From assembly GCF_030689685.1 (NCBI RefSeq), contig NZ_JAUYEY010000078.1, forward strand, positions 1 through 64,000: DNA of 64,000 bases, in the 5' to 3' direction. The position numbers were made by a program, and so were the translations under genes. Shown one piece after another: positions 1-64,000 of this stretch. Every line of letters starts with the position of its first letter. Positions within the stretch are counted from its first letter, which is position 1. The notes beneath the pieces are model-generated. The model saw only the letters and a list, made by a program, of their open reading frames with translations, was not told where the DNA came from and searched no databases. This stretch comes from Polaromonas sp. (GTDB lineage: Bacteria > Pseudomonadota > Gammaproteobacteria > Burkholderiales > Burkholderiaceae_C).

Positions 1-137
1 CCAGCGCGCGCAGCGTCACGTGCCAAGCTCGATCACAACGCTGCGCCTGCTGCTGAGCGTCGCACTCGCAAGCGCCCTGGGTCATTGCCCGCATTGCCAT
101 TGGATAAGTCCGAGACTAAACTTATGACACAGTAAGA

Positions 138-992
138 CTAGCTGAACGTAATCCCGGCCCACCGCACACGGCCTATGACCGCAAAGTCCCGACCGCTACT
201 TTCCATGTCGTGAATATCAAAGGGCTCGTAAGCCGGGTTGTGGCTGCTCACGCGCAACACCTTGCCCGGCAAGCGTTGCAGCTTTTTGACCAGCAAGGCG
301 CCGTCGAGCCCGACGATGTGGATGCCTTCGTTCAGCACCTGGGTATCTCGACGGTCTGTCAGCAAGGTGTCCCTGGCGTGCAACCACGGCTCCATGGAAA
401 CGCCCACCATCGCCGACAACGCGATGTCGTTGTGCTCAATGTTCAAACCCTGCCGGATGAATCCGGCGTCGAAAGGCTGCATTGCAAGCACCGAAGAGAC
501 ATCATCGAACGCGGCTTTGCCGGTTGAACCTTTGATGTCGAACAGCGGGACATGAACAAAGCCGTCCGCCTCAACCGCCCGCACGCCGCTGACCACTCTT
601 GCGATGAGTTGGGCATGGGCGTGCGGCTCACCTTCAAGTAAATGGGTGGACGTGGTGTTGTATTCACGGGCAAGCACCTCCAGTTCGAAGGCGTCCGGCA
701 GGCTGTCGCCGCGCTCAATGTTCCAGATCGTGTTGCGGTGCACGCCGACCGTGGCGGCTACCTCCGCAATTTCTTTCGAGCCGCGCGCCAATTTGCAGCG
801 CTCGCCGAACCGGCGCATGTAGGCCGCGCGGGCTTCGCTTCGCACGGACTTGACGCCCGCCCGGTCGGTTGCCGCAGCAGCATGGTGCAGGTACCAGGCA
901 ATGGGCTCTTCGACAGACAAGGCCGCCTGTTGCCTGACAGGGTAGGTTCCGATCAACCCCGGCGGGGTCGGCGCTGTTTCTTTTGTGTCCAT
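138..992 (-). CDS. Phage-type transcriptional repressor, HTH (XRE-like) plus S24/LexA-like C-terminal domain
   Basis: ORF with HTH-like segment (IAEVAATVGVHRNTIWNIERGDSLP) and C-terminal S24-like fold segment; divergent from a Ner-like gene; start taken as MDTKETAP. Confidence 0.7.
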   Translation of the reverse strand: MDTKETAPTPPGLIGTYPVRQQAALSVEEPIAWYLHHAAAATDRAGVKSVRSEARAAYMRRFGERCKLARGSKEIAEVAATVGVHRNTIWNIERGDSLPDAFELEVLAREYNTTSTHLLEGEPHAHAQLIARVVSGVRAVEADGFVHVPLFDIKGSTGKAAFDDVSSVLAMQPFDAGFIRQGLNIEHNDIALSAMVGVSMEPWLHARDTLLTDRRDTQVLNEGIHIVGLDGALLVKKLQRLPGKVLRVSSHNPAYEPFDIHDMESSGRDFAVIGRVRWAGITFS

Positions 993-1125
993 GAACACTA
1001 TTCTGAATTCTGATAGAGTAAAAAGCAAATTTCAGGTAAAAAATCTAGAATAAATACATAAGAAACGCCAAAATTCCTTTATTTTGAGCAATACGGTTGA
1101 CTTGCACCGCATTTTTTCCATAATC

Positions 1126-1449
1126 ATGCCCATGGGCACAAAAAAATCGACATCCATACAGGAGGATATGCATCCCGCGGATGTGGTGGCAGCCTTGCAC
1201 AAGCGCGGTACCAGTCTGCGGAAAATTGCCCGGGAAAATGGATACAGCCATATCCAGCGCGTCCTCACCAGCCCGTGGCTTGCGGCGGAGCAGCTGGTCG
1301 CCAGGGCGCTGGATAAAAAGCCCGAGGACCTTTGGCCCTCGCGGTATGTCAACCCCTCTGACCGGGTCCTGGCTTTTCGGCAGACACGAAAAATCGCAGT
1401 CACCATGCCCTTCAAGCGCAGGCAAACGACGCCGGCGGGCGGCGTATGA
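1126..1449 (+). CDS. Ner/Nlp-like DNA-binding protein
   Basis: MHPADVVAALHKRGTSLRKIARENGYS...PWLAAEQLVARALDKKPEDLWPSRY resembles the Mu Ner/Nlp family; divergent to repressor. Confidence 0.7.
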   Translation: MPMGTKKSTSIQEDMHPADVVAALHKRGTSLRKIARENGYSHIQRVLTSPWLAAEQLVARALDKKPEDLWPSRYVNPSDRVLAFRQTRKIAVTMPFKRRQTTPAGGV

Positions 1450-1485
1450 ACTGGTCTTCACTTGCCGTGCTGGCAAGCGCGCGTG

Positions 1486-1869
1486 ATGTCCGGTAGGCCG
1501 CACGGCTTGCAGGTGGCGCCTTGCAATGGCCTCACGCCGGATGTGTGTGCTCTGTGGCTGATGCTCAAAACCGGCGGCGGCTGGTGGACAGCGGCACGGC
1601 TGACGCCTAGCTGGCACCCGACCTTTCAGCCACATGAGGTTCAGCAGGCCCTGGATGCGCTGGAAGCCGGCGGGTATATTGAAAGCCGCGATCAGGCGGG
1701 CGACCGCATTTATGGCGTCAGCCCGGCTTGCGAAGCGCCGCCCGACGATGTGCCGCAGGCCGGCCATATGGCCTTGCACGAGCGGCCAGCGGTGCATGTG
1801 GGCACACATTCTCCAGCCGGCTGGGAGGAAAACCAACTGGGCGCCAGCGCCTCTGCCGCTGGGCCGTGA
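1486..1869 (+). CDS. Hypothetical protein, possible winged-helix, next to phage regulators
   Basis: ORF collinear with Ner-like gene; HEVQQALDALEAGGYIESRDQAGDRIYGVS looks winged-helix-like. Confidence 0.4.
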   Translation: MSGRPHGLQVAPCNGLTPDVCALWLMLKTGGGWWTAARLTPSWHPTFQPHEVQQALDALEAGGYIESRDQAGDRIYGVSPACEAPPDDVPQAGHMALHERPAVHVGTHSPAGWEENQLGASASAAGP

Positions 1870-1986
1870 GGTTTTCTCCGTGTCGCGTGCGCGCGTGCTC
1901 CCTATGAAGCCGCGCAGTCCTCGCTTTCAGTTTTCGGGCAATTGTTTTTTTAAAGCGCCAGGATGTTCTGGCCCACAATTGCCGTC

Positions 1987-2643
1987 ATGCGCAAACATTT
2001 TTCCGAAACCACCGGCCCGCAGCGCCTGATCTACGGCCTGGCCGCCGGGGTGGGTGTGGCCTTGCTGCCGGTGCCGACCACTTTGCCGTTTCGCGCCCTG
2101 CTGGGCTGGTGCGTCGGCGCGGCGGTGTATCTGGTGCTGGCCTGGTGGCTGGCCGAGGTGTTCGACTCCAAAAACACCCGCCAGCGCGCCCAGGCGCAGG
2201 ACGAGCCCAGCGTGGTGATCTTTGGGGTGATGGTGCTGGCGGTGCTGGCCTGCGTCGCCAGCGTCACGCTGATGCTGCAGCAGGTCAAGGAAATGAGTGG
2301 CAATGAGCGTGTGCTGCACATGGCGCTGGCGATGCTGGCGCTGGCGCTGTCGTGGCTGTTCATCCATACGATTTTTGCGTTTCGATATGCACACCGTTAT
2401 TACCAGGAAGAAAAGCGCAAGGAGCCCGACGGTCCGGGGCTGGTGTTTCCGAAGCAGCCTGACCCCGACTACTTCGACTTCCTGTATTACTCGTTTGTGA
2501 TCGGCATGACCTCGCAGGTGTCGGACGTGCAGGTCAGCTCGCGCGAGATGCGGCGGCTGACCCTGGGCCACGGCATTTTGTCCTTCGCCTTCAATGTGCT
2601 GATCGTCGCGCTGACCATCAACGTCGTCGCCGGGTCGGTCTGA
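1987..2643 (+). CDS. DUF1345 family membrane protein
   Basis: Multiple TM segments; DYFDFLYYSFVIGMTSQVSDVQV...MRRLTLGHGILSFAFNVLIVALTIN typical of DUF1345. Confidence 0.85.
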   Translation: MRKHFSETTGPQRLIYGLAAGVGVALLPVPTTLPFRALLGWCVGAAVYLVLAWWLAEVFDSKNTRQRAQAQDEPSVVIFGVMVLAVLACVASVTLMLQQVKEMSGNERVLHMALAMLALALSWLFIHTIFAFRYAHRYYQEEKRKEPDGPGLVFPKQPDPDYFDFLYYSFVIGMTSQVSDVQVSSREMRRLTLGHGILSFAFNVLIVALTINVVAGSV

Positions 2644-2647
2644 ATTG

Positions 2648-2812
2648 TCAACGCTCGTTGATCTGCTTCTTGAGCGCCATTTTCTCCGCACGGCGCAGGG
2701 CGGCGGCGGACTTCTGATGGGAACCGGCCTTGCGCTGCAACGCTGGTGCGACCAGCGGATTGCGCGGCTTGGGCGCCGGCAGCTTGAGCTTGATCTTGCG
2801 GGCGGAAGTCAT
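2648..2812 (-). CDS. Small basic conserved protein, 54 aa (MTSARKIKLKLPAPKPRNPLVAPALQRKAGSHQKSAAALRRAEKMALKKQINER)
   Basis: Not in the supplied ORF track (short); ATGA overlap with the EamA gene stop; clean ORF read from reverse complement. Confidence 0.6.
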   Translation of the reverse strand: MTSARKIKLKLPAPKPRNPLVAPALQRKAGSHQKSAAALRRAEKMALKKQINER

Positions 2813-3714
2813 CGCCCGAGTTTAAGCAATCCGGTGGACAGCGCGGTGCCGAAGATGATCACCACCGCGCACAGCAGCATCCACAGCGTGACTGCCTCGC
2901 CGAGGAAAACCACGCCGTAAAACACCGCGAATACCGGCACCACAAAGGTCACGGCCAGCGCGCGCGCCGGGCCGGCAGTTTCAATGAGCCGGAAATAGAG
3001 GACGTAGGCGATGCCGGTGCACAGGACGCCGACCACCAGCAGCGCCAACCAGGCGCCGCTGCCGGGCTGGCGCGCTGGCCACAGCCAGGCTGCGGGCAGG
3101 GCCAGGCCGAGAGTCGCGCCGATCTGGCTGCCAGCGGCGGTGACCAGCGGCGGCAGGCCGGTGAGGTAACGCTTGGCATAACTGGCCGACAGCGCGTAAC
3201 AGACGCAGGCCAGCAGGCAGGCCAGCACGGCCCAGCCGGGGGCGATGCCCGAGGCGTCGGGCTTGAAGGTGGCCTTGTCCCAGGCCAGCATCGCCACGCC
3301 GCCAAAACCGATCAACAGGCCGAGAACGCGCGAGGCGGTAGGGTGGTCCTTCAGCCAGAACCACGCGACGATGGCGCCGAACATCGGCACGCTGGCGTTG
3401 AGGATGGCCGACAGCCCGGTGGTGATCGACAGCAGGGCAAAAGCAAAACACGCAAACGGAATGCCGGAGTTGAACAGCCCGACCAGGAACACACGGCGCC
3501 AGTTCTTCATCAGCGCCGCGCCGTGACCGCGCAGCAGCACCAGCGGCAGCAGAAAGGCCGCAGCAATCGCCACGCGCACGGCGGCGGTCGGCAACGGGCC
3601 GAAATCCACCACGGCGATACGCATGAACAGAAAGGACGAGCCCCAGATGGCCGCCAGCAACACGAAATCGCTGAGCCAGGCCTTGTTTTTCAGAGCGGGT
3701 AGCGCAACACTCAC
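2809..3714 (-). CDS. EamA/DMT family transporter
   Basis: About 10 hydrophobic segments with WGSSFLFMRIA, GVLCTGIAYVLYFRLI. Confidence 0.9.
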   Translation of the reverse strand: MSVALPALKNKAWLSDFVLLAAIWGSSFLFMRIAVVDFGPLPTAAVRVAIAAAFLLPLVLLRGHGAALMKNWRRVFLVGLFNSGIPFACFAFALLSITTGLSAILNASVPMFGAIVAWFWLKDHPTASRVLGLLIGFGGVAMLAWDKATFKPDASGIAPGWAVLACLLACVCYALSASYAKRYLTGLPPLVTAAGSQIGATLGLALPAAWLWPARQPGSGAWLALLVVGVLCTGIAYVLYFRLIETAGPARALAVTFVVPVFAVFYGVVFLGEAVTLWMLLCAVVIIFGTALSTGLLKLGR

Positions 3715-4256
3715 CGGGCACCCTCAAGGGCCACACCCTCCAGTTTGAGCAGGGCGCTTTTGCGCTCCAGGCCGCCGGCATACCCGGTCAACGCCCCGTC
3801 GGCACCCATCACGCGGTGACAGGGCACGATGATGCTGACCGGGTTGCGGCCCACCGCTGCGCCCACGGCGCGCACGGCGGCCGGCTTGCCGATGCGCGCG
3901 CTGATCTCGCTGTAGCTGGCGGTGCCGCCCTGCGGGATTTTCAGCAGAACCTGCCACACCGATTGCTGAAAGGCCGTGCCGTAGGCCAGATCCAGCGGCA
4001 CATCAAATTGCGTGCGTTGGCCGGCGAAGTATTCGCCGAGTTGCCGGATGACTTGTTGCAGCACCGGGTGGTTTGGGTCGCTGGGCCACGTGGTCGTGCG
4101 CCGCGAAGCGACAAAGGTGGGGGCCAACAGTTCTTGTGGGAGGTGCCGCTGGCCGTCGAACCAAAGTCCGGCCAGGCCCTTGTCGGTGGCCGCGATGATG
4201 ATGCTGCCCAGCGGGCTCTCGTGGCGCGTCTGGACGATGGGGTTGACGAATTTCAT
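3711..4256 (-). CDS. ogt: Methylated-DNA--[protein]-cysteine S-methyltransferase
   Basis: PCHRV active-site motif (SIIVPCHRVMGADGALTGYAGGLERKSALL); overlaps transporter gene. Confidence 0.92.
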   Translation of the reverse strand: MKFVNPIVQTRHESPLGSIIIAATDKGLAGLWFDGQRHLPQELLAPTFVASRRTTTWPSDPNHPVLQQVIRQLGEYFAGQRTQFDVPLDLAYGTAFQQSVWQVLLKIPQGGTASYSEISARIGKPAAVRAVGAAVGRNPVSIIVPCHRVMGADGALTGYAGGLERKSALLKLEGVALEGAR

Positions 4257-4318
4257 GGTGATCTCCTGGAAGTGTCTCTCATTGAGAGGTATCGGCTTCT
4301 CAGCCCTGCGGGCTGTCG

Positions 4319-5899
4319 TCAAGGTTTTATAGAAGGTTTTTGGGCTCCAGCCCTTTGCGGACGGGTTCGGACAGCTATCAATTCAGTAGCGTTTGACGGG
4401 GTGGCTGCGGCCTCCATCGCACCGCTCCAGGCGCGTATCACGGCGTAACTGCGCCAGGGCTTCCAGGCCAGCGAGGCCTGCTCGGCTTCCTTCGCTGGAT
4501 TTTTCAGGCCCTGCACACCGAGTGCCTTGTGCAGCGCCACGTCGCCGGCCGGAAAGGCATCTGGCCAGCGCAGCGCGCGCATGGCGATGTATTGCGCGGT
4601 CCAGTCGCCGATGCCGGGCAACTCTTTCAGCGCGGCAACAGTGGCATTCACATCCGCACCGCCATGCAGTTGCACCCGTTTTTCTGCCACCGCTTTAGCA
4701 ATACCGACAATCGCCGCCTGCCGCTGCCTGCCGATGCCAAGCTGGCCCAACACATCGCCGCTGGCCTGCGCCAGCACGGCGGCCGACGGAAACAGGCGCG
4801 TCAGGCCGGGCCAAGGTGTTTGAATCGGCTCGCCGAGTTTGTCGACCATGCGCTGCGCCAGCGTGCGTGCTGCCGCCACGGTGATCTGCTGGCCCAGCAC
4901 GGCGCGCACCGCCAGCTCGTAGCCGTCCATCGCGCCGGGAACACGCAGGCCGTCGCCACCGGGGAAACTGTCGTGCAGCACCGCGTTGATGGCCTGGGGG
5001 TCGGCGTCCAGGTCCAGCATGGCGCGCACCCGGCGTATCACCAGCGGCAACACTTCGCGCAAGGAGTCGCTGATGCGCAGCGCCACATGGCAGCGGCTTT
5101 CGTCAAAGCTCGCCATCAGCCAGCCGGCGTGGACCTTGCCGCCCGCCTCGACGCGGAAAGTGCGCCCCATGCGGGGGCCAGCCGCGCTCTCATCGACACA
5201 TTCAATCGCATGGATCTGCCGTTTTTTAAAGAAGCCGATCATGGCCGCTACGTCGTAGGGCGGGCGGTAGCCGAGTTTGACGGTGATGCCTTGGTCCGAC
5301 GGTGTGTTGCCCTGGCGCCGCAACTGCGTCGGGTTCAGGCCGTAGTGGCCGACAAAGGCGGCGTTGAAGCGGCGCACGCTCGCATAACCGCTGATCAGCG
5401 CAACCTGTGTGATCGGCAGCGCGGTGTCGGCCAGCAACTGCTTGGCCGTCAGCAGGCGGCGCGTTTGCAGGTACTGCATGGGCGAGACGCCAAATTGGGT
5501 CTCGAAAATGCGCCGGACGTGGCGGTCGCTGACACCGAGTTTTGCAGACAGCAATTCGACCGAAGGCGTTGCATCTCCCCAAGCCTCGGGCTCATCGAGA
5601 AGGCGCGCGGCCTGGTGCGCCAGGATGTAGCTGGCGTCCTGAATCGACCAGACCACCGAATGCGGCGCCAGTTCGGGCCGGCAGCGCAGGCAGGGCCGAA
5701 AGCCAGCGTTTTCTGCCTGCGCTGCATGGCCGAAGAAGCGGCAGTTTTCGCGCTTGGGTGTTTTCACGCTGCAGACCGGCCGGCAGTAGATGCCGGTGGA
5801 GGTCACGCCGGTGAAAAAACTGCCGTCAAAACGCGCGTCCCGCGTCTTCAGCGCGAGGTAGCAGGCGTCATCGGCGAGCAAGGCGTTGTCCGTGGTCAT
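4319..5899 (-). CDS. Ada metal-binding/AraC-HTH/AlkA DNA-3-methyladenine glycosylase fusion
   Basis: Ada-type Cys motifs (GIYCRPVC..CRFF..GFRPCLRCRPE), AraC HTH, AlkA HhH (LPGIGDWTAQYIAMRALRWPDAFPAGD). Confidence 0.93.
   Translation of the reverse strand: MTTDNALLADDACYLALKTRDARFDGSFFTGVTSTGIYCRPVCSVKTPKRENCRFFGHAAQAENAGFRPCLRCRPELAPHSVVWSIQDASYILAHQAARLLDEPEAWGDATPSVELLSAKLGVSDRHVRRIFETQFGVSPMQYLQTRRLLTAKQLLADTALPITQVALISGYASVRRFNAAFVGHYGLNPTQLRRQGNTPSDQGITVKLGYRPPYDVAAMIGFFKKRQIHAIECVDESAAGPRMGRTFRVEAGGKVHAGWLMASFDESRCHVALRISDSLREVLPLVIRRVRAMLDLDADPQAINAVLHDSFPGGDGLRVPGAMDGYELAVRAVLGQQITVAAARTLAQRMVDKLGEPIQTPWPGLTRLFPSAAVLAQASGDVLGQLGIGRQRQAAIVGIAKAVAEKRVQLHGGADVNATVAALKELPGIGDWTAQYIAMRALRWPDAFPAGDVALHKALGVQGLKNPAKEAEQASLAWKPWRSYAVIRAWSGAMEAAATPSNATELIAVRTRPQRAGAQKPSIKP
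4337..4390 (+). repeat. Repeat family A copy, inside the 3' end of alkA-like CDS
   Basis: TTTTTGGGCTCCAGCCCTTTGCGGACGGGTTCGGACAGCTATCAATTCAGTAGC. Confidence 0.8.
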
Positions 5900-6011
5900 G
5901 GCTGAATCATACGTTGCAGGCCGGTTCAGACTAGCCGTTTTCGGACATCTTCCCCGCCCACCCCCGCGCCTACAATCAGTGCGCTACAGCAACCCCAGGA
6001 AGGCCCCATCC

Positions 6012-7397
6012 ATGCAGGTGAACCCCTCGATTTTCAAGGCTTACGACATCCGCGGTGTCGTGCCTTCCACCGTCAACGAAGCCATGGCCGAAGCACTGGG
6101 CCGCGCTTTCGGCGCCAGTGCGCTGGCGCAGGGCGAGGCCACGGTGGCCGTGGGCCGCGATGGCCGGGTCAGCGGGCCTGCGCTCAGCGCGGCGCTGGTC
6201 CGTGGCCTGGTCGCCAGCGGCGTCGATGTGGTCGATGTCGGTATGGTCACCACGCCCATGCTTTATTTCGCGGCCAGTACGCTGGCGAATTCCGGCATCC
6301 AGATCACTGGCAGCCACAACCCCAAGGACTACAACGGCTTCAAAATGGTGATGGCCGGCCGCGCCATTTACGGCGACGAGATCCAGGGCCTGCGCCAGCG
6401 CATGGAAGCCGACGACAGCGCTGTACCGGCGCGCAGCGGAAAAGTCACCCTCGTCAACGTGCTCGCGCCTTACCGCGACCGCATCGTCTCTGACATTAAG
6501 CTGGCGCGGCCCATGAAGGTCGTGATCGACTCCGGCAACGGCATTGCCGGCGCTTCTGCCCCCGGCATCTTCCGCGCGCTTGGCTGCGAGGTGACCGAGC
6601 TGTTCAGCGAGGTGGATGGCGACTTTCCCAACCACCACCCGGACCCGAGCAAGCCGGAGAACCTGAAAGACCTGATCACCGCGCTGCAGGCCGGCGACGC
6701 CGAGCTGGGCCTGGCCTTCGACGGCGACGGCGACCGCCTGGGCATCGTCACGCGTGACGGCCAGAACATCTACCCGGATCGCCAGATGATGCTGTTTGCG
6801 CGCGATGTGCTTGCGCGTGTTCCGGGCGGCACCATCGTCTATGACGTGAAATGTTCGCAGCGACTGGCGCCCGAGATCACAGCGGCCGGTGGCGTGCCCA
6901 TGATGTACAAGACCGGCCACTCGCTGATCAAGGCGAAGATGAAAGAAGTCAACTCCCCGCTGGGCGGAGAGATGAGCGGCCACATCTTTTTCAAGGAGCG
7001 CTGGTTCGGCTTCGACGACGGCACCTATGCCGGCGCACGCCTGCTGGAGATCCTGAGCAAGGTGGCCGATGTGGGCGCGTTGCTCAATGGTCTGCCGACC
7101 AGTTTCAGCACGCCCGAGCTCAACGTGGCCTGCAAGGAGGGCGAGCCGCACATGGTGGTGGCGCAACTCATCAAAATAGCCTCTTTTGCGGCGCCGGCAA
7201 AGATCAGCACGATTGATGGTGTGCGCGTTGACTGGCCCGACGGCTTCGGCCTGATCCGCGCGTCCAACACCACGCCGGTGCTGGTGCTGCGTTTTGAAGG
7301 GCACACCGAGGCGGCGCTCAAACGCATCGAGACCGACATGCTCAAGCTGTTACGCAGTGTCAAGCCGGATGCGAATTTTTCCGCTCCCGCACATTGA
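6012..7397 (+). CDS. Phosphomannomutase/phosphoglucomutase
   Basis: IFKAYDIRG, TGSHNPKDYNGFKM, AFDGDGDRLG, SNTTPVLVLRFE motifs. Confidence 0.95.
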   Translation: MQVNPSIFKAYDIRGVVPSTVNEAMAEALGRAFGASALAQGEATVAVGRDGRVSGPALSAALVRGLVASGVDVVDVGMVTTPMLYFAASTLANSGIQITGSHNPKDYNGFKMVMAGRAIYGDEIQGLRQRMEADDSAVPARSGKVTLVNVLAPYRDRIVSDIKLARPMKVVIDSGNGIAGASAPGIFRALGCEVTELFSEVDGDFPNHHPDPSKPENLKDLITALQAGDAELGLAFDGDGDRLGIVTRDGQNIYPDRQMMLFARDVLARVPGGTIVYDVKCSQRLAPEITAAGGVPMMYKTGHSLIKAKMKEVNSPLGGEMSGHIFFKERWFGFDDGTYAGARLLEILSKVADVGALLNGLPTSFSTPELNVACKEGEPHMVVAQLIKIASFAAPAKISTIDGVRVDWPDGFGLIRASNTTPVLVLRFEGHTEAALKRIETDMLKLLRSVKPDANFSAPAH

Positions 7398-7408
7398 GCC
7401 CGCTTGCT

Positions 7409-7489
7409 GTCATCCCGGGCTCGACCCGGGATCCATGTTTCGAACTCCCGGCTGCGCGACGATGGATTGCGGGTCAAGCCCGCAATGAC
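7409..7489. repeat. Repeat family C, two-palindrome element just upstream of waaC
   Basis: GTCATCCCGGGCTCGACCCGGGATCC ... GGATTGCGGGTCAAGCCCGCAATGAC. Confidence 0.85.
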
Positions 7490-7494
7490 ATTCA

Positions 7495-8547
7495 GTGAAG
7501 ATTCTTCTGGTCAAACTCTCGTCGCTCGGCGACGTGGTGCACACGCTGCCTGTGGTGCAGGACATCCTGGCCGCACATCCTGCGGCGCAGATCGACTGGG
7601 TGGTGGAAAAGGCCTTTGCGCCGCTGCTGGCCCCGCTGCGGGGTGCGGGGCTGCAGCGCGTCATTCCCTGCGAGCTGCGTCGCTGGCGCCAATCGCCCTT
7701 CAGTGCGGCCACGCGCAGCGCGTGGCGCGCCTTCCGGCGCGAGTTGCAAAGCCAGCACTACGACGCGGTGATTGACCTGCAGGGGCTGACCAAGTCAGCG
7801 CTGGTTGCCTGGCTGGCGCGGCTGGCGCCTGGCGGCAAGCGTTACGCCATGGCCAACCAGACCGAAGGCTCGGGCTACGAGGCGCCAACACGCTGGGTGG
7901 CGGATGTGGCGATTGCCCTGGCGCCGCACAGCCACGCCGTAGTGCGTGGGCGCGAGCTGTGCGCGCGTGCGCTGGGCTACACCCCGGCGGAGCGTCCCGG
8001 TTATGGGCTCAATCGCTCTCCAGCCCATGTCGGGTGGACGCGGATTGCTCCTGAAACAATAGCGTTCGTACATGGCAGCTCGCGCCCCGACAAGCTCTGG
8101 CCGCTTGAACATTGGCTGGCGCTGGGGCGGCAACTGAATGCCCAGGGTTATCTGATCGCGCTGCCGCATGGCAGCGACGACGAACTGGCGATTAGCCAGG
8201 CGATTGCTCAGGGCTTGAACACCGGCGAAGAAAAAGCGGTCGTAAATGCAGTCGTGTTGCCCCGGCTTGCGCTGGACGAGCTCACGCAACAGCTCGCGCA
8301 GTGCGCCGGCGTCATCGGCGTGGACAGTGGGCTCAGCCACATCGCCGTGGCGCTCGACTTGCCGCATGTACAGATCTACAACTTCGACACCGCCTGGCGC
8401 ACCGGGCCGCTGCCGGATTCCACCGGGGAAGAGGGCGCTCGCCAGCTCAGCGTCTTCGCACAAGCTTCGCCGTCGGTCAGCCAGGTGTGGAATGCCTGGC
8501 TCACCTGTCAGCCAGCGCGTGCACATGCCCTTGGGGAGACGACGTGA
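7495..8547 (+). CDS. waaC: Lipopolysaccharide heptosyltransferase I
   Basis: MKILLVKLSSLGDVVHTLPVVQDI; DKLWPLEHW; GVDSGLSHIAVAL; followed by waaA. Confidence 0.93.
   Translation: MKILLVKLSSLGDVVHTLPVVQDILAAHPAAQIDWVVEKAFAPLLAPLRGAGLQRVIPCELRRWRQSPFSAATRSAWRAFRRELQSQHYDAVIDLQGLTKSALVAWLARLAPGGKRYAMANQTEGSGYEAPTRWVADVAIALAPHSHAVVRGRELCARALGYTPAERPGYGLNRSPAHVGWTRIAPETIAFVHGSSRPDKLWPLEHWLALGRQLNAQGYLIALPHGSDDELAISQAIAQGLNTGEEKAVVNAVVLPRLALDELTQQLAQCAGVIGVDSGLSHIAVALDLPHVQIYNFDTAWRTGPLPDSTGEEGARQLSVFAQASPSVSQVWNAWLTCQPARAHALGETT
8011..8063 (+). repeat. Repeat family A copy (diverged), in frame in waaC
   Basis: AATCGCTCTCCAGCCCATGTCGGGTGGACGCGGATTGCTCCTGAAACAATAGC. Confidence 0.6.
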
Positions 8548-9851
8548 TGGAGCGCTTCATCCGCAAGCTCTATTCGCTGCTGATGTGGGCCGCCCAGCCT
8601 TTTCTGCGGCGCAAGCTGTCGCGCCGGGGCCAGGCCGAGGCTGGTTACCTGGAAGCGGTGGACGAGCGCTTCGGCTTTTACACGCAGCCAGCCGAAGCGG
8701 GTTCTGAACTGGTTTGGGTGCATGCGGTGTCGCTGGGCGAAACGCGCACCGCCGGCATATTGATCGACGCGCTGCGCGGCCGGTGGCCGGGCCTGCGCGT
8801 GCTGCTGACCCATGGCACGGCCACTGGCCGCGCCGAGGGCGCCGGGCTGCTGCGGGGCGGCGACGTGCAGGTCTGGCAGCCCTGGGACAGCGAGGCCGCC
8901 GTCGCGCGTTTTTTCATGCACTTCAAGCCGCGCCTGGGCCTGCTGATGGAAACAGAGGTCTGGCCCAACACCGTGGCCAGCGCGCAGGCGCGCGGCGTGC
9001 CGCTGGCGCTGGTCAATGCGCGCCTGTCGGGCAAATCGCTGCAGCAGGCCGCCCGCATCGCGCCGCTGTCGCGCCCGGCCTATGCGGGCCTGGCGGCGGT
9101 GTACGCCCAGAGCGACAGCGATGCCGAGCGCCTGCGCGAGCTGGGGGCCACGGTGCAGGGCGTGTTTGGCAACCTCAAGTTCGACGCCACGCCGGACGCA
9201 GCGCAGCAGGCGCAGGGCCGGCAGTGGCGCCAGGCGCTGGGCCAGCCGGTGCTGATGCTTGCCAGCTCGCGCGAAGGCGAGGAAGACGATTTTCTCAAGC
9301 AAATAGTGGCTCTGGCCCTTTCCACACGGGCGCAACCAGCTATCAATACCGTAGCAGGCGCACACGTTCAGGTCCTCATCGTGCCGCGCCATCCGCAGCG
9401 CTTTGACGAGGTGCAGGCGCTGGTTGAAAAACATGGGCTCTCCGTCGCGCGCCGCTCGGCCTGGGGCGGCGAGCCGCAGACCGCCGATGTCTGGCTCGGC
9501 GACTCACTCGGCGAGATGGCGCTTTATTACGCGCTGAGCGACGTGGCCTTGCTGGGCGGCAGTTTTGCACCGCTGGGCGGGCAGAACCTGATTGAGGCCG
9601 CTGCCTGCAGCTGCCCCGTGATCATGGGCCCGCACACCTTCAACTTCGCCGAGGTGTCCGAACTGGCGGAAGCGGCCGGCGCCGCGCGCCGCGTGGCAGA
9701 CATGGACGAGGCGGTGCGCAGCGCCCGCGCCCTGCTGGCCCGGCCGACCACGCAGCAAGCGGCCGCAGCGGCCAGCCTGACGTTTGCGGCGCAGCACCGC
9801 GGCGCGGCGGCCAACACGGTGCAGGCACTCGCGCATTTTCTGAAAGCCTGA
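8547..9851 (+). CDS. waaA: 3-deoxy-D-manno-octulosonic acid transferase
   Basis: WVHAVSLGE, METEVWPN, GNLKFD, GGQNLIEAAACSCPVIMGPHTFNF; TGA/ATG overlap with waaC. Confidence 0.94.
   Translation: MERFIRKLYSLLMWAAQPFLRRKLSRRGQAEAGYLEAVDERFGFYTQPAEAGSELVWVHAVSLGETRTAGILIDALRGRWPGLRVLLTHGTATGRAEGAGLLRGGDVQVWQPWDSEAAVARFFMHFKPRLGLLMETEVWPNTVASAQARGVPLALVNARLSGKSLQQAARIAPLSRPAYAGLAAVYAQSDSDAERLRELGATVQGVFGNLKFDATPDAAQQAQGRQWRQALGQPVLMLASSREGEEDDFLKQIVALALSTRAQPAINTVAGAHVQVLIVPRHPQRFDEVQALVEKHGLSVARRSAWGGEPQTADVWLGDSLGEMALYYALSDVALLGGSFAPLGGQNLIEAAACSCPVIMGPHTFNFAEVSELAEAAGAARRVADMDEAVRSARALLARPTTQQAAAAASLTFAAQHRGAAANTVQALAHFLKA
9301..9354 (+). repeat. Repeat family A copy, in frame in waaA
   Basis: AAATAGTGGCTCTGGCCCTTTCCACACGGGCGCAACCAGCTATCAATACCGTAGC. 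Confidence 0.8.
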
Positions 9852-9855
9852 GTTC

Positions 9856-10974
9856 GTGGCAGAACCACTGGTCAACCAATACGGCGCCGATGTGCCCAAG
9901 GCCATCGCGCGCATGATCACGGCGGTGCAACCGGCCTTCGATGCGCGCAAGTTTGTCGCCGATGCACTCACCGGTTATGACGGGCTGGCCCTGATGCCGC
10001 GCGGCAAGCACATTGCGCAGGCGCTGCACCGGCATTTGCCGCCCGACTACGCTAAGGCCATCAACATCCTGCTCGCCTCGCTGGACCAGCCGCATGGCCG
10101 GGGCGAAGGCCTCAGCATGGCGTCTTTCCTCTACCTGCCGCACACCCTGTTCGTCGCGCAGTTCGGACTCGATCATTTTGAAGACTCGATGCGCGCGCAA
10201 CACGCGCTGACCCAGCGCTTCACGGCTGAGTTCAGCATCCGAGCCTTTCTGCACAAACACGAAGCCCCCACACTGGCGCGCTTCAGGCAGTGGGCGACGG
10301 ACCCGAGCGAGCATGTGCGCCGCCTGGTGTCCGAAGGCAGCCGCCCGCGCCTGCCCTGGGCCAGCCGCCTGTCGGCCTTCCAGAAAAATCCCGCGCCCGT
10401 GCTGGCGCTGCTGGAGCTGCTCAAGGACGACCCAGCCCTCTACGTGCGCCGCTCGGTCGCCAACAACCTCAACGACATCGGCAAAGACCACCCAGCCGTG
10501 CTGGCGCAGACAGCAAAGCAGTGGCTCAAGGGCGCGAGCGACGAGCGCCGCTGGATCGTGCAGCACGCGTTACGCTCAGCCGTCAAGCGCGGCGAGGCCG
10601 GCGCGTTGTCTGTACTGGGCTTCGGTAAAAGCGCCGAGGTCGACGTGTCGAACGCACGCATCACGCCCACGCGCGTAGTGATGGGTGAAAAAGTGAACAT
10701 CGCCTTCGACGTTTCCAACACCAGCGGGAAGGCGCAGGAAGTGCTGGTGGACTTCTGCATCCACTACGTCAAGGCCAGCGGCAAGACCAGTGCGAAGGTG
10801 TTCAAGCTCAAGGTGCTGGAGTTGGCGCCGAAAGAAACGGTGCGGCTGAGCAAGACGGTATCCACTGCAGAGATGACCACGCGCAAGCATCATGCGGGGC
10901 TGCATCGGGTGGAGGTGCTGCTGAATGGGCAGGCGAGGGCGCTGGGGGTGTTTGAGTTGGTGGCCGGCGCCTGA
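9856..10974 (+). CDS. DNA alkylation repair protein (AlkC/HEAT-like) with C-terminal beta-sandwich-like extension
   Basis: HEAT-type repeats (VRRLVSEGSRPRLPWA..YVRRSVANNLNDIGKDHP..RRWIVQHALR). Confidence 0.88.
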   Translation: MAEPLVNQYGADVPKAIARMITAVQPAFDARKFVADALTGYDGLALMPRGKHIAQALHRHLPPDYAKAINILLASLDQPHGRGEGLSMASFLYLPHTLFVAQFGLDHFEDSMRAQHALTQRFTAEFSIRAFLHKHEAPTLARFRQWATDPSEHVRRLVSEGSRPRLPWASRLSAFQKNPAPVLALLELLKDDPALYVRRSVANNLNDIGKDHPAVLAQTAKQWLKGASDERRWIVQHALRSAVKRGEAGALSVLGFGKSAEVDVSNARITPTRVVMGEKVNIAFDVSNTSGKAQEVLVDFCIHYVKASGKTSAKVFKLKVLELAPKETVRLSKTVSTAEMTTRKHHAGLHRVEVLLNGQARALGVFELVAGA

Positions 10975-11337
10975 GCAATTAGGCTAGCTATCGACAGTCT
11001 TGGATGGTCGATAGGCAGCCGATGTGACTGTTTTCGAGAAAAAGCTGAATTAGCACGCGCTCAACTGTTGGGGCTCGACATGCACGCAAAGGTAGCGCAA
11101 TAGTGACTACACGATCTCCACTAAACTCAGGCGGCGCTGGGTCGGCGTCTGGGCAGACGCCGGGACGTGATCGAAAAACAAAGAGTAAGAAGTTGCTGCT
11201 CTAAGTATTTGACCGCCAGGACGAGGCTGGGCGACATTGCCTGATCGATCAGTTATAGGCCTCAGCCACAGCAGATCGTTGAAGAACGATATTTTTGCTT
11301 GAATGAAAACTTCAATAAGACGTGAGGAATGCAGCAT

Positions 11338-13057
11338 GGCAAAGACCCAACTCAAAAAAATAACAATTGAAAAATTTCGTGCATTGAATAACGTCGAAGT
11401 TGAGTTCGGTGATTACATCACGGTTATTTGTGGGAAGAACGGGACATCCAAGTCCTCAATCCTTGGGATCGCAGCGCAAATTTTCAGCTTTGAAAAAGAC
11501 TACGTCACTGGATCAAACCTCCGCGGCTTCAAGCAAATCAGCGGTAAGGGCTTCAAGTCGCAGTACAAAGAGCACATCCGAATATCTGAAGAATTTGATG
11601 TGCCAGGTTCCTTATCCGCCAGCATTCTTCTACACGAGGGGTACACCGATCAGGGCGCAACAGCCAATTTGGAGTTGATGACACGGACGGACGACGAGAC
11701 CAAAAAAATATTGCCTCGCCCTGTCATCAGGAAAAACAGCACGGCTACGGGAAATACAAGCAGGAACTTCACGCATCCTGTGATTTTTTTGAGCTTGAAG
11801 CGTTTGTACCCAATTGCCGATCGCGACTACAAAGCAATTGACTTCGATTATTTGAAAGCCCACGAGCAGGAGTTCATTGCGCTGACCAACGAGTTACTCA
11901 ACCGCAGCTCGACTCAAGCTACTGGCACGCATGGAACAATCACTTCTGCCGTGGCCCACGGTGACAACTACAACCATGAGTCGGTCTCGGCGGGCGAGGA
12001 CAATGCGGGTCAGATCATCATGGCGCTACTGTCGTTCAAGAAGCTCAAAGCAGAATATGCCGACTACAAAGGCGGTTTGCTGCTGATGGATGAGGCTGAT
12101 GCTGGCTTGTTTCCAACCGCCCAAGTCAACCTGCTGAAGATTTTTGAACGTGAATGCAGGAAGCTCAATTTGCAGGTGGTTATGACATCTCACTCCCCAG
12201 TCATGATCGAGTACGCATACGAACAGAGTCAGCATGAACACAGCAAGAAATTCAAGACCGTCTATCTGAGCAACACATACGGATCTGTTCAGGTCATACA
12301 GGATTGGTCTTGGGCGAAAATCAGTGCCGACATCCATACGAGAACTGTCAGCGCAGGACCAACGACAACCCTGCCAAGCGTCAATGTTTATTTCGAAGAC
12401 AAAGAAGCAGAGAACTTTTTCGATGCATTAATAAGTAGGCAGCCGGTTAAAAAATTCACCATCGCAATGTCAGAAGTTACGCTTGGGTGTACCAATTACG
12501 TGAATCTAATAAAAAACAAGGTGCCCGAGTTCACTGAGAAGAGTGTGATTTGTCTTGACTCAGATGCGCATTCACACATTAAAGGAAAAAACTACAAAAC
12601 TATTGTTCTTTTACCCGGCGAATTTCCACCTGATCAGTTAATTTTTCAGCACCTATACAACCTTCCTGCCAAAGATGGTTTTTGGCAGAATGAGTTGCAA
12701 TTCACCCGCGATGTGTTCACCAATGCAGCACGGGACACAACCAATGAGCTGAAAATTACGGGCTCCAAGGTTGATCTCGGTGAACGTATCAAAGCGTACG
12801 AGGGCGCACTCAAGCCACGTGACATTTTCAAGAAGTTCTACAAAGGCGATGAAGTGCAGAAAGTGCTGAGCTGTGGAACTAAGCCTTACGGCGCATGGAA
12901 GCATTGGATCGACACCAATCCAGTGTTAGTCAACCAGTTCTTGGAGCAATTCAAGGCCACAATCTACGGTGTCATGAAAAACGGTTATGCCGTAGACGAT
13001 GCCAAACTCACCACCTTGAAAGTCACGTTGAAGAAGGTGCCCCATGTTCTCAAATAG
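11338..13057 (+). CDS. AAA/ABC-type ATPase with OLD-like architecture (putative C-terminal TOPRIM)
   Basis: P-loop region CGKNGTSKSS; signature-like SVSAGEDNAGQIIMALLSF; Walker B GGLLLMDEADAGL; VVMTSHSP; C-terminal VYFEDKEAENFFDAL and VICLDSDAH. Confidence 0.85.
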
Positions 13058-13919
13058 GCTTTACAGCCCACTGCGCTACCCCGGTGGCAAAGCGCCTTTT
13101 GCGCCGTTCATCGCCAAGGTGATGGAAGTCAATGGCGTTGCGGGTGGGCATTACCTAGAGCCCTACGCGGGCGGCGCAGGGGTTGCCCTCGATCTGCTGT
13201 TTCAGGGACATGCACGCCACATTCATATCAACGATGCAGACCCCGCAGTGTTTGCGTTTTGGGTCTCTGTGACGCAGCATTCTGAAGAATTGCTTGAGCT
13301 GCTTGCATCAACCCCCATCGCCATCGAGGAATGGTTTAAGTGGCGCTCGGTACTCCGTGAAGACTGTCAAGCCAGCTTGGTCGAGAAGGGGTTTGCCACG
13401 TTGTTCATGAACAGAACCAACCGTTCCGGCATTTTGAAAGCGGGCGTCATTGGCGGGAAGAGTCAGGAAGGTGCCTACAAGCTGGATGCTCGCTTCAAGA
13501 AGGAGGTCATTGCTGCACGGATTGTGGAGATCGCTAAACGGTCGAAAGACATCACCGTGTACGGCGAAGATTCTTTGGCTCTTCTGAAACGCTGCAAAGA
13601 GTTTCTGCCAGAAAAGTCGCTTATCTATCTTGACCCTCCTTACTATGTCAAAGGCAAGGGGCTGTACCGCAACTATTATGAGCACGACGATCACGTTGCG
13701 ATCGCGAAAACTATCAAGGCTAAAGGCTTCAAGCGGCATTGGGTCGTGTCTTATGACAATGCAGACGAAATCCGCGCCATGTATCAACTCGTCAACACGA
13801 AAACATACGGGCTTAACTACACGGCTCAACGGCGCTATGTAGGCAATGAGGTCATGTTTTTCAGCCAAGACCTAATTGTTTCTGATGATGGTATCCCTCA
13901 GACAAAAAAAGTCGCTTGA
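13044..13919 (+). CDS. D12-class (Dam-like) DNA adenine methyltransferase
   Basis: SPLRYPGGKAPFAPF, LEPYAGGAGVALDLL, LIYLDPPYYVKGKGLYRNYYEHDDH; start overlaps ATPase 3' end by 14 nt. Confidence 0.93.
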   Translation: MFSNRLYSPLRYPGGKAPFAPFIAKVMEVNGVAGGHYLEPYAGGAGVALDLLFQGHARHIHINDADPAVFAFWVSVTQHSEELLELLASTPIAIEEWFKWRSVLREDCQASLVEKGFATLFMNRTNRSGILKAGVIGGKSQEGAYKLDARFKKEVIAARIVEIAKRSKDITVYGEDSLALLKRCKEFLPEKSLIYLDPPYYVKGKGLYRNYYEHDDHVAIAKTIKAKGFKRHWVVSYDNADEIRAMYQLVNTKTYGLNYTAQRRYVGNEVMFFSQDLIVSDDGIPQTKKVA

Positions 13920-13934
13920 TTAATAGTTGGGCGT

Positions 13935-14402
13935 TCATCGCGCTCTGGCCGGACTCCCAGGCGCATGCACCACCATCAACCCAGCCACCCACTCAATAAA
14001 CACTCGCAGCTTCGCACTGACATGCCGGCTAGGCGCAAACGCAATGTACAGCGGCATCGGATCTAAGCGCCAGCCTTCGAACAACGGCACCAGCTCACCG
14101 CTGGCCAGGTGCGCCCTGGCCATGTACTGCGGCAGCCAGAGTACGCCCAGCCCTGCCAGGCCGGCTGCCAGGTAGGCGTTGCCGTCATCGACTGACAATG
14201 CGTAACGCCCTTGCACCTGGGCGCTTTCGCCATCCAGGTGCATGGTGTACCCAAGGGTTTTGCCGGTGCGCGCCCACAGGAGGCCCACGATGCGGTGATG
14301 CGTGTCCTCCAGCTCTCGCGGGTGCAGGGGTGTGCCGGCACGCGCCAGGTAGCTCGGTGCAGCGTAGACGCCGAGCTGAAAATCGCCGATGAGGCGGGCC
14401 AT
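13935..14402 (-). pseudogene. LysR-family regulator remnant: substrate-binding domain only, HTH missing
   Basis: C-terminal LysR-like sequence (LGVYAAPSYLARAGTPLHP..AGLAGLGVLWLPQYMARAHLASGELVPLFEGW) with no N-terminal HTH in any frame nearby. Confidence 0.7.
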
Positions 14403-14449
14403 CAGCGACGTTTTGCCGAGGGTTGGCTTGCTTTGACGCGCTGTAGTTC

Positions 14450-14504
14450 GCTACTTATTTGATAGCTATTGGCGCTTAAGGGGCGGAGGCTGGAGGCCGA
14501 TTTG
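14450..14504 (-). repeat. Repeat family A copy, intergenic
   Basis: revcomp AAATCGGCCTCCAGCCTCCGCCCCTTAAGCGCCAATAGCTATCAAATAAGTAGC. Confidence 0.85.
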
Positions 14505-14561
14505 ATGCCTAATGCCGATCCATCGTCCTGAGGAGTTCTCATCCCGCACTGTTCATGAATG

Positions 14562-14615
14562 AAAACGGGCTCCGGCCCTTTGGGTACGGGCGTGACCAGC
14601 TACTGAATGGATAGC
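14562..14615 (+). repeat. Repeat family A copy, intergenic, inverted relative to the copy at 14450
   Basis: AAAACGGGCTCCGGCCCTTTGGGTACGGGCGTGACCAGCTACTGAATGGATAGC. Confidence 0.8.
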
Positions 14616-14707
14616 GAATTAGTCGGCCCATACATTCAACGGGCGTGCTCCCGGGCCATCAGCACGTCCGAATTGCATTCGGTACCTGAAAATGGTACCA
14701 TTTAACA

Positions 14708-14962
14708 ATGAAGCGACGGCATCAGCGAATTGTTGAATTGATCTTTTCGCGGCCGACGAGCGGCAATGTCCAGTGGCGCGATGTTGAGGGCCTCTTCATT
14801 GAACTGGGCGCAGAAATTGAAGAACGAGCAGGCAGCCGGGTTTCTGTCTTTTTGTTTGATGAGGTGCGGGTCTTTCACCGTCCACATCCATCACCCAACA
14901 CGGACAAAGGCGCGGTGGCCGCGATTCGCAAATGGCTGGAACAACACGGAGTCGAACCATGA
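14708..14962 (+). CDS. hicA: HicA-family toxin
   Basis: NVQWRDVEGLFIELGAEIEERAGSRVSV..VFHRPHPSPNTDKGAVAAIRKWLEQHGVEP; ATGA overlap with HicB. Confidence 0.88.
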   Translation: MKRRHQRIVELIFSRPTSGNVQWRDVEGLFIELGAEIEERAGSRVSVFLFDEVRVFHRPHPSPNTDKGAVAAIRKWLEQHGVEP

Positions 14963-15288
14963 ACGTAATGACTGTTGACGACTATCACGCAACGATTGAA
15001 TTTGACCCTGATCTTGACTTGTTCAGGGGGGAGATTCTCGGCCTTAACGGTGGTGCGGACTTTTACGGGAAGAATCCGAAGGAACTTCGTGCGGAGTTCA
15101 AGCGCTCGCTTCAGGTGTTTCTTGAGGTTTGTGCGGAGAAGGGGATTGAGCCAAAGCGTCATTTTTCTGGCAAATTTAATTTGCGGATTTCACCGCAGTT
15201 GCACGAAAAGCTCGCTATTGCGGCGCAGGCAAAAGGCAAAAGCATCAACACTTTGGCGCAAGAGGCTTTGCAGGAAAGTTTCGCGTGA
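14959..15288 (+). CDS. hicB: HicB-family antitoxin
   Basis: DDYHATIEFDPDLDLFRGEILGLNGGADFYG..FNLRISPQLHEKLAIAAQAKGKSINTLAQEAL. Confidence 0.88.
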   Translation: MNVMTVDDYHATIEFDPDLDLFRGEILGLNGGADFYGKNPKELRAEFKRSLQVFLEVCAEKGIEPKRHFSGKFNLRISPQLHEKLAIAAQAKGKSINTLAQEALQESFA

Positions 15289-15388
15289 ATGGGCGACAAG
15301 GTAACTGGTCATTTTCATCGGTCGGTTCTGTCGGGCGATGAATTTTGATTCAAGCCATACCAGCGGATGAAAAAACGCACCCGCTACA

Positions 15389-16732
15389 TTACTGCACCAA
15401 CAGCGAATTGACCAGCAGCAAATCTTCCGGCGTCAGCGTGCCATTGGCCTGGCGCAGCTTCAGGCCACCCACCAGCACGTTGTAGCGTGCCACGGCCAGG
15501 TCGCGCTTGGTCTGGAACAGCTGGCTTTGTGCATTGAGCACGTCGATGTTGATACGCACACCGACCTGGTAGCCCAGCTTGTTGGCGTCCAGTGCGCTCT
15601 GGCTGGACGCCTCGGCGGCTTCCAGTGCCTTGACCTGGCCCTGGCCCGACAACACGCCGAAGAAGGCGGTGCGGGTGCCCAGGGCAACGCCGCGTTTGGC
15701 GCCTTCCAGGTCGGTGCGTGCCTTTTCTTCCAGAGACAGGGTTTCACGAATCCGGTTTTGCGTGGCAAAACCGGCAAACAGCGGCAGGTTCAGCGCCAGC
15801 CCGATGGTGGTGCTGTTGCTGCGTGAGTTCAGGGTGCTGATTGCGCTGCCTTGCGGGTTGCGCTGCACGCCGTAGCTGGCGGTCAGGTCCACCGTCGGCT
15901 TGTGGCCGGCCTCGGCCTTGTTGATTTCAAGTTTGGCGACCTCGAGGTTGGCTTGCGCCTGTTTGATGGTGGGGTGAAAGTCTTCGGACTGGCGTACCCA
16001 CGCCGCCACGTCGTTGGGCACCAGTGGCGGCAGGGCAACCGGCACCAGCAGGCCTTTGGGCTGCGCGTCGGTTTTGCCGACCAGCTGGTCCAGCGCAATT
16101 TTCTTCACGCGCAAATCGTTTTCGGCGGCGATCTCCTGGGCAATCACCAGGTCGAACCTGGCCTGCGCCTCGCGCGAGTCGGTAATGGTGGAGGTACCCA
16201 CTTCGAAGTTGCGTTTGGCTGATGCCAGTTGTTCCGCCACCGCCGCCTTTTGCGCGCGCACAAAGGCCAGCGTGTCCTGCGCGGCCAGTACATCAAAATA
16301 GGACTGGCTGGTGCGCACAATCAGGTCCTGCTCGGCGGCCTCCAGCTGGGCTTTGGACAACTCCACCTGCTGCTTGCCCTGTTCATACGTGGCCCAGTTG
16401 CCGGGCCGGTACAGCGGTTGCGAGGCATTGAAGCTGGCGGTCTGTGCGTTGAAGCTGCGGTCAGTCACCGGGTTGTTGTTTTCAAAATTGGTGCGGTTCA
16501 TGCCCGCCGACAGCCCGGCAGTGGGCAGGACGCCGGCCTTGGCCTGGTCGGCTTTGGCCAGATTCGCCTGGTACAGCGAGCGCGACGACTGGTAGGCGGC
16601 GTCGTAGCCGCGTGCCGAGCGGTACAGCTCCACCAGGTTCTGCGCTTGCGCGGCGGGCGCCAGCGCCGCCAGCACTGTGCCGAGTGCAAGGGCCAGCGGC
16701 AGCAAGGCCGGTTTTTTGAGTAGCGTCGTCAT
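15389..16732 (-). CDS. tolC: TolC family outer membrane efflux protein
   Basis: Signal peptide plus ENLVELYRSARGYDAAYQSS..., repeated OEP domains. Confidence 0.9.
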   Translation of the reverse strand: MTTLLKKPALLPLALALGTVLAALAPAAQAQNLVELYRSARGYDAAYQSSRSLYQANLAKADQAKAGVLPTAGLSAGMNRTNFENNNPVTDRSFNAQTASFNASQPLYRPGNWATYEQGKQQVELSKAQLEAAEQDLIVRTSQSYFDVLAAQDTLAFVRAQKAAVAEQLASAKRNFEVGTSTITDSREAQARFDLVIAQEIAAENDLRVKKIALDQLVGKTDAQPKGLLVPVALPPLVPNDVAAWVRQSEDFHPTIKQAQANLEVAKLEINKAEAGHKPTVDLTASYGVQRNPQGSAISTLNSRSNSTTIGLALNLPLFAGFATQNRIRETLSLEEKARTDLEGAKRGVALGTRTAFFGVLSGQGQVKALEAAEASSQSALDANKLGYQVGVRINIDVLNAQSQLFQTKRDLAVARYNVLVGGLKLRQANGTLTPEDLLLVNSLLVQ

Positions 16733-16777
16733 GGGTGTCCTGATGAAATGTAGGGGGAGTGCGTGTGGGACGGCAAT

Positions 16778-17134
16778 TCAATACATTGGCACGGCGGTGT
16801 CGCGTTGCTTGGACCAGGCATCGATGCCGCCGTGGAGGTTCACCACGTCGGTGAAGCCGCTTTGCGCCAGGAAGTTGGCGACCTGCAGGCTGCGCATGCC
16901 GTGGTGGCACAGGCAGGCCACGGGCTGGTCGGCGCCAAACTGCTCCTTCAATTGTTCGACACGGGCCGGAACCTCGCGCATGGGAATGCGCAGCAGCGTG
17001 AAGCCGTCCTCGGTCACCGAAGCGGTTTGCAGCTCCCAGGGCTCGCGCACGTCCAGCACCACCGGTGCGGGAGCATCCGCGTCCAGGCCGTCGCGCCAGG
17101 CGTTGAAGTCGGCAGGAGAGAGCTGGGCAATCAT
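16778..17134 (-). CDS. Rhodanese-like domain protein
   Basis: VVLDVREPWEL...VACLCHHGMRSLQVANFLAQSGF. Confidence 0.9.
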   Translation of the reverse strand: MIAQLSPADFNAWRDGLDADAPAPVVLDVREPWELQTASVTEDGFTLLRIPMREVPARVEQLKEQFGADQPVACLCHHGMRSLQVANFLAQSGFTDVVNLHGGIDAWSKQRDTAVPMY

Positions 17135-17157
17135 GGGCGGTGCTTTGTGCGAAAAAA

Positions 17158-17841
17158 TCAGAAGTTGAACTTGGAAGGTTCGGGGAAGTTGAGCAGGCGC
17201 GGCGCCACCGTGTCCCAGCCCTGGGTGGTGCGGAAGGCGGCCTCACCGACGCGGGTCACCAGCGTGGCGCGCATCATGGGCTCAAAGCCGACGATGGCAC
17301 TGAGCCGGCCGCCAATTTTGAGCATGGCCAGCAGGGCGGGCGGCACCTCGGCGACCGAGCCGCTGAGCACGATCACGTCGAAGGGGCCGCTCAGCGGGTC
17401 GCTGCTGGAGACGGCCTGGCCGAGTTTGGCTGCACCATCACCGGTGCGCACTTCAGCGTTGTAGACGCCGGCTTTCTTGAGGTTGTTGCGCGCGAGCTGC
17501 GCCAGATCGGCGTCGATCTCGAGCGTGATCACCTGCTGCGCACGGTGCGCCAGCAGGGCCGCCATGTAGCCGGAGCCGGCGCCGATCTCGAGGACTTTTT
17601 CATGTTTTTGCACCGCCAGGTCTTGCAAGATACGCGCCTCGACCTTGGGGGCCAGCATGCATTGGCCGGGTTTGGAGCTTAGCGGAATTTCCATGTCGGC
17701 AAAGCCCAGCGCCTTTTTGGCTGGCGGCACAAAATCTTCGCGCTTGACCACCGCCAGCAGGGAAAGAACCTGGCTGTCCAGCACTTCCCAGGGGCGGATT
17801 TGCTGCTCGATCATGTTGAAGCGGGCTTGTTCGTAGTTCAT
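17158..17841 (-). CDS. pcm: Protein-L-isoaspartate O-methyltransferase family protein
   Basis: MIEQQIRPWEVLD, VLEIGAGSGYMAALLAHRAQQV. Confidence 0.88.
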   Translation of the reverse strand: MNYEQARFNMIEQQIRPWEVLDSQVLSLLAVVKREDFVPPAKKALGFADMEIPLSSKPGQCMLAPKVEARILQDLAVQKHEKVLEIGAGSGYMAALLAHRAQQVITLEIDADLAQLARNNLKKAGVYNAEVRTGDGAAKLGQAVSSSDPLSGPFDVIVLSGSVAEVPPALLAMLKIGGRLSAIVGFEPMMRATLVTRVGEAAFRTTQGWDTVAPRLLNFPEPSKFNF

Positions 17842-17892
17842 GGTGTGGCCTGTGAAATATCGGGGTGAGGAATTGCGGGTAAACCTGTGATT

Positions 17893-20800
17893 TTAAGGGC
17901 GGGCCACTGCGGCTTCGGGCAGGGCGCGCCGGCCAGTGAGGCGGCGTTTGAGCCATTGCGCCAGGTCGTCGAGGTAGCAATAAGTGACCGGCACCACCAC
18001 CAGCGTCAGCAGCGACGACGTGATGACGCCACCGATCACGGCCTGGCCCATGGGGGCGCGCTGCTCCGAGCCTTCGGTCAGCGCAAAGGCCAGCGGCACC
18101 ATGCCGAAAATCATGGCCAGCGTGGTCATCAGGATGGGGCGCAGCCGCACGCGGGCGGCGACCAGCAGGGCCTCGCTGCGTTCCATGCCCGGGATGTGGC
18201 GGCCGTCCGTTTCCGTCCGGTCTTGCCTCATCCGGATCGCAAAGTCCACCAGCAGGATGGCATTTTTGGTGACCAGCCCCATCAGCATGACGACACCGAT
18301 GATGGAGAACATCGACAGCGTCGAGCGAAACAGCAGCAGCGCCAGCACCACGCCGATCAGCGTCAGCGGCAGCGAGGTCATCAGCGCCAGCGGCTGCAGG
18401 AAACTCTTGAACTGGCTGGCCAGGATCATGTAGATGAACAAAATGGCCAACACGAGGGCGGAGATCGCATAACCAAAAGACTCGGCCATGTTTTTGGTCG
18501 ACCCGCCGAACTGGTAGCGGTAGCCGGGCGGGAAGCTGATGCCGTCGAGCGCTGTGCGGATGTCATTGGACACCTCGCCGGCCGATCGCTTGTAGACATT
18601 GGCATTGATGGCCACTTCACGCGTCAGGTCGCGCCGGTTGATCTGGTTCGGCCCGGTCGCCTCCTTCACTGTGGCGAGCTGGCCCAGGCGCACCGTGCGG
18701 GCCGAGCCGTCGGCATTGCTGCCGATGGCGCTGCTCAAAAAGGGCAGGCGCTCCAGGTCTTGCGGGGCGTTCCTTGCGTCGGGCGACAGGCGCACGTTCA
18801 CGTCGTAGGTCTGGTCGTCGGGCGCGCGCCAGTTGCCCACGGTCTGCCCGGCCACCAGAGTGCGCAGCGCACCGGCAATTTGCGACACGCTCAGGCCCAG
18901 GTCGGACGCGATATCACGTTTGACATCAATCTCGATGGTCGGCTTGTCGGGCTTGAGGCTGGAGTCCAGGTCCACCAGGCCGGGGATGGCCCTGATGCGT
19001 TCGGTCGCCAGCCGGGTCAGCCGTTCCAGCTCCTTCAGGTCGGGGCCCTGCAGCGAAAACTCCACCTGCTTGTTGCCGCCAACGGAGTCGAGCAGGCCGA
19101 CGTGGGTGACGGTGATGCCGGCCACCTGTTTGAGACGCTCACGCAGCACGCCCGAGAGCTCATCGACGCTGCGGCTGCGCGCCTTGCGGTCGACCAGGCG
19201 CACATACATGCTGGCGTACATTTTTCCCTGGGCGCTGCCGGTGTTGATGGTGGCCAGCGTGTACTTCACCTCCGGGAACTCGCGCACGATGGATTCGACC
19301 TGGGCGGTTTTGGCCTCGGTGGCTTCGAGCGAAGAACCGACCGGTGTGTAAAACGTCAGCGAGGTTTCCGAGAAGTCGGCCTTGGGCACAAACTCCGTGC
19401 CCAGCAGCGGCACCATGAAGATGCTGGTGATGAAGATGACCAGGGCCAACCCGAGGGTGGCCAGCTTGTGTAGCAGCGACCAGCGCAGGATGCGCTGGTA
19501 GGTCTCGGCCAGCGAGTCGGTGGCGCGCTCGAACCAGCCGGTGACGCGGCCTATGGTTTTGTCGTACCAGTTTTTCCGACCGTCCTGCGCTTGTCGAAGG
19601 ATGCTCGGGTCGTGCCAGATGCTCGACAGCATGGGGTCCAGTGTGAAGCTGACAAACATCGAGATCAGCACCGCCGCCACGATGGTGATGCCGAACTCAT
19701 GGAAAAACTTGCCGATGATGCCGCCCATGAAACCGATGGGCAGAAACACCGCGACGATGGAGAAGGTGGTGGCCAGCACCGCCAAGCCGATCTCCTGCGT
19801 GCCGTCGAGTGAGGCCTGGTAGGGCAACTTGCCCATTTGCACATGGCGCACGATGTTCTCGCGCACCACAATCGCGTCGTCAATCAGCAGGCCCACACAC
19901 AGGCTCAGCGCCATCAGCGTGATCATGTTGATGGTGAAGCCAAACAGGTTCATGAACAAAAACGTGCCGATGATAGAGATCGGCAAGGTCAGGCCGGTGA
20001 TCACCGTCGAGCGCCAGGAGTTCAGGAACAGGAAGACGATCAGCACCGTCAGCAGCGCGCCTTCGATCAGCGTGCGGCGGACGTTTTCGACGGCGACGCG
20101 GATCGGGCGTGAACCGTCGGAAACCAGCTCCAGGCGCATGCCCGCTGGCAGTTGGGCCTGGATGTCCTTGATGGACTGGTTCAGGCCATCGACCACCGCG
20201 ATGGTGTTTTCGTCCTGGGCCTTTTGCACCGTCAACAGCAAGGTGCGCTGGCCGTTGTACAGCGCCAGGTTGTCGATCTCCTGCGAGCCGTCACGCACGC
20301 TGGCGACCTGCCCAACCGTCACCGCCGTGGCAGCGCCAGTGGCGGACGCCTTGCGCGCTACGATGATGTTGGCGAAGTCTTCTGGCCGCTTCATGCGGGC
20401 GTCGATCTTGACCACACGCTCTTGTGCGAGAGAACGGATGGCGCCGACCGGCAGGTCCTGGTTTTCGCTGCGCACCGCATTGGCAACCTGGTCGGCCGTG
20501 ATGCCCAGCGCTTCCATGGCCTGCGGGTTCAGGTAAATGTTGATCTCGCGTTTGCTGCCGCCCACCAGGTTGACCGCGCCCACGCCGCGCACATTTTCCA
20601 GCCGCTTTTTCAGCACCTGGTCGGCCCAGTTGGTGAGTTCCACGGCGGTGGGAGGCGCGGGCGCTGCGCCGCTGCTGGCTGCTGATGGCGGACATTTTTC
20701 CGACGGGCCGCCCCTAGGAAAAATAGCCCCCTCAGGGGGCAGCGCAGCACACGCAGTGGCAAGCGTGGGGGCCGCTAACACCGCCACCGACCAGATGGCC

Positions 20801-21207
20801 CGACTGGCCGGGTCGAAGCGCAGCACGCGGGGTTCTTTCACCTCATCGCGCAGCAGCGGGCGCAGCGAGGCAATCTTCTCGCGCACGTCTTCGGCGGCCT
20901 TGCGTCCGTCGATGTGCAACTGAAACTCAATGATGACGATCGCCATACCTTCGTAGCTGCGCGAGGTCAGGGCGTTGATGCCGGCAATCGCATTGACGCC
21001 TTCCTCGATCTTCTTGGTGACTTCGCTTTCAACAATCTCGGGCGAGGCGCCGGGGTACTCTGTGGTGACCACCACCACCGGAAAATCAATGTTCGGGAAC
21101 TGGTCAACCTGCAGCCGCTGATAGGAAAACAGGCCCAGCACCACGATGGCCAGCATGACCATGGTGGCGAACACTGGGTTTTGCAGACTGACGCGGGTGA
21201 ACCACAT
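17893..21207 (-). CDS. RND efflux permease (AcrB/MexB-like HAE family)
   Basis: [34 protein letters not shown]; long TM blocks; carries a repeat-derived insertion (see findings). Confidence 0.93.
20703..20773. repeat. Repeat family B copy, in frame in the RND permease
   Basis: ACGGGCCGCCCCTAGGAAAAATAGCCCCCTCAGGGGGCAGCGCAGCACACGCAGTGGCAAGCGTGGGGGC. Confidence 0.8.
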
Positions 21208-21212
21208 CGCGA

Positions 21213-22403
21213 TTAATAGGCTTTGGGCGACGAAGCCGCCGGTGCTGCTGGTGCGGCCCAGGCCGGCGCCTGGGTGAACTTCACGGCCGTGCCTTCACGC
21301 AGGCTGCCGACGGCGCTTTTGATGACAACGTCGTTTTCAGCCAGGCCCTGAACGGCCACCATGGGCTCGCCGTCGGCCGCGTCCTTGCCGCGTACACCCA
21401 GCTCAACCGGCTTGTGGGCAATCTGATTGTTCTCGACCACCTGCACATAGGGCGCGGGCTTGTCGGTGCGCACTGCGCTGACCGGCACTGCCAGCAGCGC
21501 CGCGCGCGCCATGCCCAGCGTGCCCTGTGCAAACAGCCCTTGCCGCAAGCCCGCACTCGCGGCCGTGTTGTCGATGGACAGGTAGACCAGCACGCTGCGG
21601 CTGCCAGCCTGCGCACTCGGGTTGATGCGGGCCACGGTGGCGGTCACGGTTTGCGCGCTGCCCTCGATGCGCAGCGTGGCGGTCTGGCCGGGGCGCACGG
21701 CCAGTGCGTCGGCCGCGCTGAGACTGGCTTCGAGTTCGAGCCGGCTCAGGTCCACGATCTCCAGCACCTTGGTGTCGATGCCGACACGCTCGCCCGGCTG
21801 CGCCAGCCGCTGCGCAACCTGGCCCGACAGGGGCGCGCGCAGCACCGTGTCGTCCAGCGATTTTTTCGCCACCGCCACGGCGGCCAATGCGGCGTTGTGG
21901 TTGGCCTTGCCGGCGTTGAGGTTGGCCTGCGAGGCGTCCAGCGCGGTTTTCGAGATGAAGCCCTGGTTCACCAGCGCCTGGTTGTTGTCGAACTGGCGCT
22001 GCACGATGTCGATCTGCGCCTTGGCCGAATCGGCCTGCTGCTGCGCCTGCATTACGCGCGCCTGGTACTCGCTGGCGTCCACCCGCGCCACCACCCGGCC
22101 GGCCTTGACGAAGTCGCCTTCGCGCACCGTCAGGCCTTGCAACTCACCGGCCACGCGCGCCTTGACGAAGGCCGAGTTGATGGCCTTGAGGGGGCCCGAC
22201 AGCGCCAGGCCCTGGCTGAGCTCGCGGGTTTTTGCCTGCAGCACATCGCTGGCGGCCAGCTCGACCACGGTCTGTGTCTTGGCTGCCCCGGCTGCGGCCA
22301 GGGCCTGCTGCTGCGCCCGGCGCGCCGACAGGGCGCTGACCACCGCTGCTGCCAGCAACAACAAAATCAGGCCGATGATGGTCCACTTGATCCAGCGTTT
22401 CAT
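21213..22403 (-). CDS. RND efflux periplasmic adaptor (MFP)
   Basis: [30 protein letters not shown]; upstream of RND permease. Confidence 0.92.
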
Positions 22404-23092
22404 GCCTTGCCTTTGGCGGGTTTGCCGGCGGGTTGGACCGACAGGCCATACAAGATGATGTCTACCTGGGCGGCAATGTATTTTTCAGCGTTGCCGAGCA
22501 GGGCCGGGTCGCCGCAGGTGCCGGCTGAATGTTTGGACAGAATCAAGAAAATCATGGGCGCAATCACGCTGTAAATCGCGTAGTCGAGGTTCATGGGCCG
22601 GAACTCGCCGCAGTCGATGCCGCGCTGCATGATGCGGCGAATCAGCGCCTGACCGGGCTGGATCACTTCCTGCTGGTAGAAGGCGGTGATCTCGGGGAAG
22701 TTACCGGCCTCGCTCATCATGAGTTTGGTGAGGCCTGAGGCGCGAGTGGCGCCGACCCGCTCCCACCAGGTGGTCATGCAATACGTCAACATCTCGGCGG
22801 CCGTGCCTTCAAAGGATGCAAACTCCTCGTTCCATTCCTTGAAGCGGCCCGAGATGTTTTCACGCACCACGGCTTTGAAGAGTTCTTCCTTGCTTTGAAA
22901 ATAGAGAAACAGCGTGCCCTTGGAGACGCCGGCGCGGGCCGCCACTTCCTCGGCGCGGGTGGCGGCAAAGCCTTTTTCAACAAACAGGTCGAGCGCGGCG
23001 TCCAGCAGTTCGCCGGGGCGCGCGTCCTTGCGGCGCTCCCGTTTGACGGACAGCGCACTGGTTTTTTCGCAGAGGAATTTGGAGATGGACAT
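22400..23092 (-). CDS. TetR family regulator
   Basis: [48 protein letters not shown]. Confidence 0.93.
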
Positions 23093-23196
23093 AAATTACT
23101 GACTGGTTGGTTAGTAATGTAGCGATTCGCTAGATGCCCGTCAAGCCGTCACTCTGCAGTGCAGGGTTGAAGACGCGTGCGCGGTTGAAGTAAAGC

Positions 23197-23970
23197 TCAG
23201 GTAAAGCGATTTACCAGCAAACCCAGCCATTCCTTGAGCACGAGCTGGGAGGTACCCAACCCGTCTGCCGAAGGCGTCCATTGCAGCACGCCGTTGCGGC
23301 TGGGCAGGATAAAACCCATGGGCGCGCGCACCACGATAAAGCCTGCGCGTTCAAAAGCGCCGACAGCGCGCGGCATGTGCCAGGCGTGCGTGACCAGCGC
23401 AATCCGCTGGACTTTGTCTTTCTGCATCAGCGTTCTGAGGAAGCGGCCATTTTCAGCCGTGTCGCGTGACTGGTTGTCGACCCAGCGCAGGGCCAGGCCG
23501 TAGTCTTGTTGCGCCGCGCGGCGTGCCACTTCGCCTTCGGACGCCACTTGTTCGCCGGCTGCGCCCCAGCCCAGCCCACCCGCAAAAGCCACGGGCAAGC
23601 CCGTTTGGCGCGCCAGCCAGGCGCCGTAGCGCAAACGCAGGGTGGCTGCAGCTGAGGCCTGTGGCTCGCCGTACTCGGGCGCCACCGGGTGCACGCCACC
23701 GCCCAGCACCACAATGGCCTGCGCGCCGCTGCTTTTCAGGGCCGCGACCGACAAGGCGGTTTGTTGCGGCAGCAGATTCTGCGCCAGCCAAACAGCAACT
23801 GCATGGCAGCTCAGCAGCCAGAGCAGGGCCGCCGCCACAAAAGCCAGCAACAGGCCGCCTGCCTTTTTCCGCGCCGCCAGCAGCAGCCCCAGCCCGGCCA
23901 GCAACAGCAGCGAAGCGGGCGGCAGCAGCAGTGCGGTCAGGACCGGCTTGAGTTCACCTAATGCAATCAT
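23197..23970 (-). CDS. YdcF family (DUF218) protein
   Basis: AIVVLGGGVHP...TAENGRFLRTLM...IALVTHAWHMPRAVGAFE. Confidence 0.9.
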   Translation of the reverse strand: MIALGELKPVLTALLLPPASLLLLAGLGLLLAARKKAGGLLLAFVAAALLWLLSCHAVAVWLAQNLLPQQTALSVAALKSSGAQAIVVLGGGVHPVAPEYGEPQASAAATLRLRYGAWLARQTGLPVAFAGGLGWGAAGEQVASEGEVARRAAQQDYGLALRWVDNQSRDTAENGRFLRTLMQKDKVQRIALVTHAWHMPRAVGAFERAGFIVVRAPMGFILPSRNGVLQWTPSADGLGTSQLVLKEWLGLLVNRFT

Positions 23971-23977
23971 TGAAAAC

Positions 23978-24032
23978 GCTCTTAAATTAATAGCTGCTTA
24001 CGCCCGCGTGGTATGGGCTAGAGGCCAATTTG
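23978..24032 (-). repeat. Repeat family A copy, intergenic
   Basis: revcomp CAAATTGGCCTCTAGCCCATACCACGCGGGCGTAAGCAGCTATTAATTTAAGAGC. Confidence 0.85.
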
Positions 24033-24148
24033 ACCATTAAAAACGCCGTACGCAGCCGTGTCTGAGGTTTTTGGGCCGGTGCGACCAGTGACTGGCTATT
24101 TTCCAGGATGATGGTTGTTTGATTGCTGTATATAAAAAAGGACGAGGC

Positions 24149-24718
24149 ATGGAACAAAACTCAACAACTGAAGCTGGCGGCCCAGCCTTGCAGACCCTCA
24201 CGCTGGGCGGGGGTTGCTTCTGGTGCACCGAAGCGGTGTTTGTGCAGGTGCGCGGCATTGTTGACGTGGAGTCGGGTTATAGCAACGGCCACGTCAACCG
24301 GCCGACCTATGACCAAGTGTGCACCGGAACCACCGGCCACAACGAGGTTGTCAAGCTGGTCTACGACCCGGCGCAGATCAGCTTGCGCGCAATTCTGGAA
24401 ATTTTCTACGTCATCCACGATCCGACCACACTCAACCGCCAGGGCAACGACAGCGGCACGCAATACCGCAGCGGCATTTACTACACAACGCCCGAGCAGA
24501 AGCAGATTGCCGAAGACATGGTCAGCGCATTGAACCGCGACAAGCTGTTTGGCAAACCTGTGGTGACCGAGGTGCTGGCGCTGTCCAACTACTCCGCCGC
24601 CGAGGAATACCACCAGGACTTCTTCGAGAAAAACCCGGACCAGGGTTATTGCATGGCAGTCGCCGGCCCGAAGGTGGCGAAGTTCCGTAAAACCTTTTCG
24701 GAATACGCCAAAGCTTGA
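24149..24718 (+). CDS. msrA: Peptide-methionine (S)-S-oxide reductase
   Basis: TLGGGCFWCTEAVF, GYSNGHVNRPTYDQVCTGTTGHNEVV. Confidence 0.96.
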   Translation: MEQNSTTEAGGPALQTLTLGGGCFWCTEAVFVQVRGIVDVESGYSNGHVNRPTYDQVCTGTTGHNEVVKLVYDPAQISLRAILEIFYVIHDPTTLNRQGNDSGTQYRSGIYYTTPEQKQIAEDMVSALNRDKLFGKPVVTEVLALSNYSAAEEYHQDFFEKNPDQGYCMAVAGPKVAKFRKTFSEYAKA

Positions 24719-24811
24719 GTCCGCCGGGGGGCCGAGCCCCACGCTAAACCCGTCGCTGCCTCTTCAAATGTCCTATTGACAGAACAATAGGACTGTTCTT
24801 ACGATGCGCCC

Positions 24812-25606
24812 ATGGCCGCCACCTTGCCGATGACCAAGTACCACCAGATTTATCTGGTGTTGCGTGAGCAGTTGCATGAAGGCCGGTTTTCTGCGGGGCT
24901 GCCCGGCGAACTGAACCTGATGCAGCAGTTTGGTGTGGCGCGTGTCACCGTGCGCCGTGCGCTGGCGCAGCTGGCTGAAGAGGGGTTGATCTCGCGCGAG
25001 CCGGGGCGTGGCACCCGCGCCCTGGACCCGGTGGCATCCCCGGCAGCGCCGCGCAGTACGGTGGGGCAACGCGCCCAGCTCACGGGGCTGCTTGAAAACC
25101 TGGTCAGCATGGGGCTCAAAACCTCGGTCAACGTGCTGGAAGTGGAGATGGTCACCGCTTCTGCCAATGTTGCCAATGCCTTGCAGCTCCAGCCTGGCGA
25201 TGCGGTGCAAAAAGCGGTCAGGGTGCGCAGCACGCGCGAAGGCCCGCTGTCCCACATCACCACCTATGTGCCGGCGGACATCGGCCGCCAGTTCGGGCGG
25301 CGCGAGCTTGCAAAAAAACCGATTCTTGTGCTGCTCGAAGAATCTGGCGTGACCGTGGGCCGCGCGCACCAGACCATTTCGGCCCGGCTGGCCGACGTGG
25401 CGGTGGCCCGGCACCTGGATGTTGCTGTGGGCTCGGCTCTGCTGGCGGTGCGCCGCCTGATCTACGACGACCAGGACCGCCCGATTCAATGGCTGCATGG
25501 CCTGTACCGTCCGGACAGGTACGAGTATGAAATGCAGCTCTCGCGTGTTGGCAGCATCGATGCCAAGGTCTGGGTCAGCAAAGAGTTGTCGGCCCAGTTT
25601 CAGTAA
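24812..25606 (+). CDS. GntR family regulator with UTRA domain
   Basis: YLVLREQLHEGRFSAGLPGELNLMQQFGVARVTVRRALAQLAEEGLISREPGRGTR. Confidence 0.92.
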   Translation: MAATLPMTKYHQIYLVLREQLHEGRFSAGLPGELNLMQQFGVARVTVRRALAQLAEEGLISREPGRGTRALDPVASPAAPRSTVGQRAQLTGLLENLVSMGLKTSVNVLEVEMVTASANVANALQLQPGDAVQKAVRVRSTREGPLSHITTYVPADIGRQFGRRELAKKPILVLLEESGVTVGRAHQTISARLADVAVARHLDVAVGSALLAVRRLIYDDQDRPIQWLHGLYRPDRYEYEMQLSRVGSIDAKVWVSKELSAQFQ

Positions 25607-25653
25607 GTCATCACTCCCATTCCCCCATTAGCTACATCAACCAGGAGAAAGCC

Positions 25654-26856
25654 ATGCGTACACGTCGCCACTTCATGTCCCAATCTGCTGCCGCTGCTTC
25701 GGCGCTGGCTTTTCCACTGGTCGGGGGTGCGCAGCCCAAAACGATCAAGATCGGTGTGCTGCACCCGGTGACGGGCGCACTGGCCTACTCTGGCCAGCAG
25801 TGCCGCGAAGGCGCGCTCATGGCCATCGAAGACATCAACAAGGCGGGCGGCATCAAGGCCATGGGCGGGGCAAAACTTGAGGCCTTGCTGGGTGACGCCC
25901 AGTCGCAACCGCAGGCCGGTGCGGCTGAGGTGGAGAAGATGAACGAGGCGGGCGTCTCGGCCGTGGTCGGGGCTTTCGCCTCGGCCATCTGCCTGGCGAC
26001 CACCCAGACGGCGGCCAAATACGGCTTGCCGCATATTGTGGACATTGGCGTGGCGGACCAGATCGTCGAGCGCGGCCTGAAGAACACCTTCCGCTTTGGC
26101 CCGGGCTACCGAAAATGTGCTGAAGTGGCGGTGGCCAACCTGCATGCGCTCAATACCGCAGCCGGCAAGCCGGCAAAGACGGTGATGATTGTTCATGAAG
26201 AGTCGTTGTTCGGCAGCGGCACCGCTGCCCTGCTGTCGCGCGAGCTGCCGGGTTACGGCTACGACGTCAAGGAAGTCATCAAACACGCGAACCCAACGCG
26301 CGACTTCAACAACATTGTGCTGCGCATGAAGGCGGTCAACCCGGACATCGTCATCCCGGCCAACTACTACAACGAGTACGCCTTGCTGGTGCGCACCATG
26401 CAGCAGCAAAAGGTCACACCCAAGGCGATTTATTCCGTACTCGGCGGCGCCGCTTCCAGCTACAAGTTTGTCAAGGAGTTTCCGGATGCGGCCAACGGCA
26501 TCATTGACTGCAACCACTGGTTCAACCCCAAAGACAAACGTTCGACGGCGCTCAAAAAACGGGTTGAGGCCAAGGGTCTGTTCTTCAGCTACGAGATTTT
26601 CAACACCTACACCGCCATGATGCTGTTGGCTGATGCCCTGGAGCGCGCCAAGTCAGGTGATCGGGCAGCCATCATCGATGCGCTGGAAAAATCGACCTTC
26701 GCCGATCACTTCATGCCCTACGGCCCGACCAAATTTGTCAATGGCCAAAACACCGGTGCGCAGCCGCTGATGACGCAGGTGGTCAAGAACGACATCAAGG
26801 TCATCGTCCCGCGCGATTACCGCGAGACCGAGCCGATTTTCCCGCTCAAGGCTTGA
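25654..26856 (+). CDS. Branched-chain-amino-acid-type ABC transporter substrate-binding protein
   Basis: Signal peptide; IKIGVLHPVTGALAYSGQQCREGALMAIEDINKAGGI. Confidence 0.92.
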   Translation: MRTRRHFMSQSAAAASALAFPLVGGAQPKTIKIGVLHPVTGALAYSGQQCREGALMAIEDINKAGGIKAMGGAKLEALLGDAQSQPQAGAAEVEKMNEAGVSAVVGAFASAICLATTQTAAKYGLPHIVDIGVADQIVERGLKNTFRFGPGYRKCAEVAVANLHALNTAAGKPAKTVMIVHEESLFGSGTAALLSRELPGYGYDVKEVIKHANPTRDFNNIVLRMKAVNPDIVIPANYYNEYALLVRTMQQQKVTPKAIYSVLGGAASSYKFVKEFPDAANGIIDCNHWFNPKDKRSTALKKRVEAKGLFFSYEIFNTYTAMMLLADALERAKSGDRAAIIDALEKSTFADHFMPYGPTKFVNGQNTGAQPLMTQVVKNDIKVIVPRDYRETEPIFPLKA

Positions 26857-26872
26857 TGCGACCGCTGACCGG

Positions 26873-27745
26873 ATGTTCGATTCAGGAATCCTTTTCCCCT
26901 CGCTGCTCAACGGCATCACCACCGGGGCGGTTTATGCGCTGATTGCGCTGGGCCTGACGCTGATCTACGGCGTGCTGCACATCATCAACTTTGCCCATGG
27001 GGCGGCATTGATGGTGGCGCTGTATGCGGTGTACCTGCTCAAGCAGCACTGGGGGATCGATCCTTACCTGGCGCTGCCGCTGGTGGTGCCCGGCATGTTT
27101 GCGCTGGGTTATGCGCTGCAGCGCCTGATCATCAACCGGTCCAGCCACGGCAAGGACGAAAACATCCTGCTGGTGACCCTGGGCATTTCCATCGTGCTGG
27201 AGAATGCGGCCCTGCTGCTGTTCAAGTCCGACACACGCACCATCGAGACGGCCTACACGCTGACCACTGTCGCCATCGGCCCGGCCATGATTGCCTTGCC
27301 CAAGCTGGTGGCGTTTGCCGGTGCGCTGGTGGTCTCTGCCCTGTTGCTGTGGATTGTCGGCAAGACCGACCTGGGCCGCGCCATCCGCGCGGTCGCCAAG
27401 GAAAAACACGGCGCCAAGTTGATGGGCATCGACGTGGACCATGTGTACGCCATGAGTTTTGGCATAGGCCTGGCCTGCCTGGGCGCGGCGGCCTGTTTTT
27501 TGTTGCCGGCCTACTATGTCAATCCGCAGGTCGGCAGCGGCTTTGTGCTGGTGGCTTTCACGGTGGTGGTGCTGGGCGGCATGGGCAGCTTTGGCGGTGC
27601 CTTGCTGGGTGGCCTGCTGATCGGCGTGGTCGAGTCGCTGGGCGGCTTGTACCTGGGTGAGTCGCTGGGGCAGATCGGCATTTTTGCCATCTTTATTGCG
27701 GTGCTGCTGTTTCGCCCGCAAGGCCTGTTTGGGGCCCGGACATGA
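26873..27745 (+). CDS. ABC transporter permease (LivH-like)
   Basis: GITTGAVYALIALGLTLIYGVLHIINFAHG. Confidence 0.93.
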   Translation: MFDSGILFPSLLNGITTGAVYALIALGLTLIYGVLHIINFAHGAALMVALYAVYLLKQHWGIDPYLALPLVVPGMFALGYALQRLIINRSSHGKDENILLVTLGISIVLENAALLLFKSDTRTIETAYTLTTVAIGPAMIALPKLVAFAGALVVSALLLWIVGKTDLGRAIRAVAKEKHGAKLMGIDVDHVYAMSFGIGLACLGAAACFLLPAYYVNPQVGSGFVLVAFTVVVLGGMGSFGGALLGGLLIGVVESLGGLYLGESLGQIGIFAIFIAVLLFRPQGLFGART

Positions 27746-28734
27746 AGGGCGGCCTCAAAGACCTGGCGGGCATCGCCGCGTTTGTGCTGCTGGTGGCGGT
27801 CATTCCGCTGCTGACGGACTCTGGCGTGGTGCTGAACTTTGTCATGATGGCGCTGTATGCGGCCTTGCTGGGCCAGGCCTGGAACATTCTGGGCGGTTTT
27901 GGCGGGCAGTTTTCTTTTGGTCATGCGCTGTTTTTTGGGACCGGTGCCTATATCCAGGCGATGGCCCAGTTGCATGGCGGCCTCAACGCCTGGCTGGCCC
28001 TGGCCCTGGCGGTGGCGGGCAGTGCCGGCATTGGGGCGCTGGTGGGCGCACTGACTTTTCGCTACGGGCTCAAGGGCTCTTACTTTGCACTGGTGACGCT
28101 GGCTTTTGCCGAGGTGTTTCGCATCCTCGCGCTTTCGGTGCCTTTCACCGGCGCCGGGGTGGGCCTGATGCTGCCGCTGCAGGAGTCGTTTGCCAACATG
28201 CAGTTTGGCTCACGCAAGGGTTATCTTTACCTGGTGCTGGCTTTTGTGGCGGCTGCCTTGCTGGTGACCTGGTGGCTGAAAAACTCGCGCTTCGGCGCCT
28301 ACCTGCAGGCGGTGCGCGACAACGAGGACGCCGCGCGCGCCATCGGTGTCAACCCCTTCGGTGTGAAGCTGGGCGCGATTGCGCTGTCGGCCGGCTTCAT
28401 GGGCGCGGGCGGCGCTTTTTATGTGCAGGTGTTCCAGTACATCGACCCCAGCATTGCCTACGGCCCCGGCGTGTCGGTGGAGGCACTGGTCGCCGCGATT
28501 GTGGGCGGCATGGGCACCTTGTGGGGGCCGCTGCTGGGCGCGCTGGTGCTGCATCTGCTGGCCGACATCACACGCAACCTGTTTGGCCAGTTGCCCGGCA
28601 TCAACATGGTGATTTATGGCGTGGTGCTGGTGCTGATCGTGATGTTTGTGCCGCGTGGCATCGCGGGCCTGGGCGCCACGGCGACAGCACTCTGGCGCAG
28701 GCGCCAGCAGAAAACCGGGGACCGGCGTGGCTGA
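27742..28734 (+). CDS. ABC transporter permease (LivM-like)
   Basis: LLGQAWNILGGFGGQFSFGHALFFGTGAY; overlaps LivH. Confidence 0.93.
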   Translation: MKGGLKDLAGIAAFVLLVAVIPLLTDSGVVLNFVMMALYAALLGQAWNILGGFGGQFSFGHALFFGTGAYIQAMAQLHGGLNAWLALALAVAGSAGIGALVGALTFRYGLKGSYFALVTLAFAEVFRILALSVPFTGAGVGLMLPLQESFANMQFGSRKGYLYLVLAFVAAALLVTWWLKNSRFGAYLQAVRDNEDAARAIGVNPFGVKLGAIALSAGFMGAGGAFYVQVFQYIDPSIAYGPGVSVEALVAAIVGGMGTLWGPLLGALVLHLLADITRNLFGQLPGINMVIYGVVLVLIVMFVPRGIAGLGATATALWRRRQQKTGDRRG

Positions 28735-29500
28735 TTGTCTGCTGGCCATCCAGGGCCTCTCAAAATCCTTTGGTGGGTTGAAGGCGGTGCAGGACGTCAG
28801 CCTGGCTGTGCCCGCAGGCAGCCTGACGGCGCTGATCGGCCCCAACGGCGCCGGTAAAACCACGCTGTTTGCGCTGATGTCGGGTTTCCTGATGCCCGAC
28901 AGTGGCCAGGTGCTGTTTGACGGGCAGGATATCACTGGCCGGGCACCACACCTCACTGCGCGCCTGGGCATGACACGCACCTTCCAGATCGTGCAGCCTT
29001 TCGCCACGCAGACGGTGCGCGACAACATTGCTGTGGGTGTGCATCTGCACTTGAAAGACCGGCGCGCTGCGCTGGCGCAGGCCGAAGAAGTGGCTGCCCG
29101 TGTCGGCCTGAGCGCGCAGCTGGACAAGCCGGCCTCTGACCTGACGGTGGCGGGCCGCAAGCGGCTGGAACTGGCGCGCGCCCTGGCAACACGGCCGCGC
29201 CTGCTGCTGCTCGATGAGGTGCTGGCAGGCCTGAACCCGCAGGAGATCGCCGAGATGATTCCGGTGGTGCGCGGCATCATGCAAGGCGGCGTGACGGTGT
29301 TGATGATTGAACATGTGATGCAGGCGGTAATGAACCTGGCGCAGCATGTGTGGGTGCTGGCGCAGGGCCAGCTGATCGCCCAGGGCTCGCCGGCCGAGGT
29401 CACCGCCGACGAGAAGGTGGTTGAAGCCTATCTGGGCCATGGCACGGCCGCGCGCCTGCGTGCCGCTGCACTGGCGGGCAAGAGCGAGGCACTGCCATGA
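28727..29500 (+). CDS. ABC transporter ATP-binding protein (LivG-like)
   Basis: GPNGAGKTTLFALMSGF; RTFQIVQPFATQTVRDNI; GTG start overlapping LivM. Confidence 0.92.
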   Translation: MADCLLAIQGLSKSFGGLKAVQDVSLAVPAGSLTALIGPNGAGKTTLFALMSGFLMPDSGQVLFDGQDITGRAPHLTARLGMTRTFQIVQPFATQTVRDNIAVGVHLHLKDRRAALAQAEEVAARVGLSAQLDKPASDLTVAGRKRLELARALATRPRLLLLDEVLAGLNPQEIAEMIPVVRGIMQGGVTVLMIEHVMQAVMNLAQHVWVLAQGQLIAQGSPAEVTADEKVVEAYLGHGTAARLRAAALAGKSEALP

Positions 29501-30207
29501 CGCCCTTGCTCGAGATTCGTGGCCTGCATGGCGGTTATGGCCAGGTCGAAGTGCTGCGCGGTGTGGACCTGGCGGTGCAGCCCGGCGAAATGGTGGCGCT
29601 GCTGGGCAGCAACGGCGCGGGCAAGTCCACCCTGAACAATGTGGTCAGCGGCATTTACCCGGCCTGGGCCGGCTCGGTGTTTTTTGACGGCCAGGACCTG
29701 AGTCGTGCGCATTACCGCGACGTGGTCAAGGCTGGCTTGATTCAGGTGCCTGAGGGGCGCAAGGTGTTTCCCAACCTCAGCGTGCTGGAAAACCTCGAGC
29801 TCGGCTCTTTTGCCCGGGCACGGGAACGCCGGGCCGTCAACCTGGAAAAAGTCTTTGGCATCTTTCCACGCCTCAGGGAGCGCCTGCAGCAACTGGCAGG
29901 CACCATGAGCGGCGGCGAGCAGCAGATGCTGGCGATTGGCCGAGGCCTGATGGCCGAACCGCGCTTGCTGATCCTGGATGAACCGTCGCTGGGTTTGTCG
30001 CCATTGCTGGTGGACGAATTGTTCGCTTTGATACGGCGGCTGCGTGACGGCGGCCTGGCCGTGCTGCTGGTGGAGCAGAACGTCGGCCAGTCACTCGAAA
30101 TTGCTGACCGCGCCTATGTCATGGAAAACGGCAGCATCCGTTTTTCGGGTAAGCCGGCAGACTTGCTGTGCAGCGACGAGTTGCGCCGCGCCTACCTGGG
30201 GCTTTGA
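29497..30207 (+). CDS. ABC transporter ATP-binding protein (LivF-like)
   Basis: GSNGAGKSTLNNVVSG; MSGGEQQMLAIGRGLM; LLVEQNVGQSLEIADRAYVMENG. Confidence 0.94.
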   Translation: MTPLLEIRGLHGGYGQVEVLRGVDLAVQPGEMVALLGSNGAGKSTLNNVVSGIYPAWAGSVFFDGQDLSRAHYRDVVKAGLIQVPEGRKVFPNLSVLENLELGSFARARERRAVNLEKVFGIFPRLRERLQQLAGTMSGGEQQMLAIGRGLMAEPRLLILDEPSLGLSPLLVDELFALIRRLRDGGLAVLLVEQNVGQSLEIADRAYVMENGSIRFSGKPADLLCSDELRRAYLGL

Positions 30208-30249
30208 TGGCCGATACACCCTGTCTGATGCGGGCTCTGGAGACTGAAC

Positions 30250-31197
30250 ATGAAACGTCGTGACATTTTGCTATCGTCCGCCGCGTTGCTGGCGTCAGGC
30301 GCACATGCGCAAACCGTAGCCACACGCATTCTGGTTGGCGCGCCGGCCGGCGGCTCCACCGACACGTTGGCGCGTACGCTGGCCACTGAGCTCGGCCGAC
30401 TGCTGGGCCGTACCGTCATCGTTGAAAACCGGCCCGGCGCCGGCGGCAATATTGCAGCCGAAGCCGTGGCCAGGGCCGCGCCCGATGGCAACACGCTGCT
30501 CATGAGTTTCACCAGCCATGCCATCAATGCCTCGCTGTACCCCTCACTGCCGTTTGACCCGGTCCGTGACTTCACGCCGCTGACCTGTGTGGCCACATCG
30601 CCCTCAGTGCTGGTGGCCCACCCCTCGGTGCCGGCCAAAGACGTGCGCGAGCTGATTGCGCTGGCCAAGGCGCGACCCGGAAAATTGAATCTCGCCATCG
30701 GCGCGGTCGGCTCGTCGCTGCATCTGGCGGGTGATCTATTCAAGATGCAGGCCGGGGTTTTCATCGTGAACATTCCCTACCGCGGCACGGCGCCAGCGAT
30801 TCAGGACGTGATCGCCGGCCAGGTCGAACTGATGTTTGCAGCAATCGGCAATGCGCAGGCGCAGGTGCGCGCTGGCAAGCTCAAGGCGCTGGGCGTGACC
30901 AGTGCGAAGCGCCTGCCGCAGTTTCCCGACGTGCCCGCAATCGCCGAGGTGTTGCCCGGTTATGAGTCCAGCGCCTGGTTTGGCCTGTTCGGCCCCGCGC
31001 GCTTGGCCCCCGAGCTGACCCGGCGCATCAGTGATGCCGCACGCCAGGCCATCGCCTCGCCCGATGTGCGCAAGCGCCTGGAAAGCGAAGGCTCGGTGCC
31101 GGTTGGCAACAGTCCGGAGGAGTTTGGCCGCTTCGTGCAATCGGAGATCACGCGCTGGGCCAAGGTGGTGAAGTTCTCGGGGGCCAAGCCCGAATGA
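30250..31197 (+). CDS. Bug/TctC family solute-binding protein
   Basis: ILVGAPAGGSTDTLARTLATELGRLLGRTVIVENRPGAGGNIAAEAVARAAPDGNTLL. Confidence 0.93.
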   Translation: MKRRDILLSSAALLASGAHAQTVATRILVGAPAGGSTDTLARTLATELGRLLGRTVIVENRPGAGGNIAAEAVARAAPDGNTLLMSFTSHAINASLYPSLPFDPVRDFTPLTCVATSPSVLVAHPSVPAKDVRELIALAKARPGKLNLAIGAVGSSLHLAGDLFKMQAGVFIVNIPYRGTAPAIQDVIAGQVELMFAAIGNAQAQVRAGKLKALGVTSAKRLPQFPDVPAIAEVLPGYESSAWFGLFGPARLAPELTRRISDAARQAIASPDVRKRLESEGSVPVGNSPEEFGRFVQSEITRWAKVVKFSGAKPE

Positions 31198-32549
31198 GCA
31201 CGCCCGCAGCCCCGGGCCAAACCCTGGCGCAAAAACTCATCGCGCGTGCGGCGGGTGTGGCGTCTGTGCAGCCCGGTGAGATTGTCACCTGCAAGGTGGA
31301 CATGGCCATGTTCCACGACTCGTCCGGCCCGCGCCGGCTCAAGCCCATGCTGGAAGCGCTGGGCGCGCAGATCTGGGACAAGTCGCGCGTGGTGCTGGTG
31401 ATGGACCACTACGTGCCCGAGCGTGACGACGAGTCGCGCCAGATTGTGCGTATTGCGCGTGACTGGGCGCGTGAGCAGCACCTGCCCCATGTGTACGACA
31501 GCCAGGGCATTTGCCATGTGGTGGTGGCGCAGCAGGGCCACATCCGCCCCGGCATGTTCTGTGTGGGCGGCGACTCGCACTCGCCCACGGGCGGGGCTTT
31601 TGGCGCCTACATGTTCGGCATCGGCAGCACCGAAATGCTGGGCGTGATGGTGACCGGCGGGATCTGGCTGCGTGTGCCGCGCACCGTGCGCATGTGCTGG
31701 GATGGCCGGCTGACCCCCGGCGTTTGCGCCAAAGACATGATGCTGCACATGATTGCCCGCTTCGGCATGAACGGCGGCCAGTACCAGGCGGTTGAATTTT
31801 GCGGCCCCGCAGTGCAGGCGTTGGCCATGAACGAGCGCATGACGCTGTCCAACATGAGCGCCGAGCTGGGCGCGCAAGCCGGGCTGATTGCGCCCGATGC
31901 GACCACGCTGGCCTGGCTGGCGGCGCAGGCGGCGCAGGCCGAAAAAATTGATAAAAAAGTGGCTCCAGCCCAGGCGGAACGTGCGCAGGCAGCTATCAAA
32001 TCAATAGCAGATATAAATCAATGGCAGACCGATGCGGCGGCCCTGGACAGCCCCGACTGCATCACCCATCGCTTCGACGCAGCCGCACTCGAGCCCGTGG
32101 TGGCCGCGCCGCACAGCCCGGCCAATGCGCAAGCGGTGTCGGCGTTTGCCGGCACAGCCATTGACGTGGCCTACATCGGCGCCTGTACCGGCGCCAAGCT
32201 CGACGACCTGCGCGCCGCCGCGCAGGTGTTGCGTGGCCGCCGCGTGGCCAGCGGCGTGCGGCTGATGGTGGCGCCGGCCAGCCTGCGCGACCAGGAAGCA
32301 GCGCGCGACGAAGGCGTGTTGCAGATCCTGCAGGACGCCGGGGCCGAGTTGTTTCCCACGGCCTGCGGCGCCTGCGCCGGTTTTGGCGACACGCTGGGTG
32401 ACCACACCACCGTGATATCGAGCACGGCGCGCAACTTCAAGGGCCGCATGGGCTCGGCGACCGCACAGGTCTATCTGGGCTCGCCCTACACGGTGGCGGC
32501 GTCGGCGCTGCACGGCAAAATCACCGACCCGCGCGAGGAGCTCGCATGA
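31194..32549 (+). CDS. Aconitase/IPM isomerase family large subunit (hydro-lyase)
   Basis: GDSHSPTGGAFGAYMFGIGSTE; YIGACTGAKLDDL; FPTACGACAGFGDTLG. Confidence 0.9.
   Translation: MSTPAAPGQTLAQKLIARAAGVASVQPGEIVTCKVDMAMFHDSSGPRRLKPMLEALGAQIWDKSRVVLVMDHYVPERDDESRQIVRIARDWAREQHLPHVYDSQGICHVVVAQQGHIRPGMFCVGGDSHSPTGGAFGAYMFGIGSTEMLGVMVTGGIWLRVPRTVRMCWDGRLTPGVCAKDMMLHMIARFGMNGGQYQAVEFCGPAVQALAMNERMTLSNMSAELGAQAGLIAPDATTLAWLAAQAAQAEKIDKKVAPAQAERAQAAIKSIADINQWQTDAAALDSPDCITHRFDAAALEPVVAAPHSPANAQAVSAFAGTAIDVAYIGACTGAKLDDLRAAAQVLRGRRVASGVRLMVAPASLRDQEAARDEGVLQILQDAGAELFPTACGACAGFGDTLGDHTTVISSTARNFKGRMGSATAQVYLGSPYTVAASALHGKITDPREELA
31953..32007 (+). repeat. Repeat family A copy, in frame in the aconitase-like large subunit
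   Basis: AAAAAAGTGGCTCCAGCCCAGGCGGAACGTGCGCAGGCAGCTATCAAATCAATAGC. Confidence 0.85.
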
Positions 32550-33064
32550 GTCAGTCCAGACCCTTGGCCGGCCATGACGCGGGCGTCTGGCGGCTGGGCG
32601 CCGACGTGGACACCGATGCGCTGGCCCCGGGTCATGCGATGAAACATGGCGTGGACACCATGGCCCGTTATTGCCTGGAGCAGCTGCGGCCAGATTTTGC
32701 GGCGGGTGTGCGGGCGGGTGATGTGCTGGTGGCAGGGCCCAACTTCGGCATTGGCTCCTCGCGTGAGCAGGCGGCTTCGGTGCTGGTGGCGCTGGGCGTG
32801 GCAGCGGTGATTGCGCCCTCGTACAGCGGCCTGTACTTTCGCAACGCCTTCAATGTCGGCCTGCTGCTGCTCACCTGCCCGCAGGCCGGGGTGCTGGAGG
32901 AGGGCGAGCGTATTGCCTTCGACGCGCGCAGCGGCCGTATCACGCGCGCAAACGGCGAGGTACTCGCGGCCGAACCCATTGCTGACTTTCTTCTCGCCAT
33001 GGCCGGTGCCGGCGGGCTGCTTGCCCAACTTCAACAATCCCTCACCTCAAGGAAAACCGCATGA
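32546..33064 (+). CDS. Aconitase/IPM isomerase family small subunit (hydro-lyase)
   Basis: VAGPNFGIGSSREQAASVLVALGVAAVIAPSYSGLYFRNAFNVGLLLL; overlaps large subunit. Confidence 0.92.
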   Translation: MSQSRPLAGHDAGVWRLGADVDTDALAPGHAMKHGVDTMARYCLEQLRPDFAAGVRAGDVLVAGPNFGIGSSREQAASVLVALGVAAVIAPSYSGLYFRNAFNVGLLLLTCPQAGVLEEGERIAFDARSGRITRANGEVLAAEPIADFLLAMAGAGGLLAQLQQSLTSRKTA

Positions 33065-34545
33065 GCCCGTCCCCACGAAAACCCATCTACGACCTGCTGA
33101 TCAAGAACGTGCGGGTGGTGCGTCCGCACGGCAACGTGGTGCATACCTCCGACATCGCCATCCGGGACGGCAAGATTGCCAAAGTGGCGCCCGCCATCGA
33201 CGTGGCCCTGGCCAAACAGCTACACGACGGCCACGGCCGGCTCGCCTTTCCGGGTGTGGTTGATGCGCACATGCACAGCGGCATCTATTCACCGCTGGAA
33301 GAAGATGCGATCAGCGAAAGCAAGGCGGCGGCCATGGGCGGAGTGACGTCCAGCCTGAACTACTTCCGCACCGGCCAGTACTACCTGAACAAGGGCGGGC
33401 CCTACAAGAAGTTTTATCCCGAGGTGCTCAAGCTCGCGAAAGGGCGCTTTCATGTGGACTACGGTTTCCACCTGGCGCCCATGGACGGCACACACATCAA
33501 GGAAATCCCCGAGCTGATCGAAAAGTTCGGTGTCTCCAGCTTCAAGATATTCATGTTTTATGGCTCGCATGGCCTGCACGGCGCGTCCAACTCGCAGAAA
33601 GACTTTCTGATGATTGGCGAGGAAGACCGCTACGACTATGCACACTTTGAATTTGTCATGCGCGGCGTACAGGCCGCGCGCGAGCAAATGCCCGAGCGCG
33701 CCAAACAGATATCGCTGTCGCTGCACTGCGAAACCGCCGAGGTGATGACGGCCTATACAAAAATCGTTGAAAAGGACAAGTCACTCAAGGGCCTGGCTGC
33801 CTACAGCGCCTCGCGGCCCCAGCACTCCGAAGGTCTGGCGGTGTTCATCGCCAGCTACCTCGCGCACGAAACCGCGCTGACCAACATCAACCTGCTGCAC
33901 CTGTCCTCGCGCAAGGCCGTGCAGGCCGCGATGATGATGGCCGAGACTTTTCCGCACATTGACTTCAAGCGCGAGGTCACCATCGGCCACCTGATGCTGG
34001 ACATCAACAGCAAGGCCGCCGAGCTGGCCAAGGTCAACCCGCCGATCCGCCCGCGTGAAGATGTCGAGTTTTTGTGGGAGGCGCTGCTGGCTGGTGAGCT
34101 TGACTGGGTGGTCTCCGACCATGCCTGCTGCCGCCACGAGATGAAGATTCCCAAACATTACTTTGGCAATATCTGGATGGCCAAAAGCGGTTTTGGCGGC
34201 ACTGAATACCTGCTGCCGTCGCTGATCAGCGAAGGCACACGCCGCGGCATGAGCTACAACCACATGGCCAAAGTCACAAGCTGGAACCCGGCCCAGCGCT
34301 ACGGTCTGAACCGCAAGGGCGACATCGCCGAAGGTTTTGATGCCGACCTGGCCTTGGTGGACCCTGGCAAGACCTGGACCATCTCTGCCAAAAATTCACC
34401 TTCCACCCAGGGTTACACACCGTTCGAGGGGCTGGAGCTGTCAGCCCGGGTGGAAGAAACCTTTTTGCGCGGCAATCTGATTTACCAGGACGGCCAGGTC
34501 ATTGGCAAGCCGCGCGGCGAATATTTGTTCCGGCCGACCGCCTGA
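33061..34545 (+). CDS. Amidohydrolase, dihydroorotase/hydantoinase-like
   Basis: GVVDAHMHSGIYSPLEEDAI; VSDHACC; AEGFDADLALVDP. Confidence 0.88.
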   Translation: MSPSPRKPIYDLLIKNVRVVRPHGNVVHTSDIAIRDGKIAKVAPAIDVALAKQLHDGHGRLAFPGVVDAHMHSGIYSPLEEDAISESKAAAMGGVTSSLNYFRTGQYYLNKGGPYKKFYPEVLKLAKGRFHVDYGFHLAPMDGTHIKEIPELIEKFGVSSFKIFMFYGSHGLHGASNSQKDFLMIGEEDRYDYAHFEFVMRGVQAAREQMPERAKQISLSLHCETAEVMTAYTKIVEKDKSLKGLAAYSASRPQHSEGLAVFIASYLAHETALTNINLLHLSSRKAVQAAMMMAETFPHIDFKREVTIGHLMLDINSKAAELAKVNPPIRPREDVEFLWEALLAGELDWVVSDHACCRHEMKIPKHYFGNIWMAKSGFGGTEYLLPSLISEGTRRGMSYNHMAKVTSWNPAQRYGLNRKGDIAEGFDADLALVDPGKTWTISAKNSPSTQGYTPFEGLELSARVEETFLRGNLIYQDGQVIGKPRGEYLFRPTA

Positions 34546-34573
34546 TGGCATGCCGCACGCGATCTTGCCTTGC

Positions 34574-34607
34574 TCCCTCGCCCTCCGGGAGAGGGCAGGG
34601 GTGAGGG
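34574..34607. repeat. CCCTC..GAGGG palindromic intergenic element
   Basis: CTCCCTCGCCCTCCGGGAGAGGGCAGGGGTGAGGG. Confidence 0.6.
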
Positions 34608-34653
34608 TTGTGCGCGCGAAGATTCCTCACCCTCTCGCAGACGGAGCCACTGC

Positions 34654-35997
34654 ATGAACCCCGTCATCGTCCACGCTTGCCCACCCAGCGACACACCGCA
34701 CATTCCAGTCGCCATCGTTGGCGCAGGCGCGTGCGGCCTGGTCGCCGCACTGGTGCTGGCCGGTGCAGGCATTGACTGTGTGGTGCTGGAGCGCGATGCC
34801 GCGCCGGCTGGTTCGACCGCGCTGTCCTCGGGTTTTATTCCGGCGCCCGACACGCGGGTGCAAAAAACACGCGGCATCAGCGATAACGCGGCACAGTTTG
34901 CCGCTGACATCCAGGCCAAGGCCAAGGGCACGGCTGCGCCGCTGCTGGTGCAGGCGTATGCCCAGGCCATAGGCCCGGCGCTGGACCTGCTGGAGGAAAA
35001 ACACGGCCTGCAGTTTGAATTACTCCAGGGTTTTTTGTACCCCGGACACAGTGCGCTGCGCATGCACGCGGTGCCCGAAAAAACCGGCGCCGGGCTGATG
35101 ACACGGCTGCAGCGCGCCGCCGATGCTGCCAGCGTGCCAGTGCTGACCAATGCCCTGGTCTGCGAGTTGTGGGTGGGCGAGGACGGTGTCCTGACCGGCC
35201 TGGGTTACCAGCGCCCCGACGGCACGCTGGAGCGCCTGGCTTGCGCGGTCCTGCTGCTGGCCTGCAACGGTTTTGGCGGCAACCCGGCGCTGGTGCGCGA
35301 GCTGCTGCCCGAGATGCGTGACGCCATTTTTGCCGGCCATACCGGCAACGATGGCAGCGCCATCCGTTGGGGCCGCGCGCTGGGCGCGCGCCTGGCCGAC
35401 CTGGGGGGTTACCAGGGCCATGGCTCCTGGGTGGTGCCGCAAGGCATATTGATGAGCTGGGCCGTCATGGTGGAAGGCGGCATGCAGCTCAACAACAAAG
35501 GGCTGCGCTTTCACGACGAGACCCAGGGTTATTCCGAGGCGGCGGTGGCCGTGCTGGCCCAACCCGGTGGCGTGGCATGGAATGTCTTTGACGAGCGCCT
35601 GCTGGCGCTGGCGCGAAGTTTTCCGGATTTTTGTGTGGCTGAAGAGGCCGGCGCATTACACCGCGCCGACAACCGCGCTGCGCTGGCGGCCTTGATCGGC
35701 TGCGCAGAAGCAGATTTGTCACCCGACCTGGCGCGGCTGGCTGCGCCGTATTTTGCGGTGCGTGTCACTGGTGCGCTGTTCCATACCCAGGGCGGGCTGG
35801 ACATTGATGCGAAGTGCCGCGTGTTACGCGAGGACGGCCAGGTCTTTGCCAACCTGCTGGCCGCAGGCGGTGCCGCGCGCGGTGTCTCGGGCAATGCCGT
35901 CTGGGGTTACCTGTCGGGCAACGGCCTGCTCAGTGCGATTGCCGGCGGCTACATCGCGGCCCACACGGCGCAAGCCATTCTGGAGACCACAGCGTGA
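34654..35997 (+). CDS. FAD-dependent oxidoreductase (fumarate reductase/ketosteroid dehydrogenase-like)
   Basis: IPVAIVGAGACGLVAALVLAGAGIDCVVLERD; C-terminal LLAAGGAARGVSG. Confidence 0.88.
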   Translation: MNPVIVHACPPSDTPHIPVAIVGAGACGLVAALVLAGAGIDCVVLERDAAPAGSTALSSGFIPAPDTRVQKTRGISDNAAQFAADIQAKAKGTAAPLLVQAYAQAIGPALDLLEEKHGLQFELLQGFLYPGHSALRMHAVPEKTGAGLMTRLQRAADAASVPVLTNALVCELWVGEDGVLTGLGYQRPDGTLERLACAVLLLACNGFGGNPALVRELLPEMRDAIFAGHTGNDGSAIRWGRALGARLADLGGYQGHGSWVVPQGILMSWAVMVEGGMQLNNKGLRFHDETQGYSEAAVAVLAQPGGVAWNVFDERLLALARSFPDFCVAEEAGALHRADNRAALAALIGCAEADLSPDLARLAAPYFAVRVTGALFHTQGGLDIDAKCRVLREDGQVFANLLAAGGAARGVSGNAVWGYLSGNGLLSAIAGGYIAAHTAQAILETTA

Positions 35998-36857
35998 ACC
36001 CCTTTTCATTCAAGCAGCGCCTGGCGCAAGACCGGGTGTTGCTGGCCCCCGGTGTGTACGACGCGCTGAGTGCGCTGGTGGCCGCGCAGGCCGGGTTTGA
36101 GGCGCTGTACCTGTCGGGCGCGTCGATTGCCTACACGCGACTGGGCCGCTCTGACGTGGGGCTGACCACCTACAGCGAAGTGGCCGACACCCTGGCCCGC
36201 ATCACCGAGCGCGTCAGCCTGCCGGTCATCGTGGACGCCGATACCGGCTTTGGCAATGCGCTCAACGTGATGCGCACCATCAAGGGATTTGAGCGGGCCG
36301 GCGCGGCCATGGTCCAGCTCGAAGACCAGAGTTTCCCCAAACGCTGCGGGCATCTGGACGGTAAATCCGTCATTCCGGTGCAGGAGATGGTGGGCAAGCT
36401 CAAGGCCGCACTGGATGCCCGTAGCAGCGAGCATACGCTGATCCTGGCGCGCACCGATGCGCTGGCAGTTGAGGGCCTGGACGCCGCGCTGGACCGCGCC
36501 CAGCGTTATGTCGAATGTGGCGTGGACGCCCTGTTCATCGAAGCCCTGCGCACGCCAGAACAGATGGATGCGGCTTGCGCGCGTTTTGGCCAGCGCGTCC
36601 CGCTGCTGGCCAACATGGTGGAAGGCGGCAAGACGCCGGTGCAAAGCGCTGCTGAACTGGGCGCGCGCGGTTTTCGCATCGTGATCTTCCCCGGCGGCAC
36701 AGCCCGCGCCGTGGCGCACACCTTGCAGGGCTACTACGCCAGCCTGAACCAGCACCAGACCACAGCGCCGTGGCACAAGCAGATGCTGGATTTTGACGGG
36801 CTCAATGCCGTCATCGGAACGGACGAGCTGTTGGCGGCGGGCAAGCGCTACGAGTGA
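35994..36857 (+). CDS. Isocitrate lyase/PEP mutase superfamily C-C lyase
   Basis: GVYDALSALVAAQAGFEALYLSGASIA; DADTGFGNALNVMRT; QLEDQSFPKRCGHLDGK; GTG start overlapping upstream stop. Confidence 0.92.
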   Translation: MNPFSFKQRLAQDRVLLAPGVYDALSALVAAQAGFEALYLSGASIAYTRLGRSDVGLTTYSEVADTLARITERVSLPVIVDADTGFGNALNVMRTIKGFERAGAAMVQLEDQSFPKRCGHLDGKSVIPVQEMVGKLKAALDARSSEHTLILARTDALAVEGLDAALDRAQRYVECGVDALFIEALRTPEQMDAACARFGQRVPLLANMVEGGKTPVQSAAELGARGFRIVIFPGGTARAVAHTLQGYYASLNQHQTTAPWHKQMLDFDGLNAVIGTDELLAAGKRYE

Positions 36858-36867
36858 GCGGCGTGAC

Positions 36868-37872
36868 TCAGCTTCGGCGCTGTGCCATGTAAAACCACTC
36901 CTGCCCGGGCTCGGCGCGCGGGTTGGGAAAAACCACAAAGCCGTCGTGCGGCGCTTTCACCTCAGTGCCGCTGTGGCGTATGCCAATCAGCTCGCCGGCA
37001 TACACCGCGTCAAAGCTGCGCCATTCGCGGCTGAACTGGTCACCGGCATGTTCGCGATCCGTCACATCAACCAGGCGCAGGATCTCGCGCTCGGTGGGTG
37101 TCGCTTCCAGCGGCCTTGAAATCATGTTCAGCAGCGCCAGCGTCTGCAAAATCGCGCGGCGCGCGACCTGCACCCCTTTCGGGTCGTCGTGTTGGCCGCA
37201 CTCCAGCGTCACGCCGTAACCGCCGCGCGAGCGCATGTATTCGGTGCTGCCCACGCCATAGTTCGGATTGGTCACCAGCGTCTGCGCCCGGGCCGTGCCG
37301 GCGGCGGCGGGCGCCGCTGCGCGCCGCGCCACACCCCGCGCATAGGTGTCCAGCCAGCCTTCAACAATGCGCGGCGCACCGGTGCACAGGGCTAGCTGCA
37401 TTTCTGCTTCGGCGTGGCTGAAAGGCTCCAGCGTGCCGCTGTTGTTCTGCGGGCCGATCATCACAAAAGGTGCGCCACCGGTGTGGAAGGAGTGCAGGTC
37501 CAGCAACACATCGTGCGCATCAAGCAGCGGGCACAAGACATTGGCAATGCAGTCTTCAAAATCCTGCGGAATCGCACTGGGCGCCATGTTGCGGTTCAGG
37601 TTGCGGTCACCGGTGCGCTGATTGAGCCGGTAGGCCAGCGGGTTGGTGACGGGCACGAAGGTCACCGTGCCGCGTTCGATGCCGAGCTGGCCGCGGTCGA
37701 TCTCTTGCAGCAGCTGCGTGATGGCTTGGGTGCCGCAGACCTCATTGCCGTGGACGGCGCCCAGGACCAGCAGGCGCGGCCCGAGGGCCAGACCGTGGCA
37801 GGTGTGGGTGCGCAGATGGGTGGGGCGGGGCCCGGATGCCGGGGATGCGACGGTCGGGGTGGGGTCGGTCAT
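36868..37872 (-). CDS. Succinylglutamate desuccinylase/aspartoacylase family (M14-like) hydrolase
   Basis: LVLGAVHGNEVCGTQAI; DLHSFHTGGAPFVMIGPQN; YGVTLECGQHDDP. Confidence 0.88.
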   Translation of the reverse strand: MTDPTPTVASPASGPRPTHLRTHTCHGLALGPRLLVLGAVHGNEVCGTQAITQLLQEIDRGQLGIERGTVTFVPVTNPLAYRLNQRTGDRNLNRNMAPSAIPQDFEDCIANVLCPLLDAHDVLLDLHSFHTGGAPFVMIGPQNNSGTLEPFSHAEAEMQLALCTGAPRIVEGWLDTYARGVARRAAAPAAAGTARAQTLVTNPNYGVGSTEYMRSRGGYGVTLECGQHDDPKGVQVARRAILQTLALLNMISRPLEATPTEREILRLVDVTDREHAGDQFSREWRSFDAVYAGELIGIRHSGTEVKAPHDGFVVFPNPRAEPGQEWFYMAQRRS

Positions 37873-38034
37873 GGTGCTTTGTTTATACAGCGCTTCCTGA
37901 AGGTTGAGCGGCTCGGGGCTTGCCTGGCCTTTCCTGCATTCGCAGGATGCGAAACGGGAAAACTTCGCGTCTATGATCTGCGGTGTTTGGGGTCTGTTAT
38001 ATTGACCTGACTGGAGTCCGCGATGTGCATAAAT

Positions 38035-38106
38035 TTGTTGAACTAAACCGCTGACGCGGTGGCTGTCTTCGCAGACCACCACCGCGTCAGCGGTTTAGTT
38101 CAACAA
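38035..38106. repeat. Long near-perfect inverted repeat, 33-nt arms, 6-nt loop
   Basis: TTGTTGAACTAAACCGCTGACGCGGTGG...(loop)...CCACCGCGTCAGCGGTTTAGTTCAACAA; two mismatches near the loop. Confidence 0.9.
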
Positions 38107-38157
38107 TTCATTCAAGCCGAAGCCGCTTCGCGGCTCGGCTTAATTCAGGCGTTAGCG
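38098..38157 (+). other. Integron attC site (attC-0), about 60 bp
   Basis: GTTCAACAATTCATTCAAGCCGAAGCCGCTTCGCGGCTCGGCTTAATTCAGGCGTTAGCG matches the classic 59-base-element layout. Confidence 0.88.
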
Positions 38158-38175
38158 CGCATGGGAGTGTCGCCT

Positions 38176-38802
38176 ATGTTTCCTCTCGAAGTCTGGCTGG
38201 CCTATACCGCCGCATGTGTCTTGCTAGTGCTTGCTCCAGGCCCTGACAATCTTCTCGCCATTGGGCGCGGCCTTAGTCAGGGCCGGTTTGCCGCCTTCAT
38301 TTCTGGTTTGTCGTCGGGCGTTGGCATCCTCTTTCACGTTGCGGCCGCCACATTTGGCCTTACGCTGCTCATTCAAACTTCGGCCATCGCGTTCTTGGTC
38401 GTTAAGGTAGTTGGCGCTGCCTATCTTGTCTGGCTCGGGGTCAAGGTGCTTCGTTCCCGTAGTCTCATCACATTTGCTCCCGTGGCCCGCCAGCCGGCGC
38501 GAACCATTTTCCTTACCGGTTTTTTCTCGGCGGCGCTTAACCCCAAGCCAAGCCTATTTGTGCTTGCCTTCATTCCGCAGTTCGTAAGCCCTGAGCGCGG
38601 TTCGGTCACTATCCAAATGTTGTGCTACGGCTTGTGGTTTGCGCTGCTCACTGCGGCGGGTTTTTCGCTCATGGGCATCTTTGCCTCGCGCCTTTCCGCT
38701 TGGTTGCGGCGCCGTCCGCGTGTCGTCGCCACTCTCAATGTTGGCGCTGGCGTTACCTTCATTGCGTCCGGCCTTTCGGTCTTGGCGCTCAAGCAGCGGT
38801 AA
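38176..38802 (+). CDS. LysE/RhtB family translocator (integron cassette gene)
   Basis: MFPLEVWLAYTAACVLLVLAPGPDNLLAIGRGLSQG; lies between two attC sites. Confidence 0.93.
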   Translation: MFPLEVWLAYTAACVLLVLAPGPDNLLAIGRGLSQGRFAAFISGLSSGVGILFHVAAATFGLTLLIQTSAIAFLVVKVVGAAYLVWLGVKVLRSRSLITFAPVARQPARTIFLTGFFSAALNPKPSLFVLAFIPQFVSPERGSVTIQMLCYGLWFALLTAAGFSLMGIFASRLSAWLRRRPRVVATLNVGAGVTFIASGLSVLALKQR

Positions 38803-38806
38803 TGGG

Positions 38807-38877
38807 CGCTAACCCGGCGGTCAACCGGACGCTGCGCGATAAAGCCGCGCAGCGCAGGTTACCTTGAACGGTTGGGC
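38807..38877 (+). other. Integron attC site (attC-1)
   Basis: CGCTAACCCGGCGGTCAACCGGACGCTGCGCG...CGCGCAGCGCAGGTTACCTTGAACGGTTGGGC; R'' GCGCTAAC is the exact complement of the cassette start GTTAGCGC. Confidence 0.88.
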
Positions 38878-38886
38878 GTCTCACAC

Positions 38887-39129
38887 ATGAGTACCGATAT
38901 GTCCGCCGAGCAAAAAATCACCGCGGCACCACCAGATGGTCTGCCGACTTACCGTCTACTCACAGGCCCTGATGATGCAACGTTCTGCCACCGGGTCAGC
39001 GAAGCCATCGCTCTTGGCTACAAGCTCTATGGTTCACCAGCTGCGACATTCAACGGCCAACAGGTCATCGTCGCACAGGCCATCATCTGGCCGTCAATCG
39101 AATCGGCAATCGCGGAGCGAAAAACATGA
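38887..39129 (+). CDS. DUF1737-like small protein (integron cassette gene)
   Basis: LPTYRLLTGPDDATFCHRVSEAIALGYKLYGSPAATFNGQQVIVAQAIIW. Confidence 0.88.
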   Translation: MSTDMSAEQKITAAPPDGLPTYRLLTGPDDATFCHRVSEAIALGYKLYGSPAATFNGQQVIVAQAIIWPSIESAIAERKT

Positions 39130-39241
39130 GTCTCGAATCTCGTGCCCATGTATTTTGCCCACCGCGTTGTGCAGAGTATGGATCGAGCAGCGCAGCAGCA
39201 GTCGCACTACCGTCCGGTGCATCGCGCATAGCTGACGAGGC

Positions 39242-39322
39242 GCCCAACCATGCCTTGCACCGGGCGCTCAGCCAGCGGCGCTCCGCTTGCTGGTTTGGCG
39301 CCGGTGAAGGCAGACATTGAGG
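39242..39322 (+). other. Integron attC site (attC-2), degenerate R' box
   Basis: R'' CGCCCAAC (from 39241) complements cassette start GTTGGGCG; L'' TGCCTTGCACCGG pairs with L' CCGGTGAAGGCA with one extrahelical G; R' looks like ATTGAGG. Confidence 0.72.
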
Positions 39323-39407
39323 CTGTATTTTTGTCCCTTGAACCAAAGGTGGCTGTGGGCCGTGTCAGCTCAGAAACCGATGCCTGCGCCACCCCGAGCG
39401 CACGCCG

Positions 39408-39678
39408 GTGCGACAAGTCTCTTTCTTTGCGCGCAACCAGGCCTCACCGCACCAGTTCACCGAGCGCATGAAGCAGGCCATTGACAGCCCCAGGGGCAGA
39501 AAGCTTTATAGCCAGCGCATGGCCCACCGTAGAGCCGGTGTTTGCCAACATCCGGCACAACAAGCAGCTCAACCGCTTCACGCTCAGGACGCAGCCCAAG
39601 GTCAATACGCAGTGGATGCTGTATTGCCTGGTGCACAACATCGAGAAGTTGGCGAACAACGGGTATGCGCAGGGCTAA
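39408..39678 (+). pseudogene. Transposase C-terminal remnant (IS1182-like DDE), frameshifted
   Basis: FTERMKQAIDSPRGRKLYSQRMA in one frame continues as TVEPVFANIRHNKQLNRFTLRTQPKVNTQWMLYCLVHNIEKLANNGYAQG in another. Confidence 0.8.
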
Positions 39679-39771
39679 AGGCGGGCAAAGTGTCTCGCAG
39701 GGGCAGCATAGGGGCCGATATCCCGGCTACAGGCTTGCATGAAGGCCGGCGGCTCGGGCAAACTGGAGGAG

Positions 39772-39801
39772 AGAGGACTCAGGGTCAGAGGACTCAGGGT
39801 C
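39772..39801. repeat. 15-bp tandem duplication (AGAGGACTCAGGGTC x2)
   Basis: Direct reading. Confidence 0.9.
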
Positions 39802-39867
39802 AGGTCTCCCATCTTGCATTTTATCTAAGCCAAACATTTCAACGGGCGACAGCTCGTCACCCTTCAC

Positions 39868-40830
39868 TCACTTCTTTTCCTGGCTTGGCCGCTGATACTG
39901 CGGCATATGCGTCCGTACCAGCTCTTCAACCAAATCAGCCTGCAGCGCATCCTTGACGCGTTTTTTTGGGTCGCGCCCCGGGGCGTTTGAGATCATGCGT
40001 TTGATGGCCACGAAAGTCAGCGGGTCCATCGTGTTCATCACGGCCATGTGGCCTGTCTCGGCAACCACCACCTGGCTGAAGCGCTGGGCGCTCAGGATTT
40101 TTTCGGCGCCCTCAATCTGAACTGCCCACAAATCGTTTTCGTCATTGCTCATGCGGAAGGGGTGCGGGTCGCCGTCTTTGGCGGTGCGCCTGATGACATC
40201 CACCTCAAAGCCTGAATCGTTGATTGCCGTCTGCTTCTGGTCTTGCTTCACCCTGAAGGTTGGGTCGGCTTTGCGCAAGGCGCCAATAAACGAGCTGTCC
40301 ATGCGCTGCATCTGAGAGACAAATGACATGCGTTTGCGGCTGTCAAACAACAGGTCAATGTCTTGCGTGGCGAGGGCGTCAGGCATGAAGCGCACGCCGC
40401 ATGCGCTTTCGTAGGCATACAGCGTGTGTGTGCCTATGGTCACAAAATGATCTTGCAGGCCAACCGCCTCCAGTGCGTTGAGGGTTTTGATGACGATACC
40501 GGGCACGCGGCCAACGCGCAGTGCTTTGTTCAGGCGTTGCTGGTTATGCGCGGCGGCGGTTAAAGAAACCAGTCGGCTTGAGGCCTCGGCTTTCCGGGTT
40601 TTGAAGCGCTGGTAAATTTGCGCGTTCTCTGCGCTGCGTGGCCCCAGCGATTTTTGCGCGCCCCGGGATGACTCGCGGATCAGGTACTCGGTGCCGCTTT
40701 GCGTACGCCAGAACATCGAGCCCCGCACCTCAGCGGCTTCGGCCCGGGCACGGCGCAACTCCAGAAAGACGGTTTCAGCATCGATGTATTGCCGCGTCTG
40801 ATTCGGGAGGAGTTCCAGGATGGGGCTCAT
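39868..40830 (-). CDS. GSU2403-like nucleotidyltransferase-fold protein (NTP_transf_8-like)
   Basis: VTIGTHTLYAYESACGVRFMPDALATQDIDLLFDSRKRM...DVIRR...DPLTFVAIKRMIS. Confidence 0.8.
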   Translation of the reverse strand: MSPILELLPNQTRQYIDAETVFLELRRARAEAAEVRGSMFWRTQSGTEYLIRESSRGAQKSLGPRSAENAQIYQRFKTRKAEASSRLVSLTAAAHNQQRLNKALRVGRVPGIVIKTLNALEAVGLQDHFVTIGTHTLYAYESACGVRFMPDALATQDIDLLFDSRKRMSFVSQMQRMDSSFIGALRKADPTFRVKQDQKQTAINDSGFEVDVIRRTAKDGDPHPFRMSNDENDLWAVQIEGAEKILSAQRFSQVVVAETGHMAVMNTMDPLTFVAIKRMISNAPGRDPKKRVKDALQADLVEELVRTHMPQYQRPSQEKK

Positions 40831-40953
40831 CTTTTCAGGTGTTTCTATGAAAAACTCAAATTATCCTGAAAACTAATATAAATCAAGGACTAATTGACTT
40901 TACGGAGACGCGTTGTGGAGCAGCTACAGGCGGGAAAGGGTTGCTTTTGGGGT

Positions 40954-40973
40954 AATGCAACATAATTGCGTTT
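40954..40973. promoter_or_regulatory. Candidate Zur/Fur-type operator (AATGCAACATAATTGCGTTT)
   Basis: Imperfect palindrome about 40 bp upstream of the Fur-like gene start. Confidence 0.35.
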
Positions 40974-41013
40974 ATGATGCTTGTCGCGCCAATCGCCGCA
41001 AAATCCTGACCAC

Positions 41014-41601
41014 ATGACCTCCGCTACCCCCCAAAACGACACCACCGTTGATCCCATAGCCGCACTGCTGTCCGCCCACGGCCTGCGGCGCACGCATGCT
41101 GCGCGGCGGGTGCTGGGTTGGCTGCTGGCGCATCCGGATACGAGTTACACCCACGCGCAGTTGCAGGCGGCACTGACCGAGGGAGACGAAGAGCCTGGAT
41201 TGCGAATCAAGTCCCCAATGACAAGGACGGGGGAGAAGGCGAGGGCGGCAGACACGGCACCTCTGGACCGCGTCACGCTTTACCGCCTGATTGACCGGCT
41301 CACACAGGTTGGCCTGTTGCTGTGCCGGGTCGATGCCAGCCGGGTGCGGCGTTACCAGGCGATGCCGGCGGGCGTGCACGCCATGCCGCACTTTGAATGC
41401 CAGAGCTGCCACCGCGACAGCCCGCTGGAGAGCGCTTTGCAATCCAGCGCAAATGACCTGGAGCGGGCGGCGCAATCTGCGCTGGATGCGCTCAAGGCCT
41501 TGGGTTACCGGGGCATGAGCCTGGACTTTGCGGTGCGTGGTGTGTGCGCCGACTGCGCCACCGGCAGCACCGGTACCGCAGTGAAAGGGCTGGCGGCATG
41601 A
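41014..41601 (+). CDS. Fur family regulator, putative Zur
   Basis: LRRTHAARRVLGWLLAHPDTSYTHAQLQAAL..DRVTLYRLIDRLTQVGLLL...HFECQSCHRD...GVCADC; next to Zn-transport-like genes. Confidence 0.85.
   Translation: MTSATPQNDTTVDPIAALLSAHGLRRTHAARRVLGWLLAHPDTSYTHAQLQAALTEGDEEPGLRIKSPMTRTGEKARAADTAPLDRVTLYRLIDRLTQVGLLLCRVDASRVRRYQAMPAGVHAMPHFECQSCHRDSPLESALQSSANDLERAAQSALDALKALGYRGMSLDFAVRGVCADCATGSTGTAVKGLAA
41197..41224. repeat. Repeat family C half-copy, in frame in the Fur-like gene
   Basis: GGATTGCGAATCAAGTCCCCAATGACAA versus GGATTGCGGGTCAAGCCCGCAATGACA. Confidence 0.6.
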
Positions 41602-42254
41602 TCAGCACCCGGCAACTGGCCTACCAGTACCCGGGCGGCGCCGAGCTGCGGTTTGAAGACATGGCTGTGCCGCAGGGTGGGGTGGTTCTGTTGCGCGGCG
41701 CCTCGGGCTCGGGCAAGTCAAGCTGGCTGGCGCTGGCGGCCGGGCTGCTGGCGCCAACGGCGGGCGACATCACCGTTGCCGGCCAGTCCATGGCCACGCT
41801 GGGCAAGGTCGCGGGTGACGCCTGGCGCGCCAGAACGATTGGTTTTCTGCCGCAAAAGCTGCATTTGAGCGAAGCACTGACGGTGCACGCCAACCTGGCG
41901 ATGGCGCAATGGGCGGCGGGGCAGGCGCAGGACGACGGCCGCATCCGCGAGGCGCTGACGGCGCTGGGTGTGGCTGAACTGGCAGCACGCAAACCAGGGC
42001 AACTCTCTGGCGGGCAAGCCCAGCGGGTCGCGCTGGCGCGGGCGGTGCTGTTGCAGCCGAAAGTGATTCTGGCGGACGAGCCGACGGCCAGCCTGGATGA
42101 CGAGGCCGCGAGCCAGGCGGTGCAGTTGCTGCAGGCGACTGCCACGCGTTACGGCGCGACGCTGGTGATTGCCACGCACGATTCGCGGGTGGCGGCCAAT
42201 CTGGATGGTCAAATCGGCTACCAGCCCTTATTCTTTGTGCGTAACCAGCTATGA
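41598..42254 (+). CDS. ABC transporter ATP-binding protein (LolD/MacB type)
   Basis: RGASGSGKSSWLALAAGLL; LSGGQAQRVALARAVLLQPKVILADEPTASLD. Confidence 0.94.
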   Translation: MISTRQLAYQYPGGAELRFEDMAVPQGGVVLLRGASGSGKSSWLALAAGLLAPTAGDITVAGQSMATLGKVAGDAWRARTIGFLPQKLHLSEALTVHANLAMAQWAAGQAQDDGRIREALTALGVAELAARKPGQLSGGQAQRVALARAVLLQPKVILADEPTASLDDEAASQAVQLLQATATRYGATLVIATHDSRVAANLDGQIGYQPLFFVRNQL

Positions 42255-42264
42255 AAACAATAGC
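42211..42264 (+). repeat. Repeat family A copy, spanning the ABC ATPase stop and permease start
   Basis: AAATCGGCTACCAGCCCTTATTCTTTGTGCGTAACCAGCTATGAAAACAATAGC. Confidence 0.8.
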
Positions 42265-43465
42265 AATCGCCTGGCGGTTTTTGTGGGCACGGCCGCTGGC
42301 GGCGGGCCTGAACCTGTTGCTGCTGAGTCTGGGGCTGGCATCGTTGAGTTTTGTGCTGCTGGTTAGCCACCAGATCACGCGAGCTTTTGAGCGCGACCTG
42401 GCCGGCATCGACGTGGTGGTGGGAGCCAAGGGCAGCCCGATGCAACTGATTCTGTCGGGCGTGTTTCACCTGGACGTACCCACCGGCAATGTGCCGCTGG
42501 CGGCGGTCAAGGCGCTGGCACAGCACTCGCAGGTGGCCAAACTGATCCCCTTGAGTCTGGGCGACAGCGTTAGCGGGTTCCGCATCGTGGGTACCACGCC
42601 GGCCTACATCGCACATTACCAGGCCAGCTTTGCGCAGGGCGGCGTCTGGGCCGCGCCGCTGCAGGCGGTGCTGGGCGCGCAGGTGGCGGCGCAGACCGGG
42701 CTGAAGGTGGGTGAGCGTTTTGTTGGCAGCCACGGCCTGGGCAGCGGTGGCGCCAGCCATGACCAGGCGCCTTATGTGGTCAGCGGCGTGCTGGCTGCCA
42801 GCGGCTCGGTGCTGGACCGGCTGGTGCTGACCGCGCAAGAGTCGGTCTGGCAGGTGCACGAAAAAATGCATGAGGGCGACAGCGCGCTCGACGACGAAGA
42901 CCGCAAGGCGCTGGAGGCCGAGCGCGAAGTCACGCTGGCGCTGATTCAATACCGCACACCGCTGGCGGCGGTCACCTTCCCGCGCTTTGTGAACACCACC
43001 ACCGAGATGCAGGCCGCCGCGCCGGCGCTGGAGATCACGCGCCTCTTGAGGCTGATCGGCGTCGGCACCGACGTGTTGCGTGCGCTGGCGGGTGTGCTGC
43101 TGCTGACAGCGGGCCTGAGTGTCTTCATCGCGCTGTGGAGCGCAGTGCGCGAGCGTCGGGCCGACCTGGCGCTGCTGCGTTTGCTGGGCGCGCCGCCGCG
43201 CAAGGTGGCGGCACTGCTGCTGTGCGAGGCGCTGTGGCTGGCGCTGCTGGCCGCGGTGATTGGCGTGCTGGCGGGCCAGGGGCTGATGGCGTTGCTGGGT
43301 TGGCTGCTGCAGCTAGAAAAATCAGTCCTGATCGGCACACTCGCGTGGCCAGCGGGGCTGTGGGGTGTGCCGGCCCTGGCGGTGGGGGTGGCGCTGCTGT
43401 CAGCACTGCTGCCGGCCTATGAGGCCTACCGGGTCAGTGTGTTTGAACTTTTACAATCGAGGTGA
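42251..43465 (+). CDS. ABC transporter permease (FtsX/MacB type)
   Basis: IDVVVGAKGSPMQLILSGVFHLDVPTGNVPL; C-terminal FtsX TM block; ATGA overlap with ATPase. Confidence 0.93.
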   Translation: MKTIAIAWRFLWARPLAAGLNLLLLSLGLASLSFVLLVSHQITRAFERDLAGIDVVVGAKGSPMQLILSGVFHLDVPTGNVPLAAVKALAQHSQVAKLIPLSLGDSVSGFRIVGTTPAYIAHYQASFAQGGVWAAPLQAVLGAQVAAQTGLKVGERFVGSHGLGSGGASHDQAPYVVSGVLAASGSVLDRLVLTAQESVWQVHEKMHEGDSALDDEDRKALEAEREVTLALIQYRTPLAAVTFPRFVNTTTEMQAAAPALEITRLLRLIGVGTDVLRALAGVLLLTAGLSVFIALWSAVRERRADLALLRLLGAPPRKVAALLLCEALWLALLAAVIGVLAGQGLMALLGWLLQLEKSVLIGTLAWPAGLWGVPALAVGVALLSALLPAYEAYRVSVFELLQSR

Positions 43466-43470
43466 ACCGA

Positions 43471-43734
43471 ATGCCCATGAAATTGATGAAAAAAATGGCC
43501 TCAGCCCTTGCTGCACTTGCGCTGGCAGCTACGTTTTCGATAGCGCATGCGCAGCACAGCGACAAACAAACCAAGGAAGACGTGTTGCGCCACCGCGCCA
43601 TGGCCAGCGCGCATGAGGCCGCCGCCAAGTGTCTGGAATCGGGCAAAAAGGAAGATATTTGCATGAAAGACCTGCAGGCTTCCTGCAAAGGGCTGGCGGT
43701 GGGAAAATACTGCGGAATGAAACACGCGCATTGA
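43471..43734 (+). CDS. Small secreted Cys-containing protein
   Basis: Signal peptide MKKMASALAALALAATFSIAHAQ; HEAAAKCLESGKKEDICMKDLQASCKGLAVGKYCGMKHAH. Confidence 0.75.
   Translation: MPMKLMKKMASALAALALAATFSIAHAQHSDKQTKEDVLRHRAMASAHEAAAKCLESGKKEDICMKDLQASCKGLAVGKYCGMKHAH
43490..43544 (+). repeat. Repeat family A copy, encoding a signal peptide core
   Basis: AAAAAATGGCCTCAGCCCTTGCTGCACTTGCGCTGGCAGCTACGTTTTCGATAGC. Confidence 0.65.
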
Positions 43735-43742
43735 ACTGGTGC

Positions 43743-43834
43743 AGTCATCCCGGACTCGATCCGTGATCCATGCAGCATGGACCAGCGACTTTGGTTTGCG
43801 TGGCATGGATTGCGGGTCAGGCCCGCAATGACAG
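43743..43834. repeat. Repeat family C, second two-palindrome copy
   Basis: AGTCATCCCGGACTCGATCCGTGATCC ... GGATTGCGGGTCAGGCCCGCAATGACA. Confidence 0.85.
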
Positions 43835-43874
43835 GCCCGAAGATATTGTCTAAAGCCCCGTTTCCGGAGAACCC

Positions 43875-44447
43875 ATGAATACCTCTGCTTCCCTCGCTTT
43901 CAAGCCCCAGTCGCTGCTGATGGGCCTGCTGCTGGCCTTCGGGACGGCGCAGGCGCAGCTCAGTTCCCCCTTGCCACCGGGCAGCAGCAAACCCACTGCG
44001 CCAGCGGCTGCAGCCGGCACAGGTTTGCCAGCCGGGCAGGGTGCCGGTGTGCATGGCGCCAACAGCCCGTTTGCGCCATTGGCCCCGCGCGATGACGTGC
44101 TGGCCTGGTCGGTGCTGACCGATGTCAAAACCAAAAACGAGAAGAACCGCATTCTGCCGGTGTTCAACGCTGGCCAGCTCGGCATGAACGGCAAGACCCA
44201 GCGCATCCAGGGTTTCATGATGCCGCTGGAGCCGGGCAAGAAGCAGCGCCACTTCCTGCTGTCGTCGGTGCCGCTGAGCTGCTCTTTCTGTCTGCCTGGC
44301 GGGCCAGAGAGCATGGTCGAGGTCAAGACCAAAACCCCGGTCGAATACAGCATGGAGGCGGTCGTGGTCGAGGGCCGGCTGCAGGTGCTGCATGACGATC
44401 CGTATGGCCTGTATTACCGCATCAACGATGCGGTGACGGTGAAGTAA
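43875..44447 (+). CDS. DUF3299-like secreted protein
   Basis: GFMMPLEPGKKQRHFLLSSVPLSCSFCLPGGPESMVEV. Confidence 0.82.
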   Translation: MNTSASLAFKPQSLLMGLLLAFGTAQAQLSSPLPPGSSKPTAPAAAAGTGLPAGQGAGVHGANSPFAPLAPRDDVLAWSVLTDVKTKNEKNRILPVFNAGQLGMNGKTQRIQGFMMPLEPGKKQRHFLLSSVPLSCSFCLPGGPESMVEVKTKTPVEYSMEAVVVEGRLQVLHDDPYGLYYRINDAVTVK

Positions 44448-44453
44448 ACACGC

Positions 44454-44831
44454 ATGTTGATCCGGCGCATGGCACTGCGAGCGGCTTGGGGCTATCTGGC
44501 CCTGGTGTTGTTGCTCGCGCCCATGCTGGGCCTGATGCATGGGCTGGTGCATGGCGCCATTGACTCTCACCACGCTGCGCCGGCGCATCTCGCCCAGGCC
44601 GATGATTCCAGCCATGCGCACAGCTGGCTGGCCGATCTTTTCTCTGCCCATGCCGACGACTCGGATTGCCGTGTCTATGACCAGCTTTGCCACGCTGATG
44701 CTGCTTTGGTGCCGCCCCTGGCGGCCTTGCCGATGGTGCTGTCTGCTTTCGTTTTTCTTTTTCTGCAGGGCGAAGCACTCGCCCGGCGGGCTGCGCTTTT
44801 CGAAGCGCGCGGTCCGCCCCTGACGCGCTGA
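44454..44831 (+). CDS. Hypothetical His-rich membrane protein
   Basis: Two hydrophobic segments with an intervening His/Asp-rich loop (GLVHGAIDSHHAAPAHLAQADDSSHAHSW). Confidence 0.7.
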   Translation: MLIRRMALRAAWGYLALVLLLAPMLGLMHGLVHGAIDSHHAAPAHLAQADDSSHAHSWLADLFSAHADDSDCRVYDQLCHADAALVPPLAALPMVLSAFVFLFLQGEALARRAALFEARGPPLTR

Positions 44832-44909
44832 ATCCCCCCACTGAAGCCGCTGAACGCACCTTTTGCGGGTGCCGTTTGGTGTTTCCCGTTCCAGATTCAT
44901 CGAGTCCCC

Positions 44910-47009
44910 ATGAAAAAATCATTTCCCCGCAGTGCCATCGGCACGGCTACCTTGTCCCTGCTCGCCCTTGGCAGCACAAGCGTGCTGGCGCAGACGCCCG
45001 CCCCAACGCTCAAAGAGATCACCGTGACTGGCAACCCGCTGGGCAGCACGGATTTGATAGCGCCCGCCACCCGGTACTCGGGCGACGGCCTGCTGCTGCG
45101 CTCCAAAACCACACTCGGTGAAACGCTGGACGGCACGCCCGGTGTCAGCAGCACTTACTTCGGCCCGAACGCCAGCCGGCCCATCATCCGCGGGCTGGAC
45201 GGCGACCGCATCCGCATCCTGGCCAACGGCGGGGGCTCGCTCGACGCCTCCAGCCTCAGTTATGACCACGCGGTGACCAGCGACCCCTTGAGCATTGAGC
45301 GCATTGAAGTATTGCGCGGGCCGGGTGCCTTGTTGTACGGCGGCAGCGCGGTCGGTGGCGTGGTCAACGTCATCGACAACCGCATTCCGCGCGAGGCCCA
45401 GTTTGATGAAAACGGCGGTATCAGCGGCAAGGTGGATATCAATGCCGCCACCGGTAATTCAGAGCGCGGCAAGGGTGTGCTGCTGGAAGCGGGCAACCAG
45501 CGCTACAGCCTGCATGTCGATGCCTTTGACCGTCAGACCAGCGATGTGCGGGTGCCGCGCGACCTGGCCTGCACCAAGACCGCAGTCACCACGACCGCCA
45601 GGCGCATCTGCAATTCAGCCAGCGATGTCAGTGGCGGGGCAGTGGGTGGATCGGTGTTTTTTGACAGCGGCTACCTCGGTGCATCGGCCAGCAACTACCG
45701 CAGCAGCTACGGCACGGTGGCTGAAGACAGGGTGACGATTGGCATGAAGTCAGACCGTTATGCGCTGGAGGGTGAAATCCGCAATCTGGACGGGCCGCTG
45801 CAAAGCATCAAGGCGCAGTACAGCCAGACCGATTACCGGCACACCGAGTTTGAAGGGCCACGGCCCGGTACGGTTTTTACCAACAAGGGCAGTGACTTCA
45901 GGCTGGAAGCGCGCCATGCCAAGATCGGCAACATCGATGGCGTGCTGGGGGTGCAAACCGAATCCAGCCGCTTTTCTGCTGTGGGCACAGAGGCTTTTGC
46001 GCCTTTTAGCAAAACCTCCCAGTCGGCCCTGTTTGCTTACGAAGAACTGGGGACGGCTTGGGGCAAGATGAGTCTGGGCGGGCGGCTTGAGTCGGTCCAC
46101 GTCGAGTCATTGGGCAACCCCAGAGTTGCTCGCTTCACACCCGCCAAAAAAGAATTCAAACCCGGCAGTTACGCGCTGGGCGCACTGTGGAATGCCGCAC
46201 CGGGCTGGCAAATGACGAGCAACCTGGCCTACACCGAACGCGCGCCCAAGGACTACGAGCTGTTTGCCGATGGCCCGCACATCGCCACTGCTGCCTATGA
46301 AGTTGGCAACGCCAATCTGGCCAAAGAGCAGTCCAGCAACCTGGACCTGGGCGCTGCCTGGAAGTCGGGCGGACACAGCTTCAAGGTCAACACCTATGTG
46401 AGCCGGTTTAAGAACTACATTGCACTCAACCAAACGACGGGCGTGAGGCGCAACGCTGAAGACGGCGAGGTCAACCCGACCGAGGATCCCGGTAACGCGG
46501 GGTTCACAGCGTCCGGCGCGGCGTTCCGGCCGCTGGCCGAGTTTCGTTATCAGCAGGTACGGGCGCGCTTCACCGGTATCGAGGCCAGCGGCAACATCCG
46601 CCTGCAGGAGGGCGCTTCGACGGTGGATCTGGCGCTGCGCGGCGATGTAGTGCGTGCCACCAACCTGAGCAACGGCCAGTCGCTGCCGCGGATCGCGCCT
46701 TGGCGCGTGGGTGCGTCGCTGCTGTGGGCCAGCGGCCCGTGGGGTGCGAGTGTGGGCTTTGACCACCTGGCCGCACAAAAACGGGTGTCGGCCCCACCGG
46801 TGGGGGTGACGCAGGCTTACACCTTGTGGAATGCCACTTCGTCTTACCGCATGAAAGCCGGGCCGGCTTCGTTGCTGTGGTACGCCCGGCTCGACAACAT
46901 CACCGACAAGCTGGCCTATAGCGCGACCTCGGTGTTGACGAGCACGGCCTTTCCGAAGGCGCCTTTGCCGGGGCGCAGTTTGAAGGTGGGGTTGCAGGCA
47001 AGTTTTTAG
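44910..47009 (+). CDS. TonB-dependent outer membrane receptor (putative zinc, ZnuD-like)
   Basis: Signal peptide, plug RPIIRGLDGDRIRILANGGGSLDASSLSYDHAVTSDPLSIERIEVLRGPGALLYGGSAVGGVVNVID, C-terminal aromatic F. Confidence 0.9.
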   Translation: MKKSFPRSAIGTATLSLLALGSTSVLAQTPAPTLKEITVTGNPLGSTDLIAPATRYSGDGLLLRSKTTLGETLDGTPGVSSTYFGPNASRPIIRGLDGDRIRILANGGGSLDASSLSYDHAVTSDPLSIERIEVLRGPGALLYGGSAVGGVVNVIDNRIPREAQFDENGGISGKVDINAATGNSERGKGVLLEAGNQRYSLHVDAFDRQTSDVRVPRDLACTKTAVTTTARRICNSASDVSGGAVGGSVFFDSGYLGASASNYRSSYGTVAEDRVTIGMKSDRYALEGEIRNLDGPLQSIKAQYSQTDYRHTEFEGPRPGTVFTNKGSDFRLEARHAKIGNIDGVLGVQTESSRFSAVGTEAFAPFSKTSQSALFAYEELGTAWGKMSLGGRLESVHVESLGNPRVARFTPAKKEFKPGSYALGALWNAAPGWQMTSNLAYTERAPKDYELFADGPHIATAAYEVGNANLAKEQSSNLDLGAAWKSGGHSFKVNTYVSRFKNYIALNQTTGVRRNAEDGEVNPTEDPGNAGFTASGAAFRPLAEFRYQQVRARFTGIEASGNIRLQEGASTVDLALRGDVVRATNLSNGQSLPRIAPWRVGASLLWASGPWGASVGFDHLAAQKRVSAPPVGVTQAYTLWNATSSYRMKAGPASLLWYARLDNITDKLAYSATSVLTSTAFPKAPLPGRSLKVGLQASF

Positions 47010-47159
47010 TTTTTATCCTATCAAGCGTCATGCTGCGCCTCAGGTCTGCTCAGGACAGTAGGGCCTAACTCCCCACTCCCTCCCCCAGCCCCTCCCCCGC
47101 CCCGCTGGGCGGTGGAGGGGAACCTCATTTGGCCGCGTGTGCTGCTCTCGCGTGCAAAC

Positions 47160-47455
47160 ATCACCGCCGCGTACGCCGACGATGACGCGCTTCGCGCGTC
47201 ATCGTCTCCCCGAATCCGATTCCTTCCCCAAAGCCCGTTTGGCTGAGCCGAGCAGCGCAGATGGAGGCGGTGTCAAGGGCGGCAGTTGTTTGAGCGAAGC
47301 GAGTTCTGCCGACCCCCGCCGTAATCGAGCAGCGCAGGTTGCCCGTAGCGCAGCGAAGGGACCCAGACAGTCGGGTCGCCTTTCTTTTCCTTAGGTTTCT
47401 TTGGCGAGACAAAGAAAAGTAAGTCGCCCGCCGGGGCGAGACCCGGCTTGCTGGA
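47160..47455. repeat. Long non-coding dispersed-type element
   Basis: GCGGTGTCAAGGGCGGCAGTTGTTTGAGCGAAGCGAGTTCTGCCGACCCCCGC and TTTCTTTGGCGAGACAAAGAAAAGTAAGT, motifs I recognise from intergenic repeats in other proteobacteria. Confidence 0.6.
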
Positions 47456-47596
47456 AGCACAACCAAGGCTGCAAGCTACCGCAGTTGATCGGTTCCGCCG
47501 GAACAGCATGTGTGTCATCGCCGCAGTGTTTGCGCTGAATCAGCACCGCAACACGACCTTCCCGGATAATGGTTTTCAAAATATCAGGAGACAACC

Positions 47597-49510
47597 GTGA
47601 CGGATGCCGCCCAGCCTCTTTCCTCGCTCAACGCCGACTTGAGTCCGTCCAGCAGCCTGCTGACCAACCTGCGCCAGGAGCTGATGCGGCATCCGCCGTT
47701 TGCGCAAATGCAAGCCGGCGACGTGGATTTCTTCCTCAGTCATTCCCGCGAAAACTATTACGCACCCGGCGAGCTGCTGATCACCCCCGACAGCGGCCTG
47801 GTGAAACAATTATTTTTCATTCGTCAGGGCGCGGTCATCGGCGAGCGCGGCCTGGCCGAGCTGTCGGGCGGTGCTTTTCACTACGAACCCGGCGAGTTGT
47901 TTCCGGTCAGTGCCGCCGTCGCGCAGCGCGCCGTCACAGCCAGCTACCGCGCCGTGGCCGACACCTTTGTGCTGGGCCTGCCGCTGCCGGCCATGCAGGC
48001 GCTGGCCGAGCAGAGCCCGGCGTTCGCCGATTTTCTGAACCGGCGCATTCTGAAGTTTCTGGAGCTTTCGCGGCGTGCGCTGCAAGTGGCTTATGCGTCG
48101 CAGGCGCTGGCCGAGCAGTCGCTGGAAACGCCGCTGGGCGATGTGGCGCGCCAGGCGCCGGTGAGCTGCCGGCCGACCACGCCGCTGCGCGAGGCGCTGG
48201 CGCAAATGCACCAGCAGCGCATAGGCTCCATGCTGGTGACCGACGCGCAGCAGCGGCCGCTCGGCATTCTCACGCGCTACGATATTTTGGGCCGGGTCGC
48301 GCTGCCGGCCTTGCCGCTGGACACGCCCATTGCCGAGGTGATGGTTCAGCCAGTGCTGTCGCTCAGCCACGAGCACACGGCGCTTGACGCGGCGCTGCTG
48401 ATGAGTAAACACGGTATCCGCCATGTGCCGGTGACGCGCGGCGGCGCGGTGCTTGGCATGGTGTCTGAGCGCGATCTGTTCGCGATGCAACGCCTGAGCC
48501 TGAAGCAGGTCAGCACCTCGATCCGCTCGGCCGCTGACGTGGACACGCTCAAACTGGTGGCGCAGGACATCCGCCGTTTTGCGCACACTTTGCTGGGCCA
48601 GGGCGTTCACGCGCGCCAGCTCACCGCGCTGATCAGTCACCTCAATGACGTGTTGACCGCGCGCCTGCTTGAAATCAAGGCGGGCGAGCACGGCATGGAT
48701 TTGGCGCGCATCTGCTGGCTGGCGCTGGGTTCGGAAGGGCGCAGCGAGCAGACGATTGCCACCGACCAGGACAACGCGCTGATCCTGCCGGACGACAGCA
48801 CGCCGGCCCAGCGCGACGCCGCGTTGCGCTTTGCACGCGAGGTCAATCTGGCGCTCGACGCCTGCGGCTATCCGCTGTGCCGCGGCGGCATCATGGCTGG
48901 CGAGCCGACCTGCTGCCTGACGCTGCGCCAGTGGCGCGAGCGTTTTGCCCACTGGATAGAACACGGCGCGCCGCAGGACCTGCTTCATGCCAGCATCTAC
49001 TTCGATTTTCGCGCACTGGCCGGCGACGACCGCTTGGCCGATGGTCTGCGCCGCGAGGTCAGCGAGGCGGCGCGGCGCGCACCGCGTTTCATCAAGCAAC
49101 TGGCGCTCAATGCGCTGATCCACAGCGCGCCGCTGAACTGGACCGGCAGCATCGCCGTCGACGACGCAGGCCTGATCGATCTCAAGCTGCAGGGCGCGGC
49201 GATTTTTGTTGATGTGGCGCGGATTTATTCGCTGAGTCACGGTGTCACCGCCACCAGCACACGTGAGCGGCTGGAGGCCGTCGGCCTGCGGCTTGGCCTG
49301 GCCGCCCCCGAATACCAGGCCTGGGTCAGCGGTTTCGAGTTTTTGCAGACGCTGCGGCTGCGCATCCAGCTGGAGGGCACGGCCCCGCCGCAACACCCGA
49401 ACCACCTCGAAGTTGCGCGCCTGAACAACATCGACAGACGCATTCTGCGCGAATCGTTTCGCGTCGCGCGTTCGCTGCAGCAGCGCCTGAAACTGGACTA
49501 CGAGCGATGA
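47597..49510 (+). CDS. cNMP-binding/CBS/DUF294 nucleotidyltransferase-like signalling protein
   Basis: cNMP-like N-terminus, two CBS repeats, WLALGSEGRSEQTIATDQDNALI. Confidence 0.93.
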   Translation: MTDAAQPLSSLNADLSPSSSLLTNLRQELMRHPPFAQMQAGDVDFFLSHSRENYYAPGELLITPDSGLVKQLFFIRQGAVIGERGLAELSGGAFHYEPGELFPVSAAVAQRAVTASYRAVADTFVLGLPLPAMQALAEQSPAFADFLNRRILKFLELSRRALQVAYASQALAEQSLETPLGDVARQAPVSCRPTTPLREALAQMHQQRIGSMLVTDAQQRPLGILTRYDILGRVALPALPLDTPIAEVMVQPVLSLSHEHTALDAALLMSKHGIRHVPVTRGGAVLGMVSERDLFAMQRLSLKQVSTSIRSAADVDTLKLVAQDIRRFAHTLLGQGVHARQLTALISHLNDVLTARLLEIKAGEHGMDLARICWLALGSEGRSEQTIATDQDNALILPDDSTPAQRDAALRFAREVNLALDACGYPLCRGGIMAGEPTCCLTLRQWRERFAHWIEHGAPQDLLHASIYFDFRALAGDDRLADGLRREVSEAARRAPRFIKQLALNALIHSAPLNWTGSIAVDDAGLIDLKLQGAAIFVDVARIYSLSHGVTATSTRERLEAVGLRLGLAAPEYQAWVSGFEFLQTLRLRIQLEGTAPPQHPNHLEVARLNNIDRRILRESFRVARSLQQRLKLDYER

Positions 49511-50160
49511 GCTGGGGCGATCGGCTGCGCGGCTGGTTCGATGCGCCAGCCTCCGTGGACGAGACGCGCTGGGTGGTGCTGGACGTGGAGACCAGCGGGC
49601 TGGATGCGCAGCGCGACCAGTTGCTGGCGATTGCCGCGATTGCCGTCCAGGTGGACTGGCCCGCGCGGCGCCTGAGCATCACGCCGGGCGACAGCTTTGA
49701 GTTGGTGCTGCGCCAGTCCGAGGTGGCGTCTGCCAGGGACAACATCCTGCTGCACGGCATTGGTCTGCAGCGCCAGCGCGAAGGCGAGCCTATGCCTGAC
49801 GGGCTGCGTGCCTTCGCCCGCTTCGTCGGCAGTTCGCCCTTGCTGGCCTTCCATGCACCTTTCGACCAAGCCATGATCGGCCGCTTTGTGCTGGAGCACC
49901 TGGGCGCCGCGCTGCCCAACCGCTGGGTCGACATTGAGCAGCTATGCGCGGTGACGCACGAGAAGGTCAGAGCCCGCGCGCTGGACGAGTGGTTGGCGCA
50001 CTTTAGTATCGTGTGCGCCAACCGGCACCAGGCCGCCGCCGATACGCTGGCCGAATGCGAGTTGCTGCTGCGCATCTGGCCGCAAATGGCCGGGCAGTGC
50101 ACGTGCTGGCGGGATGTCGAAAAACTCGCGGCCCAGCAGCGCTGGATTGCGCGCGCTTGA
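49507..50160 (+). CDS. DnaQ-like 3'-5' exonuclease
   Basis: WVVLDVETSGLDAQRDQLLAIAAIAV; FHAPFDQAMIGR; NRHQAAADTLAECELLL. Confidence 0.92.
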   Translation: MSWGDRLRGWFDAPASVDETRWVVLDVETSGLDAQRDQLLAIAAIAVQVDWPARRLSITPGDSFELVLRQSEVASARDNILLHGIGLQRQREGEPMPDGLRAFARFVGSSPLLAFHAPFDQAMIGRFVLEHLGAALPNRWVDIEQLCAVTHEKVRARALDEWLAHFSIVCANRHQAAADTLAECELLLRIWPQMAGQCTCWRDVEKLAAQQRWIARA

Positions 50161-50197
50161 GGCTTGCCGCTGTTTGCTGCGGGCGGGAATCCCAAAT

Positions 50198-50253
50198 GCT
50201 ATAGATTTTATAGCTACACGCGCTTATCTGGTATGGGTTGGAAGCCGATATGG
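50198..50253 (-). repeat. Repeat family A copy, intergenic
   Basis: revcomp CCATATCGGCTTCCAACCCATACCAGATAAGCGCGTGTAGCTATAAAATCTATAGC. Confidence 0.85.
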
Positions 50254-50323
50254 CTAATAAAAACAACGCACAGGTGCTTGAACCTGCAAAGCCTGGAAGG
50301 CATCGGCCGCAGATAGGATCCTG

Positions 50324-50393
50324 CCAGCCCGCAGGCGCATCGCCCCCCTCGAGGGGGGCAAAGAGCCACGCGCAGCGAGCGAACGTGGAGGCA
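50324..50393. repeat. Repeat family B copy, intergenic
   Basis: CAGCCCGCAGGCGCATCGCCCCCCTCGAGGGGGGCAAAGAGCCACGCGCAGCGAGCGAACGTGGAGGC. Confidence 0.65.
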
Positions 50394-50855
50394 CTATTTC
50401 ATGGGCTGCGAAATTTTTCTGGCTTCCTCGACCTGGTATTCAAAGTAGCGCTGAAAGCTGAAGACGATGCTGGACATCAGGGCAATGGTGCCGAACAGCA
50501 GCGCAAACACCATGGCTCCGATGGTCAGCCAGTTGGTTCTGCCGGGAGCAGCATCCGGCGCTGCGGCGGAGTTGTGCCGGGCATTCCATTTTTCAGGAGC
50601 CATCAGGCCGTAATAAATCGCCGTCAGCGCCGTGCCGGCCAGGGTGAATCCAAGGATGGGAATCAGCGCCCACGCGAGCTGGTCGTCCTGTCCGTACATC
50701 CGTACCCTTTCGACGCCCCACCAGCCCAGGGCGGCGGCGATCGGGTGCAGCCAGGCCAGCACATCGCCCACGCCATACAGGTAGAGGCGGTGAATGCCCA
50801 ACTGGCCGCCAGCTAAAGACAGCCAGGCAGCCAGGGTTTTGTTTTTGTCTTTCAT
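50394..50855 (-). CDS. TM2-like membrane protein
   Basis: KTLAAWLSLAGGQLGIHRLYLYGVGDVLAWLHPIAAALGWWGVERV. Confidence 0.75.
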   Translation of the reverse strand: MKDKNKTLAAWLSLAGGQLGIHRLYLYGVGDVLAWLHPIAAALGWWGVERVRMYGQDDQLAWALIPILGFTLAGTALTAIYYGLMAPEKWNARHNSAAAPDAAPGRTNWLTIGAMVFALLFGTIALMSSIVFSFQRYFEYQVEEARKISQPMK

Positions 50856-51421
50856 GGAGTCCGTGAGGGTGGGGAGGAGGGAGGCGAAGCGCCAGCGAAT
50901 TCGCTGGGCGGCAAGGTATCGCCAGCGCCCAGCGTTTTTTGCATGATAACGATATCACGCCAGGCGCCGAACTTCCAACCGCAGGACGCCACAATTCCGA
51001 CCTGCGTGAAGCCCAAGGCGCGATGCAGTCCGACCGAGCTGGCGTTCGCAGAGTCGCCGATGATGGCCATGATCTTGCGGATGCCTGCGCTTTCGCAGCG
51101 CGCCAGCAATTCCGACAGCAGAACGCGCCCGACGCCCTTGCCGCCCGCGTCGGGCGCGAGATAGATCGAGTCTTCCACCGAATAGCGGTAGGCGGGCCGC
51201 GGCTTGAACCAGTTGCCGTAGGCAAAACCGACAACGGTGCCGGCTTCCTCGGCGACCAGGTAGGGCAGGCCCTTGGACAACACGTCGGCGCGGCGCGTGC
51301 CCATGTCGGCTACGCTGGGTGGCTCGGTTTCAAAGGTGCCGGTGCCATGAAGCACATGGTGCGCATAAATGGCGGCGATGGCGGGGAGGTCCTCCTCGCG
51401 GCTGGGTCGTATCAGGGGCAT
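50852..51421 (-). CDS. GNAT acetyltransferase (phosphinothricin/L-amino acid type)
   Basis: IRPSREEDLPAIAAIYAHHVLHGTGTFETEPPS; ALGFTQVGIVASCGWKFGAWRDIVIMQK. Confidence 0.94.
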   Translation of the reverse strand: MPLIRPSREEDLPAIAAIYAHHVLHGTGTFETEPPSVADMGTRRADVLSKGLPYLVAEEAGTVVGFAYGNWFKPRPAYRYSVEDSIYLAPDAGGKGVGRVLLSELLARCESAGIRKIMAIIGDSANASSVGLHRALGFTQVGIVASCGWKFGAWRDIVIMQKTLGAGDTLPPSEFAGASPPSSPPSRTP

Positions 51422-51592
51422 GACTGGGCTCGGAAAAGAAGGCCTGAAGGCCGATTAAAGGGAACTTGCGGAGCGCGGGTTATAATCTACGGCTTTGCAG
51501 CATTTCGCTGGCCGGGTGCCATGTCGTGTGTCTCAATCGCTGCAGGAACATTTTGGGGTGATTTTTTCACCCCGCCACCCGAAGGATAAATC

Positions 51593-51853
51593 ATGGTCGT
51601 CATCCGACTCTCGCGCGGCGGTTCTAAACACCGTCCTTTTTTCAATATCGTTGTGGCTGACAAACGTGTCCGCCGCGATGGCCGTTTCATCGAGCGTATT
51701 GGTTTTTACAACCCCATCGCCAAAGGTGGCGAAGAAGGCCTGCGCATCGAGCAGGACCGCCTGACCCACTGGCTCGGCGTGGGCGCACAAGCCTCGCCTA
51801 CCGTGGAACGCCTGGTCAAGCAGGGCGCTGCCTCTGCTCCCAAAGCCGCCTGA
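51593..51853 (+). CDS. rpsP: 30S ribosomal protein S16
   Basis: [41 protein letters not shown]. Confidence 0.99.
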
Positions 51854-51869
51854 TTTTCCCGGTCGCCAG

Positions 51870-52445
51870 ATGCTTCCGGGCCTAGAGTCCTCGGGTCTGC
51901 CTGAGGACGCCATCGAAGTCGGGCGCATTCTTGACGCCTGGGGTGTCAAGGGCTGGGTCAAAATCCTGCCGCACAGCGCCTCTTCCGAGGCGCTTTTTTC
52001 TTCCGTCCGATGGTTTCTGCAGTCGCCCGAAGCCAAACACCGGCCGGGCTTTGACGCTTTTGCCGGCACGGTCATCCTGAACGTCAACGAATCCAAAACC
52101 CATTCAGACTCCGTCGTCGCCAAGTTCGAGGGCATTGACGACCGCACGCCGGCCGAAGCCCTGCGTGGGGCGCGGATTTTTGTACCGCGCAGTGCCTTTC
52201 CGAAAGCTGGCAAGGACGAGTATTACTGGGTGGACCTGCTGGGCCTGAATGTCGTCAACCGTGAAGGCGTGGCACTGGGCAACGTGCGCGACCTGATGGC
52301 GACCGGTCCGCATTCGGTGCTGTGCGTCGAATACACCGAAGAAGGTCAGGCGCTGGAACGCATGATTCCCTTTGTGGCCGCGTATGTGGATGGTGTGGAT
52401 TTGCCGGGCAAAACCATCACGGTGGACTGGCAGCCAGATTATTAG
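51870..52445 (+). CDS. rimM: Ribosome maturation factor RimM
   Basis: EVGRILDAWGVKGWVKILPHS; operon context. Confidence 0.96.
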   Translation: MLPGLESSGLPEDAIEVGRILDAWGVKGWVKILPHSASSEALFSSVRWFLQSPEAKHRPGFDAFAGTVILNVNESKTHSDSVVAKFEGIDDRTPAEALRGARIFVPRSAFPKAGKDEYYWVDLLGLNVVNREGVALGNVRDLMATGPHSVLCVEYTEEGQALERMIPFVAAYVDGVDLPGKTITVDWQPDY

Positions 52446-52459
52446 AGCCCCCGAGGTAG

Positions 52460-52553
52460 AGTCCCCACGCTTGTCGCTTCGCGTACTGCGCTGCCCCCCG
52501 AGAGGGCGCTGCGCCTGCGGCCCGGCGAAGCCGGTTCCGCGGCCCCGGCTGGT
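52460..52553. repeat. Repeat family B copy, between rimM and trmD
   Basis: GTCCCCACGCTTGTCGCTTCGCGTACTGCGCTGCCCCCCGAGAGGGCGCTGCGCCTGCGGCCCGGCGAAGCCGG... Confidence 0.75.
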
Positions 52554-52605
52554 CTAAAACTTCCTTGGCAGCGTCGCTTGTCGCTTCATAGCGCAAAATA
52601 CAGCC

Positions 52606-53385
52606 ATGCGTTTTGACGTCATCACCCTGTTCCCCGAGCTTTTCGCGCCGTTTTTGAGCAGCGGCGTGACGCGCCGTGCCTACGAATCCGGCCTGGTCGA
52701 GGTCAAGCTCTGGAATGCGCGCGAATTTGCCGAAGGCAACTACCGCCGCGTCGATGACCGGTCCTTTGGTGGCGGCCCCGGCATGGTGATGATGGCCGAA
52801 CCGCTGGCGCGTTGCCTGGAGGCCATCCGCGATGAGCGCGCTGAGTCTGAAGGCTCACGCGCGCCGGTGGTACTGTTCTCGCCGATAGGCCGCGTGCTGA
52901 ACCACACCGGCGTAGCCGGCTGGTCGGCCAGCGCTGGCGCTGTCCTGGTGTGTGGCCGCTACGAGGGCCTGGACCAGCGTTTTATTGACAGTTTTGTGGA
53001 TCAGCAGATCAGCCTGGGCGACTTCGTTCTGTCCGGCGGGGAAGTCGCTGCCATGGCCCTGCTGGACGCCGTGGCGCGCCTGCAACCCGGCGTACTCAAC
53101 GACGAAGGCAGCCACCAGCTCGACAGTTTCAATCCGGCGCTGGACGGCTTGCTCGACTGCCCGCATTTCACCCGCCCCGAGACCTGGCGTGATCAAACCG
53201 TACCGGACAAATTGCTGTCGGGCAACCATGCCCAAATCGAGCGCTGGCGGCGCGAGCAGCGGCTGGTACTGACGCAGCGCCAGCGCCCCGATCTGTTGCA
53301 GCAGGCGCGCGTGGCCGGGCGCTTGAGCGCCAGCGACGAAGCTTTTCTGGCGGATTTGATCGAAAATCCGGAGCAGGACGCATAA
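52606..53385 (+). CDS. trmD: tRNA (guanosine(37)-N1)-methyltransferase
   Basis: MRFDVITLFPELF; VDDRSFGGGPGMVMMAEPL; CGRYEGLDQRFID; SLGDFVLSGGE. Confidence 0.98.
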   Translation: MRFDVITLFPELFAPFLSSGVTRRAYESGLVEVKLWNAREFAEGNYRRVDDRSFGGGPGMVMMAEPLARCLEAIRDERAESEGSRAPVVLFSPIGRVLNHTGVAGWSASAGAVLVCGRYEGLDQRFIDSFVDQQISLGDFVLSGGEVAAMALLDAVARLQPGVLNDEGSHQLDSFNPALDGLLDCPHFTRPETWRDQTVPDKLLSGNHAQIERWRREQRLVLTQRQRPDLLQQARVAGRLSASDEAFLADLIENPEQDA

Positions 53386-53514
53386 ACGCTATAATCAAAG
53401 GCTTTTCGGTCCTCTGGCGGCCACTGCAACCATCTTGACCATTTCGAAGTGTCCATGGATTTGCGGTCTTTAGTGCAGCGCGTGTATGAACGAAAAAGTT
53501 AGCTGGAATAAATC

Positions 53515-53880
53515 ATGAATCTGATCGAAACCCTTGAGCGGGAAGAAATTACCCGCTTGAACAAGACCATTCCCGTGTACGCCCCCGGCGACACCGTGAT
53601 TGTCAGCGTCAATGTGGTTGAAGGTACACGCAAGCGTGTGCAGGCCTTTGAAGGCGTTGTGATTGCCAAGCGCAACCGCGGACTCAACTCGAGCTTCATC
53701 GTGCGCAAGATATCCAACGGCGAAGGCGTCGAGCGGACCTTTCAGGTCTACAGCCCGCTGATCGCCAAGATCGAAGTCAAACGCTGCGGTGATGTGCGCC
53801 GCGCCAAGCTGTACTACCTGCGTGATCGCAGCGGCAAGTCGGCACGTATCAAGGAAAAACTGGGCGCCAAAGCTGCATAA
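53515..53880 (+). CDS. rplS: 50S ribosomal protein L19
   Basis: [39 protein letters not shown]. Confidence 0.98.
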
Positions 53881-53902
53881 AAGCGGCCAGGCCCCTGAAA
53901 AA

Positions 53903-53927
53903 GCCGCTCCCAGGAGCGGTTTTTTTT
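53903..53927 (+). terminator. Rho-independent terminator after rplS
   Basis: CCGCTCCCAGGAGCGG hairpin followed by a T8 tract. Confidence 0.85.
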
Positions 53928-53950
53928 ATGCCTGCTACGCTTGACTTCGC

Positions 53951-54649
53951 ATGACTTTCACCAAACCGCTGCCGAAATTCGATCCGCGGACCATCCCGGT
54001 CATCGGGGTGGATACACACCTGTCGGAGGTGCCGGTACAGGCGCTGATGCCGCAGGCCCTGCGCCAGCGTTTCCGGCACCCGCCGCTCTGGACGCCGGAG
54101 CACAGTGTCGAGAAGAAGTTTTCCAACCGGGAGCCGGCACTTGCTTCCGTGCTGATCCCCTTGGTCATGCGTGACGAGATCACGCTGCTGCTGACAGAAC
54201 GCGCCGGCAACATGTCTACCCACTCCGGCCAGGTCGCATTCCCCGGCGGCAAGACCGATGACACGGACCACGACGCGGTGGACACCGCCTTGCGCGAAGC
54301 CCACGAAGAGATCGGCCTGACGCGTGAACACGTCGAGGTGTTGGGCATTCTTCCGACCTACGTCACCGGCACCGCCTTCATCATCACCCCCGTCGTGGCG
54401 CTGGTGCAGCCGGGTTTCACGCTGCAGCCCAATCCGTCCGAAGTGGCCGATATTTTCGAGGTGCCGCTGCATTACCTGATGAACCCGGCGAACCACCAGC
54501 GCCATGAATTCGAGTTCGACGGCGCCATCCGGCAGTGGCTGTCCATGCCATACACCGGACCGGTGGACAGCAGCGGCAGCAAAGAGCGCTACATCTGGGG
54601 TGCAACCGCCGGCATGCTGCGCAATCTGTACCGCTTTCTGAGTGCGTGA
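53951..54649 (+). CDS. NUDIX hydrolase, CoA pyrophosphatase-like
   Basis: Nudix box GGKTDDTDHDAVDTALREAHEEIGL. Confidence 0.92.
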   Translation: MTFTKPLPKFDPRTIPVIGVDTHLSEVPVQALMPQALRQRFRHPPLWTPEHSVEKKFSNREPALASVLIPLVMRDEITLLLTERAGNMSTHSGQVAFPGGKTDDTDHDAVDTALREAHEEIGLTREHVEVLGILPTYVTGTAFIITPVVALVQPGFTLQPNPSEVADIFEVPLHYLMNPANHQRHEFEFDGAIRQWLSMPYTGPVDSSGSKERYIWGATAGMLRNLYRFLSA

Positions 54650-54699
54650 TCACAGCATGATGTGCTGGTGCATGCCACCCGTTATGATTTGGCAGCAGG

Positions 54700-54837
54700 G
54701 CACTTCCAGAAATTCAGATTTTCGGGATGAAGTGCTAGGCGCACGGAGCGCAGCAACCGGAATGCACTTGGGTGCATGAGGATTGCGAGCACCGCGCAAC
54801 GACGCAATTCGCCCGAAAAATGGATTTATTGAAGTGC
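54700..54837. mobile_element. MITE-like element, about 138 bp, imperfect terminal inverted repeats
   Basis: Left GCACTTCCAGAAATTCAGATTTTCGGG versus right (revcomp) GCACTTCAATAAATCCATTTTTCGGG; no ORF. Confidence 0.6.
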
Positions 54838-54838
54838 C

Positions 54839-55846
54839 ATGAGTTTTTTTGCCGTTTTGTTCGCACTCATCATTGAACAGGCCCGCCCGCTGGCCCGCGG
54901 CAACGTCATTCACGCCAGTTTGCGCCGCTGGGCGCGCTGGGCCAGCCGCAGCCTGGACGCCGGCAAGCCGGTACACGGCTGGGTCGCCTGGTGCATGGCG
55001 GTTCTGGCGCCGGCGCTGCTGACCCTGACCGTCCACTGGCTGCTCTGGAGCGTCAATGTGGCCCTGGCTTTTGTCTGGGGCGTGGCTGTGCTGTATGTCA
55101 CGCTGGGTTTTCGCCAGTTCAGCCACTACTTCACCGACATCCGTGACGCGCTCGATGACGGCGACGAGGCGACTGCCCGCGAACTGCTGGCGCAGTGGCG
55201 CCAGGTCGATGCCAGTGAACTGCCGCGCAGTGAAATCGTCCGCCATGTGATTGAGTACTCGGTGCTGGCTGCGCATCGCCATGTGTTTGGCGTGCTGGCC
55301 TGGTTCTCGGTGCTGGCCGCGCTGGGCCTGGGTCCTGCCGGCGCCGTGTTGTACCGCCTGAGCGAGTTCGTGTCACGTTACTGGGCCCACAAAAGCCGTT
55401 CCGCTGGCGAGGGCGCGAGTCCGGCGCTGCAACGGGCGGCGGCGCGCGCCTGGCAGGTGATCGACTATGTGCCGGCACGCCTGACCTCGCTGGGCTTCGC
55501 TGTGGTCGGCAGTTTTGAAGATGCTATCGACGGCTGGCGCAACTATGCGCAGCGGCAGCCGGCCGGGCCGGAAAATCACAACGATGGCGTGATCCTCGCG
55601 GCCACCTCGGGCGCAGTCAATGTTCGCCTGGGCGGCGAGGCGCTGAAGGCGGCATTTGCGCCCGATGCCTCGCAGGGCTTCCAGGTCAATGGCCCCGATC
55701 AGCCTGCGCCAGAGGTGACGGAAAGCACACCCGGGCGTGAGCCCGAGGTGGCTCACCTGCGCAGCATTGTCGGCCTGGTCTGGCGCTCGGTGGTGCTCTG
55801 GATGGCGCTGCTGGCGCTGCTGACGCTGGCGCGTCTGCTGGGCTGA
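54839..55846 (+). CDS. CobD/CbiB-like (AmpE-related) membrane protein
   Basis: MSFFAVLFALIIEQARPLARGN...FRQFSHYFTDIRDALDDGDEATARELLAQWR. Confidence 0.85.
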   Translation: MSFFAVLFALIIEQARPLARGNVIHASLRRWARWASRSLDAGKPVHGWVAWCMAVLAPALLTLTVHWLLWSVNVALAFVWGVAVLYVTLGFRQFSHYFTDIRDALDDGDEATARELLAQWRQVDASELPRSEIVRHVIEYSVLAAHRHVFGVLAWFSVLAALGLGPAGAVLYRLSEFVSRYWAHKSRSAGEGASPALQRAAARAWQVIDYVPARLTSLGFAVVGSFEDAIDGWRNYAQRQPAGPENHNDGVILAATSGAVNVRLGGEALKAAFAPDASQGFQVNGPDQPAPEVTESTPGREPEVAHLRSIVGLVWRSVVLWMALLALLTLARLLG

Positions 55847-55867
55847 AGCGCGCTAAGAACAAGTTCC

Positions 55868-56035
55868 TAGGAGCCTGGGCGGCAGAAGGAACGTCGGCTG
55901 CAAAGCGGCCGCGACGGTCCATTTTCCACCGGCTTTTTGCCCCATAGCTACGGCTATGAGGCTGCAAACCCGGCAAAAACTGTCCTCGCCGGGGCCACTT
56001 TTCGCTTCGACGCCTTCTGCCGCCCAGGCTCCTAG
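55868..56035. mobile_element. MITE-like element, about 168 bp, perfect 23-bp terminal inverted repeats
   Basis: CTAGGAGCCTGGGCGGCAGAAGG at both ends in inverted orientation (55868-55890 / 56013-56035, left end written CTAGG from 55868); internal hairpins; no ORF. Confidence 0.7.
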
Positions 56036-57009
56036 TAACGCGCGGGCTGCGACAGCTCGGCAAACAGTTCGCTATACAAACGATAGCGGATTGCGCTTAT
56101 TCTGCCTGGGCTGGAGGTTGATTTGGCTTCGAAAATCACGCCGCAGCCGGGTTCGTGCAGGTGTGTGCAGTTGTAGAACTTGCAGTCCTGCGCATGCACC
56201 TTGAGGTCAGGCATGTAGTTGGCCAGGTGCATGGGGTCAATGTGGTGCAGGCCGAACTCCTGGAAACCCGGCGAGTCGATCAGCGCGCTGCTGCGCTCCG
56301 CATCGATCCAGTACAGCGTGGTGCTGGTGGTCGTGTGTTTGCCCGAGTTAAGCGCCTGCGATATTTCAGCCGTCAGCACCTGCGCGTTCGGCACCAGCAG
56401 GTTGGTCAGGCTGCTTTTTCCGGCACCCGACGGGCCCAGCACCAGTGTTTTTTTGCCGCGCAGCAGCGCCAGCAACTGCTGGTACTGCGCGTCGTTGGCC
56501 ACCGGCGCATCGGTTCTGGGCTTGATCGCGAGCGGCAACACCTGGTAGCCCATCGCACGGTAAGGTTCCAGCTTGACCCAGGCGCGGCCGAAGGGTTCGG
56601 CCAGATCGCTTTTGTTCAGCGCGATGATGGGTGTAATGCGTTCTGCTTCAGCGGCGATCAGCGCGCGCGTGAGCTGACTTTCCGAAAACTCGGGCTCGGC
56701 CGCGATGAGGATCAGCACCTGGTCGAGGTTGGCCGCAAACGACTTGGTGCGCATCTCGTCCTGCCGGTAAAACAGGTTGCTGCGCTGCTCGACCTTTTCA
56801 ACCGTGCCTTCGTCCTGCGAGGGCAGCCACTGGACGCGGTCGCCGACCACGGCCTGGCTTTTTTTGCCGCGCGGGTGGCAGATCAGGCGCTGGCCGTCAG
56901 GCGTTTCAACCAGGCAATGCCGGCCAAATCCCGCGACCACCAGGCCGGGCAGGGTCCCGGCGGAAGAAACAGTGGTCAAGCCAGCAGTGCGTCGACTTTG
57001 GACGCGCAA
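56032..57009 (-). CDS. rsgA: Ribosome small subunit-dependent GTPase A
   Basis: VLGPSGAGKSSLTNLLVP; ALIDSPGFQEFGLHHID; zinc-binding CKFYNCTHLHEPGC. Confidence 0.96.
   Translation of the reverse strand: MRVQSRRTAGLTTVSSAGTLPGLVVAGFGRHCLVETPDGQRLICHPRGKKSQAVVGDRVQWLPSQDEGTVEKVEQRSNLFYRQDEMRTKSFAANLDQVLILIAAEPEFSESQLTRALIAAEAERITPIIALNKSDLAEPFGRAWVKLEPYRAMGYQVLPLAIKPRTDAPVANDAQYQQLLALLRGKKTLVLGPSGAGKSSLTNLLVPNAQVLTAEISQALNSGKHTTTSTTLYWIDAERSSALIDSPGFQEFGLHHIDPMHLANYMPDLKVHAQDCKFYNCTHLHEPGCGVIFEAKSTSSPGRISAIRYRLYSELFAELSQPARY
56071..56126 (-). repeat. Repeat family A copy, in frame in rsgA
   Basis: revcomp CCAAATCAACCTCCAGCCCAGGCAGAATAAGCGCAATCCGCTATCGTTTGTATAGC. Confidence 0.75.
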
Positions 57010-57293
57010 AAAAAGTCGCTGACTGAAATACCCTTGACGTCATGCGTGTTGAAACGCACCGTGCATTTGCCGTAACTCAGCGTCAGGTCGGGATGGTGGT
57101 CTTCGGCGTTGGCGATGAAGGCCACGGCATTCACAAAGGCGATGGTCTCGTAGTAGTTCTTGAAGCCGTAGGTTTTTTCGAGCGAGCCATTGATCAGCCG
57201 CCAGCCCAGCGCCTGCTCGCCATTGAGCTGGCTGAGCTGGGTCACGATCTCGGTGGCGCTCAACGCGCGGCGGTTCTGGTGAATCGGATTCAT
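56976..57293 (-). CDS. phhB: 4a-hydroxytetrahydrobiopterin dehydratase
   Basis: FKNYYETIAFVNAVAFIANAEDHHPDLTLSYGKCTVRFNTHDVKGIS. Confidence 0.94.
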   Translation of the reverse strand: MNPIHQNRRALSATEIVTQLSQLNGEQALGWRLINGSLEKTYGFKNYYETIAFVNAVAFIANAEDHHPDLTLSYGKCTVRFNTHDVKGISVSDFFCASKVDALLA

Positions 57294-58576
57294 GCGGAAG
57301 CTCTGGTGCTGACACCCAGGCGGGCCAGGCGCTCGGAGGCCGGCGGGTGCGAGTAGTAGAACTTCACGAACAAGGGGTCGGGCGTCAGCGTGCTGGCGTT
57401 GTCCTGGTAGAGCTTGAGCAATGCGCTCTGCAAATCCTTGCCGTCGGTCTGGGCGATCGCATAGGCGTCGGCCTCAAACTCGTGCTTGCGCGAGAACAGC
57501 GCAAAGATGGGCGAGATGAAGAAGCTGAAGACTGGCACCACCAGCAGGAACAGCAGCAGCGCCAGTGCGTCATTGCCACCGCTCATATTAGGCCGCACAC
57601 CCAGGCCTGTGTAGAACCACACTTGCGTGGACAGCCAGCCGAGCAGCGCAAAGCCGGCCAGACTCATGGCGAACATGGAAACGATGCGCTTGATGATGTG
57701 TTTGTGTTTGAAGTGCCCGAGCTCGTGAGCCAGCACCGCATCGACCTCCTCAGGGTTGAGCTGCTTGAGCAGGGTGTCGTAAAACACCACGCGTTTGGAA
57801 GCGCCGAAACCGGTGAAATAGGCGTTGGCATGGGCCGAGCGTTTGCTGCCGTCCATGACAAACAGGCCCTTGGCTGCGAAGCCGCAGCGCTGCATCAGCG
57901 CGGTCACGCGGACCTTGAGGGTTTCATCCTCCAGCGGCTGGAACTTGTTGAACAGGGGCGCGATCACCGTCGGGTAGAGCACCAGGATCAGCAGGTTGAA
58001 CACCGTCCAGGCGCCCCAGGCCCACAGCCACCACCCACTGCCAGTGCTGCCCATCAGCCACAGGATCAGCGCCACGATGGGCAGGCCGACCAGCACACCG
58101 ACCAGTGTGGACTTGAGCAGGTCGCCCAGCCACAGTTTGAATGTCATCTTGTTGAAGCCGAAACGCTCCTCGATGCGGAAGGTGCTGTACAGCGTGAAGG
58201 GCAGGTCCAGCAGGCCACTGACCAGGCCGAAAACCGCGAGCAGCGCCAGTTGCGGCACCAGGCTGCCATGCGCGCCGAGACCGGAACTGGCCAGCATCTG
58301 GTTCAGCGCATCAATGCCACCCAGCAGCGTCCAGCCGAGCAAAACAGCGGCGCCCCAAGCCAGCTCCAGCAGCCCGAAACGGGCCTTGGTGATGGTGTAG
58401 TCGGCGGCCTTCTGGTGCGAGGTCAGCGTGATGGTGGCGGCAAACGCCGCAGGCACGACATCGCGGTGGCGCGCCACATGGCGGATCTGCCGCGACGCAA
58501 GGTAGAACTTGGTGAGCAGCCCCAGCACCAGAGCGGCCGAGAACAGCGCGGTGAAGGTGAATGAATGGTCGGTCAT
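57290..58576 (-). CDS. M48 family (Ste24-like) metalloprotease
   Basis: HELGHFKHKH; EFEADAYA; HPPASERLARLG. Confidence 0.96.
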   Translation of the reverse strand: MTDHSFTFTALFSAALVLGLLTKFYLASRQIRHVARHRDVVPAAFAATITLTSHQKAADYTITKARFGLLELAWGAAVLLGWTLLGGIDALNQMLASSGLGAHGSLVPQLALLAVFGLVSGLLDLPFTLYSTFRIEERFGFNKMTFKLWLGDLLKSTLVGVLVGLPIVALILWLMGSTGSGWWLWAWGAWTVFNLLILVLYPTVIAPLFNKFQPLEDETLKVRVTALMQRCGFAAKGLFVMDGSKRSAHANAYFTGFGASKRVVFYDTLLKQLNPEEVDAVLAHELGHFKHKHIIKRIVSMFAMSLAGFALLGWLSTQVWFYTGLGVRPNMSGGNDALALLLFLLVVPVFSFFISPIFALFSRKHEFEADAYAIAQTDGKDLQSALLKLYQDNASTLTPDPLFVKFYYSHPPASERLARLGVSTRASA

Positions 58577-58611
58577 GGGTCGAAGTTTAGGCGATCAGCG
58601 AGAATCGCAAG

Positions 58612-59175
58612 ATGCTTGTTACAGAACCCCTGCTTAAAAAATCCGACCAGAACCTGGTCTGGCTCGACTGTGAGATGACCGGGCTGGACCCGGACAAGGA
58701 GCGCATCATTGAAATCGCCGTGGTGGTGACCGGCCCGCAACTTACGCCGCGCATTGAGGGGCCGGTGTTGGTGATCCACCAGACGGACGAGTTGTTGGAT
58801 CAGATGGACAACTGGAACAAGGGTACACACGGCCGCAGCGGCTTGATCGACAAGGTCAAGGCCAGTTCGGTGACCGAGGAGGATGCCGAAAAGCAGGTGC
58901 TGGCCTTTCTGGCCAAGTATCTGCCCAAGGGCACCTCGCCGTTGTGCGGCAACACCATCAGCCAGGACCGGCGCTTCCTGGTCAAGTACATGCCCAAACT
59001 TGAGGTGTTTTTGCATTACCGCAACATCGATGTCAGCACCTTCAAGGAACTGGCCAAACGCTGGCGGCCCGAGGTGTACAGCGCTTTCAAAAAGCAGCAA
59101 AGCCACACCGCGCTGGCCGATGTGCATGAATCGATTGACGAGCTGGAATATTATCGGACCCACTTTTTGAAGTGA
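58612..59175 (+). CDS. orn: Oligoribonuclease
   Basis: [44 protein letters not shown]. Confidence 0.97.
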
Positions 59176-59228
59176 ATCTGGCCCTTAGCCCTTGCCATAA
59201 AAGAGGTGACAGCTATCAAATGAGGAGC
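59173..59228 (+). repeat. Repeat family A copy, starting at the orn stop codon
   Basis: TGAATCTGGCCCTTAGCCCTTGCCATAAAAGAGGTGACAGCTATCAAATGAGGAGC. Confidence 0.75.
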
Positions 59229-59553
59229 AAATGCGGTTCACCCGCAAGCGTTTGCTGGTCTTTTGACAGTTGGGGCTGGTAGAAACCCGCTAGCCGTGGC
59301 ATAATCGTGGGCTTGACGGACGTACAGGGGTGCGCCGCATTTGTACATCTACCTCACACTTTTGGGCTCTACCAACAGAGCCATCGCTTCAGGCACCGGT
59401 TGACCGGGAGTCGCCCGAACCGAAATATTCGTTTGATGGTTGATGTTTTATTAACCATGAACGAAGCCTTGCCGCTACGCGGCAGGTTCTAGTTTCTTGT
59501 TCGCCTGCCCACCACAAGCGGGGCAGCGCGGACAAGTGTTTAGTGAGAAAAAC

Positions 59554-61506
59554 ATGACTGACTCTTTTGAGGCTCGCGGCGATTCTTTGGCCGAAGCAAC
59601 TACCGACATCATTTCCGATATGGAAATCAACGTACTTTCTGATTTTTCTGATGCGCCTGCAGCAGCAGAAACGTCGCTGGATGCCATTGCGCCGGAGCCC
59701 AACGGCTTCGTGAAGCTGGGCCTGGCCAAGGAATTGCTGCAAGCCGTGGCCGACATGGGTTTCACCCAGCCGACCGCCGTGCAGATGGCTACCATCCCGA
59801 AAGCCATGCAGGCGCTGGATGCTGACGTCAAGGCCGACCCCAAGGCAAAATTCACCGACTTGCTGGTGTCCAGCCAGACCGGCAGCGGCAAGACCGCAGC
59901 CTTCCTGTTGCCCGTGCTGCACACACTGCTCAAGCAGCAGGAAGAGGCCGAGCGCAGCGAACGCGCTGAATTTGAACGCCTGTCGCTTGAGGCGGTTGCC
60001 CGCGGCGAGCCGCCATTGAAGAAACCCAAGCGCAAGGACCCGACCAACGCGCGCAATTTCAAGGCCGCCACACCCGGCGCCCTGATCCTGTGCCCGACCC
60101 GCGAGCTGGCCCAGCAGGTCTGCGCCGATGCGATTGATCTGGTGCGCCATTGCCGCGGCCTGCGCATTGCCAACGTCGTTGGCGGCATTCCTTACCAGTT
60201 GCAAATTGCCAAGCTGCAAAACGCCGACCTCGTGGTGGCCACGCCCGGCCGCCTGCTGGACCTGCAGCGCAGCATGCAGATCAAGCTCGACCAGGTGCAG
60301 TTCCTCGTGGTTGACGAAGCCGACCGCATGCTTGATCTGGGCTTTGCCGACGACCTGACCGAAGTCAACCAGCTCACGATCGAGCGCAAGCAGACCATGA
60401 TGTTCAGCGCCACGTTTGCGCCCCGCATCATGCAACTGGCCACGCGCGTCATGCGCCAGCCGCAGCGTGTCGAGATCGATTCCCCGCATGAAAAACACGC
60501 GTCGATCACGCAATCGCTGCTGTGGGCCGACAACATGAGCCACAAGCGCAAGCTGCTGGACCATTCGCTGCGCGACACCACCATGAACCAGTCCATTGTG
60601 TTCGCCTGCACCCAGGTCGAATGTGACGGCTTGGCCAACGACCTGGTGCAGGAGGGCTTCAGCGCCGTGGCGCTGCATGGCGCCCTGGGCCAGGGCCTGC
60701 GCAATCGTCGCCTGATGGCTTTCCGTGATGGCCGCGTGCAGATTCTGGTGGCGACCGACGTGGCTGCCCGTGGCCTGGACGTGCCGACCATCACCCACGT
60801 GATCAACTACGGCCTGCCGATGAAAGCCGAAGACTATGTGCACCGCATCGGCCGTACCGGCCGTGCTGGCCGCGAAGGCCAGGCGATCACGATTGCCGAG
60901 TTCCGCGACCGCCGCAAGATCCAGGACATCGAACACTACACCCAGCAAAACCTCAAGCCCAGCGTGATCGCCGGCCTGGAGCCACAGCAGCGTTTTGCGC
61001 CAACGTCAGATCGCCCGCGCGGCAATTTTGGCGGTGACCGTGGCCGCAGCTTCGGCGCTGGTGGCGGTGGCCGTTTCGGCAACGACCGCGCGCCTTCGGG
61101 TGGTTTCGGTGGCGCCGGCGGCGGATATGCCGGCAAGAAGCCTGCTTTCGGCGACCGTGGCGGTGACCGCAGTGGTTTTGGCGGCAACCGTGACGACCGT
61201 GGCGCACCTTTCCAGGGACGCCCGGCGCCCCAGGGTCCTGCTTATGCGGACCGCTCGGGTTTCAATGATCGCGGCCCGCGCCGTGATGACCGTGGCTTCG
61301 GCGGCGGCAATGGCAACAGCGGTGGTTTCGCCCAGCGCGATGACCGGGGGGGTGATCGCGGTGGCTTCGGCGGCGGCCGTTCGGAAGGTTTTGCATCCGC
61401 GCCACGCGGCGATTTTGCCGACCGCAAACCGGCGTTCGCCAAGCCGGCAGGCAAGGTGTTTGTGCCGCGTGACGCCCACAAACGTCCGACCCGCCCCGCA
61501 CGTTGA
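59554..61506 (+). CDS. DEAD-box RNA helicase, RhlE-like, with Gly/Arg-rich tail
   Basis: SSQTGSGKTAAFLLPVL; VVDEADRMLD; SATFAPRIM; HRIGRTGRAGREG; RGG-like C-terminus. Confidence 0.95.
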   Translation: MTDSFEARGDSLAEATTDIISDMEINVLSDFSDAPAAAETSLDAIAPEPNGFVKLGLAKELLQAVADMGFTQPTAVQMATIPKAMQALDADVKADPKAKFTDLLVSSQTGSGKTAAFLLPVLHTLLKQQEEAERSERAEFERLSLEAVARGEPPLKKPKRKDPTNARNFKAATPGALILCPTRELAQQVCADAIDLVRHCRGLRIANVVGGIPYQLQIAKLQNADLVVATPGRLLDLQRSMQIKLDQVQFLVVDEADRMLDLGFADDLTEVNQLTIERKQTMMFSATFAPRIMQLATRVMRQPQRVEIDSPHEKHASITQSLLWADNMSHKRKLLDHSLRDTTMNQSIVFACTQVECDGLANDLVQEGFSAVALHGALGQGLRNRRLMAFRDGRVQILVATDVAARGLDVPTITHVINYGLPMKAEDYVHRIGRTGRAGREGQAITIAEFRDRRKIQDIEHYTQQNLKPSVIAGLEPQQRFAPTSDRPRGNFGGDRGRSFGAGGGGRFGNDRAPSGGFGGAGGGYAGKKPAFGDRGGDRSGFGGNRDDRGAPFQGRPAPQGPAYADRSGFNDRGPRRDDRGFGGGNGNSGGFAQRDDRGGDRGGFGGGRSEGFASAPRGDFADRKPAFAKPAGKVFVPRDAHKRPTRPAR

Positions 61507-61520
61507 TTCGTGTCGGCAAC

Positions 61521-61551
61521 AAAAAAAGCCCGCAGCTTGCGGGCTTTTTTT
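61521..61551 (+). terminator. Rho-independent terminator after helicase gene
   Basis: AAAAAAAGCCCGCAGCTTGCGGGCTTTTTTT. Confidence 0.9.
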
Positions 61552-61567
61552 ATGGACACATCGACCG

Positions 61568-62461
61568 TCAGCTCATGCCATTGCGACTGGCCAGTTCGAC
61601 AAACAAGCCAGAGTGGTCCAGGTCGCTGAGGCCATGGCCGATGCCGTCGGCGTAAAGCTGTTCGAACAGCGTGGTCACCGGTGCGTCGAAACCGATCTCT
61701 TCGGCCGTTGCGAGTGCATTGCGCAGGTCCTTGAGCTGGATCGCCATGCGGGCGCGCGGTGCAAAGTCGCGTTCCACCATGCGTTCGCCATGTACCTGCA
61801 GGATGCGGCTGTCGGCAAAGCCGCCAGTGATCGCCTCCCTGACCTTGGCCATGTCGGCGCCGCCTTTGGTGGCAAACAGCAAGGCTTCGGCCACCGCGCC
61901 TATGGTGATGCCGACAATCATCTGGTTGGCGAGTTTGGTGAGCTGCCCCGCGCCGTGTGAGCCGACGTGGGTGGCGCGACCGAAGATGCGCAAGACAGGC
62001 AGGGCGCGTTCAAATTCCGCTTCCTTGCCGCCGGCCATGATGACCAGCGTGCCCTGATCGGCACCGCCGGTGCCGCCGGAAACTGGCGCGTCGATGTGGG
62101 CGATGCCCATCGCGCCCAGACGTGCGGCATGGTCGCGCGCCTCGCGTGGCTTGATCGAGGCCATGTCGATGAACAGCGCACCCGGTTGCATCGCGGCGGC
62201 GATGTCCTGCCCAAACAACACGTCTTCCACCACCGCGCCGTTTTCCAGCATGCCGACCACGATGTCGGCGTTTTTCACTGCGGCTGTGGCCTGCGTGTGC
62301 ACCACTGCGCCCAGCGCAGTCAGTGAGGCGGCCTTCTGTGGTGTGCGGTTCCACACCTGCAGGGCGTAGCCGGCTTCGCAAAGCCGTCTGGCCATGGGAA
62401 GCCCCATGCTGCCTGTGCCGAGAAAGGCAATGCGGAAATTCGATGTCGTGCTTGTACTCAT
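61568..62461 (-). CDS. NAD(P)-dependent 3-hydroxyisobutyrate/tartronate-semialdehyde dehydrogenase-type oxidoreductase
   Basis: IAFLGTGSMGLPMARRLCEAGYALQVWNRT; DAPVSGGTGGADQGTLVIMAGG. Confidence 0.92.
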   Translation of the reverse strand: MSTSTTSNFRIAFLGTGSMGLPMARRLCEAGYALQVWNRTPQKAASLTALGAVVHTQATAAVKNADIVVGMLENGAVVEDVLFGQDIAAAMQPGALFIDMASIKPREARDHAARLGAMGIAHIDAPVSGGTGGADQGTLVIMAGGKEAEFERALPVLRIFGRATHVGSHGAGQLTKLANQMIVGITIGAVAEALLFATKGGADMAKVREAITGGFADSRILQVHGERMVERDFAPRARMAIQLKDLRNALATAEEIGFDAPVTTLFEQLYADGIGHGLSDLDHSGLFVELASRNGMS

Positions 62462-62517
62462 GGGTATCCAAAGATGGTGTTGCCACCATCATGCGGCACG
62501 CAGCAGTGGGAAGGCTG

Positions 62518-63876
62518 TCAGGCAGCTTTCTTCATGGCGGGAGCGAACATGTTCTCCATCTCGTGGCGCACCTTGTAGGCCGGGGTGGAGGTGTCCATGG
62601 CGACATCGGCCCAGCTCAGGCTTTGACCTTTCTTGACGGCACGGATGACCTTGACCTGGTGCGCCAGGCCCAGCGGCAGGCCACCCATTTTCATGGAGGT
62701 GTCGGCCGGCAGCAGCTTGCCCCAGACGGTGTAGCCGCCTTCGCCGTCCAGCATGTCGCCGGGTTTCAGATCGCGTTTGGCGGTGGCTACCACATCGGCA
62801 TTCCAGCAGGTCGCAACGCCGGTCGGCTCGCCGCGCAGCGCCACGCTGGCCACCGACACGCCAACCTCCAGCCCTATCAGGTGCCAGCGCTTGTAGAGCG
62901 TGAAGTAGCGCCCGCTCGGGTCGGTGTGTGCGTTGTACTCTTCAAAGCAGTTCTTGATGTAGTCGGTCTCGGCCTCGACCGTGACCCAGACGCCCATGCG
63001 GATGTCGTAGGGAATCTTGCGGCCATTGGCTTCCAGCGAGGAAATCACCTCGACCATGCCCTTGCGTTCGAGCACACCACCCTCTTGAATAGGTCGCGTG
63101 ACGTAAGGAATGTCTTCCACGCTGGCCGGCGGATACAGCAGGCCGTTGCTGGGCACAGTCAGGCCGGTGGCGTTGGCCACGGCGGTGGATTCGATCGACG
63201 GTTTGGAGCCGTCGAGAAAGCTGTTGAACATTTTTGGGTTGAGCCCGCCGCGCTCGGCCTGCTCGGGCGTGAGACCGTAGTTGGCCCAGACGGTTTCCGG
63301 CGTGGATTCGGAAAAATGCGGCAGCCACTTGTGGCCGCGGCCCGCCGCCACCACCGGAAAACCGCAGGTGCGGGCCCAGTCCACCAGGTCGCAGATCAGC
63401 GCCGGCTGGTCGCCGAAAGCCAGTGAATAGACGACACCGGCCTCGGCCGCCTTGCGTGCCAGCAGCGGTCCGCAAAAGGCATCGGCTTCCACCGTGACGT
63501 TGACCACGTGTTTGCCATGCGTAAAAGCCTGCAGGCAATGCTCGACGGCGGCGACCGGGTTGCCGGTGCACTCGACGATGATGTCGATCTGCGGGTGCGT
63601 GACGACGGCTTTCCAGTCCTCGGTGATCCAGGTCGCTCCTGTTTTGATAGCTGCTTGCGCTGATTCTGCCTGGGTCAGGGCCGGATTCCATCCCACACGT
63701 GCAAGGTTGGTGCGGGCGGCCGCAGGTGACAAGTCGGCAATTGCGACCAGGTGCACGCCCGGCGTTTTCGGAATTTGCGCCAGGTACATGGAGCCGAATT
63801 TTCCGGCGCCTATGAGGCCGATGCGGATGGGTTGCTTGTCGGCCGCGCGTTGCTGGAGTTTGGTATAGAGGTTCAT
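62518..63876 (-). CDS. NAD(P)-binding oxidoreductase with C-terminal SAF-like domain
   Basis: IRIGLIGAGKFGSMYLAQI; VECTGNPVAAVEHCLQAF; VATAKRDLKPGDMLDGEGGYTVWGKL. Confidence 0.85.
   Translation of the reverse strand: MNLYTKLQQRAADKQPIRIGLIGAGKFGSMYLAQIPKTPGVHLVAIADLSPAAARTNLARVGWNPALTQAESAQAAIKTGATWITEDWKAVVTHPQIDIIVECTGNPVAAVEHCLQAFTHGKHVVNVTVEADAFCGPLLARKAAEAGVVYSLAFGDQPALICDLVDWARTCGFPVVAAGRGHKWLPHFSESTPETVWANYGLTPEQAERGGLNPKMFNSFLDGSKPSIESTAVANATGLTVPSNGLLYPPASVEDIPYVTRPIQEGGVLERKGMVEVISSLEANGRKIPYDIRMGVWVTVEAETDYIKNCFEEYNAHTDPSGRYFTLYKRWHLIGLEVGVSVASVALRGEPTGVATCWNADVVATAKRDLKPGDMLDGEGGYTVWGKLLPADTSMKMGGLPLGLAHQVKVIRAVKKGQSLSWADVAMDTSTPAYKVRHEMENMFAPAMKKAA
63635..63688 (-). repeat. Repeat family A copy, in frame in the SAF-domain oxidoreductase
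   Basis: revcomp GGAATCCGGCCCTGACCCAGGCAGAATCAGCGCAAGCAGCTATCAAAACAGGAGC. Confidence 0.8.
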
Positions 63877-64000
63877 TTGGTTTGGGCCTAACTAAGACAA
63901 CAGAGAAGAATTTTCACAAAGAGATCAAAGAGGTAAGGAGGAAGAAAAAAATCATATTGCTATTCCTCCTTGACCTCCTGATCTCCTTGTTCAAATGTAT

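Follow-up and report, generated by a model that had tools for sequence, protein, structure and literature searches.

What maintains a repeat of about 54 bp that recurs 13 times in 64 kb of Polaromonas DNA? The original prediction described such a family in the window analysed here (the whole stretch of 64,000 nucleotides), likened it to Rickettsia palindromic elements (RPE) and knew no name for it. All 13 listed sites carry the element, in an ungapped alignment of 57 bp. Against a matrix derived from the remaining 12, each copy reached 25.6-56.7 bits, whereas the top non-member position in the 64 kb on either strand reached 3.8 bits; nhmmer E-values of the window copies ran from 2e-13 to 3e-09, and the controls were near empty, so that the copies are real. 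The near-constant length held in that all copies were ungapped, but the unit is longer than predicted, consisting of a 57-bp core plus A/T tracts, ~70 bp overall. In layout, a GC-rich core of ~40 bp has A/T tracts flanking it on both sides, and GC content is 40-61% in genome G000. AAA and TTT swap at positions 12-15 and 55-58, a pattern that reading by DNA shape would predict. No known name or published description of the element was found in the open literature, to which the search was confined, in agreement with the prediction of an unnamed family.

The genome, that of a Polaromonas-type bacterium of soil or water, measures 4.1 Mb. An 18-base tail pattern, allowing up to two mismatches, matched it 172 times and matched 0 times when reversed; a looser tail pattern gave 532 matches genome-wide against 2 in the control, a count that includes some sites on both strands because the tail is near-palindromic. 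An unbiased 464-kb sample held 67 copies, none with indels, which extrapolates to ~590 per genome, and its reversed control returned nothing below E=0.85. From the pattern searches and this sample, we estimate 500-600 copies per genome at a density of ~14 per 100 kb, or one copy per ~7 kb. There were no perfect consensus matches among the copies, no tandem arrays and, within the sample, no near-identical copies (maximum 79% over 71 bp).

Table. The 13 copies of the element in the window.
Copy	Position	Strand	Context	E-value	Pfam	Occurrence in other genomes
1	4326..4396	+	antisense in 3' end of Ada/AlkA-type gene (4319-5899, - strand)	8e-11 (nhmmer)		common to G206, G154
2	7999..8069	+	in-frame, variable loop of glycosyltransferase family 9 gene	3e-9	PF01075	4 Polaromonas species; other forms in other genera
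3	9291..9361	+	in-frame, variable loop of KdtA (Kdo transferase)	1e-12	PF04413	loop also occupied in many genera
4	14444..14514	-	intergenic; inverted pair with copy 5	2e-11		
5	14551..14621	+	intergenic	2e-12		
6	23972..24042	-	intergenic	3e-17		kept in 5 related species, one flank not conserved (alignment)
7	31944..32014	+	in-frame insertion in LeuC-like aconitase-family gene	3e-13		
8	42200..42270	+	spans stop of ABC-ATPase ORF, gives start codon of next FtsX-type permease (CTATGAAAACAATAGC)	2e-11	Pfam	
9	43480..43550	+	codes most of signal-peptide-like N-terminus (read by eye; MKKMASALAALALAATFSIAHAQ)	2e-11		common to G183, G199
10	50192..50262	-	intergenic	2e-12		not found in G183
11	56065..56135	-	within C-terminal coding sequence of rsgA; length unchanged vs orthologues without motif	1e-11		
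12	59164..59234	+	directly past stop codon (CDS edge)	2e-9		common to G183
13	63629..63699	-	within DRL-type oxidoreductase gene; length unchanged vs orthologues	6e-8		

By heuristic gene calls, 26 of the 67 sampled copies lie within coding sequences (CDS), 18 at CDS edges and 23 between genes, in a sample that is 86% coding; this bears out the prediction that about half of the copies sit in genes or at their edges. A shared frame had been noted in four or five coding copies. Sense orientation in one frame applies to most of those in the window, but the 26 sampled CDS copies divide into 14 sense (12 of them in one frame) and 12 antisense. Occupying coding sequence carries a cost. Averaged over 61 CDS copies, the element stands at the 1.3rd percentile for codon adaptiveness within its own gene, and the rare codons ATA, GTA and CTA are enriched 15-fold, 7-fold and 12-fold, respectively. 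The element also shapes or supplies parts of proteins, namely the LeuC insert, the KdtA loop, the putative signal peptide and part of Pfam DUF1010, and annotation is affected.

The element rose above background in one of 50 Burkholderiales families tested and there in roughly one third of the genomes. Its centre differs by genus, each genus having its own "dialect." Core DNA contains 15.9 copies per 100 kb, compared with 5.0 in accessory DNA (p=6e-6). Polaromonas plasmids (250 kb) contained 0 copies, with 36 expected at chromosomal density, in a comparison made on the plasmids of those strains alone. Phages gave no match to the element, and viral contigs gave no exact tail match. Among plasmids, the Polaromonas consensus was matched in one Diaphorobacter record, the GCGC dialect on two Comamonadaceae plasmids and in the integron cassette gcuF, and the G036 consensus in none.

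Five Polaromonas species with ~82% identity have 245 of 270 projected sites in common. Within orthologous copies, identity follows profile information (r=0.69 for intergenic copies and 0.77 for CDS copies), and GCTA is 100% identical in 112 pairs, compared with ~0.8 for the flanks, in a measure that is partly biased in that both copies must be detectable.

At 31952-32008, the LeuC-like gene has an insert of about 57 bp, or ~19-22 amino acids, that is missing in about 110 orthologues, including those of all close species, and two further sites show a clean presence/absence difference of 55-56 bp. Neither terminal inverted repeats nor a target-site duplication was visible at these three sites, where the flanks are only ~80% identical. 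In-frame insertion, as predicted from the likeness to RPE, describes the LeuC-like copy, and the protein tolerates it, but the RsgA and DRL copies and the AlkA and PhhB sites of relatives are coding sequence of unchanged length. At this AlkA site, three species have the motif and the window genome does not, at equal lengths. Of 15 element-rich genera, 12 have the motif in the C-terminus of RsgA, without indels; of 12 element-poor genera, one gave an intermediate score and the others lack it, the two groups being phylogenetically non-independent. The motif matches the carrier's own dialect (permutation p=0.0016). Between the same kinds of non-independent groups, the PhhB segment ATEIVA is encoded as GCT ACN GAA ATA GTA GCA in many element-rich genera and as GCC ACC GAG ATC GTG in element-poor ones (p=0.003). 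Here G036 alone clearly matches its own dialect, and G040 does so slightly. The notion that genic copies might be ordinary coding sequence found in distant orthologues is half right: the protein segment concerned is ordinary and ancient in both RsgA and DRL, whereas the DNA motif is almost confined to element-rich genomes.

These observations bear on whether the element is simply a miniature mobile repeat of the REP/REPIN, MITE or RPE type, moved by a transposase in trans, whose copies are ageing insertions. We consider this improbable and, as a full account of the element, strongly disfavoured. The three presence/absence sites agree with it, the genus-specific subfamilies resemble the products of genus-specific masters, and nearly all element-rich genomes have one copy of a RAYT-like Y1 transposase gene (PF01797). 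Against it, copies have no indels and no near-identical partners, informative positions are conserved and do not age, no terminal inverted repeats or target duplications were seen at the presence/absence sites with their ~80% identical flanks, and the RsgA and PhhB sites changed in place, RsgA in the carrier's own dialect. The element showed no excess above background around RAYT genes; RAYT is missing in G021, which has 480 element matches, and is present in many element-free genomes of the family. As RAYT thus occurs with or without elements in most family genomes, we rejected it as the mobiliser. Proposed hairpins fared similarly: RNAalifold gave just three weak pairs, and Watson-Crick pairing of the proposed stems within genera showed no consistent excess over shuffles (z -4.8 to +2.7), so we also rejected reading as hairpin RNA or single-stranded DNA. 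The element thus resembles REP/REPIN sequences with RAYT in numbering hundreds of short copies on the chromosome, in a sequence particular to each genus and in the accompanying gene of most carriers, and differs in having no covarying hairpin, no extragenic confinement, no RAYT linkage and change in place. RPE are in-frame insertions within Rickettsia ORFs that have a conserved hairpin fold. The LeuC copy is like them in lying in frame without destroying the protein; the element otherwise belongs to another clade, is shorter, has no supported fold, and insertion does not account for most of the genic copies tested. RPE are a loose analogy and not a family to which the element belongs, and as a general account the likeness failed. 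Beta-proteobacterial repeat elements (BRE), like the element, are dispersed chromosomal repeats, reported from Polaromonas and other Comamonadaceae, some within ORFs, but their description sets them apart from a ~57-bp core of lower GC with hundreds of copies and no arrays: they are 75-91 bp long with a GC content of 64-79% in Bordetella, are tandem in places and number at most 29 copies (Hot et al. 2011; PMC3110155).

An element acting on adjoining genes at the level of transcription or RNA (a terminator, sRNA or processing site) is very unlikely. Copies are frequently near gene ends, some overlap stops and starts, and inverted pairs occur (14444/14551). However, the copies wholly within genes, about half of them antisense, do not fit such a role, the AAA/TTT interchange and the absent covariation speak against RNA, and no T-run stands in terminator position. 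Rfam had no match in the window, and we rejected a known RNA family on that ground. The main rival, which we nevertheless regard as unlikely, is a site of chromosome architecture or segregation, at which a nucleoid-associated or segregation protein would bind ~60 bp at intervals of ~7 kb and so fold or orient the chromosome, selection on binding keeping the sites. Maintenance, chromosomal location and genus dialects suit it as well as they suit a tag, and A/T tracts on either side of a core suggest bent or wrapped DNA. Close pairs are also rarer than random (4.8% vs 9.6%), but spacing is otherwise near random (CV 0.90 vs 0.95). In the complete genome G005, the strands of the 26 tail matches listed sort without exception into two arcs of the chromosome (p=0.0002), an orientation call confounded by the AAA/TTT choice in the near-palindromic tail; polarity is absent in Polaromonas, weak in G004 and of opposite tendencies in G032 and G126, and we set it aside as evidence. 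Like parS, matS, KOPS and Chi, the element would be kept in place by a sequence-specific reader and is tolerated in genes. Those sites are 8-16 bp, and we know of no chromosome-organising motif of such length or with genus dialects; separate selection on each of several hundred ~50-bit sites also seems costly. Were the element nonetheless an architecture site, its length would far exceed that of the segregation and architecture motifs that can be named.

The element is best read as a maintained recognition tag and not as a leftover mobile repeat. With its observed copy number, clade restriction, conservation in place, codon cost, dialects matched at orthologous codons, depletion from accessory DNA and lack of hairpin covariation, it is very probably a site that is maintained in double-stranded chromosomal DNA and recognised by its sequence. 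A putative DNA-reading factor, presumably a protein, whose specificity differs by genus would keep the sites. New ones may arise rarely as whole 55-57-bp units, as in LeuC, and otherwise through point changes in place, conserved genes included and at the price of rare codons. Should the factor's preference shift, existing sites would follow, which would produce the genus dialects.

As to what the site is for, our first guess, made by analogy and held tentatively, is a self-DNA tag of the uptake type, kept by biased uptake and recombination during natural transformation in the manner of neisserial DUS and Haemophilus USS. The account combining maintained site, reader and uptake role comes close to an even call without reaching it. 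Like DUS (Neisseriaceae) and USS (Pasteurellaceae), the element has hundreds of copies on both strands, within and between genes, is depleted in foreign DNA and has clade-specific dialects that shift encoded amino acids; like USS, it has A/T tracts beside a core. The uptake role of DUS and USS has been demonstrated, whereas the element is known here from sequence. DUS and USS have a core of 9-12 bp, about one site per kb and many perfect copies; a unit of ~57-70 bp at one per ~7 kb with no perfect copies speaks against an uptake role. Gain and loss of whole 55-57-bp units is likewise unusual as an origin of uptake sequences. No candidate uptake receptor was found. To our knowledge, DNA uptake tags are established in just two bacterial families. 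The A/T tracts of USS are read by DNA shape (PMC7811141), DUS dialects track clades and can alter encoded amino acids (PMC3630211), and the family includes Verminephrobacter, in which natural transformation with a suggested sequence preference has been described (PMC4212676).

The element may, tentatively, represent a new class of genome-wide self-recognition tag, ~57 bp long and with genus dialects, that spreads and is kept in place in the Comamonadaceae, outside Neisseriaceae and Pasteurellaceae. It would be read by a protein and would serve sequence-selective natural transformation or a comparable system for telling self from non-self or for handling the chromosome. If it is maintained, many common bacteria of the environment rewrite their own genes, even at a cost in codons, for hundreds of long DNA addresses. 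If it is an uptake tag, it would add a third, differently built family with dialects that set species boundaries, and the origin of uptake specificity would become directly testable. One copy also lies in the class 1 integron cassette gcuF (DUF1010), which points to a Comamonadaceae source for this widespread cassette.

All 13 sites in the window belong to one repeat family, as originally predicted, and align without gaps over 57 bp. Scored with a matrix from the other twelve, each copy reached 25.6-56.7 bits, compared with a best score of 3.8 for non-member positions in the window. Whole-genome searches with the 3' part of the element (the tail) returned 172 and 532 matches, versus 0 and 2 for the reversed pattern. 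The window genome itself (genus Polaromonas) comprises 4.11 Mb in 103 contigs. An unbiased 464-kb sample, consisting of three long contigs and the window, contained 67 copies, every one ungapped, and the same sequence reversed as a control gave no match below E=0.85. The element profile spans ~70 bp, with ~53 bits within a 57-bp core, and is arranged as T tract, A tract, GGCCTCYAGCCC, variable centre, GCGCAAGCAGCTAT, A tract and ATAGC. Pairwise identity among copies averages 54% and peaks at 79%, so there are no fresh duplicates; even so, indels are absent among the sampled copies.

Copies occur on both strands, and genic copies in both senses. We compared orthologues from four close Polaromonas species (~82% nucleotide identity) and other genera, and 245 of 270 projected comparisons were common to species. 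Across 112 orthologous pairs, the more informative a profile position is, the higher its identity (r=0.69 for intergenic and 0.77 for genic copies), with GCTA identical in every pair, flanks ~80% identical and low-information positions ~70% identical. This measure is inflated, as pairs were counted only when both members were recognisable, although no more than a handful of sites disappeared without an indel. Genic copies keep the motif at the price of bad codons. Ranked by codon adaptiveness within their own gene, element codons average the 1.3rd percentile, and 90% fall under the 5th; ATA, GTA and CTA, all rare codons, are enriched 7 to 15 times in genic copies.

The original prediction likened genic copies to Rickettsia palindromic elements, which insert in frame, and this describes part of the sites. 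The copy in a LeuC-like gene is such an insertion (see table), and two intergenic sites differ in length by 55-56 bp between species, indicating that the motif can be gained or lost as a unit. At several other genic sites, length does not change. At the AlkA site, three species carry a motif-like sequence that the window genome lacks, and lengths there differ by 0-1; the host proteins of the RsgA and DRL copies are constant in length across genera.

Positions of element copies and other features, and dialect centres of comparison genomes from other genera
Feature	Position	Observation
Copy in LeuC-like gene	window 31952-32008	insertion of ~57 bp; missing in ~110 orthologues, closest ones included
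AlkA site	near window 5145	
Copy in small-protein gene	window 43488-43544	encodes most of signal-peptide-like N-terminus; likewise in comparison genomes G183, G199
Copy at end of ABC ATPase ORF	window 42208-42264	contains ORF stop and next gene's start (CTATGA overlap); conserved in G183, G199
Diaphorobacter sp. HDW4A plasmid NZ_CP049911.1 (242 kb, Comamonadaceae)	L384:1911-1974 and 6001-6066	intergenic copies surrounding cobN / TonB-receptor cluster
Integron cassette copy, NZ_MZ513635.1	L383:1189-1248	near-complete, GCGC dialect, E=3e-12
RAYT-like gene, window genome	C16:45529-45852	
Longer repeat, window genome (G000)	L004:10113-10283 (C22 70113-70283)	
Dialect centre, G036		GCCC..TGCTCAAG
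Dialect centre, G032		GCCGGCGTATTTATTGCCT
Dialect centre, G121/G016/G011/G001		GCGCTTGCC-GGCAAGCGC
Dialect centre, G040		GCGCAGGT..ACCTGCGC

Copies in other genera share a common outline, and each genus has its own centre, or dialect. The strongest test of these dialects uses a constant site within a conserved protein. Of the 15 element-rich genera, 12 had the motif at the RsgA C-terminus, where all sequences are colinear (universal scores of about +28 to +52); genera with 0-3 element matches scored between -51 and +2, apart from a single one at +23. The residues shift with the dialect, GCGCAA giving Ser-Ala, GCTCAAG Ser-Ser and GCCTAGA Ser-Leu-Glu. In the adjoining PhhB-like gene, N-terminal ATEIVA is spelled GCT ACN GAA ATA GTA GCA in many element-rich genera and GCC ACC GAG ATC GTG in element-free genera. 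The RsgA centre fits its own-genus dialect beyond expectation (p=0.0016, nine genera; p=0.008, the lowest value attainable, in five well-sampled genera), and the PhhB spelling separates rich from free genera (p=0.003), all values that are weakened by the phylogenetic relatedness of the element-rich genera. PhhB matched its own dialect clearly in G036 only, and PhhB of the window genome lacks the motif. Own-dialect copies also occur in KdtA and GT9 loops in genera with good profiles, where independent insertion is possible.

Among 300 genomes of the order, the element was clearly above control in the family of Polaromonas alone and not in 49 other families. Within an even draw of 151 genomes across the family, ~45 matched the Polaromonas tail about twelve times or more, and most of the remainder not at all; the tail pattern is biased to Polaromonas, so low counts in other genera are lower bounds. 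Among contigs of named source, those with the element came from Polaromonas and occasionally from Acidovorax and other Comamonadaceae; it was not found in 445 kb of Variovorax. Density was three times higher in DNA common to species than in accessory DNA (15.9 vs 5.0 per 100 kb, p=6e-6). Zero copies were found in the plasmids of Polaromonas strains JS666 and CJ2 (250 kb, plasmid DNA only), none was found in phages, and viral contigs contained no exact tail match. Copies on the Diaphorobacter plasmid indicate that the element is not strictly chromosomal.

Across the possible hairpins, base pairing was not consistently higher than in shuffled sequences, making an RNA or single-strand structure unlikely. 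At positions 12-15 and 55-58, AAA and TTT are interchangeable among copies, which suits narrow-minor-groove recognition in double-stranded DNA. On contig C1 of G005, a comparison genome, tail matches divide by strand into two chromosome arcs (26/26, p=0.0002), possibly an effect of the AAA/TTT choice; C1 of G004 does so weakly, and Polaromonas shows no such split.

A maintained recognition site can explain the same-codon motifs in RsgA and PhhB. The element would then be a double-stranded DNA site read by a putative factor and kept in place, inside genes too, in genus-specific spelling. A relic of transposition cannot explain why these codons coincide in different genera or why RsgA sites are written in each genus' own dialect. 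A mobile repeat is improbable.

The nearest known biology is the DNA uptake sequence. Uptake sequences likewise have clade dialects, in-gene copies, dialect-linked residues, depletion in foreign DNA and, for USS, A/T tracts (PMC3630211, PMC7811141), and Verminephrobacter eiseniae, of the same family as Polaromonas, is known to be naturally transformable, with some indication that it prefers certain sequences (PMC4212676). In contrast to the ~57-70-bp element, uptake sequences are 9-12 bp long, occur at much higher density and do not characteristically insert as whole units. We tentatively rank an uptake-type tag first, at somewhat below even odds. A site of chromosome architecture fits the data almost as well and comes second, with a lower probability; a mobile repeat follows, and regulation or something unforeseen takes the rest. 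REP-associated transposase (RAYT) is not a good candidate for the reader. Of the 151 family genomes, 113 carry one copy of a gene for a RAYT-like Y1 transposase (PF01797, ~240 aa).

A search of PLSDB plasmids with the GCGC dialect matched 1,749 records, nearly all enterobacterial, and among records with annotation listed, DUF1010 was annotated under the match in nearly all. In the one record examined, the copy lies in the class 1 integron cassette gcuF/orfF, between dfrA12 and aadA2 in the dfrA12-gcuF-aadA2 array, and overlaps the Pfam DUF1010 domain. This overlap suggests that DUF1010 is in part a translated copy of the element, and the copy in gcuF points to an origin of the cassette in an element-bearing Comamonadaceae chromosome. 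A second, longer repeat family (~130-160 bp, 78-94% identical), apparently unrelated to the ~57-bp element, has >60 matches in five related Polaromonas genomes.
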